Origin: Liolophura sinensis
Taxonomy: Eukaryota > Mollusca > Polyplacophora > Chitonida > Chitonidae
Length of the DNA: 64,000 nucleotides
Reading direction: 5' to 3'
NCBI RefSeq assembly: GCF_032854445.1
Contig: NC_088296.1
Span: 1,488,001 to 1,552,000 of the forward strand
Shown here: positions 1 to 64,000 of the stretch, in pieces
How positions within the stretch are numbered: the first letter of the stretch is position 1
Layout: the number at the start of each line of letters is the position of its first letter
Made by a program: the position numbers and the translations under genes
The notes under the pieces: model-generated
Told to the model about the DNA's origin: nothing
Seen by the model: the letters and a program-made list of their open reading frames with translations, nothing else
Database searches by the model: none

Positions 1-2790
1 AGGATAAACTACTATCTGTTCTGCTCTAACAGTGCTCCTGCTGATTTGTATACCTGAGATAAATATCACCCAGGCACTAAAGAATACACATACACCGCTC
101 CTGACCTAACATTACACCTTCTAATTTGTACACATACAGTACACAGCGTGGGACAACGAGGGGTACACTACTATCTGTCCTGATCTAACAGTACACCTGC
201 TGATTTGTACACATGGTGTAATTATCACTCAGACACTCAGTGGTAAAATATGTTATCTGTTCTGTCCTAACAGTACACTTGTTGATTTGTACACGAGGTA
301 ATTATCACTCAGACATTCAGTGGTACAATATGTTATCTGTTCTGTCCTAACACTACACCTGTTTATTTGTACACATGAGGTAATTATCACTCAGACACTC
401 AGTGGTAAAATATGTTATCTGTTCTGTCCTAACACTACACCTGCTGATTTGTACACGAGGTAAATATCACTCAGACACTCAGTGGTACAATATGTTATCT
501 GTTCTGTCCTAACACTACACCTGTTGATTTGTACACATGAGGTAATTATCACTCAGACACTCAGTGGTACAATATGTTATCTGTTCTGTCCTAACACTAC
601 ACCTGTTGATTTGTACACATGAGGTAATTATCACTCAGACATTCAGTGGTACAATATGTTATCTGTTCTGTCCTAACACTACACCTGTTGATTTGTACAC
701 GAGGTAATTATCACTCAGACATTCAGTGGTACAATATGTTATCTGTTCTGTCCTAACACTACACCTGTTGATTTGTACACATGAGGTAATTATCACTCAG
801 ACACTCAGTGGTAAAATATGTTATCTGTTCTGTCCTAACACTACACCTGCTGATTTGTACACGAGGTAAATATCACTCAGACACTCTGTGGTACAATATG
901 TTATCTGTTCTGTCCTAACACTACACCTGTTGATTTGTACACATGAGGTAATTATCACTCAGACACTCAGTGGTACAATATGTTATCTGTTCTGTCCTAA
1001 CACTACACCTGTTGATTTGTACACATGAGGTAATTATCACTCAGACATTCAGTGGTACAATATGTTATCTGTTCTGTCCTAACACTACACCTGTTGATTT
1101 GTACACGAGGTAATTATCACTCAGACATTCAGTGGTACAATATGTTATCTGTTCTGTCCTAACACTACACCTGTTGATTTGTACACATAAGGTAATTATC
1201 ACTCAGACATTCAGTGGTACAATATGTTATCTGTTCTGTCCTAACACTACATCTGTTGATTTGTACACAAGGTAATTATCACTCAGACATTCAGTGGTAC
1301 AATATGTTATCTGTTCTGTCCTAACACTACACCTGTTGATTTGTACACATGAGGTAATTATCACTCAGACACTCAGTGGTACAATATGTTATCTGTTCTG
1401 TCCTAACACTACACCTGTTGATTTGTACACATGAGGTAATTATCACTCAGACATTCAGTGGTACAATATGTTATCTGTTCTGTCCTAACACTACACCTGC
1501 TGATTTGTACACGAGGTAAATATCACTCAGACATTCAGGGGTATAATATGTTATCTGTTCTGTCCTAACACTACACCTGTTGATTTGTACACATGAGGTA
1601 ATTATCACTCAGACACTCAGTGGTAAAATATGTTATCTGTTCTGTCCTAACACTACACCTGTTGATTTGTACACGAGGTAATTATCACTCAGACACTCAG
1701 TGGTACAATATGTTATCTGTTCTGTCCTAACACTACACTTGCTGATTTGTACACATGAGGTAATTATCACTCAGACACTCAGTGGTACAATATGTTATCT
1801 GTTCTGTCCTAACACTACACCTGTTGATTTGTACACAAGGTAATTATCACTCAGACACTCAGTGGTACAATATGTTATCTGTTCTGTCCTAACACTACAC
1901 CTGCTGATTTGTACACATGAGGTAATTATCACTCAGACACTCAGTGGTACAATATGTTATCTGTTCTGTCCTAACACTACACCTGCTGATTTGTACACAA
2001 GGTAAATATCACTCAGACATTCAGGGGTATAATATGTTATCTGTTCTGTCCTAACAGTACACCTGATTTGTACACATGAGGTAATTATCACCCAGACACT
2101 GAGGAGTACATTGCCATCTGTCCTGCTCTGGCAGTAAAATTTCTACATGAGGTAAATATCACCCATACTCTGACGGGTACACTTTCATTTGTACCGATCT
2201 AACAGTATACACCTGCTGATTTGCACACCAGGTCAGTATTACTCAGACACTGAGTGGTACCCTGCCATGTGTTCTATTCTAACAGTGCACTTTTTGATTT
2301 CTACACACGAGGCAAATATCACCCAGACACCAAAGGATAAACTACTATCTGTCCTGCTCTAACAGTGCTCCTGCTGATTTGTATACCTGAGGTAAATATC
2401 ACCCAGGCACTAAAGAATACACATACACCGCTCCTGACCTAACATTACACCTTCTAATTTGTACACATACGGTACACAGCGTGGAACAACGAGGGGTACA
2501 CTACTATCTGTCCTGCTCTAACAGTGCTCCTGCTGATTTGTATACCTGAGGTAAATATCACCCAGGCACTAAAGAATACACACACACTGGTCTTGATCTA
2601 ACATTACACCTTTAATTTGTACACATACAGTACACAGCGTGGGACAACGAGGGGTACACTACTATCTGTCCTGTTCTAACTTTACCTCTTACTTACTTCT
2701 GTTGATTTTTATACAGAGGGTAAATATCAGGTAGTCACTGAGAGTCACTGCCCTCTGTCCTATTTTAACTGTACAGCTGCTGATATATAA
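1..2790. repeat. Minisatellite/satellite, unit about 80-82 bp
   Basis: The block is built from a unit containing 'atcactcagacattcagtgg', 'atatgttatctgttctgtcc' and 'gttgatttgtacac'. The unit is 82 bp when it carries 'acacatgagg' and 80 bp when it carries 'acacgagg'. Copies between about 230 and 2045 are nearly uniform, while both flanks (1-230 and 2045-2790) are strongly diverged. The left flank (1-200) matches 2334-2520 closely, so the diverged copies also have a longer-range duplication. No coding potential is seen. Confidence 0.93.
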
Positions 2791-2999
2791 TTCTACAATG
2801 TACTTCATTTTTTTTTTTTGATAAAGAAAAACTGCTGTATACACTACATTTTTTTTAAATTATTTTTAGCCATCCATGCTGTATATGGCTTACATTGGCT
2901 TTAAATTTCTTAGGATGGCCTACTGAATGCCTTTTGATTGTTGAGCCCAAAGTGCACTTTACAAGTACCAATGCTTCACATTAGTTTGGTATCCTCTGT
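2791..2999. other. Spacer between two satellites
   Basis: AT-rich sequence with T runs near 2810 and 2850. No gene, splice signal or repeat unit is recognised. Confidence 0.5.
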
Positions 3000-4577
3000 A
3001 AACACCCTACTGTTTACCTTACATTAGTTTGTGCCTTCTGGGCAGACCCTACTGTATACCTCACATTACTTTGTGTCTTTTGTGCACACACTACTATATA
3101 CCTCACATTAGTGTGTGTCTTCTGGGCACACTCTACTGTCGACCTCACATAAGCCTGTGTCTTCTGGGCGCACCCAACTGGATACCTCCCATCAGTTTGT
3201 GTCTTCTGTGCACATCCTGCTGTATACCTCACATGGGTTTGTACTCTGGACACACGCTACTGTATACCTCACATTGGCCTGTGTCTTCTGGGCAGTACAG
3301 CAGTACTACTGTGCTCCCTCACGTTAATCTGTGTCTTCTGAGTACACCCTACTGTATACCTCACAGCAGCCTGCGTCTTCTGGGCAGTACAGCAGTACTA
3401 CTGTATACCTTATTCAGTCTCTTCTGTGCACACTCTATGGTATACCTCACATTAGCCCGTGTGTTTTGTGCACACCCTACTGCATACCTCACATTAGTTT
3501 GTATCTTTTGTGCACACCCTTTTGCATGCCTCAGATCAGTTTTTATCTTTTTTGCCCACCCTATAGCATGCCTCACATTAGTTTGTATCTTTGTATCTGC
3601 TGTGAACACCCTAATACATGCCTGACCTTAGTTTGTATCTGCTGTGAACACCCTAATACATGCCTGACCTTAGTTTGTATCTTTTGTGAACACCGTAATA
3701 CATGCCTGACCTTAGTTTGCATCTTCTGTGAACACCCTAATACATGCCTGACCTTAGTTTGCATCTTCTGTGAACACCCTAATACATGCCTGACCTTAGT
3801 TTGCATCTTCTGTGAACACCCTAATACATGCCTGACCTTAGTTTGCATCTTCTATGAACACCCTAATACATGCCTGACTTTAGTTTGTATCTTCTGTGAA
3901 CACCCTAATACATGTCTGACCTTAGTTTCTATCTTTTGTGAACACCCTAATACATGCCTGACCTTAGTTTGTATCTTTTTTGAACACCCTAATACATGCC
4001 TGACCTTAGTTTGTATCTTCTGTGAACACCCTAATACATGCCTGACCTTAGTTTGTATCTTTTGTGAACACCCTAATACATGCCTGACCTTAGTTTGTAT
4101 TTTTTGTGAACACCCTGATACATGCCTGACCTTAGTTTGTATCTGCTGTGGGCACCTCAATGGATGCTTGACACAAGTTTATGTTTTGTGCACACCCCAA
4201 TGCATGCCTCACATTAGTGCCTGTGTTCTGTGTACACCCTACTGTACACCTTGCATTACCCTGTGTCTTTTGCCCACACTCTAATGTAAACCTAATATCA
4301 GTCTGTGTTTTGTTCACACCCTATCGTACACCTCATACCATTTTTACTTTTTGTAAACTCTTCTCACTTTCGTTTCTCTCTGAATACTGTTCATTTTCTT
4401 GGCGCACCCTGCTGTATTACTTCTCATATCGGTTTGTTTCCTTAACACAGTGTATCGTGTGTTTTGCACACACACAGCTGTGCGCCTTCTCCACTTTATG
4501 TTTGTGTCTTTGATGCACATACTAGTGTAAACCCTACAGTCGTCTATGGTCTCTGGGCACACCCTACTGTATACCTT
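3000..4577. repeat. 42-bp satellite with a homogeneous core and degenerate flanks
   Basis: The unit reads approximately 'tgcctgaccttagtttgtat' then 'cttctgtgaacaccctaata' plus 'ca', 42 bp. About 13 copies from 3596 to 4150 are nearly identical. Related copies on both sides ('ctcacattagtttgtgtctt', 'gggcacaccctactgtatac') have drifted. Because 42 is a multiple of three, a single frame stays open for 14-residue repeats, giving a 317-codon open frame at 3331-4284. I regard that frame as a by-product. The left edge of the TRIM-like terminal coding segment runs directly into this array. Confidence 0.93.
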
Positions 4578-4785
4578 TTATACATATAAGAACCTACTTG
4601 TAACATGTGGGTGTGACTTTTGTCCACCGACTGCTGCTTCTATGTCCTGACTTTCTTGCACTGTCTCTTTTACTGTCACGTGTCTGGGGACAACAACGTC
4701 ATCTTGTACAAAATCTAGAAGCTTCTGTTTGCTGACCTCATGTTTCTCCAGATCTGCTCTTATCTCATTCAGCTGGTCGTCAATT
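4578..4785 (-). CDS. TRIM-type gene, terminal coding segment
   Basis: Strong acceptor 'gtcttcttctcacag' at 4786, then one base completing the split codon and 'IDDQLNEIRADLEKHEVSKQ' onward, to TAA at 4580-4578. The first ~25 residues continue a coiled coil; the rest is acidic/Gln-rich and unrecognised. A possible donor (GTAGGT, 4597-4592) lies just before the stop, so the last six codons may be intronic. Confidence 0.65.
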
Positions 4786-7700
4786 CTGTGAGAAGAAGAC
4801 AAAAAACAAAGACACACAGTGTGTACTAATCTTGGGTACCACACAGTTATGAGAATGCCATGACGTACTATTCCTAGCAGGTTAGATCTGATTTGTCTGG
4901 ACAAACGGATGTACAGTACATATATTTTCCACTTGGGTCATGTTTTGGACAACTACAGGGCTGGTACTCAGTGTTACAGAAGCACCTTTGCTGACAATAG
5001 TCACGTGCATAGAGAGGCATAACACATTTATACATACGTTTTGGAGAAGCCCGTGGAACCCTGTCAACAAACAGAATTGAAAACACATATAAAATCATGT
5101 AAAGATGATAACCGAAACTGAGATACTCTAGCCATACTTTCACCTCAACATGTAACAAGAACACAGTTGTAATTGAAATGTCTCACCTCTCCAAGTATAT
5201 AGGCACCCTTGGCTATTACCTCAAACATTTAGACCATCCCCTGATCCATTACATAGTACACATCAGCTCTCAATTCAGGTTAATAAATTTCATGGAGTTT
5301 CATACAATGCAATTTCCCCCCAAAGATCTGTTTACATACAAAACTTGTTTTTGAAAAACAACATACAATATATTTTGACATTACATACTACTTCTTTCTT
5401 GTTTTAATCAGACAGTGGTCTGGTTATGGGTAGAGAAGTCGACAGCGACCGGAGGGTACCACTGAGCAAAATAAAGCTGTTGAACTTAGGATCTACAACT
5501 TTAGTAGATCTGGCAGCATGAGATGAATTTGAACACGTGATCCCAGTTCCTAAGGCTGGTTAGGTCATGGGTAACATCTGGAGTTGAGGCAGCTGAACCA
5601 GTGTTAGAGATTGTGCATGTTTGATTTACCTGTAAAAACTTGACGTCCATTGACGCCAACAAATCCTTGGAAGCCTGTACCATCCCCTCCATTTCTTGCA
5701 CCTGTAGCTGGAAATGTTTGAGTATGGCGCTACATTCCACACTCCACTGTGAATAGCGGGTTTTCATACCATCTAAGGAGTGCTGCCTCCAGGCTTGTAA
5801 GGCTTCCAAGGCTGCACAATAAGCTTTCTCTACCTCCTGAGTGTGAAGTTCCTGGTTTTCCTGCCAAACATTTATTACCTTATAAAAATCATTTATTACC
5901 TCATCCAGACCTTTAGAACTGTGTTTAAGAAGTTTTATATGTATGTGTAACAGGGTGAAATATAACCATCACACAACTACGTCTACAATGTACCTCCGGG
6001 ATAGAGGGGATTTCCCTTTAGTCCAGTGATGTACATGTAAGTGTTGACTCAAAACCCAAAGGTACGTGCTTCAATAGCAAAAGCGGTCGTGCCATCACAA
6101 CTGATGCTCCGAACAAGGCGAGATGGTAAAGCCTTAGATGCTTCCCACGGTACTTCAGATACCTGGGGCTGGTTCAAACCCGAACGCCCCATCAGATCAA
6201 ATGGTGTACGTATATATATTATGGATATTATTATGACAGCGTACAATTGGCAATGATATATCAAATTGAGATGTCTGAGGTGGGCATATCGCATGTGTGT
6301 CAATGAGAAGAAAGTCATAATAATATGATAGTCTGATTAGATCAACCAGATATAGGCAAAATAGACTCGTCCTTCACGCTAATACGTCTCCGCATCAATC
6401 CTTGTATTCCCCTCTTTCAGTTCTTATATAAAGTCATCAGTCATCAGTGTTCGGGTTTAACACTTAAATTGTAATCTACATATATAATAGGTGACAGAAG
6501 ACAGCTTTATCAAGACTAGATGATTGACAGATGTATGTTACCTGGATTTGTGAATGATAGCAATACTCCACATAGTTAAAATGAGTCACCAGGGTATGCG
6601 GTACAACACAGGCTGAACAGGTGTCATAGAAAATACAAACCTGTATCTTCTTGTGCAGCCTCATAACTCCTGACAGTGATTCTCTAGCTTCTTGCAGCAC
6701 TTTCTCTAGTTCACTAATCTTGTTCAAAATCGCAGGCTGTAATGGAAAAAATTAAAAAAAAAACGTTAAAAAATCTGCCTTTCAAATGCCCCATCACGCT
6801 GCAGGACAAAATGCCCCATTCTTCACCACAGATCATAAATTTGGGGTCAATATATAGTTCTAAATCATGCCATATTTATTTTCATTATCGACTTATATAC
6901 TAGAATGGTACATGATTTAGATAGCGATTTAAGTTATTCGCCTAGAACATTCCTTGCTTCTTTCTAACATCAATGAAAACCGTTTACTACTTCTCTTGGC
7001 ATGATTCCAAAGTAATTTTGAACATACACAATTTCTTAGTTATTTCGTGGTTCATGTTCATCGCTGTTTTGGGTATTGACCTTACGATTATTGACTCAGA
7101 ACATCCATTTTGTTTGACAGTTGATACACGAATGTCTTTTTCGCATTACCTTGTCATTCTCAGCTGCTGATTTTATATCTAGCACAGCGTGTTTCGGATG
7201 GTCAACCACACACCCCATACAGATCACCATCCTGCATGGTACACAGTACAAGATGAATGGCTGACCGTGTCCAGCACATGACGGCTGCTGCTGCTGCGTT
7301 GATTGGTGCTCCCTGCTGACTTGACTCTGTGAAGTTTCCTGGGAGAGGTACTCCAGGGACGAAATCAGTCGGTGACGTTTCAGAGGCCCCCTCATTGGGT
7401 GACAAATAGCAAGACATTCCTGACAGTAGAACACACCACAGTTGGTACAAAACTTGACAGCTTTAGCGGGATTTTCCTCCTCACACAGAGAACAATATGG
7501 GGCGTCATCCTCAACCTTTACAGCAGAGAACTTCTCCACAATTTCCGCCAGGTGAAAGTTGGGAGGCAGACCAGCCACACCTTCTCTCCCCAGACTGGTC
7601 GATGCCCGACACACAGGGCATGCTATCTGCTGATGAATGTCCTCACTCCCCGTGCTGTCAGAGGTCTCATCTGTCTGCACAGATTTAGACTTGTCAGCAT

Positions 7701-7821
7701 ACAAATGAATGCATTCCCTACAAAAACTGTGCTGACAGGGTAGTATTACCGGTTGCCGGTATGTTTCCATACATATCGAACATGTGAGAACATCATCCCG
7801 ATTCTGCTTGCTTTCGGCCAT
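4578..7821 (-). CDS. TRIM-type protein: RING, two B-boxes, coiled coil (five coding exons)
   Basis: Probable RING E3 ubiquitin ligase of the tripartite-motif family. Exons in transcription order are 7821-7150, 6736-6641, 5860-5630, 5060-5038 and 4785-4578, all joined in frame, giving about 409 residues. The RING uses C14, C17, C29, H31, C34, C37, C68 and C71, with a long acidic/Ser-Thr insert (about 40-66) before the last Cys pair. B-box1 spans about 110-150 (C110, C113, C125, C128, C133, C136, H141, H150). B-box2 spans about 182-211 (C182, H185, C193, C196, C201, C204, H208, H211). The coiled coil follows from about 225. The start has A at -3 and G at +4. Internal exon sizes of 96, 231 and 23 nt are those typical of TRIM genes. 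The stop at 4578 follows a low-complexity tail and no SPRY, NHL or FN3 domain is present. The gene may therefore be a short TRIM, or the last exon may splice (donor-like GTAGGT at 4597-4592) to exons left of the window. The subfamily is not assigned. Confidence 0.85.
5038..5060 (-). CDS. TRIM-type gene, 23-nt micro-exon
   Basis: Minus strand: a good polypyrimidine tract ending 'ctgtttgttgacag', 23 nt encoding 'GSTGFSK' plus two bases, then donor AAC|GTATGT. The two leftover bases join the single leading A of the next exon to make an in-frame Thr codon. A 23-nt exon after the 231-nt exon is a hallmark of TRIM genes, which is why I prefer it to the alternative at 5187-5212. Confidence 0.72.
5630..5860 (-). 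CDS. TRIM-type gene, 231-nt coiled-coil exon
   Basis: Acceptor 'tgtttggcag', 77 codons in phase 0, donor CAG|GTAAAT. It starts 'ENQELHTQEVEKAYCAALEA' and ends 'LLASMDVKFLQ', with heptad-like spacing of Leu/Met/Val throughout. 231 nt is the standard length of the coiled-coil exon in TRIM genes. Confidence 0.88.
6641..6736 (-). CDS. TRIM-type gene, 96-nt exon (start of coiled coil)
   Basis: Acceptor 'ttttttccattacag', 32 codons in phase 0 ('PAILNKISELEKVLQEARES' onward), donor CAG|GTTTGT. The 96-nt length and phase are diagnostic of TRIM genes, where this exon begins the coiled coil. Confidence 0.88.
7150..7821 (-). CDS. TRIM-type gene, first coding exon (RING, B-box1, B-box2)
   Basis: 672 nt, 224 codons, ending in phase 0 after '...AENDK' with donor AAG|GTAATG. 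It encodes all three zinc-binding modules. All eight RING ligands and both B-box ligand sets are intact, so this exon looks functional. The exon continues upstream as 19 nt of 5' UTR to an acceptor at 7841-7843. Confidence 0.9.
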
Positions 7822-7840
7822 TATGAGCTCGTTTTTGTTC
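7822..7840 (-). other. 5' UTR part of the first coding exon, with upstream 3' splice site
   Basis: On the minus strand 'gccgttctcatttcag' is followed by 'gaacaaaaacgagctcat' and then the ATG. A pyrimidine-rich acceptor only 19 nt before the start codon implies that the 5' UTR is split and that at least one non-coding exon lies upstream (higher coordinates). Confidence 0.7.
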
Positions 7841-7843
7841 CTG

Positions 7844-9246
7844 AAATGAGAACGGCAAATCGCTCAGACTGGCACCTGTGAGGGTGTTCCTATTTACAAA
7901 AATATTAACGTTCAAGACAGCACACAGCCTCCATCTCTTTTCGTTTTCCAACAACATATTGGCTACAGTACTTTTGTTGCTATTCTCCAATTCTCGTTTA
8001 AGAAGCATTAAAATATCAATACAGGTATGAGGAGAGTATGCAAACCTCGCTTTCCTGAGAAGAAATCAATTCTGCTCAGTTAGAAATTTGGCGATTCTTC
8101 CTTTTATTCTGTGCAACCGACTTTTTTGACAAAGGTCTGGTCAAGCCAATTTGGGCAGAGGTGTTTGATAGTGATGTTCGATAGATATATAGCTCCCGCC
8201 CATAATTAGCAGATTTGTGTGAAAAAACGAGATTGTCGCGATTTAAAAGTAGGTTTATAAACAACCAGTACGAAAACGCCTTCAGCAGCAATGTCGGCAC
8301 TAAATATGACAATTTGGCCAAGCCTGTTGACTTCAGTGGTTATGAAGGTAACATGACCCTATATACTGTGTGATAACTGGGTCAAACCTCTGGAATATCT
8401 CTATCTGCAGAAGTTTATATAATATATAATAGATATATTAAATACCACATTACTAATAGTGACGAGTAACATGAACAGTTCTTACTTGGATTAAAACGGT
8501 TATTAATTAAGGTCAAATTTAGTCTTCCAGCTCCCAGTGTTTTATTATGTTATTGCCAGGAACCACAGAAGTACAGACTACCACTGAGCTGCTATACCCT
8601 ACGATCAACACTGGTCAAACAAAATGTTTAAACCTTAAATTTTGACTTCGCTCCAACGTGTGAAATACGTCGGATTAGATACAGTGTTATGTCGGGGACA
8701 GTTTAAAGACAACCAAATAGCCTGGATTGGAGATATGTAACCTCAGGTAGACTGTAGAAGTAGGCCAGCGTTAGTTCTGTCCTCAAACAAACAGCTCGGG
8801 CTAATGTATAAGAAGGCCAACGTGCAGCATACGGCTGTCCCGACAGAATCAGCTGTGTCAAGTTACACAAACGATCTTCAACAAAACCCTACATAATGCT
8901 TTTCAAGGTCAAAGCTTCTGAAAAGTACATTAATAACGTACTATCTCCCTGTATATATAGTGAGAAGATCGATATAATTAGACAGTATGAACTTGACCCC
9001 AATTCAATCAGTCGTTTTTCTTGAGACGAAGATATTCCAACTGTTTACAGTGTCAGAGCTTCACACAGGCTGAGAGTAGAGTCCATACAGACACACCCCT
9101 CAGTCGTACGTCCACTTCGTGTCCCTTTGTGGACGGGCAGACCACTTAAATACTGTCTGAGAGTCGGTCAAATCATCGAGTAAAGACAACTCCTTCACCT
9201 GATAGAAACATTCCGACATAAACATAGACCTACCTCATCTTACAGT
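7844..9246. other. TRIM 5' intron or upstream DNA, no feature recognised
   Basis: AT-rich non-coding sequence with no extended open frame and no repeat family that I recognise. It separates the TRIM acceptor at 7841 from the first candidate upstream donor at 9252. Confidence 0.4.
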
Positions 9247-9420
9247 ACTTACCTGTCGAAACAATTCCCACTGTGCTTCGCTACTTGACAAATCTGCGCA
9301 GACTGAAATACAAGATATTTAGTTCTGAGAAATAGGTCATCAAAGCAGGGGAGATAAATCCCTCAATATGCTTTTACACATTTACACTCTACATCCTCAC
9401 AATGGTTAACACAGTTCCCT
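8935..9420. repeat. Diverged tandem duplication, copy 1 (contains candidate first exon)
   Basis: It aligns by eye with 10255-10735 through shared landmarks in the same order: 'cctgtatatatagtgagaag', 'cacacaggctga', 'aagtaaagaca'-like, 'acttacctgtcga', 'cttagttctgagaaat' and 'aggggagataaatccctca'. Many substitutions and small indels show that the duplication is not recent. Confidence 0.75.
9253..9300 (-). other. Candidate non-coding first exon (5' end unknown), donor at 9252
   Basis: Minus strand reads 'gggaattgtttcgacag' then GTAAGTACTG, a consensus donor CAG|GTAAGT. Only the donor end is defined; the left-hand coordinate is exact and 9300 is arbitrary. It could splice to the TRIM acceptor at 7841. 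Confidence 0.4.
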
Positions 9421-9597
9421 TTTCTCTTAACACTGCACAACAGACAGCCTTACGGAGACATCACCTATAGACATTATAAATAGTAAGGCTGAAGATAATG
9501 TGTGCAAATACGTACATTATTTTAAGATTCTATTTACTTTTAGCATCATTTGGGTATACACACGTTCCTTAGCTTTGATGTTATGAGCAATAGACTT

Positions 9598-9640
9598 CAT
9601 TTATTTATTTGACTGGTGTTTTACTCCGAACTCAACAATG
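9598..9640 (-). mobile_element. SINE family 1, tail fragment
   Basis: 'ttatttatttgactggtgtt' followed by 'ttactccgaactcaa' matches the reverse complement of the family tail (consensus 'gagtacggcgtaaaacacca' plus A-rich end). Nothing of the body remains. Confidence 0.6.
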
Positions 9641-9762
9641 TGCACATAATCATAAAAATGTTGGTCTACGCAATGGCCGTTATTCACAGAGTACGGTTTT
9701 AACTACAACTGATCAGATGGCTCACAGATCAACGGTCATAACAATTTAGGCTACCTCTAACA

Positions 9763-10019
9763 ATATTTATTTGTTGATTTATATTCAAGATACTCAAGAA
9801 TACTTTACTTATACGACGGCGGCCAGCATTGCAGTGGGAGGAAACCGGGGCCCGGGGGAAGCCCACGACCCTCCGCATGATGCTGGAAGACCTTCCCACT
9901 TTCGCTTGAGACGAAGCCAGCATGAGCTGGACTTGAACTCACAGCGATCACATGGGTTGTAATCTTCTTGGTCATTGCTCAGTGCTAGCGTACTAATACC
10001 CTCGGCCACGGAGATCCCT
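9763..10019 (-). mobile_element. SINE family 1, near full-length
   Basis: Reverse-oriented copy. From tail to head it contains 'actcaagaatactttactta', 'gcagtgggaggaaaccgggg', 'aagcccacgaccctccgcat', 'gccagcatgagctggacttg' and 'cctcggccacggagatcc'. On the minus strand the head reads as a tRNA-like segment: A box near 'ccgtggccgagggtattag' and B box 'gagttcaagtcc'. The central 'gggaggaaaccgg...cccacgacc' resembles the shared central domain of MetaSINEs (from memory). Probably non-autonomous and silent. Confidence 0.8.
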
Positions 10020-10254
10020 ATGAGCAACCGATATAGGCTATTATATGACAGACAGACGGACGTACATGCATTAAGAGAACGTTTATACCCTTAACAGGAT
10101 TTTTTACTATCTTTTGTTTTTCATCTGTTTTTATATTTGGACCAGACAGGCGAACGTTGTAAGTAAACAAACAGCAATCCACATAGGCAAGATATACTTA
10201 CTTTGTGTGCCATAGGCGGCAGGTCACCGCCAGTAATCGACCTTCAGCATAACT

Positions 10255-10735
10255 GCATAATATCCCCTGTATGTATAGTGACAAGACCGACACAGTTAAA
10301 CATTATAAACCTGAACAAAAATCAGTAGTTTTTCTTTATGCGCAAATATCTACAGTTAACGGTTCACACACAGGCTGACATGGCTGATGTTAAAGTCTAT
10401 GAAAGGAAACGGCCTACTTGTATATCTATGTTGTGTCGATTTGAGGACGACCAGGCCAATTAAGCTGTGTCTGGTGATTAATTATTTATTTATTCCCATC
10501 AAGTCGGCGATACGATCAAGTAAAGACAAGTCCTTAACCAGTGTGATCATTTCCATCCAAACTACATATAATCGTCTTACAGAACTTACCTGTCGACACA
10601 AATCCCACCTGGCTGCATAACTTGAAAATGAGCAGAATGAAATAGAAAGTACTTAGTTCTGAGAAATGCACCTGATTTGTGCAGGGGAGGTAAATCCCTC
10701 AGTATGTTTGCACACATGTATACTCTGTGACATCT
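10255..10735. repeat. Diverged tandem duplication, copy 2 (contains candidate first exon)
   Basis: Counterpart of 8935-9420, with the same landmarks in the same order, including the acttacctgtcga donor and the 'ggggaggtaaatccctcagt' segment. The intervening 0.8 kb carries a SINE. Confidence 0.75.
10590..10640 (-). other. Candidate non-coding first exon (5' end unknown), donor at 10589
   Basis: Minus strand 'gtgggatttgtgtcgacag' then GTAAGTTCT, a consensus donor at the position homologous to the one at 9252. Its conservation in both copies of a diverged duplication supports function. The right-hand coordinate is arbitrary. Confidence 0.4.
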
Positions 10736-10739
10736 CAAG

Positions 10740-11805
10740 AATGCTTTCCGCAGCTCGCCATTAACTTTAGGCCAATATGTGAATGTCACATTTCAACTAA
10801 CAACCAGTTTCCCACAAAATTACTTTAGTCAATGGGTTCAAATCATTTATACTTGTTATCACGTTTAGTTCTAAACAGAATACATTGGAAATATAGTTGA
10901 GAAATGTCGGATTGATTTTCTCAAACTAGCATAATGACATTAGGCTATAGCTGCAATAGTTGCCCATTGAATTCAAGCGGCATTACCCTCGTGGGGTCTC
11001 CAAGACGAAAAGAATAGGACCTCAGTCTTCTTGGCAAGCTTGTCGTAACCTAGAGCTCTGTCGTGTGGCCTCGGTGAAATATAATGGACTCACATCTCTT
11101 ATATTTGTATGAGGGGCCATAGAGGAACAGGCCTATGTGTTTGACCTGGGTTGTGACCCTTAATTGAAGAGAACGCTCTTGCGAGATTTTCAAGCCCAAA
11201 CCTCCACTTCGGCTCTTTTTTAGTTAGAGACTGAAGATCGGATTAGCCCAGTCTGACAAACTGGTTGGAGCAGATATGCTCCAAACTAAAATCACAAGGG
11301 CTGTAAATGTTAAGCGATTCATAACATAAAAGTCACAGTGACAGCAAACTCAATACACACTTATCGACAATAAATAACCCCACTTTTCCTCAGCCGTTCT
11401 GAATTTGCCGGTACAGTGCTCAAGTAGACCTATACATACCTAATCCATCCAGGTGCTTGACATGCCAAAAGTTAGGCATGGTAATGGCCAATGTAGAAAT
11501 ACTTTGTTTTTCTTCCGAAGTGCAGGAGAAGGCTATATGTTAAAATGTTAAAATTGCGACGAAGCCTATATGACCTCCTCTATCGACTGTTCTCTCTTTA
11601 TAAAAGAGAAACAGGTCATTACCTTGAAAGTTCAAAACCATACAACTTTTCAAGTAGCACATCGCCTCATCTCTTCCTCGAGCATTGTCCTGAAAACTTC
11701 ATGCGCCAATGTGGTCAAGAAAATATCAACATTTATTGACACTCAAATATCACTGACTTGCCGATGATAGGTGACGGTAAACGTAAACAATATCTGTGAA
11801 AAAAT
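10740..11805. other. Unannotated non-coding stretch
   Basis: No open frame of note, no recognised repeat, no RNA gene. Probably intronic or intergenic between the candidate TRIM first exons. Confidence 0.4.
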
Positions 11806-11813
11806 TAACTAAC

Positions 11814-11860
11814 CTGTCAATAAAACCACATCTTCATCTGGCTCTGCACTAAATCAAGGC
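11814..11860 (-). other. Candidate non-coding first exon, donor at 11813
   Basis: Minus strand 'gtggttttattgacag' then GTTAGTTAA. The exon end 'attgacag' equals that at 14590. The donor is GTTAGT, weaker than the others. The right-hand coordinate is arbitrary. Confidence 0.25.
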
Positions 11861-11872
11861 TTTCTTAAGATC

Positions 11873-12071
11873 TCGGGGCTTCCGTGGCCAAGGTGATTAG
11901 TGTGCCAGCGCGACGCAATGACACAGGGGGTTCTCACCAATGCGGTTTCTGTGAATTCAAGTCCAGCCTATGCTGTCTTCCTCTCCGCTTGTTAGTGGGA
12001 AGGTCTTTCAGCAGCCTGCGGAAGGTCCACGGGATGTGCCCAGTTTCCTCCCGGTCATCTGTGATCGTAAC
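11873..12071 (+). mobile_element. SINE family 1, 3'-truncated copy
   Basis: Starts with the tRNA-like head 'cggggcttccgtggccaagg', then 'ttctcaccaatgcggtttct', B box 'gaattcaagtccagcctatg', 'gggaaggtctttcagcagcc' and 'gcccagtttcctcc'. The tail is lost. This copy and the one at 38521 define the 5' end of the family. Confidence 0.78.
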
Positions 12072-12705
12072 AACTGATAGTACTTGTAGTCATAGTAATA
12101 TTTGTGACTAATATTTATGAGCCATTGGAGACTCTCTGTGGCTTGTTTAATCATGATATTTGGATTAGTGGTAATTTTTCCACCGTCATGGAGGAAGGCG
12201 TGTATTATACCGCTTCCAAAACCCGGAAAGGAACACAGTGAGCCATCTATTCACCAAGATTTTGAGGCTCAGCCTTGATGAGTTTAGAACCATGCCCGTG
12301 GAGAGTTAATACCTTGTGGCTAACCAATCTTTAGTATACAACAATTGTATATGACATACAGTCAGTATGCTACAAAACTTAAAGCACATCCATCAAGGCT
12401 TGCCTACGACTGTGATGTGTAAATATATGTAGATAGATGGTTTGATGTTCGGGTTCAGTAATTTATTTTGATACCAACGTTAACAAAGAGGATATAGCCC
12501 GTTTGTCTCTTCCGGAGTTTCCTCCCTAGCTTCTTCCAAAACCTAAATAAATATCTGATCCACGTAAACATTAGAAATAAGATACAAATCCTCTTATGAT
12601 TCAGTTTGTGAGGGACAGCTGATTCTAGTCCAGTAACGTCTAATATATAACAGTTAACATCATTGCAGTGTTGTCGCTTTTTCAGGGTTCCAAACTAAAA
12701 GTTTA
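12072..12705. other. Unannotated non-coding stretch
   Basis: AT-rich, no open frame and no recognised repeat. Confidence 0.4.
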
Positions 12706-12707
12706 AT

Positions 12708-12862
12708 TTGTTGATGTATTTGATTGGTGTTTACGTATTTGATTGGTGTTTACGCCGTTCTGAAGAATATTTCATTTATACGACAGCGGCCTGCATTATG
12801 GTTGGAGGAAACCGGAAAAGTCCTGGGGAAACACAGGACCATTTGCAGCCATGCAGTCGTGA
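12708..12862 (-). mobile_element. SINE family 1, 5'-truncated, with duplicated tail
   Basis: Contains 'gtttacgccgttctgaagaa', 'tatacgacagcggcctgcat' and 'tatggttggaggaaaccgg'. The tail segment 'gtatttgattggtgtttac' is present twice in tandem, a small internal duplication. Confidence 0.7.
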
Positions 12863-14583
12863 ATCCCTAGGCTTGAACCCCTATTGTATCTGTTCGAATT
12901 ATTATTATTCTAGGGAGTTTGGTGATACATTTGATGTAAAGCGACAAGTGATACATTCCTGGAACTTCAGTATGATTTAGGAATGTATCGTTATATGTAT
13001 TCCGATTGGATAGGCAATATGTCAGTTGATCGGGGGGCAAGGGAGCCAACCCCTGTAGGTGTTAATGACTCCAACAAGCATTGCTTTAACTAGGAAGACG
13101 AAGTCTCTTATTCCTTTGCAGAAGGCCCGAGTAAACAATTTGAGCAGAAAGTGGAGTACATGTCCAGAAACCAGTTTTACATAGCTTCTCTCGAGTATAT
13201 GTCAATATTTCATAGCTTTACCATACGCCTTTTGACTACACAAACTTAATATCACAGTAATAGGTCTCTCGCAATTTCTGATTAACTTCAAAGTTTGACA
13301 AAGCGTTTAATTCACTTTTGATAGTTATGTCAAAGTCCATGCGGAATATATGCCTGGTTAAAGCAACACTATATTAAATCAATCCAACAGTTCAAATATT
13401 GTCCAAATAACTTCTTTTTCAGTCATACTCATTTCATTTTTTTCTGCTAATTTTAAGCTTATACATGATAAACATGCATTTCAAAAAAAATATACAATTA
13501 ACAGCACTCGCACACATTTTTCGCGAGCTTTGCAAACAAGACTTGAATTTGTGTACGATCTTCATTAGATTTAATTTTGGATTCAGTCTCCATTTCAATC
13601 TGAAACCGCGAAGCCATTTCATAAGTCGTTCATTGTTTCTCTTCGCCAGAGGCAAACTCCGCTTAAACTCCTATCTTAAACACAGTCATTATCAACTGAG
13701 AAAATCTTAATTAGCCGCTAACAAGGTGCTAATGTTTGATATCTTATGGTGATTTGTGCATACACGTGTGTAAGCGCTATTGTTTTTACCCATGTTTTCT
13801 GAAATTCTTTTCGTCAGCGATGTACAAAGAACCGTTCTTCTCGGACAAATCTCCACAGCTGACCATTATCGTCGTTCGAAAATTCTAGATTTATATCTCA
13901 CGACAGCCTTAACGTGTTAATGTAGCCACATGTGTATGTCGCCAAATGATGCCAGATGATATCTGTCCATGTATGTAGATTCAGACGTTTGTAGGCACGT
14001 GACTCCGGACTGGAAGAGCTTTTTATATATTTAAAGCAATATGTAGGTCATTGTTGAGGCAGACTTCTCATGCGAATCTTACCAAGTTTTAAACTGAAGA
14101 TACAGCAGTGAGATATTCCAGGCAAATTTGTTTATTATGAAGACATGCTTCAAAGGACCAATTACCCTCATTCGTGTCATCATATCAAATTCTGCTTACA
14201 AGCAATTCATACCCCATTGGGGCCCATGTAGAATTTATATGGAGGTGCGCATTTTATGTTTACAGCATGATTACAGCTGTTGTTGTGGTTCGATGAGTGT
14301 ATGTTAAAAATCAGCGTATTAGGTCTGGAATTTCTGGAAGGAAATTCTTGCTGTAATTCATCTGTTACCCTACACATAATTCGGTTTCAGTGTTATCTAA
14401 ATGGCACGAGCGTGTACCACAGGCGACACATCCATTTGGAAATGTGCACACTATATATTAACTCCATTCTGGATGATTTGCAATTCGGTTCGTGAAGCTG
14501 CACTTTATAAGCAACCGTACAGGTCAGCTTTGCAGTACCATGTCATGGAACAGCACGATTGATACATTTTGCCTTTGTTTATG
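12863..14583. other. Unannotated non-coding stretch
   Basis: Long AT-rich stretch with only short random open frames (at most about 80 codons, no recognisable product). Confidence 0.4.
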
Positions 14584-14589
14584 ACTTAC

Positions 14590-14640
14590 CTGTCAATAAC
14601 AAATGAGACGCCAGTATATTCTACTTGGAAATATTGCTTA
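14590..14640 (-). other. Candidate non-coding first exon, donor at 14589
   Basis: Minus strand 'ctcatttgttattgacag' then GTAAGTCATA, a consensus donor with the same 'ttgacag' end as the other candidates. The right-hand coordinate is arbitrary. Confidence 0.35.
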
Positions 14641-14899
14641 ATTTAAAAATTAATCGTTAAAGGTTAGGCATAACTGTTTAACGTAATAGTTGATGTTAAT
14701 GTGCAAAAAAAACCCCGTTATTTGAAAGTAACTAAAACACCTCAGCGATAACGGTATGTATATATTGCTTGTAGACATATGTGATGTACCGAACGAAAGG
14801 GCATGAACATGAGTGTGTATTGTTTGTAGAGTTGCAAATGGTCCACGTGAAAAATAGATGTCTTTTATCATGCCTGTAACGTTGCTCTTTCTTGAGTTT

Positions 14900-14990
14900 C
14901 CTCCCACCATAATGCTGGTCGCCGTCGTAATAGTGAAATATTCTTGAGTACGGCGTAAAACACCAATCACATAAATAAATAAATCAAATA
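14900..14990 (+). mobile_element. SINE family 1, tail half
   Basis: 'gtttcctcccaccataatgc', 'tggtcgccgtcgtaatagtg', 'aaatattcttgagtacggcg' then 'taaaacaccaatcacataaa', ending in an (ATAA)n tail. 5'-truncated. Confidence 0.75.
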
Positions 14991-15120
14991 ATGACACAGA
15001 GTTGACAAAAATTGCCTAAAATTTCCAACAAAGTATCTTTAAAGAACTGAGGTAAAAGTGAGGTATGTCAAAGCTCTTCCCACTGAGTGTTAGGATGTAT
15101 TTAGTTATCAGACTGGTATC

Positions 15121-15165
15121 TATGCTGTTCTCAAGAATATGTTATTTATATGACAGTGGTAACAA
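15121..15165 (-). mobile_element. SINE family 1, decayed fragment
   Basis: 'tatgctgttctcaagaatat' then 'tatttatatgacagtgg' resembles the reversed tail region ('ctcaagaatatttcacttat', 'acgacggc'). Short and diverged. Confidence 0.35.
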
Positions 15166-15634
15166 CTCATGAAGAAACAAACGCACCTCACAAGGTGCCT
15201 GGCAATCTTTCTGATTTCTGACAGCATGCAGAACTGAAGAGATTTGGGGACGCTGTCTTGCGGTGTAATTGACCCCTAGAGCCCCCATAGCCAACAAGGG
15301 TCAGCAACACAGGCCTACCTACGTTAACTTGAAACACCGCTGAATCTAGGGATAGACAATACAATAAACAGAACGTACGTGTGACACACATAACCGGCAA
15401 CAAATATGACGGGTCTTTCCCTTGTGATCCAAGGTAAACATATCAAAATGACTAGCCATAACGTTTTTATAATATATCAGAGAAAAACGTACGTATGCAG
15501 GATTTATCTGTATACTAGTTCATAACCCAAATAACCCAAAACTGTATTTTGTTATATAGGCCAATTGCCTACATAAATATTTAAAGACAGCAATCGCAAG
15601 CAATACTGTCAAATGAATATCGAGGCGACTGTGG

Positions 15635-15780
15635 AGTCGACTGTGTAGTATCTTTGCCGAACATAAGGAAAGTCTACACAGTCGACTAAGATGCCGTATT
15701 GAGCATCACATTAAGAAACTCGGGAGCACTGCTCCCATCAAGAATAAAACTGTGTGTCAAACGAGAATGTCCAATACGGC
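15635..15780. repeat. Cluster of perfect inverted repeats (hairpin-forming)
   Basis: Three palindromic structures lie side by side. First, AGTCGACTGTGTAG at 15635-15648 pairs perfectly with its complement at 15674-15687 (14-bp stem, 25-nt loop). Second, GCCGTATTG at 15693-15701 pairs with CAATACGGC at 15772-15780 (9 bp, 70-nt loop). Third, inside that loop, GGGAGCA-C-TGCTCCC at 15722-15736 is a 7-bp stem with a single unpaired base. No open frame is associated. It could be a MITE remnant or a structured transcript; I cannot tell. Confidence 0.6.
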
Positions 15781-16129
15781 ACCTCGTTAAAACTAGTTGG
15801 ACTCCTCTAGATATACCATGTATATAAGATTTACAGCCAATAGCAGGGTGAAAGCGTGAAGTCTGTTATGCATCTATAAATTCCCATTTACCATAACACA
15901 GACAACGAACATTTTTAAGAATGTTGGATCGAAAATCAGCTTAGGGTATTTTTTATTTTCGATTCGTAGGTTAATTTAGGACAGCCTCTGACTCCCGGTC
16001 TAGGCTTTAAATAAAGAGAATGCATGTCGATAGTATCATAAGAAACAAAGGTTAAGACAGTTTTTGTGTTTTCTGACATCACCTCCCGCCTCCTCATCGT
16101 GAGTAGTATAGATGTCTGTCCCGCTGGTA

Positions 16130-16950
16130 GGTCAAATATAAAATTAAAATAAACTGTTGACATAATAAAGTCAACATCCCCAATATTTAACGCCTGGCGG
16201 TAGGCGTGGGTGTATGAGCGCTGTTGATCCGGCCTTAACTCGAAACAGACGGTCGAATCTATACCGACGGCTGGAACTCGAATTATTCGTTAATTAAAGA
16301 ATGGGTGTGATGTAAACATTATTTATAACCGAGACGACATGGCGTTGTGGGGAATAAAATAAAATCCGCATGGACAGTTCCAGCGGGATTTTCAAAAGTA
16401 AAAATAAATTGATAACGTAACCCAAAAATATGTGGTCAACGTCTCCAATATTTAACGTGTGGAGGTAGTTGTAGTATACGAGAGCTGTTGACATATACAC
16501 CCCTGCGTTACAGCGTTTCCGGGAATAAAATCTGTATACACCATTCCAACGGGATTTCTGAAAAATAATATATATATATATACGGCCTTCATCTTCAATA
16601 GTTAATGCGTGCAGGTGATGGCAGTATATGAGCGCTGTTGAGAGGTCATTAGCATAGCACCGGCGGTGCGAATCCTGAATTAATTAAAGAAGAACTGATG
16701 TGTCGTAAACATTATTTATAGTCACACTATAAAAACGTAGAGACCTGCTGAGACGAGCATTGAGCCCGTGGGTATAATAACGGCTTAGGTCATTCGACGT
16801 TTTTAACTCCGATCGGTTAATTAGGTCGGATGGTAGTCGACCCAGCCTCCTTATAAAGACGTTGTCAGAGACCGGCTGTATAGAACCGAAGAGCATAATA
16901 ACTGCTTACGTCATCTCTTTTAGGTTAATTGGGTCAGATTATCTAACAGG
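16130..16950. repeat. Diverged short-range repeat cluster
   Basis: Three related segments: 'ccccaatatttaacgcctgg' (16179), 'ctccaatatttaacgtgtgg' (16444) and 'cttcaatagttaatgcgtgc' (16589), each followed by a 'gtatatgagcgctgttga'-like stretch. 'gtaaacattatttata' with nearby 'ttaattaaagaa' occurs near 16285-16325 and 16680-16720. 'ataataacggcttaggtcat' and 'cggttaattaggtcgga' (16773-16833) recur in altered form at 16895-16945. The copies are old. Confidence 0.5.
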
Positions 16951-17627
16951 ATCCAGGAGGAAGGAAAACATGGCCACTAATACGACCAAATTTGAAAACA
17001 AACCTCAAGATGAAAGTGTCGGTACCTAAACCTTTACCCAAAATTATATGGATAAATAACTGCAAGGGACTTCACATAGGACATACAGTTGTGAGGAATA
17101 CTATCGAAATACGCGGTTCTAGTTGGATCATAATAATGGGGTGAGCGGCTGTTTGAAGTTTCCGTAAGGAATTTAGATAACTCGTGTATAGGTACGTAGT
17201 GAAAACCTTCAACCATTACCAATGTCGCCTGTCATTCAACAAATACGACACGTTGACAGTTAACGGGAGCAGTTGTGGTCACAGGTCATAGGCATTCACC
17301 AGCACAATCTCTGTTAATATTCTAGCCCCATGCATAACAGACCTGTCAACAATGTCGTGCGTGACAGGCGTGCAGATAATGCACATATTCAGTATAGACT
17401 GACCCTACAACTTTCCCTATGTCTCCAGCTCACAGTATCATAGAGGAAATATATATAAATCAATAGAAGTCTAAAACCAATTTCGAGGCCCGTTGATTAA
17501 TTTAATTACTAATTTTTTGCATACCTAAATTGTATGGTATGTTAAAACATATGTTGTTGTATTAAAGGGGTAAGATATGTACATGGTAGGAGCATGCGTG
17601 CGTGTGTAGGTATTAGTTATTGTGTGA
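16951..17627. other. Unannotated non-coding stretch
   Basis: No repeat or credible coding segment seen. Confidence 0.4.
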
Positions 17628-17905
17628 TAGTGGCAGTCGCTCGGCGCTCAGCAATGAGAGGTTATAGAACAAGGAAACAAGCCTGGTTGACCCGGTGTCA
17701 GTATAATGTGATTGGGTGGAGTGTTGTCTGGTCCCTTCGGCATGATACTGCCGTGGTGTCAGCACTTTGGCGGCATGGACTCTCCTTTCCACAAGAAGAT
17801 ACAATACATGTACACACACCTAATGACCACTCATAGTCATATGCTAGAAAAAGTGTTAGGCATTGTCTACCACGTTGAACGCTAAGCATACATATATGGT
17901 ATAAT
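17628..17905 (+). mobile_element. SINE family 2, headless copy
   Basis: Contains 'gctcggcgctcagcaatgag', 'cctggttgacccggtgtcag', 'tataatgtgattgggtggag', 'cagcactttggcggcatgga', 'ccacaagaagatacaataca' and 'gtacacacacctaatgacc'. These landmarks recur in order at 36498, 37611 and 48925. The tRNA-like head is missing here. Confidence 0.7.
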
Positions 17906-18413
17906 GGCAGCAGTATCCACAAACATAACACATCCAGTACTTCATCCATTTTCAAGACTTACTATTATGACGTCTGTTTATACTAACGTTTAATTTACTT
18001 GGAAGCGATTGCATCTAGTAAGGAAACTGGCTATTTCTTCTCGTATTAGAACAAGCCGGATACCAGGTTTTGGATCTACACGAAAGGCAGACAAAGTTAC
18101 GTACACGTAATTTCCAAGACAACGTATCGTCTTTAACTACTGCATGGTTGCTGTAGTAATTACCTGTACGTAACTCTTAGAGTGCTTCGTGCAGATTACG
18201 AAGATGATATGATGAAGGAATGCTTTCAAGGGGAATTCATGCTCTGTATTGTCCTCTCTGCGAATCTTTGTCTTTCATTACGCCCTTTTCTTATCACTGT
18301 TACTTGTGTAGTACTTTGCTACATGCCGTGACATGATGCACATATCTTCAAAGTCACGGTTGATGCAAGTCACGGTTACACATATTACCAAGTAATTCTT
18401 ATCAGTTGGGTCA
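17906..18413. other. Unannotated non-coding stretch
   Basis: AT-rich, no recognised feature. Confidence 0.4.
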
Positions 18414-18419
18414 CATTAC

Positions 18420-18460
18420 CTGTCAACATGGAGGCTTCAACACAATTGGTTTGAATTGTC
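18420..18460 (-). other. Candidate non-coding first exon, donor at 18419
   Basis: Minus strand 'gaagcctccatgttgacag' then GTAATGTG. The exon end 'gttgacag' is similar to the other four candidates and the donor GTAATG is the same as that of the TRIM RING exon. The right-hand coordinate is arbitrary. Confidence 0.3.
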
Positions 18461-18778
18461 GATTGCTATGATTTTAATCTAAATAACTATATACGTACAT
18501 AAATGTTGCAAAAGTTACCTGAAGGCCATTTGGAATTACTGAAATCTCGGTATTCCTACGAGGGCCAGGTTTTCAACTTTCCTGGTCTTTCCTGTACCGT
18601 ATTCAGTGTCAAAGGTCTTAAATTTAAAGTCTGAAATTTGGAAATTTAAGAGATGTTACAGAAAATTCAATATAATACATACATTAGAAGAGTGCTTAAA
18701 AATGCCCCAAAATGTCAAGGTCATTCTGCAATAATGTGTAAAAGGAGAGATGCATCAGAATCTGTATGTTCTGTCTAC

Positions 18779-18842
18779 AATGTTATCCCCAAGCAATGTT
18801 ATCCTCAAGCAATGTTATCCCCAAGCAATGTTATCCCCAAGC
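18779..18842. repeat. 16-bp tandem repeat, 4 copies
   Basis: Exactly four copies of 'aatgttatccccaagc', the second with one change (cctc). Confidence 0.95.
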
Positions 18843-19079
18843 TGCCCTAATGATTCCCCATGATAGAGCTGAAATATTGCCCAAAACATCGCGTATAAGT
18901 CATAGTTATTAATTTATTCATTAACATGCAGTAATTAAATATTTCCACACACTGCTCTGTTTATCTGAATTGAGTCACATTATACATGTATATATGGCAC
19001 CAAGGGTTTACCGCTTCCTACATGTATGCTCTTATAACAATTTATTATTGGTTATGATGTTTCATACTGAATAGGGACT

Positions 19080-19300
19080 CACGCTAAGGCCTGGCTGTCG
19101 ACGCAGGCGATTGGCTCACGACTGATCAGGGCACGTATTCAAATCCAGACTCTACTGATTCAGCTACGGTTTTATCTGAGGAAAGTTAATGGGGATCTGT
19201 GGTCATCCACATGGTTTACATCAAACTCAGCATCAGTCCATGCTATTAAATCTGATTGGTCAATAATGTTAACTTAAGAAAAGGGAAAGAATTTTGTTCT
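19080..19300 (+). mobile_element. Possible third tRNA-derived SINE family, one copy
   Basis: 'gctaaggcctggctgtcgac', 'gggcacgtattcaaatccag' (a B-box-like GTATTCAAATCC), then 'aggaaagttaatggggatct' and 'tccatgctattaaatctga'. The tRNA-like promoter boxes followed by unrelated sequence suggest a SINE, but there is no second copy in the window to confirm it. Confidence 0.35.
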
Positions 19301-19860
19301 TAGTCATTTTGAAGTCAAAGAGCTGTCTCCCCTAGTTCACTGAACGCAGCATTTAAAAGTAAACAGTTCAATTATTGGTTTTGAACTGCAAAGACATTAT
19401 TTAAACCAAGACATCGACCCATATACGATATGGCGTGATGTTGGGTCAGGTGTGACCTAGATGTCGCTTTTTAAACTGATATTTGGTGAGTCAGCACTTG
19501 GTCGGTGAGTAAACCTGGAAGTGTGCGAAAATAATTAAATCGACTTACAGAACTACCGTTACTCGCCGATACATATATCCTTAGCCTCATGAAAAGACGC
19601 ATGTTTAGAAACCATGACTTATTCATTTAATTCTTTTATACATGCATACCTTAAGACTGAAATTGTGGTTAAGCGGTCACAAATCACGTGACACACACTG
19701 TAAAACTGTATGAAATGATAATTTTATGTGACAGAAAAAAACAGTTCATCTTTAAAAGAAAATAAAACGATGGATAAAGCTTTATATCATAGCTGAAAAC
19801 ATATCTACTGAGAAGGTATCCAGCACCAAACTGGATCAATGGTCGATTACTTCTACATCA
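19301..19860. other. Unannotated non-coding stretch
   Basis: No feature recognised. Confidence 0.4.
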
Positions 19861-19905
19861 AAATGAAATATTCTTGAATACGGCGTAAAACACCAGTGAG
19901 ATTGG
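19861..19905 (+). mobile_element. SINE family 1, tail fragment
   Basis: 'aaatgaaatattcttgaata' then 'cggcgtaaaacaccagtgag', the conserved 3' end of the family. Confidence 0.65.
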
Positions 19906-20015
19906 TTTCAGAAAAATAAAGCATATTCGCTAATGAATGTAAATTTTTATATGTATTATATATATTAAATTTTGTCGAAATATTCTGAGTATATGCTTTT
20001 GCAGTGTAGGCAAGC

Positions 20016-20127
20016 TGACATACTCAGACACTGACATACTCAGACACTGACATACTCAGACACTGACATACTGAGACACTGACATACTCATACACTGACA
20101 TACTCAGACACTGACATACTCAGACAC
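20016..20127. repeat. 16-bp tandem repeat, 7 copies
   Basis: 'tgacatactcagacac' repeated seven times exactly in register (112 bp), with single changes in two copies. Confidence 0.95.
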
Positions 20128-20195
20128 AGTATATGTACACACACCCACTGACTCCTCGTCATATGACTGAACAATTGTAAAGTACGAAAGTGAAT
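20124..20195 (+). mobile_element. SINE family 2, tail fragment
   Basis: 'gtatatgtacacacacccac' then 'tgactcctcgtcatatgact' and 'aattgtaaagtacga', matching the 3' part of the family. It abuts the 16-bp repeat. Confidence 0.6.
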
Positions 20196-20731
20196 CTCCA
20201 AGAATACCTACCGAGATGAGTCCACGTTAAATGAATGGGCTTAAATTTCTATTTCTGAAACAGGGTATGGCATTTCAACACTTCAAGGGAGACAACTATT
20301 AACTAAAGCTAGAACATGTTCCAGTACCACGGAGATCACATACCCTGCCATACAATTGCGCACAAATTACAATTTTCCAGCCCTGGGTTTTCATTTCCAG
20401 GCCACAGAAATTAAGTACCTTCAAATCCCTAAAATTATATTCTTTGACTATTTCTCAAAAGTTACAAAACATACAAAGTAGATTCGGAATCACTGGCCCT
20501 ATAAATACACCGGAAGTTATATCCAGATTTCAAACTTTTATGACGTCATATATTCGACCAATGGCGAGCCTTTTTAACAGATTTTAATGTCTTTATCACA
20601 CTTTACTGCTCTGCATGCATATTAGTTTTCAGAAGGTTCCACCTATTGTTTCTTGAGATGACGATGTTTAAAAGTTTCCCTTGAAATCCTATAAGTCACC
20701 GATACATTACAGTTTTCAAAGCCAAGATAGT
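20196..20731. other. Unannotated non-coding stretch
   Basis: No feature recognised. Confidence 0.4.
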
Positions 20732-20926
20732 CTTCTACGGATGCACTGCGAACAAAGGTTACAATTTGCGCACTATCTCGTTATTCTGTGAGTTACCTTC
20801 TCCAGATGCACTGCGAACAAAGGTTACAAGTCCCGCACTCTCTCGTTATTCTGTGAGTTGCCTTCTCCAGATGCACTGCGAACAAAGGTTACAAATTGCG
20901 CACTCTCTCGTTATTCTGTGACTTGC
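20732..20926. repeat. 65-bp tandem repeat, 3 copies
   Basis: Three 65-bp copies of 'cttctccagatgcactgcga' + 'acaaaggttacaa...cgcac' + 'tctctcgttattctgtgagt' + 'tgc'. Confidence 0.95.
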
Positions 20927-21011
20927 TAGAATTTTTCATTAGCGACATCTATGTGAAATCAAAAGTTATAAAAGAGTAATCTTTATGAAGCTGAGGGGTT
21001 GGTGTGCTATA

Positions 21012-21178
21012 TAGCAGCAACATAGGTCATGAGCCTCTCACCAATGCGATCGCGGTAAGTTCAAGTCCAGCTGATTCGGGCTTCCTGTCCATTCGTACAT
21101 GAGAAGGTTTGTCAGGATCTGCACGGTTTCCTTCCTCCATAATGCTGGCCATCGTCGTACAGTAAAATGTTCTCAACA
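21012..21178 (+). mobile_element. SINE family 1, truncated at both ends
   Basis: 'catgagcctctcaccaatgc', B box 'taagttcaagtccagctgat', 'gcacggtttccttcctccat' and 'aatgctggccatcgtcgtac'. Confidence 0.75.
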
Positions 21179-21839
21179 TCATTTTCAGCTTTAGTCGATT
21201 CTCTTCAGTGTAAATATGGAGCTGGTTCGCTATACAAGGAGGCACAAGGACCGGATCGAGCAAACGGTTGTGTAACGTCACCAACTAGATATTGTCGACA
21301 TGATAAAAAAAATGTCTACGATGAGCGTCATGTTGATATGTATGTCAGGCAGTGTAGCTGAAATTACGAAGTGACGTATAGACTTACCTATTCATTCATA
21401 CATGTATTCTCTTAAATGACCTTTAACCCGGTGAACTTCATTATGTACAGGCCTAGAGTCATAGCCTGTGCTTTATTCTTTGGTGGCCTTATTTTTATTG
21501 TTATCAACTCACAGGTGTTTTAAAATAAACTATTTTAGGGAATATCCGATCATCGCCTGTTTATTGAAACTGATCGATATAGGTGCATGACATGTATATA
21601 GGCCCCATATCAGTTGTGATCCACAGCTGGAATTTTCACTGGCAGATACACACATATATAGAGCCTACCAACCGATACATTAGCCACTAACTTAATTTTG
21701 TGTATATCACGAGTACTGAAAACATTTAAAACTTTCTTTAGCCAATAGACTTTCGTTTCTAATTTGAACCTCAGCTGATGTTCTTTGTTCAGTAACTGCT
21801 GAAGTTGGGCATGGCCTTAATCAAGGGGGAATAACTCTG
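21179..21839. other. Unannotated upstream region of VPS13
   Basis: No coding exon seen. A minus-strand donor-like site (GTAAGTC, from 'gacttacct' near 21380) is present but is not supported by a shared exon end. Confidence 0.35.
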
Positions 21840-22125
21840 GTTGTATCTTTCCTCATTACCGCCTTCGCCTCATTTGCATGTCGAACCAACATGGCGGTTT
21901 CGTCTCAGCCCGACACAATCACCGGCATGTGACTGATTTTCGTTCTGCTCGGGTGTGCACGGATTAAGGAAGGTTCCAGCTGTCAAATCTGGAGGGAGTT
22001 AATCGTGGCCAGTGGAAATAGGAGTTGTTGCGCTATTTCATTGCGTAAATTCTGCAGAACTAAGCCTGCTTTTCGTCTGTAGTTGTTGTTGGGCCGCAAC
22101 TTGACAGTTCGTCGAGGCTTTCAAC
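21840..22125 (+). promoter_or_regulatory. Probable VPS13 promoter and 5' UTR
   Basis: The region just before the VPS13 start is richer in GC and CpG than its surroundings. It has an octamer motif ATTTGCAT at 21872-21879 and AACATGGCGG at 21888-21897. The latter differs in one base from the YY1 consensus AAGATGGCGG, which in many animal housekeeping genes sits just downstream of the transcription start. No TATA box is obvious. The transcription start is inferred, not seen. Confidence 0.45.
21891..21932 (+). other. Possible short upstream ORF (13 codons)
   Basis: ATG within the YY1-like motif opens a 13-codon frame (MAVSSQPDTITGM) ending in TGA, 193 bases before the VPS13 start. It matters only if transcription begins upstream of 21891. 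Confidence 0.2.
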
Positions 22126-22225
22126 ATGGTGTTCGAGTCGATCGTGGTTGAGTTAATCAACCGTTATTTGGGGGATTTCGTGGAAAATCTAGACCGATCC
22201 CAGCTGAAACTCGGCATATGGGGAG
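22126..22225 (+). CDS. VPS13 coding exon 1
   Basis: 33 codons plus one base, donor G|GTGAGT at 22226. It encodes the VPS13 N-terminal helix and start of the lipid groove ('[20 protein letters not shown]'). Confidence 0.92.
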
Positions 22226-25200
22226 GTGAGTTTTATAACTTTCGTTTGACGCCTTCATGAGTATTTATTTCAGCTTTGTTCTCTTCTTTCACTGCAAAAT
22301 ATCCACGCATGTCGGAGCAGAATACATGAACACATTGTACGCATATGAAGTACGTTGGCATTGCTCCGACAGACAATGGCAGATGCATTTGTGTATATGA
22401 ATGAATCGTGATGAATTTATAAATTCACAGCGCATCAATAACAACTGCTGCTATAGTGATTCCACACACACTATCATATCCACTGACATACACATATCTC
22501 ACCTCATATAGAAATATTGATTTGACAAACATAGTGTAAGGTATTTATATGCCAGAGTCGGATCGGCCGACTTACAGATGTGCAGTGACAGCCCTTTGTT
22601 ATTATTCTACTGCAGAACATGGCTATAAATAGATCAACCTGCCCTTTGACAGTTGAATGGAAGAATATTGCGATGAAACCCAAAACTGTGGACCAGTTCA
22701 CCCATAGTTTTGCATTTACGGCAATACTTATAATGTGTTGAATATATACATTGAAACTCAACCAATTCAGTTATTTGTTTGATTAGTGTTTTACGCCATA
22801 CTCAGGAATATTTCACTTCTATGACAGCAATCAGCATTCAGCAAATTTAAATCATTGTACATGTAATTATGTTTTGTACCATTTGGTGGCAAAGGGCATA
22901 TTTTCACATTTGTGACACTTAACGATGTCATTTTTTCTCTCACAGTGGTGGGAATTTTGAGTTGACATGTGTGAAAATGTCAGATCTAATGTGTTTAGTA
23001 TTATTGCTGTAATATGAACTACTTTCTGTGTCCAGCTAGACATGGTGCTTAGCTTCGTAATATTTTGTCATAAAAATGCTACAAATAATTCGCAATATTT
23101 TGTCATAAAAAGAATTGGCTGGGTCACCTCTGACAAACATGAAAGACTTATTCCCTTCCAACAAGGATTGGAGTGTGAACCACTGCGTCATATGGGAGTG
23201 TGAACCACTGCGTCATATGGGAGTGTGAACCACTGCGTCATATGGGAGTGTGAACCACTGCATGTATGTCATATGGGAGTGTGAACCACTGCGTCATATG
23301 GGAGTGTGAACCACTGCGTCATATGGGAGTGTGAACCACTGCGTCATATGGGAGTGCGAACCACTGCGTCATATGGGAGTGTGAACCACTGCGTCATATG
23401 GTCATCTGGTGTCATTATAAAACACATGCATATGCTGTACATGTAATGACTCCATCTGGGGTAAATTCTTGAGTGTGCTGTAAAACAACAAACTAATAAA
23501 TGTGTTAGCCTGGGCCAGTTTGTCTGTTTACACCATGTACAGGAAGTTGTGGTATTCATAAGATGAGAAACAACCACTCTACCTTGTAGGTGGCAAGTGG
23601 CTTCAGGGCTCTGCAATGAGATGGCAGGGCTCTGCAGTGTGATGGCAGGGCTCTGCAGTGTGATGGTAGGGCTCTACATTGAGATGGCAGGGCTCTGCAC
23701 TGAGATGGCAGGGCTCTGCAGTGTGATGGCAGGGCTCTGCAGTGTGATGGTAGGGCTCTGCAGTGAGATGGCAGGGCTCTGCAGTGAGATGGCAGGGCTC
23801 TGCACTGAGATGGCAGGGCTCTTTAATGAGATGGCAGGGCTCTTTAATGAGATGGCAGGGCTCTGCAATGAGGTGAAAGGGCGGCAAGCTCATTTGCCTC
23901 TTGAAAGAGAGGTCTCGTGTTAAAGCCTGACTACTGTTTAAAATGCGAGATGATATTTTCAAAAACTAAAACACATTTATAAATGTACTTTACATCATAA
24001 TGTAACGGGAAGTAACAAGATGTATTCAACACCTATGTAACACCTATGTACTCATCATTGTTTTATAGGCACAAGTAAAGACCTCTCAGACTGAAACAAT
24101 AACTAAAGATATTGGGTCAGTCTGCACTTGTATGTATTCATAATTTGGTTATTGCGTTTTTATGTAGAGCCAAATGCATTCATAGTTTGGTTATTAGGTT
24201 TTTATGTAGAGCCAAATGCATTCATAATTTGGTTATTAGGTTTTTATGTAGAGCCAAATGCATTCATAATTTGGTTATTAGGTTTTTATGTAGAGCTGAA
24301 TTAATCTGTGAGTCAGTAATGTATATGCATACATGTACATGTAGCATGTATAGAGCGCTACAGATGCTTCTTGAGTAAAGTGTTTAACACGAATCAAGTA
24401 AACTAATCTGTGGATGTATGGATACTAAATTTACTGTAAACATGCAGGATATAAAGTGCAGGTGTTAGGACTTCATGTCTTTACACAGTTACCTATAAAT
24501 TCACAATGCCTTATCCTGCACTACTAAAAATTCTTAAATTCTGCGTTGCCTTCCACCAATCCACAGCCCCGCAGGCCCCCAACCCCACATGATACACATA
24601 ACATGTTCAGTAACAGTGTACACACAATGTGCACCTGCACTGAGGCTGGCTATACACATACTGGTACCTTAATTCCTGGTACCTTAATTCCTCAGTGTTT
24701 GCACTTGTAGTGCCATTTTTAATTTGATTTTGAAATCAAAACTACATTGGTTGGATTGTCCACCTTGAGGGCTTCAGAAAAACTTTACTTTTGTGAGGCT
24801 ACACAGAATAATGGCTTCAAAACATGCCTGAATAAAGACTTTGTAAACATGCGAGAAGGTTGAACAATTACCATAGGTAATACTGTATATATACATATCA
24901 TACAATGTGTATATTTCAACGCATGGCTTAGCTAAGTCTACAAGGTCATTCCTCTGTGTGATGTGTGGTCATTAATCCAGTGGGAGTACCTGACCCAGAT
25001 ATCACAGGTAACCTTGTCCCTGTATACACGCCCCCCAGCCAGCTGGCTGACTTATCACTGTCACATGATCTACGCCCACACAAAGAGAAAGTGAAAGCAC
25101 AAAAGGTGAGACATTGTGCTCAAGTGATGAGGCTTAATAGCAAACTTGTGCCCTTAGGAAGACATGTTTGTTGTTCTTCAGAGAGCTTTTACATCCGGGC

Positions 25201-28200
25201 GTCCCTCTATAGGGTTCGAATTTTCAGCAGATCTGGTGATTTAACGAGAAATGAAGATTTTCCCATTGCCTGTACATGTATCTAACCTTGACCAAAATCA
25301 CCCAAGCGAATTATTTTTCTGATAGGTGTCGGCTAGCGGAAAAAATTTCAGCTCAATTTGATGGAAAAGATTCTCTTCCCTGCTTTTAGTTTTAATAGCC
25401 TAATTTGGCTAAAATATTTTCCAGATATTACAAAACTTTAACTGCAAGGCTATAACATACCAAATGATTTCGCTGTTGTGGAGTGTGTTTAGTTTGACAA
25501 GGGACTTTCACATACAGTGCACCTGGAGGGAACAGTGTAACTGGAGGGAACAGTGTACTCGGGGGAACAGTGTACCTAGAGGGAACAGTGTAACTGGAGG
25601 GAACAGTGTACTCGGGGGAACAATGTACCTAGAGGGAACAGTGTAACTGGAAGATCAGTGTACTCGGGGGGAACAGTGCACCTGGAGGGAACAGTGTAAC
25701 TGGAGGGAACAGTGTACTCAGGGGAACAGTTTACCTAGAGGGAACAGTGTAACTGGAGGGAACAGTGCACCTGGAGGGAACAGTGTAACTGGAGGGGAAC
25801 AGTGTACTCGGGGGAACAGTTTACCTAGAGGGAACAGTGTAACTGGAGGGAACAGTGTAACTGGAGGGAACAGTGTACCTAGAGGGAACAGTGTAACTGG
25901 AGGGAACAGTGTAACTGGAGGGAACAGTGTACCTAGAGGGAACAGTGTAACTGGAGGGAACAGTGTACCTAGAGGGAACAGTGTAACTGGAGGGAACAGT
26001 GTAACTGGAGGGAACAGTTTAAATAGAGGGAACAGTGTAACTGGAGGGAACAGTGTAACTGGAGGGAACAGTGTATCAATCAGAATTGGAACTTAAATAT
26101 AAATAACCCCAGGAAACCTTTCACAGACAGTTTAGTACAAAACAAGCAAACTATTTTCCTACTTTGATGGAACATATTTTTTCTTTGTTTTTTTTTTTTA
26201 TCTTTCCTTGTTTGGGGTACCAAAACTAATTATGCCCACACCTTTCTTTCTTCGTTTGGGGCACCCAAACTAATTATGCCCACACCTTTCTTTCCTTGTT
26301 TGGGGAACCCAAACTAATTATGCCCACACCTTTCTTTCCTTGTTTGGGGAACCCAAACTCATTATGCCCACACCTTTCTTTACTTGCTGGGGCACCCAAA
26401 CTAATTATGCCCACACATTTCTTTACTTGTTGGGGCACCCAAACTAATTATGCCCACACCTTTCTTTCCTTGTTTGGGGAACCCAAACTCATTATGCCCA
26501 CACCTTTCTTTACTTGTTGGGGCACCCAAACTAATTATGCCCACACTTTTCTTTCCTTGTTTGGGGCACCCAAACTAATTATGCCCACACCTTTCTTTCC
26601 TTGTTTGGGGAACCCAAACTAATTATGCCCACACCTTTCTCTACTTGTTGGAGCACCCAAACTAATTATGCCCACACTTTTCTTTCCTTGTTTGGGTGCA
26701 TAAACCGGATATGCCCAAATCCTACATATAGGGCTCAAAATTGGGCTGCATTAGGCCTGTTTGTAGAAAAAAAAGGCACGTTTTAGTCTACATTTTCAGG
26801 TATACTGTATGGCAGATTTGCACATCTATCTGATCGTACATGCAGTGTCTAAAATTGAGGTGAGCTGTAGGTACTGCCCATCTCCAGTCTAATCTTGATG
26901 TTACACAAGCTGTAGTTTAACATTACAATCTCTCTCCAGATAGTCAGAGTATCAGACTCCATTGATAAAACAGGTACACATGCATACACTCTGTCAGGCA
27001 TATCCAGGTCTGTTTGTGGTATCTACAGTGTGACCTACATGTACATATCCAGATGTGTTTGTGGTATTTACAGTGTGACCCACATGTACATGTTCAGGCC
27101 TGTTTGTGGGGTCTACAGTGTGACCCACATGTACATGTTCAGGCCTGTTTGTGGGGTCTACAATGTGACCCACATGCACATATTCAGGCCTGTTTGTGGG
27201 GTCTGCAGTGTGACCCACATGCACATATTCAGGCCTGTTTGTGGGGTCTACAGTGTGACCCTCATGTACATATTCAGGCCTGTATGTGGGGTCTGCAGTG
27301 TGACCCACATGCACATATTCAGGCCTGTTTGTGGGGTCTACAGTGTGACCCTCATGTACATATTCAGGTCTGTTTGTGGTATTTACAGTGTGACCCACAT
27401 GTACATGTTCAGGCCTGTTTGTGGGGTCTACAGTGTGACCCACATGCACATATTCAGGCCTGTTTGTGGGGTCTGCAGTGTGACCCACATGCACATATTC
27501 AGGCCTGTTTGTGGGGTCTACAGTGTGACCCACATGTACATATTCAGACCTGTTTTGGGGGTCTACAGTCTGGCCAACATGTACATGAACATGCAAATAT
27601 GCATTGTACAGCTTTTGCACTGTACTGGAGTTTGGTTTGTAAAAATACCATTTCAAAAGCAAAAGGTTGATGAGCCAATCAGAATGAAGCAAAATTGGTC
27701 TCTTTTAAACTTACAGTATTTACATGTGAAGTACAGTATTGAAAATCTTTACCAAATAATGAAATGCAGGCCTTTGGACCACCTCACACATGGACACGTA
27801 CTGTCTGTATTTTGCCCAAAGCTTTAATAGCCTGTAATAGTGTGCTTTCAGAGGACTGTAAAGTCCTAAAAATGATATTTTTGAAGCTAGTGCAAGCCCT
27901 TAGCTGTAGTCTTTTAACAGGGTACTGGTCCCTATGTGCACCCTGCCCCTTTTTGTCCAACACAACAAATGGGCAGTGGCGTCAACACATTAAAAGTTTT
28001 TGTGATAAGAAATTCGTGTAAGTAACCATGTAAGTTGGATGAATCAGTCAGAGTTGAGCCAAATGTAGTCACTTAACACAGTACTTTAGATGAGGTGCAG
28101 TATTCCTTGTTTGAGGTGTGCATGGACCGAGTTGTGTTCAAATGACTGACAGTGGTATACCGGCTGGGTGGGTTGGTAGGGGAATTCTGCAGCTTTGTAT

Positions 28201-31200
28201 GTGGTTGTCATGGAAACTTGGTGGTTGTCATGGAAACTTGATGAATGTTCTGTTGGATGTGAAGCTTGATGTGCATGTAGATCAGTGCATTCTAAAAATG
28301 TGGACTAGTAACTGTACTGATGTGGGGGTGTTTTGGCTGGTGACTGTTAGCAAGACATTTGTGGATAATTGCGTGTGTCCATGTACTGTGTTAAGGTGTA
28401 TAATGTAACGGCATTTACACTGTATGCAAGTTGCTACTCAGAACCTGTAGAGTTTTTCCTCAGAACACGTGGAGTTTCTCCTCAGAACATGTGGAGTTTC
28501 TCCTCAGAATATATGGAGTTTCTCCTCAGAACATGTGGAGTTTCTCCTCAGAACATGTGGAGTTTCTCCTCAGAATATATGGAGTTTCTCCTCAGAACAT
28601 GTGGAGTTTTTTCTCAGAACATGTGGGGTTTCTCCTCAGAATATATTGAGTTTCTCCTCAGAACCTGTGGAGTTTTTTCTCAGAACATGTGGGGTTTCTC
28701 CTCAGAATATATTGAGTTTCTCCTCAGAACCTGTGGAGTTTCTCCTCAGAACATGTGGAGTGTCTCCTCAGGACATGTGGAGTTTCTCCTCAGAATATAT
28801 TGAGTTTCTCCTCAGAATATATTGAGTTTCTCCTCAGAACCTGTGGAGTGTCTCCTCAGAACATGTGGGGTTTCTCCTCAGAACATGTGGAGTTTCTCGT
28901 CAGAACATGTGGAGTTTTTTCTCAGAACATGTGGAGTTTCTCCTCAGAACATGTGGAGTTTCTCCTCAGAATATATGGAGCCACAAACAGGATTTTTTTA
29001 GAAGATTCGCAGAATCGAGAAGTAGATAAATGTAGTGGGATGTGAAGGTTCATTTTTCAGCGGGAATGTGGGAATCCAATTTCCCAAATGTTCCCGTAAA
29101 TCAAGGCTACAGCAGCTTACCCTCAATAACCTAAAGATTCAACCACAAAAGAACATTTGTGGAGGCAAAGAAATGTAACGATATTACATCTGGTGCTAAA
29201 GTTTACATTTTCCTGGTGGGCTAAAATCCTACCTTCCAAACAAACCTTCTAAGATAGCACCTTAGCACCAACAGAATTCCCAGAATCTGGAAAAATGAGA
29301 AACTTGGTTATGGAAGAAATTTTAGGTCATTTAAGTGATTTAGGGTACTTGTATCTGTAACCCTTGTATCTGTAACCCTTGTATCTGTAACTCTTGTATC
29401 TGTAACCCCGAGAAAAAGGTAAAGTGCTCACTGAAGAGATCAATAAGTGATTTAGGGTACTTGTATCTGTAACCCCGAGAAAAAGGTAAAGTGCTCACTG
29501 AAGAGATCAATAAGTGATTTAGGGTACTTGTATCTGTAACCCCGATTTAAGTGATTTAGGGTTCTTGTATCTGTAACCCCGATTTAAGTGATTTAGGGTA
29601 CTTGTATCTGTAACCCCAAGAAAAAGGTAAATTGCTCACTGAAGAGATCAATAAGTGATTTAGGGTACTTGTATCTGTAGCCCCGAGAAAAAGGTAAAGT
29701 GCTCACTGAAGAGATCAATAAGTGATTTAGGGTACTTGTATCTGTAGCCCCGAGAAAAAGGTAAAGTGCTCACTGAAGAGATCAATAAGTGATTTAGGGT
29801 ACTTGTATCTGTAGCCCCGGGAAAAAGGTAAAGTGCTCACTGAAGGGATCAATAAGTGATTTAGGGTACTTGTATCTGTAACCCCGAGAAAAAGGTAAAG
29901 TGCTCACTGAAGAGATCAATAAGTGATTTAGGGTACTTGTATCTGTAACCCCGAGAAAAAGGTAAAGTGCTCACTGAAGAGATCAATAAGTGATTTAAGG
30001 TACTTGTATCTGTAACCCCAAGAAAAAGGTAAAGTGCTCACTGAAGAGATCAGTAAGTGATTTAGGGTACTTGTATCTGTAACCCCAAGAAAAAGGTAAA
30101 GTGCTCACTGAAGAGATCAGTAAGTGATTTAGGGTACTTGTATCTGTAACCCCAAGAAAAAGGTAAAGTGCTCACTGAAGAGATCAGTAAGTGATTTAGG
30201 GTACTTGTATCTGTAGCCCCAAGAAAAAGGTAAAGTGCTCACTGAAGAGATCAGTAAGTGATTTAGGGTACTTGTATCTGTAACCCCAAGAAAAAGGTAA
30301 AGTGCTCACTGAAGAGATCAATAAGATTTTTACCTGTCTGAAAAATTTCGTATTTACCTGTATCCTTGATACAGCTTCATACATTTCATCAGTTGCATGT
30401 ATGTGTATTGCCTTAAGAAAAAATGACATCTTAAAAGGGAACTAGAAGAGGAATTCCCAGTAGTCATAGAGCTGAGGCTAAAAGATACTACTGTAAAGTA
30501 CTTATTGTTCACTGGAATTTATTTCACGTATTTAACAGGCATAGCGAAGATTGATCAAACCAACGACGAATTAACCCCCACTTTGTTTTACACCCACCAT
30601 GCCTTAGCACCACAGTTTGTATATATTTAAACCATAATTTCCCTTCCCTGTAGTTAAAAACATTTAGCTGGCCCGTTGGGCCTTTTTAGCTTTCTGAGCC
30701 TGGGAAAGATTTCACTTCATTATTACTACTACCTGTAGTATATGATTCAGTTTTGGATATTTTTTTCGCTGGAATTATTTTTCGCGAAAATCCACAAAAA
30801 TTAGTTCCATGCGAAAATTAAGTACTCTGCAGTACCTCCTTAAACTTCATCCCAGTGGTAGGACAGTACAGGGAGCTATGGGGGTATTTGAGCTGTACCA
30901 TTATATTGGGGTGTGATAAAGGTTGGCAGAGTTTTAGGATGTTTATCTCTCGTAATGAATGTCATATGTGTTGTTGCAAAAACTTGAGAGGCCTCCTAAG
31001 AATGACTAGCTTACGGATGCCAAGATTTCAGAGGTGGCAGACACTGTTACAAAATGAATTTCCCAAGGACGGAAGTTAATGCCCTTTTTGTCATGGAAGG
31101 AAACATGCATATGAGGGAAACAAAGTTTGGAGAGCAAAATGAATTTGCATAAGCCAAAGGTGAATGTTAAGTTTCAAAGCTGTGGAGTTCTAGCATTCTC

Positions 31201-34200
31201 ACTAATGGCATCCTACACGAACCTTAAGAAACCTTGTTGTTCCAGAAGCCTGCTTTTGAAAGCCTCAACCAGAGCACTGTGAACCACTACATCCCAGTCA
31301 AAGATGAATTTTTTTCACCATAAATATTTTGGCTATATTTCCCTGTTGTTTACCTTGTTACCATGGTTACGTCCAGTGTAACCTCAGCCAGGAAGCCTGT
31401 AGTAGAGTTAACTTGACCATTATCTACATGTTGGGCACTTATGCATGGGGCTGCTGTGGTAATTACTTGTCATAACTACTCTGCATGCATGCAGTTATGA
31501 AATCAGTGGTAACCTTGACAAGCTGTGTTTCCTGTGTACACATGATCATGTGGGACCATTGAGCCAAGGCTGTCTGCAACCTCAGCTATTTATAGAACCA
31601 CTTGCTGTTAACTCTGCAAATGCCTAGCCAGCCCCCCTCCCCCTCCCCACACCACACACACACACACTACCCAGTCCCTCTCATATCTACAGTAAAGACA
31701 GCATGCAGTTTCAGATTTAAAGATGTACTTTAAGCCCAGCTGTTCTGATACTCCTCCCCCACCACACCCACTTATTGCAGCATCTGAAGGACTGTGAACT
31801 GCATGGGGAGGAAGCCAGTATCATGCCAATGGTCGAGGGTTCCCAAATTCCTGACAGTTACATGCAGTTTCCCTTTCTCCCGGCTTATTTACACTTCAAT
31901 CACTGACTCTTGTAGTAGGGGAGTATGTGTGTTTGATGGAACAGCCATGTGTTTCAGGGTAAGACATTGACCTGGCTGATACTAGCACTTATAGGTCAAC
32001 ATGTACAACTGACTTCCACTTTGATACTGAAGCAGTGTTCTGTTCTCAAGAGTACAACAGGCAGGGGTCACTGACCTACTCTGGCACAGGCTGAGCTGTT
32101 TGCCCAGAGCATAGAAAAAATCAATTTACCACAGTACACTGTCCACAGGTTGGTGGCTTGCTGGTAAGATAGATGTACTTGCAGTGAAATGCCATGAAAC
32201 ACAATTAAGGCAAGCAGCAAAACAAGATGGGGTATAACTTTGCTCTGAAGCTCACATATCAATATTAGCATACAATGCAATGCTTGAGTGACTCGTGCAT
32301 GTGTAAGATTATACATGTAGCACAGTGTAAAACTTGCATATAACACTACAATACAATGTAAAACTTCTTTGCACCACACCTATACATTACAATACAATGT
32401 AAAACTTTATTGCACCACTACTATACAACACTATAATACAAAAACTTTATTGCACCACTCCTATACAACATTACAACACAGTGTAAAACTTCATTGTATG
32501 ACTCCTATATAGCATTACAATACACTGTAGAATTGTATGACTCCTATATAACATTACAATGCACTGTAGAATTGTATGACTCCTATATAACATTACAATG
32601 CACTGTAGAATTGTATGACTCCTATATGACATTAAAATACAGTGTAAAACTTTATTGCACCACTCCTATACAACATCACAACACAATGTAAAACTTCATT
32701 GCATGACTCCTATACAACATTACAATTCAATATAAAACTTCATTGCATGACTGCTGTATAAAATTACAATACACTGTAGAATTGTATGACTCCTATATAA
32801 CATTACAATGCACTGTAGAATTGTATGACTCCTATATGACATTAAAATACAGTGTAAAACTTTATTGCACCACTCCTATACAACATCACAACACAATGTA
32901 AAACTTCATTGCATGACTCCTATACAACATTACAATTCAATATAAAACTTCATTGCATGACTGCTGTATAAAATTACAATACACTGTAGAATTGCATGAC
33001 TGCTATATAACATTACAATGCACTGTAGAATTGTATGACTCCTATATAACATTACAATGCACTGTAGAATTGTATGACTCCTATATAACATTATAATACA
33101 CTGTAGAATTGCATGACTGCTATATAACATTACAATACACTGTAGAATTGCATGACTCCTATATAACATTACAATGCACTGTAGAATTGTATGACTCCTA
33201 TATAACATTACAATACACTGTAGAATTGTATGACTCCTATATAACATTACAATACACTGTAGAATTGTATGACTCCTATATAACATTACGATACAATGTA
33301 AAACTTTATTGCAAAAAAACTTTAGGGTTATAATATTATAATACAATGTAATGTATTTTTTTTAAAGGATGGCCTTATAGAGTTGAAAGCTATGGGATAC
33401 AGCAGGGAAAAGATCATATCCTTGGTATCTTAATATAGCCCTGTATGCATTTCACAGGCTTCATGATATATTAGGTAATGGAGTTGTATTAAGCAGGAGT
33501 TGTATCTGATCTGGTGACCTCATTGGCGAGAGACTACAGTGGTTGTCAGTGACAGTGCATGGGCCTATCACCTGATAAATGTACACCCAAGGCTCCTATA
33601 CATGTACCTCCAGAATACATCATGTGGGGGAGTATCTGAAGTGGTGTTATCAGGATGCTGAGAGAGGTAGCCTTTAACATCAGCTGAGACTTGAGCATTG
33701 CTACTCTGGGTGGGGCCCCTGGGAGAGGGGTGTATAGGCTTACATGTACCGTACATATTTCAAAAATGTGCCCATGCACAGAGTTTGAGATATAGGTATT
33801 CTCTTAAATTTCTGTGTTGGTTCAGGATTAGAAAATTTGACGAATGCAACCCATTCATTGAATTTTTGAAGAAGCCGAAATTGGGGTATCAAATGCTTGT
33901 AGACGCAAATCATTGGCTCCAGAGTTTAGTCTTAATATTTCCTCCCCTGAATTATGGAATCAATTTGAGTGTTGTTTCAAAAACAGAATTAATAGTGATG
34001 TCTACACAGAAGAAATATAGCAGACAGGCTTGTAGACATGGAAGGTACTCTACTGGATGTGTTAATGATTAATAAACAAGAGGTGAATGAACTGTGAAAT
34101 TCTGCAGAGTACAAGTAACTACCATTAGTTGTAAATGTACTGTATGTGTGGGCTCATGCACTGAGGGATTGTAGCACATATTGCATATGGCTGGGTTACC

Positions 34201-37200
34201 CTGACATGGCAAGGCAGCCTGTGAGGCTCTAGACAAGGGGGTCTTGTCGTGGAGAATACCGAGCTGTCTGGGATGTACATGAATGTGGAAGATGTTTGAA
34301 GGTCTATAGGTGCGTGATCGGACTGTTACTGCAGTTATAAAACTTTATCCGATTTGTTATTGCCTTATCTGTCACATTATATTGACACAACAACAACAAG
34401 AAGATAATTCTACCGATGTACAAGTATGCGTGTAAAGTTTTGAAAGGAAACCTGCAAAAACACAATTAACCTTAGTGCACCACAAAAAAAAAGTCCCAGT
34501 ATGTTTGAAATTGCATTTTTAATATCTAAAAACGGAGGTATGGATTTGAATTGTATGTGCGTGTATAGATGATAATTTTCAGAAGGTAAACTTGAGGGGT
34601 TAAAAGAACTAACAACCTTTGAATGAAATCCACCATGCAGCATCAAAATGTCCTAGCGACTGAAAGACTATGAAACATCATAACCATGATTTGCTTATCA
34701 CTGGGTTTAGTGGTGACCTTGAAAATGTAATACCCGAATTCCTCAATCTATTCCCATACAGTAACTTTCAGAGCAATTTGTGCACATTTTAAATTTGTTT
34801 TTGGAAAGAAAACTACACTTTTGGGATTGGCAAGTGTCCAGGCTTCACAAAATGTCTAATTTTATCAGTCAGCAGAGAATAGTGCCTTCAGAATATGCTT
34901 GAATCAACATCTTGCAAACATGTGAAGAGGTTTAAGAATTACTGTATTCTGGATTCTGTCTGGTCTCCTACACTGATATGGCCTCCTTCACTGATCTGGG
35001 CTCCTACACAGATTTGTCCTCCTACACCGATTTGTCCTCCTACACCGATTTGTCCTACACGGATCTGGTCTCCAACACTGATATGGTCTCCTACACTGTT
35101 TTGTCCTACACTGGTCTGGTCTCCTACACTGATATGACCTCCTGCACTGATTTGTCCTACACTGATGTGGTCTCCAACACTGATCTGGTCTCCTACACTA
35201 ATCTGGTCTCCTACACTGATTTGTCCTACACTGATATTGTCTCCTACACTGATATGATCACTGGTCGTACACTGATATGGTCTCCTACACTGATTTGTCC
35301 TACACCGATATTGTCTCCTACACGGATTTGTCCTGCGCTGATATGGTCTCCTACACTGATATGATCACTGGTCGTACACTGATATGGTCGCTGTACATGC
35401 ATATCTGTGGAAAAGTTTGTGAGTGATTAGGGCAGGATTGAGGGGCAGCATGTATAGGGAATTTTGTATTTTAAAGATATTATTTTTACATTTTATTTGA
35501 AAATAATAATGAAATAAAAATTCCATTGAAAAGTCCAACAAACACTTGAGCACAGAGGGTCTGTCCAGTTACCTACATGTAAACCCTTGGCCTGGCAATG
35601 TGACCCATAATATTGACTGTGACTGAAAAATCACACCAAACAAGTCCAACAAACACTTGAGCACAGAGGGTCTGTCCAGTTACCTACATGTAAACCCTTG
35701 GCCTGGCCATGTGACCCATACTATTGACTGTGACTGAAAAATCACACCAAACAAGTCCATCAAACACTTGAGCTCAGAGGGTCTGTCCAGTTACCTACAT
35801 GTAAACCCTTGGCCTGGCCATGTGACCCATACTATTGACTGTGACTGAAAAATCACACCAAACAAGTCCAACAAACACTTGAGCACAGAGGGTCTGTCCA
35901 GTTACCTACATGTAAACCCTTGGCTTGGCAATGTGACCCATACTATTGACTGTGAGTGAAAAATCACACCAAACAAGTCCATCAAACACTTGAGCACAGA
36001 GGGTCTGTCCAGTTACCTACATGTAAACCCTTGGCCTGGCCATGTGACCCATACTATTGACTGTGACTGAAAAATCACACCAAACAAGTCCAACAAACAC
36101 TTGAGAACAGAGGGTCTGTTCAGTTACCTACATGTAAACCCTTGGCCTGGCAATGTGACCCATACTATTGACTGTGACTGAAAAATCACACCAAACAAGT
36201 CCAACAAACACTTGAGCACAGAGGGTCTGTCCAGTTACCTACATGTAAACCCTTGGCTTGGCAATGTGACCCATACTATTGACTGTGACTGAAAAATCAC
36301 ACCAAACAAGTCCAACAAAGACTTTAGAAATGATATTAGTGGAAAGGTCTCCAGCAACCTGCGGATGGTCGTGGGTTTCCCCCGGGCTCTGCCCGGTTTC
36401 CTTCCACCATAATGCTGGCCGCCGTTGTATTAGTGAAATATTCTTGAGTACGGCGTAAAACACCAATCAAATAAATAAATAAATTAGAAATCATATTGGT
36501 TGCTGTCTCTCTTGGCACTCAGCACTGAGAAGCTAGAATAAGGAAACAGGACTGATTGGCCTGGTGTCAGAAGATCATGACTGGGTGAGGTGGCGTCTGG
36601 TGAATTAGCGGCAGCACTTTGGCAGCATGGACTCACCCTGTTACAAGAAGACACAGTATATGTACACACACCTAATGACTCCTCATCATGTGACTGAAAT
36701 CATATGACCGCTAAGCCCCAAGCATACATACAATGATACATACATATAAAACAACAATGAAAAGAAGCATGCACTATGTGGTTCATGACCCTGCCTGGTG
36801 TCATCATCTCAGTTTGCTGTGTCTGGCAGGCCTTTGTATGGTGTACATGTTATGACTGCAGGCTACTCATCCATAGAGCTCACACACCACATACAATGTA
36901 CCTGTCACTTAGCTGTGCCTGGCATGATGGAATTGACCCAACAGTGGTGTATAGTTATAATCATCATAAAACTCTGCCCTGACTCACATCTCTAATAACA
37001 GAGTGTTTTCTGGGTCACTGACGCTCACCATCTGTCAGATATCCAGAGCCTACATGTAATATCCCCTCCCTCCCGTTCCATTCCCCACCCCTCCGGCACA
37101 AACACAAGCTTGTTTGTCGAAGCCTACATCTAATAGTACCTCTGTCGGGTTCTGATACATCTAAAAATTTGATCCTGTGATAAGAAAACATTAAACGTAA

Positions 37201-40200
37201 TTTTATTATTTGCTGTGCGAAAAATGGCATTATCAAGTTGTTAACCGAATTGTCCCCAAGTTGGGTTTATTAATTAATTTTGCCAAGCCAGCCAACAAGC
37301 CACTAGTCAGAGAGGTGCCAGTCCAGTTCTTGCTGATTGGGCTACACCTTAAAGTTGAAATGTAAATTTTCAACCACAAAGTGCCTTGATGTATTCGACC
37401 CCTTGACCTTACTGCCCCAGCATGTGCATCAGTTAAACAGTTATGCGAATACAAACCACTTAGTGTTTCATGGCACTCTTAAGAATATTGTATATTTTCA
37501 ACAGTGGCCAGACTGGGGAAGGGAGGAAACTCTGCAGAGCACTGTGGAAAACAACTGCTTTATGTTGTCCATGTACCTGATATGAACCTCTGGAACTTAT
37601 TTATTTACAGACCACTTTGGTGGCCTAATAGTGAGAGCATCCACTTCGATGTCTGCAGACCTGGGATCAAACCCGGGTCAGGTCATACCTTAGACTGTAA
37701 AAATGGTGCTTGCCGCTGCCTTGCTTGATGCCCAGCACTGGGTAGAGCAAGGAAACATAACTGGTTGGTGCAGCGTCAGTGTGATATGTGAGTGGGCTGG
37801 TGTCATGCCTGGTGTCTTCAGTATGATATGTGACTGGGCCAGTGTCATGCCTGGTGTCTTCAGCATGATATGTGACTGGGCCAGTGTCATGCCTGGTGTC
37901 TTCAGCATGATATGTGACTGGGCCAGTGTCATGCCTGGTGTCTTCAGCATGATATGTGACTGGGCCAGTGTCATGCCTGGTGTCTTCAACACAATACCTG
38001 GGCAGCACTTAGGCAGTATGCACTTGCCATACCACAAGAAGACACAATATATATGTACACACACCTAATGACTCTTCATGGTCACATGACTGAAAAGTTG
38101 TTAAGTACGATGTTAAACCCAAGCATGCATGCATATTGACTTACAGCATGACTAGGAGAAGCTGGATTTGAACTCGCGACCAGAGAACAAGCAGAATCTA
38201 AGGATTTTTCAGAGTGGCCTGATGGTGGCTGTATGAACTATGTAGCAAGTAAATATCATTAAATGTCAGATTGAGGGATAAAACTGTTACAGGGATTTGG
38301 TGTGTTAATGGGAAACATTCATCAGAACAGAGATGATAAGGAAACATTGGACTGAGAAAATCTTATTCCACAATAATATGTACTTTTAATCTGTATTAAT
38401 GTACAAGGTACGTAAGACTGTTTTATATTGGTTCAAATTTTTTCTCATGGTTTAATATTAATGCTCCACTTGCATGGTAGCTTTGTTGTTTCCCTCCATC
38501 ATACTATGTGTATTTCTTTCGGGGCCTTCTGTGGTTTGATGCTACCATAGCATCACCCATGTGACCAGGAGCCTCTAACCAATTACCTTGCTGTGAGTTC
38601 AAGTCCAGCTCATGCTGTCCTACTTTTATGTCATATGTGGGAAGGTCTTCCATCAACCTTGTGATGATCATGGGTTTCCACTGGGCTCTACCTGGTTTCC
38701 TCCAACCAGATTTATGCTAGCTACTTTCATATATTTAATGGTTTTCTCCCACCAGATAATGCTTCCTACCATCATATGTTTAATGGTTTCCTCCCACCAG
38801 ATAATGCTTGCTACCATCATGTATTTAATGGTTTCCTCCCACCAGATAATGCTTCCATTTTTTTAACAAGTCAGCAGTGTAGTACACATTTGGCGGATGT
38901 GTTAAAATAAGTGAATTCCATTTTTATCCTTCAGTGTGGTGTACAGTAAAATACATGTACCATTCAAACAAATGAAATACTACGAAAAAATGTGAACAGT
39001 TAACAAATAGATACTATTTCTGCTTTATATATGTGGAGGGTAGTTTAGACAAATGTGAAAATGTGGGTAGTCTTCAAACAATTAGTCAACACCTGGCCAC
39101 TTGGCCATAAAACCATTTGCTCTCAGCAGATAATAATTTTCTCAATTAGCAGAACTTATTTTAAATCATTGGGTTTGCCACGTACCCATTAAGCGGGCTT
39201 TGGTAGGGTCCCAGCCTGGTGGGTTCTGCGACCTTAAAATTCCGGACAGCTGTCATGCAGGAAATATTCTGGAGTACGGCTCATAACACCGACTGTTCAC
39301 GTTAATAAATGAATGTACATGTAGCCCTGCATGTGATTGTGCACTCAATACTGCAGTGTTTCATGACAGGAATTTTAGTCCAACAGGACTTTTAAGGCCG
39401 CTACTTGTTCAAATCGAGTTGTGAAGGAGTTTAGCAGTGACATTTTGCCTTACTCGTCACACGTGTAAATCTGAATGTATGGCCGATTGTGTGTGTATAG
39501 TGTATATTATGTTATCCTGTATCAGACAAAATACTCCACTTTTCATTGGCCAACAACACACCATCACACCATATATTCTCGAATCCTGCAGACACGGTCA
39601 AATGTGTTTGCTGAGTAGGTTATCTCCCATTGTGGGGTTGTGAATACAATAGTCACGCCGCTGACACTGAGTGAAACAATTCACCTACATGTACACTGTA
39701 TACGTGTACATCGATCTTCTGCACTGAACTGATAGGTCTCTGCAGGATAAATTCGTTACCTGGTTACTTAGTAATAGGATACACAGGTATATGGTGTCAG
39801 TAATCCTCCTATTGGGTGAAGCATCACATTGAGCCAGGCGACACCATATATTTGAGTATCCTATCAATGAGTCATCATGCCTTGGGTCAGGCATCACATT
39901 GAGGGAGGTGACACCATATATTTGAGTATCCTATCGCTGAGTCATCATGCCTTGGGTCAGGCATCACATTGAGGGAGGTGACACCATATATTTGAGTATC
40001 CTATCAATGAGTCATCATGCCTTGGGTCAGGCATCACATTGAGGGAGGTGACACCATATATTTGAGTATCCTATCGCTGAGTCATCATGCCTTGGGTCAG
40101 GCATCACATTGAGGGAGGTGACACCATATATTTGAGTATCCTATCAATGAGTCATCATGCCTTGGGTCAGGCATCACATTGAGGGAGGTGACACCATATA

Positions 40201-43200
40201 TTTGAGTATCCTATCGCTGAGTCATCATGCCTTGGGTCAGGCATCACATTGAGGGAGGTGACACCATATATTTGAGTATCCTATCAATGAGTCATCATGC
40301 CTTGGGTCAGGCATCACATTGAGGGAGGTGACACCATATATTTGAGTATCCTATCGCTGAGTCATCATGCCTTGGGTCAGGCATCACATTGAGGGAGGTG
40401 ACACCATATATTTGAGTATCCTATCAATGAGTCATCATGCCTTGGGTCAGGCATCACATTGAGGGAGGTGACACCATATATTTGAGTATTCTATAGCTGA
40501 GTCACCATGCCTTGGGTCAGGCATCACATTGAGGGAGGTGACACCATATATTTGAGTATCCTATCAATGAGTCACCATGCCTTGGGTCAGGCATCACATT
40601 GAGGGAGGTGACACCATATATTTGAGTATCCTATCGCTGAGTCATCATGCCTTGGGTCAGGCATCACATTGAGGGAGGTGACACCATATATTTGAGTATC
40701 CTATCAATGAGTCATCATGCCTTGGGTCAGGCATCACATTGAGGGAGGTGACACCATATATTTGAGTATCCTATCAATGAGTCATCATGCCTTGGGTCAG
40801 GCATCACATTGAGGGAGGTGACACCATATATTTGAGTATCCTATCGCTGAGTCATCATGCCTTGGGTCAGGCATCACATTGAGGGAGGTGACACCATATA
40901 TTTGAGTATTCTATCAATGAGTCATCATGCCTTGGGTCAGGCGTCACATTGAGGGAGGTGACACCATATATTTGAGTATTCTATAGCTGAGTCACCATGC
41001 CTTGGGTCAGGCATCACATTGAGGGAGGTGACACCATATATTTGAGTATCCTATCAATGAGTCATCATGCCTTGGGTCAGGCATCACATTGAGGGAGTTG
41101 ACATCATATATTTGAGTATCCTATAGCTGAGTCACCATGCCTTGGGTCAGGCATCACATTGAGGGAGGTGACACCATATATTTGAGTATCCTATCAATGA
41201 GTCATCATGCCTTGGGTCAGGCATCACATTGAGGAAGGTGACACCATATATTTGAGTATCCTATCGCTGAGTCATCATGCCTTGGGTCAGGCATCACATT
41301 GAGGGAGGTGACACCATATATTTGAGTATCCTATAGCTGAGTCACCATGCCTTGGGTCAGGCATCACATTGAGGGAGGTGACACCATATATTTGAATATC
41401 CTATCGCTGAGTCATCATGCCTTGGGTCAGGCATCACATTGAGGGAGGCGACACCATATATTTGAGTATCCTATCAATGAGTCATCATGCCTTGGGTCAG
41501 GCGTCACATTGAGCCAGGCGACACCATATATTTGCGTATCCTATCACTGAGTCACCATGGACATGTAACTAATAACGATGCCAGTTAGTTAGTAGATTGG
41601 ATGTGTAACCATGGTGATATGTGCATTCAGCTTGTTTTTATTTGTTTCAGGTGATGTTGTTCTGAAAAACTTGGATTTAAAGGAAAGTGCTTTGGTAAGT
41701 ACAACTACTTATACTGCGCATACTGAGACTTACACTTACAGTACATGTATGGAGAGTGTGTGGAGGTGGGCACAGGAATTCTGGTCCGTCCCTGTACAAC
41801 ACTTACCATACATGTATTAAGTGGGTGTGGACGTGGGCACAGGAATTCTGGTCCATCCCTGCACAACACTTACCGTACATATATGGAGAGTGTGTGGACG
41901 TGGGCACAGGAATTCCGGTCCATCCCTGCACAACACTTACCGTACATGTACGGAGTGTGTGTGGACACAGGAATTCTTGTCCGTCCCTGCACAACACTTA
42001 CCGTACATGTATGGAGTGTGTGTGGACATGGGCACAGGAATTCTGGTCTGTCCCTGCACAACACTTACCGTATATGTATTGAGTGGGTGTGGACATGGGC
42101 ACAGGAATTCTGGTCTGTCCCTGCACAACACTTACCATACATGTATTAAGTGGGTGTGGACGTGGGCACAGGAATTCTGGTCTGTCCCTGCACAACACTA
42201 ACTGTACATGTATGGAGTGTGTGTGGACGTGGACACAGGATTTGTGGTCCGTCCCTGTACAACACTTACCGTACATGTATGGAGTGTGTGTGGACGTGGG
42301 CACAGGATTTCTGGTCTGTCCCTGTACAACACTTACCGTACATGTATGGTGTGCGTGTGGACGTGGGCACAGGATTTCTGGTCCATCCCTGCACAACACT
42401 TACCGTACATGTATGGTGTGTGTGTGGACGTGGGCACAGGATTTCTGGTCCGTCCCTGCACAACACTTACCGTACATGTATGGTGTGTGTGTGGACGTGG
42501 GCACAGGAATTCTGGTCCGTCCCTGCACAACACTTACCGTACATGTATGGTGTGTGTGTGGACGTGGGCCACAGGAATTCTGGGTCCGTCCCTGCACAAC
42601 ACTAACTGTACATGTATGGAGTGTGTGTGGACGTGGTTACAGGAATTCTGGTCCGTCCCTGTACAACACTTACAGTACATGTATGGTGTGTGTGTGGACG
42701 TGGGCACAGGATTTCTCGTCCGTCCCTGCACAACACTTACCGTACATGTATGGAGTGTGTGTGGACGTGGGCCACAGGAATTCTGGTCCGTCCCTGCACA
42801 ACACTTACCGTACATGTATGGTGTGTGTGTGGACATGGGCACAGGAATTCTGGTCCGTCCCTGCACAACACTTACCGTACATGTATGGAGTGTGTGTGGG
42901 ACGTGGGCACAGGATTTCTGGTCCATCCCTGCACAACACTTATCATACATGTATGGAGTGTGTGTGGACGTGGACACAGGAATTCTTGTTTGTCCCTGCA
43001 CAACACTAACTGTACATGTATTGAGTGGGTGTGGACGTGGGCACAGGAATTCTAGTCCCTCCCTGTACAACACTTACAGTACATGCATGGAGTGTGTGTG
43101 GACGTGGGCACAGGAATTCTTGTCCGTCCCTGCACAACACTAACTGTACATGTATGGAGTGTGTGTGGACGTGGGCACAGGAATTCTGGTCCGTCCCTGT

Positions 43201-46200
43201 ACAACACTTACCGTACATGTATGGTGTGTGTGTGGACGTGGGCACAGGAATTCTTGTCCGTCCTGCACAACACTAACTGTACATGTATGGAGTGTGTGTG
43301 GACACAGGAATTCTGGTCCGTCCGTGCACAACACTTACCGTACATGTATGGAGTGTGTGTGGATGTAGGCACAGGAATTCTGGTCTGTCCGTGCACAACA
43401 CTTACCGTACATGTATGGAGTGTGTGTGGACACAGGAATTCTTGTCCGTCCCTGTACAACACTTACCGTACATGTGTGGAGTGTGTGTGGACGTGGGCAC
43501 AGGAATTCTGGTCCATCCCTGCACAACACTAACTGTACATGTATGGAGTGTGTGTGGACGTGGACACAGGAATTCTGGTCCGTCCCTGCACAACACTTAC
43601 TGTACATGTATGGAGTGTGTGTGGATGTGGGCACAGGAATTCTTGTCCGTCCCTGCACAAACACTTACCGTACATGTATGGAGTGTGTGTGGACACAGGA
43701 ATTCTGGTCCGTCCCTGTACAACACTTACCGTACATGTGTGGAGTGTGTGTGGACGTGGGCACAGGAATTCTGGTCCGTCCCTGCACAACACTAACTGTA
43801 CATGTATGGAGTGTGTGTGGATGTGGACACAGGAATTCTTGTCCGTCCCTGCACAACACTTACCGTACATGTATTGAGTGTGTGTGGATGTGGGCACAGG
43901 AATTCTGGTCCGTCCCTGTACAACACTTACCGTACATGTATGGTGTGTGTGTGGACGTGGGCACAGGAATTCTTGTTCGTCCCTGCACAACACTAACTGT
44001 ACATGTATGGAGTGTGTGTGGACGTGGTTACAGGAATTCTGGTCCGTCCCTGTACAACACTTACAGTACATTGTATGGAGTGTGTGTGGACACAGGAATT
44101 CTGGTCCGTCCCTGTACAACACTTACCGTACATGTGTGGAGTGTGTGTGGACGTGGGCACAGGAATTCTGGTCCGTCCCTGCACAACACTAACTGTACAT
44201 GTATGGAGTGTGTGTGGATGTGGACACAGGAATTCTGGTCCATCCCTGTACAACACTTGCCGTACATGTATGGAGTGTGTGTGGACGTGGGCACAGGAAT
44301 CCTGGTCCGTCCCTGTACAACACTTACCGTACATGTATGGAGTGTGTGTGGACGTGGGCACAGGAATCCTGGTCCGTCCCTGTACAACAGTTACTGTGCA
44401 TGTACATGTATGGAGTGTGTGTGGACGTGGGCACAGGAATTCTGGTCCGTCCCTGTACAACGGTTACCGTACATGTATTGAGTGTGTGTGGACGTGGGCA
44501 CAGGAATCCTGGTCCGTCCCTGTACAACAGTTACTGTACATGTATGGAGTGTGTGTGGACGTGGGCACAGGAATTCTGGTCCGTCCCTGCACAACACTTA
44601 CCGTACATGTATGGAGTGTGTGTGGACGTGGTTACAGGAATTCTGGTCCGTCCCTGCACAACACTAACTGTACATGTATGGAGTGTGTGTGGACGTGGAC
44701 ACAGGATTTCTGGTCTGTCCCTGCACAACACTTACCGTATATGTATGGAGTGTGTGTGGACGTGGGCACAGGAATTCTGGTCCGTCCTGCACAACACTTA
44801 CCGTATATGTATGGAGTGTGTGTGGACGTGGGCACAGGAATTCTGGTCCGTCCTTGAACAACACTTACCGTACATGTATGGAGTGTGTGTGGACGTGGGC
44901 ACAGGAATTCTGGTCCGTCCATGTACAACAGTTACCGTACATGTATGGAGTGTGTGTGGAGGTGGGCACAGGAATTCTGGTCCGTCCCTGCACAACACTA
45001 ACTGTACATGTATGGAGTGTGTGTGGACATGGACACAGGATTTCTGGTCCGTCCCTGCACAACACTTACCGTACATGATGGAGTGTGTGTGGACACAGGA
45101 ATTCTGGTCCGTCCCTGCACAACACTAACTGTACATGTATGGAGTGTGTGTGGACATGAGCACAGGAATTCTGGTCTGTCCCTGCACAACACTTACCGTA
45201 TATGTATGGAGTATGTGTGGACACAGGAACTCTGGTCCATCCCTGAACGACACTTACCGTACATGTATGGAGTGTGTGTGGATTGGACACAGGAATTCTG
45301 GTCCGTCCCTGCACAACACTTATCGTACATGTATGGAGTGTGTGTGGACACAGGAATTCTGGTCCATCCCTTGCACAACACTTATCATACATGTATGGAG
45401 TGTGTGTGGACGTGGGCACAGGAATTCTGATCCGTCCCTGCACAACACTTACCGTACATGTATGGAGTGTGTATGGACGTGGGGCACAGGAATTCTGGTC
45501 CATCCTTGAACAACACTTACCGTACATGTATGGAGTGTTTGTGGACGTGGGCACAGGAATTCTGGTCCGTCCCTGCACAACACTTAGCGTACATGTATGG
45601 AGTGTGTATGGACGTGGGCACAGGAATTCTGGTCCGTCCCTGCACAACACTTACCGTACATGTATGGAGTGTGTGTGGACACAGGAACTCTGGTCCATCC
45701 TTGAACAACACTTACCGTACATGTATGGAGTGTGTGTGGATTGGACACAGGAATTCTGGTCCGTCCCTGCACAACACTTACGGTACATGTATGGAGTGTG
45801 TGTGGACGTGGGCACAGGAATTCTGGTCCGTCCCTGCACAACACTAACTGTACATGTATGGAGTGTGTGTGGACGTGGGCACAGGAATTTCGGTCCATCC
45901 CTGTACAACACTAACTGTACATGTATGGAGTGTGTATGGACGTGGGCACAGGAATTCTGGTCCATCCTTGAACAACACTTACCGTACATGTATGGAGTGT
46001 GTGTGGATGTGGGCACAGGAATTCTGGTCCGTCCCTGCACAACACTTACCGTACATGTATGGTGTGTGTGTGGACATGGGCACAGGAATTCTTGTTCGTC
46101 CCTGCACAACACTAACTGTACATGTATGGAGTGTGTGTGGACGTGGTTACAGGAATTCTGGTCCGTCCCTGTACAACGCTTACCGTACATGCATGGAGTG

Positions 46201-49200
46201 TGTGTGGACGTGGACACAGGAATTCTGGTCCGTCCCTGCACAACACTAACTGTACATGTATGGAGTGTGTGTGGACGTGGACACAGGACTTCTGGTCTGT
46301 CCCTGCACAACACTTACCGTATATGTATGGAGTGTGTGTGGACGTGGGCACAGGAATTCTGGTCCGTCCCTGCACAACACTTACCGTACATGTATGGAGT
46401 GTGTGTGGACACAGGAATTCTGGTCCGTCCCTGCACAACACTAACTGTACATGTATGGAGTGTGTGTGTGGACATGAGCACAGGAATTCTGGTCCGTCCC
46501 TGCACAACACTTACCGTATATGTATGGAGTGTGTGTGGACACAGGAACTCTGGTCCATCCCTGAACAACACTTACCGTACATGTATGGAGTGTGTGTGGA
46601 TTGGACACAGGAATTCTGGTCCGTCCCTACACAACACTTACCGTACATGTATGGAGTGTGTGTGGACACAGGAATTCTGGTCCATCCCTGCACAACACTT
46701 ATCATACATGTATGGAGTGTGTGTGGACGTGGGCACAGGAATTCTGATCCGTCCCTGCACAACACTTACCGTACATGTATGGAGTGTGTATGGACGTGGG
46801 CACAGGAATTCTGGTCCATCCTTGAACAACACTTACTGTACATGTATGGAGTGTTTGTGGACGTGGGCACAGGAATTCTGGTCCGTCCCTGCCACAACAC
46901 TTAGCGTACATGTATGGAGTGTGTATGGACGTGGGCACAGGAATTCTTGTCCGTCCCTGCACAACACTTAGCGTACATGTATGGAGTGTGTGTGGACACA
47001 GAACTCTGGTCCATCCTTGAACAACACGTACCGTACATGTATGGAGTGTGTGTGGATTGGACACAGGAATTCTGGTCCGTCCTGCTGTACACTAACTGTA
47101 CATGTATGGAGTGTGTGTGGACGTGGGCACAGGATTTCTGGTCCGTCCCTGCACAACACTTACCGTACATGTATGGAGTGTGTGTGGACGTGGGCACAGG
47201 AATTCTGGTCCATCCTTGAACAACACTTACCGTACATGTATGGAGTGTGTATGGACGTGGGCACAGGAATTCTGGTCCATCCTTGAACAACACTTACCGT
47301 ACATGTATGGAGTGTGTATGGACGTGGGCACATGGAATTCTGGTCCGTCCCTGCACAACACTTAGCGTACATGTATGGAGTGTGTGTGGACACAGGAACT
47401 CTGGTCCATCCCTGAACGACACTTACCGTACATGTATGGAGTGTGTGTGGATTGGACACAGGAATTCTGGTCCGTCCCTGCACAACACTTTACCATACAT
47501 GTATGGAGTGTGTGTGGACACAGGAATTCTGGCCCATCCCTGCACAACACTTATCATACATGTGTGGAGTGTGTGTGGACGTGGGCACAGGAATTCTGAT
47601 CCGTCCCTGCACAACACTTACCGTACATGTATGGAGTGTGTGTGGACGTGGGCACAGGAATTCTGGTCCATCCTTGAACAACACTTACCGTACATGTATG
47701 GAGTGTGTGTGGACGTGGGCACAGGAATTCTTGTCCATCTCTGAACAACACTTACCGTACATGTATGGAGTGTATGTGGACGTGGGCACAGGGAATTCTG
47801 GTCCATCCCTGCACAACACTTACCGTACATGTATGGAGTGTGTGTGGACGTGGGCACAGGAATTCTGGTCCATCCTTGAACAACACTTACCGTACATGTA
47901 TGGAGTGTGTGTGGACGTGGGCACAGGAATTTTTGTCCATCCTTGAACAACACTTACCGTACATGTATGGAGTGTGTGTGGACATGGGCACAGGAATTCT
48001 TGTCCATCCCTGCACATCACTTACCGTACATGTATGGAGAGTGTGTGGATGTGGGCACAGGGAATTCTTGTCCGTCCCTGCACAACACTTACCGTACATG
48101 TATGGAGTGTGTGTGGACATGGAGCACAGGAATTCTGGTCTGTCCTTGCATTCCAACTTAAAGTTAAGTTTTACTCATGTGAAATTAATCAAATTGCAGA
48201 AAAATGCCTTTTTTTGTGGCCTTATAAGGTGGTTGTGTAAATGAGAATTGATCAAAATGTGAGATTTGATAAAAAACTAATCTGTAGGTGAAATTTGGTA
48301 GTACAATTTCGTGTATTTGAGCTTGTCTGTGATGTTTTTTTTCAGGGATGAACTTGACCTCCCTGTGAAGATCCGTGCTGGACATATAGGTGAGTTGACC
48401 AGGGGTCAGTTTATGAATCGTACTTAATGTTAACTAGCCCTTAGCTAAGTGCGCGTGTTAACCAGCCCTTATCTAAGTGTGCATGTTAACTAGCCCTTAG
48501 CTAAGTGCGCATCACTAAGTACCCCTAAAACATTTGTTGTTATGGTTATAGTGTGTACTTGTAGGTAGGCCGACTCCTAAACATCCAAGAATGAAATAAA
48601 AATAAAACTTTATTTTGTTCAATCTACATGTTTTTTATGATTTTCATGTTTTTTTTTTAGACTTACTGATCATTTTAATATCTTCAAAAGTTTCCAGGAT
48701 AGTCATCATTTGCACAAATTAAGTGATTTCCGGTGACATTGAAGATTTATTCTACCTGTAAAACCTCAATGAAAGTTGGTGTGACTTGAGGGCTTACATA
48801 GCAAAGTTTGCTTGGTTGGGACCAGGCTGTCTTCCTCACTTCTCCTTGGAGCCAGTGTCTGTTCATACTATAACATATTCAAACACATACTTGTGGACTG
48901 TCCATGTGGCTGTATTATTATGTTCGTTTCGGGGGCGGTAGATCCAGGGTCAATCCAGAGTTGGGTCACACCTAAGACTTAAAGAGGAAGTTGTAGTTTC
49001 CTTGCTTGGTGTTCAGCATTAAGGGTATGGTGCAGTGACTCGTTGACCCGTATCAGTATAATGGCTCGGGTGGGGTCACTTACTTGCCTTTGGTAAGTCA
49101 TCTCATTGAAGCAGCACTAGATAAAAGAGCGATGGAAATCCCTCCTGCAAAAAGGAAGCACAATACACATACCTGCACTCTGAGGATTCCTTTGTCATCA

Positions 49201-49697
49201 TATTACAGTAGAATTGTACGCTTTGTACACAAACATGCCTTGTTTTGTACGTGCCTTGTTTTGTACAAAAACGTGCCTTGTTTTGTACAAAAACGTGCCT
49301 TATTTTGTACACAAACGTGCCTTGTTTTGTACGCAAACGTGCCTTGTTTTGTACACAAACGTGCCTTGTTTTTTACAAAAACGTGCCTTGGTTTGTACAC
49401 AAACATGCCTTGGTTTGTACACAACTGTGGCTTGTTTTGTACACAAATGTGCCTTGTTTTGTACACAAAAGTGCCTTGTTTTGTACACAAACGTGCCTTG
49501 TTTTGTACACAACTGTGCCTTGTTTTGTACATAATCGTGCCTTGTTTTGTACACAATCGTGCCTTGTTTTGTACTCAACTGTGCCTTGTTTCCCCCACAG
49601 CAAACCTCACACTGAAGATTCCGTGGAAGAATCTGTACACTGAGCCTGTGGTTGCGTCTATAGATGGGCTGTACGCCCTGGGCTATCCCCAATATCG
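22126..49697 (+). CDS. VPS13 (VPS13A/C type), first four coding exons, 3' part outside assembled order
   Basis: VPS13 proteins are very large bridge-like lipid-transfer proteins at membrane contact sites; the N-terminal chorein region gathers lipid at one membrane. Exons are 22126-22225 (phase 1 end), 41651-41694, about 48347-48389 and 49601-49697. Read together they give '[16 protein letters not shown]', '[18 protein letters not shown]', '[14 protein letters not shown]', '[14 protein letters not shown]' and '[18 protein letters not shown]' onward. This aligns residue for residue with the N-terminus of animal VPS13A/VPS13C (LGIWGG, ENAL-ELD, IPWKNLY motifs). The start is the family's usual start with a strong context (A at -3, G at +4). 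Only about 95 of more than 3,000 expected residues are here. Introns are 19.4, 6.7 and 1.2 kb, mostly minisatellite. Two oddities: the exon 3 acceptor leaves one extra G, and exon 2 is repeated at 55751. Confidence 0.9.
22226..22767 (+). other. Start of VPS13 intron 1, no feature
   Basis: Non-coding sequence after the exon 1 donor with no recognised element. Confidence 0.5.
22768..22840 (-). mobile_element. SINE family 1, tail fragment
   Basis: 'gttatttgtttgattagtgt' then 'tttacgccatactcaggaat' and 'atttcacttctatgacagc'. Confidence 0.7.
22841..23170. other. VPS13 intron 1 spacer
   Basis: AT-rich with a short imperfect duplication ('cgtaatattttgtcataaaa' near 23056 and 'cgcaatattttgtcataaaa' near 23091). 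No gene. Confidence 0.5.
23171..23402. repeat. 25-bp minisatellite, 9 copies
   Basis: 'gagtgtgaaccactgcgtca' + 'tatgg' repeated. One copy carries a short insertion near 23261-23270. Each unit holds a CATATG. Confidence 0.95.
23602..23876. repeat. 21-bp minisatellite, 13 copies
   Basis: 'atggcagggctctgcagtgt' + 'g', about 13 copies. The seven-codon period keeps frames open on both strands (MAGLCSV-type repeats), which I do not regard as coding. Confidence 0.93.
24136..24298. repeat. 42-bp minisatellite, about 4 copies
   Basis: 'attcataatttggttattag' + 'gtttttatgtagagccaaat' + 'gc', copies starting at 24136, 24178, 24220 and 24262. Confidence 0.95.
24299..25518. other. VPS13 intron 1 spacer
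   Basis: Contains a doubled 'ctggtaccttaattcc' near 24660-24692 and a dispersed repeat at 24670-24870 (listed separately). No coding exon seen. Confidence 0.5.
24670..24870 (+). repeat. Dispersed repeat, copy 1 of a diverged pair
   Basis: Shares ordered landmarks with 34735-34945: 'aattcctca', 'tttaatttgattttg'/'ttaaatttgtttttg', 'aaaactaca', 'ggcttcagaaaaac'/'ggcttcacaaaatg', 'gaataatggcttcaaaacat'/'gaatagtgccttcagaatat', 'gtaaacatgcgagaaggtt'/'gcaaacatgtgaagaggttt'. The element class is unknown. Confidence 0.55.
25519..26074. repeat. 18-bp minisatellite, about 31 copies
   Basis: Variants 'actggagggaacagtgta', 'cctagagggaacagtgta' and 'ctcgggggaacagtgta' (17 bp) alternate, with an early ordered pattern that becomes a simpler alternation to the right. 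Confidence 0.93.
26205..26697. repeat. 43/44-bp minisatellite, about 11 copies
   Basis: 'ttggggaacccaaactaatt' + 'atgcccacacctttctttcc' + 'ttgt', with single-base length variation between copies. Confidence 0.93.
26998..27590. repeat. 45-bp minisatellite, 13 copies
   Basis: 'tattcaggcctgtttgtggg' + 'gtctacagtgtgacccacat' + 'gtaca'. The 15-codon period leaves several frames open on both strands; no homology to any protein is recognised. Confidence 0.93.
27591..28433. other. VPS13 intron 1 spacer
   Basis: Two related ~80-bp segments (about 27670-27745 and 28035-28108) share 'gatga..cagtcaga' and 'gtgcagtatt'-like strings. A doubled 'tggttgtcatggaaacttg' lies at 28201-28240. No gene. Confidence 0.45.
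28434..28978. repeat. 22-bp minisatellite, about 25 copies
   Basis: 'ctcctcagaacatgtggagt' + 'tt', with an 'atatatggag' / 'atatattgag' variant interspersed in a partly regular pattern. Confidence 0.94.
29340..30326. repeat. 67-bp minisatellite, about 14 copies
   Basis: 'ggtacttgtatctgtaaccc' + 'cgagaaaaaggtaaagtgct' + 'cactgaagagatcaataagt' + 'gatttag'. The left edge has short internal duplications of 'cttgtatctgtaac'. It shares no sequence with the 67-bp array of intron 2 despite the equal period. Confidence 0.94.
30327..32334. other. VPS13 intron 1 spacer
   Basis: About 2 kb without a coding exon or recognised transposon. A CT/CA-rich microsatellite lies at about 31630-31672. Confidence 0.45.
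32335..33352. repeat. 39-44-bp minisatellite, about 25 copies
   Basis: 'ttacaatacactgtagaatt' + 'gtatgactcctatataaca' (39 bp), with longer variants carrying 'aatgtaaaactttattgcac'. A larger block is itself repeated (about 32620-32770 resembles 32850-33000). Confidence 0.9.
33353..34961. other. VPS13 intron 1 spacer
   Basis: No coding exon recognised. Contains the second copy of the dispersed repeat at 34735-34945. Confidence 0.45.
34735..34945 (+). repeat. Dispersed repeat, copy 2 of a diverged pair
   Basis: Counterpart of 24670-24870, with the same landmarks in the same order. Confidence 0.55.
34962..35395. repeat. 15/18-bp minisatellite
   Basis: Mixed units 'ctcctacactgatatggt' (18) and 'cctacactgatttgt' (15). 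Part of the pattern, including 'gatatgatcactggtcgtac', occurs twice (about 35252 and 35358), showing a higher-order duplication. Confidence 0.9.
35533..36309. repeat. 111-bp satellite, 7 copies (block A)
   Basis: Unit starts 'gtccaacaaacacttgagca' + 'cagagggtctgtccagttac' and ends 'ctgaaaaatcacaccaaaca' + 'a'. Copies begin at 35533, 35644, 35755, 35866, 35977, 36088 and 36199, exactly 111 bp apart. An eighth partial copy at 36310 leads into a SINE fragment. Confidence 0.96.
36339..36484 (+). mobile_element. SINE family 1, 5'-truncated (block A)
   Basis: 'ggaaaggtctccagcaacct', 'gcggatggtcgtgggtttcc', 'cccgggctctgcccggtttc', 'aatgctggccgccgttgtat', 'ttcttgagtacggcgtaaaa', ending in (AAAT)n. 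It is the best-preserved 3' half in the window. Confidence 0.85.
36498..36745 (+). mobile_element. SINE family 2, headless copy (block A)
   Basis: 'tctcttggcactcagcactg', 'gcggcagcactttggcagca', 'gttacaagaagacacagtat' and 'gtacacacacctaatgactc', ending in a 'catacatacaatgatacata' tail. It follows the SINE 1 fragment by only 13 bases. Confidence 0.8.
37611..38137 (+). mobile_element. SINE family 2, full length with internal 42-bp expansion (block A)
   Basis: The tRNA-like head has an A box near 'ggtggcctaatagtgagagc' and a B box 'gggatcaaacccgggtcagg'. It is followed by the family body ('gcttgatgcccagcactggg') and tail ('gttaagtacgatgttaaacc' + 'caagcatgcatgcat'). The body segment 'agtgtcatgcctggtgtctt' + 'cagcatgatatgtgactggg' + 'cc' is amplified to about 4.5 tandem 42-bp copies (37800-37990), so a minisatellite has grown inside a SINE. 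Confidence 0.82.
38521..38745 (+). mobile_element. SINE family 1, full head (block A)
   Basis: Head 'ggggccttctgtggtttgat', then 'gaccaggagcctctaaccaa', B box 'gtgagttcaagtccagctca', 'gggaaggtcttccatcaacc' and 'atgggtttccactgggctct'. The body then passes into a 45-bp tandem repeat derived from its own 'ctcccaccataatgct' segment. Confidence 0.8.
38706..38858. repeat. 45-bp tandem repeat grown from a SINE, 3 copies (block A)
   Basis: 'ccagataatgcttcctacca' + 'tcatatgtttaatggtttcc' + 'tccca', with 'ccagataat' at 38752, 38797 and 38842, exactly 45 apart. Confidence 0.9.
38859..39814. other. VPS13 intron 1 spacer (block A)
   Basis: No exon. A decayed SINE family 1 tail lies at about 39262-39312 ('ggaaatattctggagtacgg'). 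Confidence 0.5.
39815..41560. repeat. 70-bp satellite, 25 copies, with an alternating dimer pattern
   Basis: Unit 'gagtcatcatgccttgggtc' + 'aggcatcacattgagggagg' + 'tgacaccatatatttgagta' + 'tcctatcgct'. Through most of the array units ending 'ctatcaat' and 'ctatcgct' (or 'ctatagct') alternate, giving a 140-bp higher-order unit. The outer copies carry 'gagccaggcg' and are less homogenised. It ends about 90 bp before exon 2. Block B has a single copy (55594-55660). Confidence 0.96.
41651..41694 (+). CDS. VPS13 coding exon 2, copy A
   Basis: 44 nt after acceptor 'tttgtttcag', beginning with the two bases that complete the split Gly codon of exon 1, then '[14 protein letters not shown]', then donor TTG|GTAAGT. 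The following intron enters the 67-bp array after about 40 bases. The exon frame stays open past the donor to TAA at 41820. Confidence 0.9.
41737..48155. repeat. 67/61-bp minisatellite filling VPS13 intron 2 (block A)
   Basis: Unit 'acttaccgtacatgtatgga' + 'gtgtgtgtggacgtgggcac' + 'aggaattctggtccgtccct' + 'gcacaac' (67 bp). The 61-bp form lacks the 'gtgggc' hexamer. About 98 copies. Most contain GAATTC. No stop codon occurs in any plus-strand frame of the consensus, and since 67 is one more than a multiple of three, each frame cycles through all three readings. Hence the long spurious open frames. Longer-period duplication is visible (for example 45135-45480 resembles 46450-46795). Confidence 0.97.
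48347..48389 (+). CDS. VPS13 coding exon 3 (acceptor one base out of frame)
   Basis: Encodes '[14 protein letters not shown]' plus one base, donor G|GTGAGT at 48390. The only AG acceptor is at 48344-48345 ('tttttttcag'), which puts the exon start at 48346 and adds a G before GAT. Joined to exon 2 this gives GGA TGA, an immediate stop. Homology requires GAT to follow exon 2 directly. Confidence 0.8.
48428..48511. repeat. 28-bp tandem repeat, 3 copies
   Basis: 'tgttaactagcccttagcta' + 'agtgcgcg' at 48428, 48456 and 48484, in VPS13 intron 3. Confidence 0.93.
48925..49190 (+). mobile_element. SINE family 2, degenerate near full-length copy
   Basis: 'ggggcggtagatccagggtc' (decayed head with B-box-like 'atccagggtcaatcc'), 'ccttgcttggtgttcagcat', 'cgtatcagtataatggctcg', 'gcagcactagataaaagagc' and 'gcacaatacacatacctgca'. 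Located in VPS13 intron 3. Confidence 0.55.
49229..49590. repeat. 22-bp minisatellite abutting the exon 4 acceptor, about 17 copies
   Basis: 'gtgccttgttttgtacacaa' + 'ac', with minor variants. The last partial copy 'gtgccttgttt' runs straight into 'cccccacag', so the repeat supplies the upstream part of the exon 4 splice acceptor region. Confidence 0.95.
49601..49697 (+). CDS. VPS13 coding exon 4
   Basis: Acceptor 'gtttcccccacag', 97 nt, encoding '[20 protein letters not shown]' and '[12 protein letters not shown]' plus two bases of an Arg codon, donor CG|GTGAGT. IPWKNLY is a hallmark of the VPS13A/C N-terminus. Exon 5 is not found before the gap. Confidence 0.9.
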
Positions 49698-50555
49698 GTG
49701 AGTTTGTGCTGGCAAGTTTAGTTGTATTGTACTTGCTTTGATATTTAACACGATTTTTGATGAATGTTAAAGAATACATGAAAAAGTAAAGTACAATAAA
49801 ACAAAGAATGTGGCCCTAAGGAAAATTAAGGAAGGTATTCCAATGCATTCAGAAAATTTTTTCTTTGTTGGGGCATATTTTATATTTCTTAATAACCCCT
49901 CTATTTAATGAGTAATTTTCTTCAGTTCTCAAGAATATTGAATATATTGTTGTCCTCAGGGACCATATTAAAAATGCAGTGATATTGATGGGTTTTCAAT
50001 GAAGTGAGTCCCTGGGACCCAGAGGCGGCTAAATGAGTGGGTCCCATTGGAAATGAGTGGGTCCTGAATAAAATGTTTTTCTTGGAGTTAAACTTCTGGT
50101 CGATTTAATAATTTTTAATAAAATAAATTAAATAATGCTTTTGGATGACTCAGACTATGATCAGGAGATCTCTACTGCGCCTGATAAATGCCTATAAGGG
50201 CAATATCTAGGAGAAAACAGTTAAGCTTCTGTTCCCGAACTGGAAACATTGTTTTAGTCACTGAATTTATGTTTAGATTGCTGCATGTCCTTTGCAATTC
50301 ATTCTTCATATTGTACCTGGAACTGGTACTGATTTTCTAGAATAATACTGTAAGGATTTATAACTAGATATAAAATATAGAAACTGTTCCGTTATCTACC
50401 ATTATACAGTGTGTTCATTTCGAAATATTTCTAAGAAGCAGTCTTGTATTTATAAGATAAAAGTTTATAAACAATACAAAACACGTAAATGGCATAGGTC
50501 TAGTAAATCAGCAGTATGTGAGTTCTCACATTAAACAGTGTTCAACAACAACATG
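49698..50555 (+). other. Start of VPS13 intron 4 up to the assembly gap
   Basis: AT-rich non-coding sequence. I find no acceptor followed by the expected next VPS13 residues. It contains a short doubled 'tgagtgggtcc' at about 50034-50067. Confidence 0.5.
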
Positions 50556-50755
50556 NNNNNNNNNNNNNNNNNNNNNNNNNNNNNNNNNNNNNNNNNNNNN
50601 NNNNNNNNNNNNNNNNNNNNNNNNNNNNNNNNNNNNNNNNNNNNNNNNNNNNNNNNNNNNNNNNNNNNNNNNNNNNNNNNNNNNNNNNNNNNNNNNNNNN
50701 NNNNNNNNNNNNNNNNNNNNNNNNNNNNNNNNNNNNNNNNNNNNNNNNNNNNNNN
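50556..50755. other. Assembly gap, 200 N
   Basis: Exactly 200 N, a round placeholder size typical of scaffolding software rather than a measured gap. The sequence resumes inside a 111-bp satellite already seen at 35533, and then repeats the region from 35.5 kb onward. Confidence 0.97.
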
Positions 50756-52079
50756 GTCCAACAAACACTTGAGCACAGAGGGTCTGTCCAGTTACCTGCA
50801 TGTAAACCCTTGGCCTGGCCATGTGACCCATACTATGGACTGTGACTGAAAAATCACACCAAACAAGTCCAACAAACACTTGAGCACAGAGGGTCTGTCC
50901 AGTTACCTGCATGTAAACCCATGGCCTGGCATTGTGACCCATACTATTGACTGTGACTGAAAAATCACACCAAACAAGTCCATCAAACACTTGAGGACAG
51001 AGGGTCTGTCCAGTTACCTACATGTAAACCCATGGCCTGGCAATGTGACCCATAATATTGACTGTGACTGAAAAATCACACCAAACAAGTCCAACAAACA
51101 CTTGAGCACAGAGGGTCTGTCCAGTTACCTACATGTAAACCCATGGCCTGGCAATGTGACCCATACTATTGACTGTGACTGAAAAATCACACCAAACAAG
51201 TCCAACAAACACTTGAGCACAGAGGGTCTGTCCAGTTACCTACATGTAAACCCATGGCCTGGCAATGTGACCCATAATATTGACTGTGACTGAAAAATCA
51301 CACCAAACAAGTCCAACAAACACTTGAGCACAGAGGGTCTGTCCAGTTACCTACATGTAAACCCATGGCCTGGCAATGTGACCCATACTATTGACTGTGA
51401 CTGAAAAATCACACCAAACAAGTCCAACAAAGACTTGAGCACAGAGGGTCTGTCCAGTTACCTACATGTAAACCCTTGGCCTGGCCATGTGACCCATACT
51501 ATTGACTGTGACTGAAAAATCACACCAAACAAGTCCAACAAACACTTGAGCACAGAGGGTCTGTCCAGTTACCTACATGTAAACCCTTGGCCTGGCTATG
51601 TGACCCATAATATTGACTGTGACTGAAAAATCACACCAAACAAGTCCAACAAACACTTGAGCACAGAGGGTCTGTCCAGTTACCTACATGTAAACCCTTG
51701 GCCTGGCCATGTGACCCATACTATTGACTGTGACTGAAAAATCACACCAGACAAGTCCAACAAACACTTGAGCACAGAGGGTCTGTCCAGTTGTAAACCC
51801 TTGGCCTGGCAATGTGACCCATACTATTGACTGTGACTGAAAAATCACACCAAACAAGTCCAACAAACACTTGAGCACAGAGGGTCTGTCCAGTTACCTG
51901 CATGTAAACCCTTGGCCTGGCCATGTGACCCATACTATGGACTGTGACTGAAAAATCACACCAAACAAGTCCATCAAACACTTGAGCACAGAGGGTCTGT
52001 CCAGTTACCTACATGTAAACCCATGGCCTGGCAATGTGACCTATACTATTGACTGTGACTGAAAAATCACACCAAACAA
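50756..52079. repeat. 111-bp satellite, 12 copies (block B)
   Basis: Same unit as at 35533-36309. Twelve copies, one with an 8-bp net deletion near 51790. A change 'cccttgg' to 'cccatgg' is common here. The array begins at the gap edge, so the true copy number is unknown. Confidence 0.96.
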
Positions 52080-52117
52080 GTCCAACAAAGACTATAGAAA
52101 TGATATTAGTGGAAAGG

Positions 52118-52254
52118 TCTCCAGCAACCTGCGGATGGTCGTGGGTTTCCCCAGTGCTCTGCCCGGTTTCCTCCCACCATAATGCTGGCCGCCATCGTAT
52201 AAGTGAAATATTCTTGAGTACGGCGTAAAACACCAATCAAATAAATAAATAAAT
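52118..52254 (+). mobile_element. SINE family 1, 5'-truncated (block B)
   Basis: Counterpart of 36339-36484 with a few substitutions ('ccagtgctctgcccggtttc', 'gccgccatcgtataagtg'). Confidence 0.85.
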
Positions 52255-52267
52255 TAGAAATGATATT

Positions 52268-52515
52268 GGTTGCTGTCTCTCTTGGCACTCAGCACTGAGA
52301 AGCTAGAATAAGGAAACAGGACTGGTTGGCCTGGTGTCAGAAGATCATGACTGGGTGAGGTGGTGTCTGGTGAATTAGCGGCAGCACTTTGGCGGCATGG
52401 ACTCACCCTGCTACAAGAAGACACAGTATATGTACACACACCTGATGACTCCTCATCATGTGACTGAAATCATATGACTGCTAAGCCCCAAGCATACATA
52501 CAATGATACATACAT
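52268..52515 (+). mobile_element. SINE family 2, headless copy (block B)
   Basis: Counterpart of 36498-36745, with changes such as 'ggtggtgtctggtg'. Confidence 0.8.
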
Positions 52516-53390
52516 ATAAAACAACAATGAAAAGAAGCATGCACTATGTGGTTCATGACCCTGCCTGGTGTCATCATCTCAGTTTGCTGTGTCTGGCAGG
52601 CCTTTGTTTGTATCGTGTACATGTTATGACTGCGGGCTATTCATCCATAGAGCTCACACACCACATACAATGTACCTGTCACTTAGCTGTGTCTGGCATG
52701 ATGGAATTGACCCAACAGTTGTGTATAGTTATAATCATCATAAAGCTCTGCCCTGACTCACATCCCTAATAACAGAGTGTTTTCTGGGTCACTGACGCTC
52801 ACCATCTGTCAGATATCCAGAGCCTACATGTAATATCCCCTCCCTCCCGTTCCATTCCCCACCCCTCGGCACAAACACAAGCTTGTTTGTCGAAGCCTAC
52901 ATCTAATAGTACCTCTGTCGAGTCCTGATACATCTAAAAATTTGATCCGTTGATCTTAATGAAGAAAACATTAAACGTAATTTTATTATTTGCTGTGCGA
53001 AAAATGGCATTATCAAGTTGTTAACCGAATTATCCCCAAGTTGGGTTTATTAATTAATTTTGCCAAGCCAGCCAACAAGCCACTAGTCAGAGAGGTGCCA
53101 GTCCAGTTCTTGCTGATTGGGCTACACCTTAAAGTTGAAATGTAAATTTTCAACCACAAAGTGCCTTGATGTATTCGACCCCTTGACCTTACTGCCCCAG
53201 CATGTGCATCAGTTAAACAATTATGCGAATACAAACCACTTAGTGTTTCATGGCACACTTAAGAATATTGTATATTTTCAACAGTGGCCAGACTGGGGAA
53301 GGGAGGAAACTCTGCAGAGCACTGTGGAAAACAACTGCTTTATGTTGTCCATGTACCTGATATGAACCTCTGGAACTTATTTATTTACAG

Positions 53391-53917
53391 ACCACTTTGG
53401 TGGCCTAATAGTGAGAGCATCCACTTCGATGTCTGCAGACCTGGGATCAAACCCGGGTCAGGTCATACCTTAGACTGTAAAAATGGTGCTTGCCGCTGCC
53501 TTGCTTGATGCCCAGCACTGGGTAGAGCAAGGAAACATAACTGGTTGGTGCAGCGTCAGTGTGATATGTGAGTGGGCTGGTGTCATGCCTGGTGTCTTCA
53601 GTATGATATGTGACTGGGCCAGTGTCATGCCTGGTGTCTTCAGCATGATATGTGACTGGGCCAGTGTCATGCCTGGTGTCTTCAGCATGATATGTGACTG
53701 GGCCAGTGTCATGCCTGGTGTCTTCAGCATGATATGTGACTGGGCCAGTGTCATGCCTGGTGTCTTCAACACAATACCTGGGCAGCACTTAGGCAGTATG
53801 CACTTGCCATACCACAAGAAGACACAATATATATGTACACACACCTAATGACTCTTCATGGTCACATGACTGAAAAGTTGTTAAGTACGATGTTAAACCC
53901 AAGCACGCATGCATATT
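53391..53917 (+). mobile_element. SINE family 2, full length with 42-bp expansion (block B)
   Basis: Counterpart of 37611-38137. The internal 42-bp array has the same copy number in both blocks, unlike the 70-bp and 111-bp arrays. Confidence 0.82.
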
Positions 53918-54300
53918 GACTTACAGCATGACTAGGAGAAGCTGGATTTGAACTCGCGACCAGAGAACAAGCAGAATCTAAGGATTTTTCAGAGTGGCCT
54001 GATGGTGGCTGTATGAACTATGTAGCAAGTAAATATCATTAAATGTCAGATTGAGGGATAAAACTGTTACAGGGATTTGGTGTGTTAATGGGAAACATTC
54101 ATCAGAACAGAGATGATAAGGAAACATTGGACTGAGAAAATCTTATTCCACAATAATATGTACTTTTAATCTGTATTAATGTACAAGGTACGTAAGACTG
54201 TTTTATATTGGTTCAAATTTTTTCTCATGGTTTAATATTAATGCTCCACTTGCATGGTAGCTTTGTTGTTTCCCTCCATCATACTATGTGTATTTCTTTC

Positions 54301-54525
54301 GGGGCCTTCTGTGGTTTGATGCTACCATAGCATCACCCATGTGACCAGGAGCCTCTAACCAATTACCTTGCTGTGAGTTCAAGTCCAGCTCATGCTGTCC
54401 TACTTTTATGTCATATGTGGGAAGGTCTTCCATCAACCTTGTGATGATCATGGGTTTCCACTGGGCTCTACCTGGTTTCCTCCAACCAGATTTATGCTAG
54501 CTACTTTCATATATTTAATGGTTTT
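54301..54525 (+). mobile_element. SINE family 1, full head (block B)
   Basis: Counterpart of 38521-38745 at offset 15780; no difference noticed. It is followed by the same 45-bp three-copy repeat (54486-54638). Confidence 0.8.
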
Positions 54526-54638
54526 CTCCCACCAGATAATGCTTCCTACCATCATATGTTTAATGGTTTCCTCCCACCAGATAATGCTTGCTACCATCAT
54601 GTATTTAATGGTTTCCTCCCACCAGATAATGCTTCCAT

Positions 54639-55593
54639 TTTTTTAACAAGTCAGCAGTGTAGTACACATTTGGCGGATGTGTTAAAATAAGTGAATTCCA
54701 TTTTTATCCTTCAGTGTGGTGTACAGTAAAATACATGTACCATTCAAACAAATGAAATACTACGAAAAAATGTGAACAGTTAACAAATAGATACTATTTC
54801 TGCTTTATATATGTGGAGGGTAGTTTAGACAAATGTGAAAATGTGGGTAGTCTTCAAACAATTAGTCAACACCTGGCCACTTGGCCATAAAACCATTTGC
54901 TCTCAGCAGATAATAATTTTCTCAATTAGCAGAACTTATTTTAAATCATTGGGTTTGCCACGTACCCATTAAGCGGGCTTTGGTAGGGTCCCAGCCTGGT
55001 GGGTTCTGCGACCTTAAAATTCCGGACAGCTGTCATGCAGGAAATATTCTGGAGTACGGCTCATAACACCGACTGTTCACGTTAATAAATGAATGTACAT
55101 GTAGCCCTGCATGTGATTGTGCACTCAGTACTGCAGTGTTTCATGACAGGAATTTTAGTCCAACAGGACTTTTAAGGCCGCTACTTGTTCAAATCGAGTT
55201 GTGAAGGAGTTTAGCAGTGACATTTTGCCTTACTCGTCACACGTGTAAATCTGAATGTATGGCCGATTGTGTGTGTATAGTGTATATTATGTTATCCTGT
55301 ATCAGACAAAATACTCCACTTTTCATTGGCCAACAACACACCATCACACCATATATTCTCGAATCCTGCAGACATGGTCAAATGTGTCTGCTGAGTAGGT
55401 TATCTCCCTTTGTGGGGTTGTGAATACAATAGTCACGCCGCTGACACTGAGTGAAACGATTCACCTACATGTACACTGTATACGTGTACATCGATCTTCT
55501 GCACTGAACTGATAGGTCTCTGCAGGATAAATTCGTTACCTGGTTACTTAGTGATAGGATACACAGGTATATGGTGTCAGTAATCCTCCTATT
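54639..55593. other. Non-coding spacer (block B)
   Basis: Counterpart of 38859-39814 with few substitutions (for example near 55128, 55374, 55388 and 55410). No exon. Confidence 0.5.
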
Positions 55594-55660
55594 GGGTGAG
55601 GCATCACATTGAGCGAGGCGACACCATATATTTGCGTATTCTATCACTGAGTCACCATGC
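55594..55660. repeat. 70-bp satellite, single copy (block B)
   Basis: One unit with 'gaggcatcacattgagcgag' + 'gcgacaccatatatttgcgt', equivalent to the outermost copies of the 25-copy array in block A. Confidence 0.9.
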
Positions 55661-55750
55661 ACATCTAACTAATAACGATGCCACTTAGTTAGTAGATTGG
55701 ATGTGTAACCATGGTGATATGTGCATTCAGCTTGTTTTTATTTGTTTCAG

Positions 55751-55794
55751 GTGATGTTGTTCTGAAAAACTTGGATTTAAAGGAAAGTGCTTTG
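55751..55794 (+). CDS. VPS13 coding exon 2, copy B
   Basis: Identical to 41651-41694, including acceptor 'tttgtttcag' and donor TTG|GTAAGT. It lies after exon 4 in the assembled order, so it cannot take part in a normal VPS13 transcript from exon 1 here. The reading frame continues past the donor without a stop into the array, to beyond 57400. Confidence 0.85.
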
Positions 55795-55836
55795 GTAAGT
55801 ACAACTACTTATACTGCGCATACTGAGACTTACACT

Positions 55837-58800
55837 TACCGTACATATATGGAGAGTGTGTGGAAGTGGGCACAGGAATTCTGGTCCGTCCCTGTACAAC
55901 ACTTACCGTACATGTGTGGAGTGTGTGTGGACGTGGGCACAGGAATTCTGGTCCATCCCTGCACAACACTTACCGTACATGTATGGAGTGTTTGTGGACG
56001 TGGACACAGGAATTCTGGTCCATCCCTGCACAACACTTACCATACATGTATGGAGTGTGTGTGGATTTGGACACAGGAATTCTGGTCCGTCCCTGCACAA
56101 CACTTACCGTACATGTATGGAGTGTGTGTGGACGTGGACACAGGAATTCTGGTCCATCTCTGTACAACACTTACCGTACATGTATGGAGTGTGTGTGGAC
56201 ACAGGAATTCTGGTGCATCCCTGCACAACACTTACAGTACATGTATGGAGTGTGTGTGGATTTGGACACAGGAATTCTGGTCCGTCCCTGCACAACACTT
56301 ACCGTACATATATGGAGTGTGTGTGGACGTGGGCACAGGAATTCTGGTCCATCCCTGCACAACACTTACCGTACATGTGTGGAGTGTGTGTGGACACAGG
56401 AATTCTGGTGCATCCCTGCACAACACTTACAGTACATGTATGGAGTGTGTGTGGACACAGGAATTCTGGTCCATCCCTGCACAACACTTACCGTACATGT
56501 ATGGAGTGTGTGTGGGCACAGGAATTCTCGTCCATCCCTGCACAACACTTACCATACATGTATGGAGTGTGTGTGGATTTGGACACAGGAATTCTGGTCC
56601 GTCCCTGCACAACACTTACCGTACATATATGGAGTGTGTGTGGACGTGGGCACAGGAATTCTGGTCCATCCCTGCACAACACTTACCGTACATGAATGGA
56701 GTGTGTGTGGACGTGGACACAGGAATTCTGGTCCATCCCTGCACAACACTTACCGTACATGTATGGAGTGTGTGTGGATTTGGACACAGGAATTCTGGTC
56801 CGTCCCTGCACAACACTTACCGTACATATATGGAGTGTGTGTGGACGTGGGCACAGGAATTCTGGTCCATCCCTGCACAACACTTACCGTACATATATGG
56901 AGAGTGTGTGGACGTGGGCACAGGAATTCTGGTCCATCCCTGCACAACACTTACAGTACATGTATGGAGTGTGTGTGGATTTGGACACAGGAATTCTGGT
57001 CCGTCCCTGCACAACACTTACTGTACATATATGGAGTGTGTGTGGACGTGGGCACAGGAATTCTGGTCCATCCCTGCACAACACTTACCGTACATGTATG
57101 GAGTGTGTGTGGACGTGGACACAGGAATTCTGGTCCATCCCTGCACAACACTTACCGTACATGTATGGAGTGTGTGTGGACGTGGGCACAGGAATTCTGG
57201 TCCATCCCTGCACAACACTTACCGTACATGTATGGAGTGTGTGTGGACACAGGAATTCTGGTCCATCCCTGCACAACACTTACCGTACATGTATGGAGTG
57301 TGTGTGGAAGTGGACACAGGAATTCTGGTCCGTCCGTGCAGAACACTTACCATACATGTATGGAGTGTGTGTGGACGTGGGCACAGGAATTCTGGTCCGT
57401 CCGTGCACAACACTTATCGTACATGCATGGAGTGTGTGTGGACTTGGGCATAGGAACTCTGGTCCATCCCTGAACGACACTTACCGTACATGTATGGAGT
57501 GTGTGTGTGGACGTGGGCACAGGAATTCTGGTCCGTCCCTGCACAACACTTACCGTACATGCATGGAGTGTGTGTGGACTTGGGCATAGGAACTCTGGTC
57601 CATCCCTGAACGACACTTACCGTACATGTATGGAGTGTGTGTGGACGTAGGCACAGGAATCCTGGTCCATCCCTGCACAACACTTACCGTACATGTATGG
57701 AGTATGTGTGGACGTGGGCACAGGAATCCTGGTCCATCCCTGCACAACACTTACCGTACATGTATGGAGTGTGTGTGGACTTGGGCATAGGAACTCTGGT
57801 CCATCCCTGAACGACACTTACCGTACATGTATGGAGTGTGTGTGGACGTGGGCACAGGAATCCTGGTCCGTCCCTGCACAACACTTACCGTACATGCATG
57901 GAGTGTGTGTGGACTTGGGCATAGGAACTCTGGTCCATCCCTGAACGACACCGTACATGTATGGAGTGTGTGTGGACGTGGGCACAGGAATTCTGGTCCG
58001 TCCCTGCACAACACTTACCGTACATGCATGGAGTGTGTGTGGACGTGGGCACAGGAGTTCTGGTCCATCCTTGAACAACACTTACCGTACATGTATGGTG
58101 TGTGTGTGGATGTGGATACAGGAATTCTGGTCCGTCCCTGCACAACACTTACCGTACATGTATGGAGTGTGTGTGGACACAGGAATTCTGGTCCATCCAT
58201 GCACAACACTTACCGTACATGTATGGAGTGTGTGTGGACGTGGGCACAGGAATTCTGGTCCGTCCGTGCACAACACTTACCGTACATGCATGGAGTGTGT
58301 GTGGACTTGGGCATAGGAACTCTGGTCCATCCCTGAACGACACTTACCGTACATGTATGGAGTGTGTATGGACACAGGAATTCTGGTCTGTCCCTACACA
58401 ACACTTACCGTACATGTATGGAGTGTGTGTGGACACAGGAATTCTGGTCCATCCCTGCACAACACTTACCGTACATGCATGGAGTGTGTGTGGACTTGGG
58501 CATAGGAACTCTGGTCCATCCTTGAACAACACTTACCGTACATGTATGGAGTGTGTGTGGACGTGGGCACAGGAATTCTGGTCCATCCTTGAAGAACACT
58601 TACCGTACACGTATGGGTGTGTGTGGACGTAGACACAGGAATTCTGGTCCATCCCTGCACAACACTTACCGTTCATGTATGGAGTGTTTGTGGATGTGGG
58701 CACAGGAATTCTGGTCCGTCCCTGCACAACACTTACCGTACATGTATGGAGTGTGTGTGGACGTGTGCACAGGAATTCTGGTCCATCCCTGCACAACACT

Positions 58801-61800
58801 TACCATACACGTATGGTGTGTGTGTGTGGACGTGGGCACAGGAATTCTGGTCCATCCTTGAACAACAGTAACTGTACATGTATGGAGTGTGTGTGGACGT
58901 GGGCACAGGAATTCTGGTCCATCCCTGCACAACACTTACCGTACATGTGTGAAGTGTGTGTGGACACAGGAATTCTGGTCCATCCCTGTACAACAGTAAC
59001 TGTACATGTATGGAGTGTGTGTGGACGTGGGCACAGGAATTCTGGTCCATCCTTGAACAACACTTACCGTACATGTATGGAGTGTGTATGGACGTGGGCA
59101 CAGGAATTCTGGTCCATCCCTGCACAACACTAACTGTACATGCATGGAGTGTGTGTGGACGTGGGCACAGGAATTTTGGTCCGTCCCTGTACAACACTTA
59201 CCGTACATGTATGGAGTGTGTGTGGACACAGGAATTCTGGTCCATCCCTGCACAACACTTACCGTACATGTATGGAGTGTGTGTGGACACAGGAATTCTG
59301 GTCCGTCCCTGCACAACACTTACCGTTCATCCCTGTACAACAGTAACTGTACATGTATGGAGTGTGTGTGGACTTGGGCACAGGAATTCTGGTCCATCCC
59401 TGCACAACACTTACCGTACATGTGTGAAGTTTGTGTGGACACAGGAATTCTGGTCCATCCCTGTACAACAGTAACTGTACATGTATGGAGTGTGTGTGGG
59501 ACGTGGGCACAGGAATTCTGGTCCGTCCCTGCACAACACTTACCATACATGTATGGAGTGTGTGTGGACACAGGAACTCTGGTCCATCCCTGAACGACAC
59601 TTACCGTACATGTATGGAGTGTGTGTGGACGTGGACACCGGAATTCTGGTCTGTCCCTGCACAACACTTACCGTACATGTATAGAGTGTGTGTGGACACA
59701 GGAATTCTGGTCCATCCCTGCACAACACTTACCGTACATGTATGGAGTGTGTGTGGACACAGGAATTCTGGTCCATCCCTGCACAACACTTACCGTACAT
59801 GTATGGAGTGTGTGTGGACGTGGGCACAGGAATCCTGGTCCGTCCCTGCACAACACTTACCGTACATGTATGGAGTGTGTGTGGATTTGGACACAGGAAT
59901 TCTGGTCCGTCCTTGCACAACACTTACCGTACATGTATGGAGTGTGTGTGGACACAGGAATTCTGGTCCATCCCTGCACAACACTTACCGTACATGTATG
60001 GAGTGTGTGTGGACACAGGAATTCTGGTCCATCCCTGTACAACAGTAACTGTACATGTATGGAGTGTGTGTGGACGTGGGCACAGGAATTCTGGTCCGTC
60101 CCTGCACAACACTTACCATACATGTATGGAGTGTGTGTGGACACAGGAACTCTGGTCCATCCCTGAACGACACTTACCGTACATGTATGGAGTGTGTGTG
60201 GACGTGGACACCGGAATTCTGGTCTGTCCCTGCACAACACTTACCGTACATGTATAGAGTGTGTGTGGACACAGGAATTCTGGTCCATCCCTGCACAACA
60301 CTTACCGTACATGTATGGAGTGTGTGTGGACACAGGAATTCTGGTCCATCCCTGCACAACACTTACCGTACATGTATGGAGTGTGTGTGGACACAGGAAT
60401 TCTGGTCCATCCCTGTACAACAGTAACTGTACATGTATGGAGTGTGTGTGGACGTGGGCACAGGAATTCTGGTCCGTCCCTGCACAACACTTACCATACA
60501 TGTATGGAGTGTGTGTGGACACAGGAACTCTGGTCCATCCCTGAACGACACTTACCGTACATGTATGGAGTGTGTGTGGACGTGGACACCGGAATTCTGG
60601 TCTGTCCCTGCACAACACTTACCGTACATGTATAGAGTGTGTGTGGACACAGGAATTCTGGTCCATCCCTGCACAACACTTACCGTACATGTATGGAGTG
60701 TGTGTGGACACAGGAATTCTGGTCCATCCCTGCACAACACTTACCGTACATGTATGGAGAGTGTGTGGACGTGGGCACAGGAATTCTGGTCCATCCTTGA
60801 ACAACACTTACCGTACATGTATGGTGTGTGTGTGGACGTGGATACAGGAATTCTGGTCCGTCCTTGAACAACACTTACCGTACATGTGTGGAGTGTTTGT
60901 GTGGACGTGGATAAAGGAATTCTGGTCCATCCTTGAACAACACTTACCGTACATGTATGGAGTGTGTGTGGACGTGGGCACAGGAATTCTGGTCCATCCT
61001 TGAACAACACTTACCGTACATGTATGGTCTGTCTGTGGACGTGGATACAGGAATTCTGGTCTGTCCCTGCACAACACTTAGCGTACATGTATGGAGTGTG
61101 TGTGGACACAGGAATTCTGGTCCGTCTCTGCACAACACTTACCGTACATGTATGGAGTGTGTGTGGACGTGGGCACAGGAATTCTGATCCGTCCCTGCAC
61201 AACACTTACCGTACATGTATGGAGTGTGTGTGGACGTGGGCACAGGAATTCTGGTCCATCCTTGAACAACACTTACCGTACATGTGTGGAGTGTGTGTGG
61301 ACGTGGACACAGGAATTCTGGTCCATCCCTGCACAACACTTACCATACATGTATGGAGTGTGTGTGGATTTGGACACAGGAATTCTGGTCCGTCCCTGCA
61401 CAACACTTACCGTACATGTATGGAGTGTGTGTGGACGTGGACACAGGAATTCTGGTCCATCTCTGTACAACACTTACCGTACATGTATGGAGTGTGTGTG
61501 GACACAGGAATTCTGGTGCATCCCTGCACAACACTTACAGTACATGTATGGAGTGTGTGTGGATTTGGACACAGGAATTCTGGTCCGTCCCTGCACAACA
61601 CTTACCGTACATATATGGAGTGTGTGTGGACGTGGGCACAGGAATTCTGGTCCATCCCTGCACAACACTTACCGTACATGTGTGGAGTGTGTGTGGACAC
61701 AGGAATTCTGGTGCATCCCTGCACAACACTTACAGTACATGTATGGAGTGTGTGTGGACACAGGAATTCTGGTCCATCCCTGCACAACACTTACCGTACA

Positions 61801-64000
61801 TGTATGGAGTGTGTGTGGGCACAGGAATTCTCGTCCATCCCTGCACAACACTTACCATACATGTATGGAGTGTGTGTGGATTTGGACACAGGAATTCTGG
61901 TCCGTCCCTGCACAACACTTACCGTACATATATGGAGTGTGTGTGGACGTGGGCACAGGAATTCTGGTCCATCCCTGCACAACACTTACCGTACATGAAT
62001 GGAGTGTGTGTGGACGTGGACACAGGAATTCTGGTCCATCCCTGCACAACACTTACCGTACATGTATGGAGTGTGTGTGGATTTGGACACAGGAATTCTG
62101 GTCCGTCCCTGCACAACACTTACCGTACATATATGGAGTGTGTGTGGACGTGGGCACAGGAATTCTGGTCCATCCCTGCACAACACTTACCGTACATATA
62201 TGGAGAGTGTGTGGACGTGGGCACAGGAATTCTGGTCCATCCCTGCACAACACTTACAGTACATGTATGGAGTGTGTGTGGATTTGGACACAGGAATTCT
62301 GGTCCGTCCCTGCACAACACTTACCGTACATATATGGAGTGTGTGTGGACGTGGGCACAGGAATTCTGGTCCATCCCTGCACAACACTTACCGTACATGT
62401 ATGGAGTGTGTGTGGACGTGGACACAGGAATTCTGGTCCATCCCTGCACAACACTTACCGTACATGTATGGAGTGTGTGTGGACGTGGGCACAGGAATTC
62501 TGGTCCATCCCTGCACAACACTTACCGTACATGTATGGAGTGTGTGTGGACACAGGAATTCTGGTCCATCCCTGCACAACACTTACCGTACATGTATGGA
62601 GTGTGTGTGGAAGTGGACACAGGAATTCTGGTCCGTCCGTGCAGAACACTTACCATACATGTATGGAGTGTGTGTGGACGTGGGCACAGGAATTCTGGTC
62701 CGTCCGTGCACAACACTTATCGTACATGCATGGAGTGTGTGTGGACTTGGGCATAGGAACTCTGGTCCATCCCTGAACGACACTTACCGTACATGTATGG
62801 AGTGTGTGTGTGGACGTGGGCACAGGAATTCTGGTCCGTCCCTGCACAACACTTACCGTACATGCATGGAGTGTGTGTGGACTTGGGCATAGGAACTCTG
62901 GTCCATCCCTGAACGACACTTACCGTACATGTATGGAGTGTGTGTGGACGTAGGCACAGGAATCCTGGTCCATCCCTGCACAACACTTACCGTACATGTA
63001 TGGAGTATGTGTGGACGTGGGCACAGGAATCCTGGTCCATCCCTGCACAACACTTACCGTACATGTATGGAGTGTGTGTGGACTTGGGCATAGGAACTCT
63101 GGTCCATCCCTGAACGACACTTACCGTACATGTATGGAGTGTGTGTGGACGTGGGCACAGGAATCCTGGTCCGTCCCTGCACAACACTTACCGTACATGC
63201 ATGGAGTGTGTGTGGACTTGGGCATAGGAACTCTGGTCCATCCCTGAACGACACTTACCGTACATGTATGGAGTGTGTGTGGACGTGGGCACAGGAATTC
63301 TGGTCCGTCCCTGCACAACACTTACCGTACATGCATGGAGTGTGTGTGGACGTGGGCACAGGAGTTCTGGTCCATCCTTGAACAACACTTACCGTACATG
63401 TATGGTGTGTGTGTGGATGTGGATACAGGAATTCTGGTCCGTCCCTGCACAACACTTACCGTACATGTATGGAGTGTGTGTGGACACAGGAATTCTGGTC
63501 CATCCATGCACAACACTTACCGTACATGTATGGAGTGTGTGTGGACGTGGGCACAGGAATTCTGGTCCGTCCGTGCACAACACTTACCGTACATGCATGG
63601 AGTGTGTGTGGACTTGGGCATAGGAACTCTGGTCCATCCCTGAACGACACTTACCGTACATGTATGGAGTGTGTATGGACACAGGAATTCTGGTCTGTCC
63701 CTACACAACACTTACCGTACATGTATGGAGTGTGTGTGGACACAGGAATTCTGGTCCATCCCTGCACAACACTTACCGTACATGCATGGAGTGTGTGTGG
63801 ACTTGGGCATAGGAACTCTGGTCCATCCTTGAACAACACTTACCGTACATGTATGGAGTGTGTGTGGACGTGGGCACAGGAATTCTGGTCCATCCTTGAA
63901 GAACACTTACCGTACACGTATGGGTGTGTGTGGACGTAGACACAGGAATTCTGGTCCATCCCTGCACAACACTTACCGTTCATGTATGGAGTGTTTGTGG
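55837..64000. repeat. 67/61-bp minisatellite (block B), continues past the window
   Basis: Same unit as 41737-48155, more than 120 copies and still running at 64000. A diagnostic 'tggatttggacacagg' variant recurs. 56037-58690 is repeated almost exactly at 61340-63997 (offset 5303, later 5307 after a 4-bp deletion near 57951). A 378-bp block of six units is repeated at 59924-60301 and 60302-60679. Confidence 0.97.

Follow-up and report, generated by a model that had tools for sequence, protein, structure and literature searches.

A VPS13 gene of the A/C type has its 5' end on the forward strand of the window, the 64,000-nt stretch of Liolophura sinensis DNA that was analysed, and its second exon is met there twice, once on each side of a scaffold gap. 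The question raised by this locus is whether part of VPS13 is repeated in the animal or only in its assembly. The repeated stretch is most likely present in the sequence and not in the animal, as an assembly artefact of a known kind. From comparison of the bases, the arrangement is very probably a heterotype false duplication, in which two haplotype contigs that overlap from intron 1 on were scaffolded end to end. This reading is favoured over a real duplication because the divergence between the copies is a mosaic and the gap lies exactly between them, and it is supported by the unchanged state of exon 2 and its splice sites in both copies. The exons and the gap were placed as follows.

22126-22225, forward strand: VPS13 exon 1, 100 nt, ending in phase 1 (tblastn to VPS13A/C N-termini, GT donor, length)
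41651-41694, forward strand: VPS13 exon 2, first copy, 44 nt (tblastn, exact boundaries)
48346 (canonical) or 48347 (homology) to 48389, forward strand: VPS13 exon 3, 44 nt or 43 nt
49601-49697, forward strand: VPS13 exon 4, 97 nt, in phase 2 at its end if the homology frame holds that far
50556-50755, no strand: scaffold gap of 200 N, the sole N run in the window
55751-55794, forward strand: VPS13 exon 2', second copy, the same as the first copy at 44 of 44 bases

The exons were located by tblastn with VPS13 N-termini as queries, giving two E values for each exon. Exon 1 was matched at 22126 (E 6e-12 and 4e-14), exon 4 near 49600 (3e-07 and 7e-09) and exon 3 near 48350 (0.012 and 0.005), while exon 2 was matched at two sites, near 41650 and near 55750, with E 0.17 and 0.40 at each. 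The weak values for exon 2 were attributed to its shortness, and its calls were based on splice sites, phase and order. Matches with E above 3 were left out, and a minus-strand match at 8205-8116 (E 0.005 and 0.09) was discarded as it looks unrelated. A second exon 3 or exon 4 was not found by tblastn in the window, which stops within the intron-2 array of the second copy. The identity of the gene was supported by the joined product of exons 1-4, which, with exon 3 starting at 48347, scored 164.8 bits against the Pfam family VPS13_N (PF12624; curated cut-off 80, E 3.3e-48). Among solved chains, the joined N-terminal product matched human VPS13C (E 2.3e-35) and VPS13A (E 6.8e-33). A pattern-based scan of viral contigs for relatives of the product returned 4 stretches that fit the pattern, of which 0 were confirmed.

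Along the forward strand the order is exon 1, 2, 3, 4, gap and exon 2', with both copies in the same scaffold and orientation. This is the order given in the original prediction, and it was borne out by the N run at 50556-50755, the order of the tblastn matches and the exact boundaries. The exons had also been described there as identical, which was found to be correct for all 44 bases of exon 2, and the splice sites flanking it are likewise unchanged. The left contig ends at 50555, in intron 4. The right contig starts at 50756 within a 111-bp satellite, the same one that opens the first copy, in agreement with the earlier claim that the second copy starts at the gap edge in a satellite. It is homologous to the first copy from its first base, through the 111-bp array and then through 52095-55585. 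When the sequence around the gap (50300-50900) was searched for direct repeats that might link its edges, only the 111-bp unit was found. The unit phase at the start of the right contig (50756) is that of the first unit of the first array (35533); this is a 1 in 111 coincidence that was noticed post hoc and is given little weight.

The anatomy of the two copies and the divergence between them were observed directly. Arrays were called by TRF, and the units of the 111-bp and 67-bp arrays were mapped individually. The parts of the copies are listed below.

35531-36324, forward strand: 111-bp satellite, first copy, intron 1, 7.2 units (TRF, unit map)
36325-39805, forward strand: single-copy intron 1, first copy, aligned to 52095-55585
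39812-41559, forward strand: 70-bp array, first copy only, 25 units (TRF)
41732-48150, forward strand: 67-bp minisatellite, first copy, intron 2, 97 units, 88 of them distinct
50756-52093, forward strand: 111-bp satellite, second copy, at least 12.1 units (TRF, unit map)
52095-55585, forward strand: single-copy intron 1, second copy, aligned to 36325-39805
55592-55660, forward strand: 70-bp unit, second copy, about one unit (read by eye from the sequence)
55832-64000, forward strand: 67-bp minisatellite, second copy, intron 2, at least 124 units, extending past the window end

The single-copy sequence was compared over two aligned pairs, 36325-39805 with 52095-55585 and 41560-41731 with 55660-55831. 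These differ by 37 substitutions in 3652 columns (1.0%; 24 transitions and 13 transversions) and 3 indel events, a similarity far above chance expectation; the first pair alone accounts for 34 substitutions in 3480 columns. The indels, at 36833, 37093 and 37182, are 4, 1 and 7 bases long, with one single-base event among them, as measured in a slightly wider alignment that includes array edges and in which 41 substitutions were counted. Homopolymer lengths pointed to no particular sequencing method. The divergence is uneven. In bins that were set post hoc, after inspection of the data, 27/1156, 2/2110, 5/215 and 3/172 columns were substituted, so that a 2.1-kb block at 0.1% is flanked on both sides by sequence at about 2.3%. 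When the 34 substitutions of 36325-39805 were placed uniformly 20000 times, a substitution-free run as long as the observed maximum (1222 bp) arose once, and a dispersion over 300-bp bins as high as that observed never arose. The claim that the copies differ by few substitutions therefore holds in number, 37 in 3652, with the addition that these are strongly clustered.

Patchy divergence of this kind is what would be expected of recombining haplotypes with differing local ages. A single duplication without subsequent exchange would be expected to leave uniform divergence, unlike that observed, although gene conversion between paralogues could be another source of a mosaic. The clustering may also reflect mutation near minisatellites, and the substitution-rich parts do adjoin arrays of unequal length.

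The arrays differ to a much greater extent. The tandem-array lengths had been predicted to differ between the copies, and this was seen for the 111-bp (7.2 and at least 12.1 units), 70-bp (25 and about 1) and 67-bp (97 and at least 124) arrays, while the 42-bp and 45-bp arrays have equal copy numbers in both copies (TRF). Not one whole unit is identical between the two 111-bp arrays (7 and 12 units). The description of the second copy as near-identical to 35.5-41.8 kb thus applies to the single-copy part and fails for the arrays, in which no whole 111-bp unit is common and 25 units of the 70-bp array are set against about one.

The 67-bp arrays of intron 2 were compared unit by unit. Up to the window end, the second array amounts to 124.5 copies by TRF and to 125 pieces by segmentation, one of only 32 bases. 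Of the 88 distinct unit sequences in the first array and the 65 in the second, three are common to both. There are 16 exact unit matches from one array to the other, and not one of them continues over two whole units; the longest exact match, at 47565 and 61153, measures 133 bases, or roughly two units read in a different phase. Nearest neighbours and distances were compared for the 97 units of the first array (A) and the first 82 of the 125 pieces of the second (B). The nearest neighbour lay in the unit's own array in 79% of cases, compared to a mean of 50% and a maximum of 60% in 200 shuffles, and the mean unit distances were 6.56 within A, 6.43 between A and B and 5.68 within B. The position of an A unit and that of its best B match were weakly collinear (Spearman 0.29, P 0.0035, 97 units, with ties averaged and neighbouring units not independent), which may be a remnant of an old unit order. 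Tiles of three units resembled their own array more than the other, at 0.907 versus 0.876 for 31 tiles of A and 0.917 versus 0.871 for 27 tiles of the first B block. The unit order of these arrays fits alleles and paralogues alike and does not discriminate between them. On the bases compared here, the intron-2 minisatellite appears to change much faster than its flanks.

The right 67-bp array contains a block repeat: over 2709 aligned columns, 55993-58697 differs from 61296-64000 by 1 mismatch and 8 gapped columns. The two blocks are offset by about 5303 bases, or 81 units, and in the 160 bases to their left 10 positions differ. Either a block was duplicated recently or the assembly slipped a second time.

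The reading frame was considered next to the human genes. The phase is 1 after exon 1 and 0 after exon 2, and on canonical splicing of exons 1-4 the first two are open and a stop follows right after the exon 2-3 junction. This corresponds to an exon 3 of 44 nt between canonical splice sites, compared to 43 nt by homology, which puts the frame from exon 2 off by one. Exon 3 of human VPS13A is given as 43 bp in the relevant part of PMC12411190, and a splice mutation in intron 3, c.188-5, as it is named in PMC3280254, agrees with a start of exon 4 at c.188. The homologous part of exon 3 is thus like that of human VPS13A, and the 44 nt between splice sites is unlike it. That exon 3 is out of frame in the left copy may be due to a base error or to damage to this allele; it may also mark a copy in decay, which would favour duplication.

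In the homology frame, splicing of exon 4 to exon 2' produces a TGA at the junction, which weakly suggests that a real duplicate at this site would break VPS13 unless skipped, conditional on the frame in which exon 4 ends. The end of this exon (49660-49697, the last 11 residues) departs from the hydrophobic LYLLVVP-like stretch of VPS13A and VPS13C, and an alternative frame there reads AIPNI and looks somewhat more VPS13-like, so that a second frame oddity is possible, if weakly supported. With the alternative frame the phase after exon 4 would be 1, and exon 2' would be joined without a frameshift. Given this doubt over how exon 4 ends, the frame argument against duplication carries little weight.

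The following course of events is proposed for the heterotype false duplication. Contig 1, from one haplotype, would carry VPS13 exons 1-4 and end at 50555 in intron 4, while contig 2, from the other haplotype, would start in the 111-bp satellite of intron 1 and continue through the allelic exon 2 onwards, giving an overlap from intron 1 to intron 4. This overlap would have been missed by the assembler or the purging step, with alleles about 2% apart locally and arrays kilobases apart, and the scaffolder would have placed the contigs in tandem, separated by 200 N as a fixed gap. Each haplotype of the animal would carry the locus once, and the overlap should be removed. From the observed layout we infer that the copies are allelic, that the contigs continue to dovetail past 64000 and that the assembly proceeded in this way. 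The original prediction had put forward that a haplotype contig was left uncollapsed and entered the scaffold. Its core, two haplotypes of one locus, is retained on the mosaic divergence of about 1%, the array lengths and the gap; the small inserted haplotig is replaced by the overlapping ends of two long contigs, which would be the simpler geometry. A gap of 200 N is the default of YaHS. Gaps of 200 N are present in a YaHS-scaffolded assembly described in PMC12134992.

Separate haplotype contigs wrongly put in a primary assembly are among the errors treated in Rhie et al. 2021 (PMC8081667), and heterotype false duplication is described in passages of that paper and of Ko et al. 2022. The present case is like these in that two diverged haplotype sequences stand in one scaffold with a gap between them and exons repeated out of order. 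Known cases are recognised by half depth, by discordant linked reads and by k-mers in single copy; here the assignment was made by sequence comparison. The case is unlike the known ones in that its arrays differ far more than the flanks, and reading the copies as haplotypes means that a very fast turnover of the 67-bp arrays must be assumed, with more change than the 1% divergence of the flanks implies. A parallel is found in hypervariable minisatellites such as human MSY1, for which a section of PMC2599865 gives 48-118 units and an inferred structural mutation rate of 2-11% per generation. The intron-2 arrays share with it tens to more than 100 units and large differences in length and structure between alleles, and are unlike it in their 67-bp units, which vary widely (in one array 88 of 97 are distinct), and in lying within a VPS13 intron.

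Another reading is considered unlikely: that VPS13 truly underwent a recent tandem duplication at its 5' end, reaching from intron 1 into intron 2 or beyond, after which gene conversion made the divergence patchy and the upstream copy may have begun to decay. It would account for the presence of the second copy in the same scaffold and orientation, for the out-of-frame exon 2-3 junction of the left copy, for the large differences between the intron-2 arrays, and for the open join to exon 2' in one possible frame of the exon 4 end. It is opposed by the assembly gap that exactly divides the copies, by the start of the duplicated part at the very first base of the right contig, by a divergence too uneven for a single event without conversion, and by the immediate stop at the exon 4-exon 2' junction in the homology frame. 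The more specific form of a partial tandem duplication, in which the upstream copy is decaying with exon 3 out of frame, short-range gene conversion has preserved the 2.1-kb block and the intron-2 minisatellite has been largely rebuilt, is if anything less likely.

A homotype false duplication, in which one haplotype was assembled twice with sequencing errors at the contig ends, is judged very improbable. Such duplications are likewise found at contig boundaries, according to part of Rhie et al. 2021 (PMC8081667), but the 37 substitutions, 24 of them transitions, with only one single-base event among the 3 indels, do not look like errors, and the array differences are too large for errors on one haplotype. 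The least probable explanation, and one that we regard as extremely remote, is that contigs belonging to two separate, paralogous VPS13 loci in other parts of the genome were wrongly joined; an intronic divergence of about 1%, with 2/2110 columns in one block, would need a very recent dispersed duplication, the product of which would have had to land beside its source by chance.

If the overlap were left in place, VPS13 would be annotated with a repeated exon 2 and may pass as a gene expansion. The heterotype false duplication would also place two apparent alleles of one VPS13 intron side by side, with flanks differing by 0.1-2.3% and 67-bp arrays with little common unit order, and would illustrate the speed at which an intronic minisatellite can change.

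The window as a whole is rich in tandem arrays of many unit lengths (46 TRF rows, some overlapping), many of them in VPS13 intron 1; such stretches lie at 172-4335, 18778-30325 and 32348-35389. No exact match to a 42-base stretch of the 67-bp unit was found in viral contigs. A search against Rfam gave no family at the gathering score, and ARAGORN predicted no tRNA. A SINE-like tail, presumably typical of molluscs, is present at 14939-14980, 36439-36480 and 52209-52250 with 0-1 mismatches, where none would be expected by chance; the last two are counterparts in the two copies. This tail had no exact match in genome or viral collections, and a full-text search with three pieces of it found no paper. 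Upstream of VPS13, an open frame on the reverse strand at 7096-7863 encodes RING and B-box zinc fingers and is TRIM-like.

Follow-up and report, generated by a model that had tools for sequence, protein, structure and literature searches.

We found that exons 2-4 of VPS13, a lipid-transfer gene, are written twice, on the two sides of a scaffold gap, in a 64,000-nt stretch of the genome of the chiton Liolophura sinensis (the whole of the DNA analysed, hereafter the window; Table 1). As judged from the sequence, this doubling is very likely a heterotype false duplication, in which the contig ends of two haplotypes stand side by side, unmerged. We thus regard it as a probable error of assembly rather than a genuine duplication. 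A haplotype origin was best supported because the divergence of the copies resembles heterozygosity, a placeholder gap lies between them and the assembly is of low coverage.

Table 1. Positions of VPS13 exons, tandem arrays, duplicated copies and the scaffold gap (window numbering)
Feature	Position	Strand	Description	Basis
VPS13 exon 1, coding part	22126..22225	+	100 nt, ends in phase 1; sole copy found in 184 kb from window start onward	Local tblastn, donor site, phase, Pfam VPS13_N of joined exons
Copy A	35531..50555	+	Left-contig tail; doubled stretch, 65% tandem arrays	Self-alignment
111-bp satellite, copy A	35531..36324	+	7.2 units	Tandem-repeat detection
70-bp array, copy A	39812..41559	+	25 units; copy B has ~1 unit near 55,591-55,660	Tandem-repeat detection and alignment
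VPS13 exon 2, copy A	41651..41694	+	44 nt	Sequence comparison
67-bp array, copy A	41732..48150	+	97 units, 6.4 kb	Tandem-repeat detection
VPS13 exon 3, copy A	48346..48389	+	44 nt (43 in B); carries an additional G that breaks the frame	A-B alignment
VPS13 exon 4, copy A	49601..49697	+	97 nt (96 in B); carries an additional G	A-B alignment
Scaffold gap	50556..50755	.	200 N	N-run scan
Copy B	50756..64000	+	Right-contig head; doubling extends to 70,141, then exon 5	Self-alignment and downstream sequence
111-bp satellite, copy B	50756..52093	+	12.1 units or more, truncated at the gap edge	Tandem-repeat detection
VPS13 exon 2, copy B	55751..55794	+	44 nt, identical to A	Sequence comparison
67-bp array, copy B	55832..64000 in window	+	11.9 kb, extends to about 67,759	Tandem-repeat detection and downstream sequence
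VPS13 exon 3, copy B	67,956-67,998		43 nt, intact; beyond the window	
VPS13 exon 4, copy B	69,197-69,292		96 nt, intact; beyond the window	

Extent and exon order of the doubled stretch

Only one N-run, the 200-N gap, was present in the 224 kb examined (the window together with 20 kb of upstream and 140 kb of downstream sequence). Alignment of the sequence after the gap to that before it showed 98.1% identity between 35,531-39,880 and 51,309-55,660, and the match went on past 39,880/55,660 through exon 2 into a 67-bp tandem array. With this length and identity, the alignment excludes chance as the cause of the match. The first-pass annotation of this DNA had already described exon 2 and its surroundings as doubled across the gap, with an identical exon 2 in the two copies, arrays of different lengths and a second copy that starts at the gap edge within a satellite; each of these points was borne out, and the satellite is the 111-bp one. 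However, the extent given there (35.5-41.8 kb) was too small, as the doubled stretch covers 35,531-50,555 in copy A and 50,756-70,141 in copy B, the end of which lies beyond the window. The overlap begins at 35,531, or a little before, and amounts to at least 15,025 bp of copy A.

The last base before the gap in copy A (50,555) aligned to position 70,141 in copy B. After this position, the right contig continues without a gap through a 157-bp array to exon 5 (about 73,458-73,616), and 11 further places with VPS13-like matches were detected downstream of exon 5, up to about 148 kb. Exon 1 was present on the left contig only and exon 5 onward on the right contig only, giving a scaffold order of 1-2-3-4-gap-2'-3'-4'-5-... 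The exons had earlier been taken to be in the wrong order, but exon 2' is not misplaced beside exon 5; it starts a second pass through exons 2-4. The left contig stops within intron 4, and the right contig begins ~15 kb earlier in homologous sequence. Both contig ends were located in repeats: copy B opens within the 111-bp satellite, and copy A ends in a dispersed repeat, which, judged by the B sequence, is ~33 bp short of the 157-bp array (9.1 units).

Array lengths apart, the left-contig tail was collinear end to end with the right-contig head, as in a heterozygous contig-end overlap, and the gap separates the two copies within a single scaffold, as in a heterotype false duplication. From this collinearity it follows that the tail and the head represent one stretch written twice. 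On the right-hand side, the left flank (33,400-34,930) had only short matches (127-202 bp, 74-77% identity), as expected if copy B starts after that flank. Probes 36,000-38,000 and 49,592-50,555, taken from the overlap, each had exactly two full-length matches in the genome among the best 40 candidates, both of them at this locus on scaffold C2, and a 720-bp probe with exon 5 had one, also among the best 40 candidates.

A real, recent tandem duplication would give the same scaffold order, 1-2-3-4-gap-2'-3'-4'-5, if ~15-20 kb repeating VPS13 exons 2-4 had been duplicated with the junction hidden in the gap. However, the junction sequence is not seen, its place being taken by the 200 Ns, and the boundary of such an event would coincide with a placeholder gap. 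We consider this event unlikely. A different arrangement, in which a whole haplotig had been placed into the scaffold after exon 4 and ahead of exon 5, would fit the haplotype-like divergence and the differences in array length described below, but a second gap was absent from 50,756-204,000 (window numbering), including the 134 kb past the first 19.4 kb of the right contig, and one ungapped sequence holds exons 2'-4' together with exon 5 onward. Unless a chimeric contig is assumed, the lack of a second gap downstream rules this arrangement out, and we regard it as highly improbable. It follows that the suggestion of an uncollapsed haplotype contig placed in the scaffold was right in its haplotype origin, which is best supported, but not in its geometry, since the right piece is the contig that carries exon 5 onward and not an extra haplotig.

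Identity and reading frame of the VPS13 exons

Exons were located by local tblastn with VPS13 query sequences, and the identity of the gene was then checked by Pfam. When exons 1 and 2 were joined with exons 3 and 4 of copy B, the product matched VPS13_N (PF12624) with an E-value of 6.6e-49 and 167.1 bits, compared to a gathering cut-off of 80, and thus belongs to this family. As in VPS13A/C (PF12624), these four exons encode a normal N-terminus, and among mollusc VPS13 proteins 79 of 94 residues were identical to Elysia crispata (sea slug) and 74 of 94 to Bradybaena similaris. Of 50 fetched VPS13 orthologues, 34 gave ungapped alignments of 90 residues or more with the joined sequence; the remaining 16 showed shorter matches or gaps of up to 28 positions. 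Unlike the scaffold as written, the orthologues had no repeated block: in the first 400 residues of all 50, no second exon 2-4 block scored above 38, which argues against a real tandem duplication. A VPS13 gene model of this species (1,833-5,833 aa) was not found with an exon-5 or a mid-gene probe, and a literature search did not find a paper joining Liolophura and VPS13.

Exons 2, 3 and 4 of copy B add up to 183 nt (44+43+96), or 61 codons, with phase 1 on both sides. Such an intact block would keep the frame if repeated, and a real duplication of it could therefore be tolerated. In copy A, one extra G was present at the start of exon 3 and another within exon 4, and exon 3 as written runs into stop codons at once. 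These broken exons would fit the decay of a spare copy, but in that case the protein would be stopped immediately in exon 3, and the transcript would have to skip the exons of copy A, which would rescue the gene.

Two frameshifts in the short exons of copy A are also unexpected in a functional allele, so that the haplotype overlap additionally requires either an error or a null allele. Both extra Gs lie <2.3 kb from the contig end, beside four other single-base run-length differences, and are probably consensus errors near a contig tip with thin read coverage; they could also mark a null allele, and a decaying duplicate would look the same. By our own count from the alignment, the last 2.4 kb of copy A held 12 indels, 6 of them single-base run-length changes, compared to 1 of 4 in its inner part. 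Relative to substitutions (6 to 68 versus 1 to 34, respectively), this is no clear excess, which makes the idea of errors at a thinly covered tip a weak one in itself.

The same six run-length differences in the last 2.4 kb, including both exon frameshifts, are what might be expected from a homotype false duplication, in which one haplotype was assembled twice through read errors. However, the 86 substitutions observed in 5,679 bases (60 of them transitions) and the very different array interiors are too much for HiFi error alone. On this divergence the homotype case was rejected, and we give it almost no credence.

Tandem arrays within the overlap

Tandem arrays occupied 9,702 of the 15,025 bp of the copy A overlap, leaving 5,323 bp outside arrays. 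The arrays differed far more between the copies than the single-copy parts did. For the 67-bp array, which lies in intron 2, exact-match search found no A-B match longer than 133 bp. The array of copy B contained an internal near-exact duplication with an offset of 5.3 kb and exact stretches of 1,029, 929 and 816 bp, although this array is longer than the mean read and its internal structure may itself be imperfect; the longest internal exact repeat in copy A was 165 bp. A-B identity at the 5' edge (92-94%) was close to what shifted controls gave (90-93%). Higher values were obtained at the 3' edge (98% over 100 bp, 95% over 400 bp and 92.5% over 1,200 bp), and some A-B register is left there. 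As a test of allelism, array register gave little answer, with a 5' edge similar to shifted controls and a longest exact match of 133 bp. The 67-bp array, which we take to be similar to a hypervariable minisatellite, resembles such loci in that it varies in both length and internal order between copies; it is unlike them in that here the two arrays are presumed to be alleles.

Unequal crossing-over between the flanking arrays was also considered as a driver of a real duplication. Among the matches listed between the 111-bp array and the 157-bp array, the best one was 15 bp long (E 0.25), and this candidate was rejected for lack of a driving homology, which also counts against tandem duplication. 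If the duplication were real and young, the locus would combine several features: a block of 61 codons with matching phases, located where the lipid-transfer groove begins, an upstream copy that is frame-broken and spliced out, and a 67-bp minisatellite in each copy that was almost wholly rebuilt while its flanks changed by 1-3%. We find this combination distinctly improbable.

Divergence between the copies

In the single-copy parts, 86 substitutions were found in 5,679 positions (1.51%), together with 14 indels. The published heterozygosity of the genome, reported under the name Liolophura japonica, is 1.24% (PMC11068029). The closeness of the two values supports a haplotype origin and argues against a tandem duplication. 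However, divergence was uneven along the copies, with 34 substitutions in 3,485 positions (0.98%) in 36,325-39,811, a stretch that includes two small arrays; 3 in 172 around exon 2; 30 in 1,069 (2.8%) in 48,151-49,221; and 19 in 953 (2.0%) in 49,592-50,555. This unevenness counts against the reading as a haplotype overlap.

Proposed origin of the overlap

The published Liolophura japonica assembly comprises 609,495,693 bp in 632 scaffolds and was produced from 14x HiFi reads (mean 8,347 bp) with hifiasm 0.16.1, purge_dups and YaHS (PMC11068029). It has 1,110 gaps and 0.0364% N (PMC11068029), which corresponds to 200 bp per gap and shows that the gap length is a placeholder. According to the purge_dups authors, overlaps are kept among primary contigs in highly heterozygous species, mostly between homologous chromosomes (PMC7203741), and a gap between a duplicated pair on one scaffold is a listed mark of false duplication (PMC9516828). 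The VPS13 locus resembles the heterotype false duplications and contig-end overlaps described in these sources (PMC9516828, PMC7203741) in that a gap separates two diverged copies of one locus within a single scaffold. It belongs to the type of contig-end overlap that purge_dups is meant to remove, and shows no notable difference from them, although it survived purging. That purge_dups was run, and should have removed such an overlap, counts against a haplotype origin.

We propose that the left-contig tail and the right-contig head correspond to one and the same 15-19 kb region, each on a different parental haplotype. The two contigs may represent different haplotypes assembled by hifiasm at ~7x each, half of the published 14x. 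Purge_dups would then have missed the overlap, as only ~5.3 kb lies outside arrays and the array differences would break the alignment chain; its survival is probably due to its mostly tandem-array content. By default, purge_dups wants a chain score near 10 kb, which would explain the missed overlap. The Omni-C scaffolder may then have ordered the contigs correctly and placed a gap of fixed size between them. The animal is predicted to carry a single exon 1-2-3-4-5 set per chromosome.

Partial genome duplication has been described in L. japonica, with linkage groups doubled on separate chromosomes (PMC12005716), and is different from the local VPS13 case.

Implications and other features of the window

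Because of the doubled exons, gene models, counts of duplications and variant calls based on this reference would be misleading at VPS13, and merging the two contig ends would likely restore a clean exon 1-5 order. This site also suggests how overlaps composed mostly of tandem arrays may escape purging, and the 1,110 published gaps are places to check. Beyond this assembly lesson, the locus is ordinary. Rfam and tRNA scans of the window found nothing. A RING/B-box open reading frame was present on the minus strand at 7,096-7,860; a match to a Liolophura sinensis protein covered 88% of its length at 100% identity.

VPS13 Intron 2 and Its 67-bp Array

Both copies of the doubled stretch, copy A at the tail of the left contig and copy B at the head of the right one, carry a 67-bp array within VPS13 intron 2 (coordinates are listed in the table). 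Internal order of the array differed strongly between copies A and B, and the single-copy flanks were 97–99% identical. If the two copies are alleles, the array is a very fast-changing minisatellite. A near-exact internal duplication, offset by 5.3 kb, was detected in the copy B array. The copy B array spans 11.9 kb, longer than the average read (8,347 bp), and its assembly therefore merits checking.

Coding Exons and Gene Model of VPS13

Exons 3 (48346–48389) and 4 (49601–49697) of copy A each contained one extra G (GGG versus GG in copy B), which breaks the reading frame; these insertions may be consensus errors or mark a null allele. Searches of a protein database that includes Liolophura proteins, with exon 5 (L009:9458–9616) and a mid-gene segment (L014:26–346), both located beyond the window, as probes, found no Liolophura VPS13 protein of 1,833–5,833 aa. 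VPS13 may thus be annotated in Liolophura as several fragments, or not at all.

Features in and near the window (window numbering unless marked L009, sequence beyond the window)
Feature	Position	Strand	Source
RING + B-box reading frame	7096–7860	minus	database protein match
Dispersed repeat, about 146 bp	36338–36484		genome search with probe
67-bp array, VPS13 intron 2, copy A	41732–48150
Dispersed repeat containing left contig end	49977–50555		genome search
67-bp array, VPS13 intron 2, copy B	55832–64000, on to about 67,759
Abundant dispersed repeat, about 175 bp, directly past VPS13 exon 5	L009:9826–10000

Dispersed Repeats and Neighboring Sequences

Copies of the 146-bp repeat were mostly 92–97% identical to one another, and 44 of the 54 probe matches, among those listed, fell outside the VPS13 locus. 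The left contig terminates within another dispersed repeat, which showed mostly 70–84% identity to copies on several scaffolds. The repeat past exon 5 occurred at many sites genome-wide with 92–95% identity.

The RING/B-box frame was identical to a Liolophura protein named MID2-like across 88% of the frame length. Since 10 of its 22 database matches were tied to a longest contig of 28,395,274 bp, the length of scaffold C2, this frame is suggested to belong to a local TRIM-like gene family. Tandem arrays whose units range from 16 to 406 bp were also numerous over the window's initial 35 kb (172–35389).
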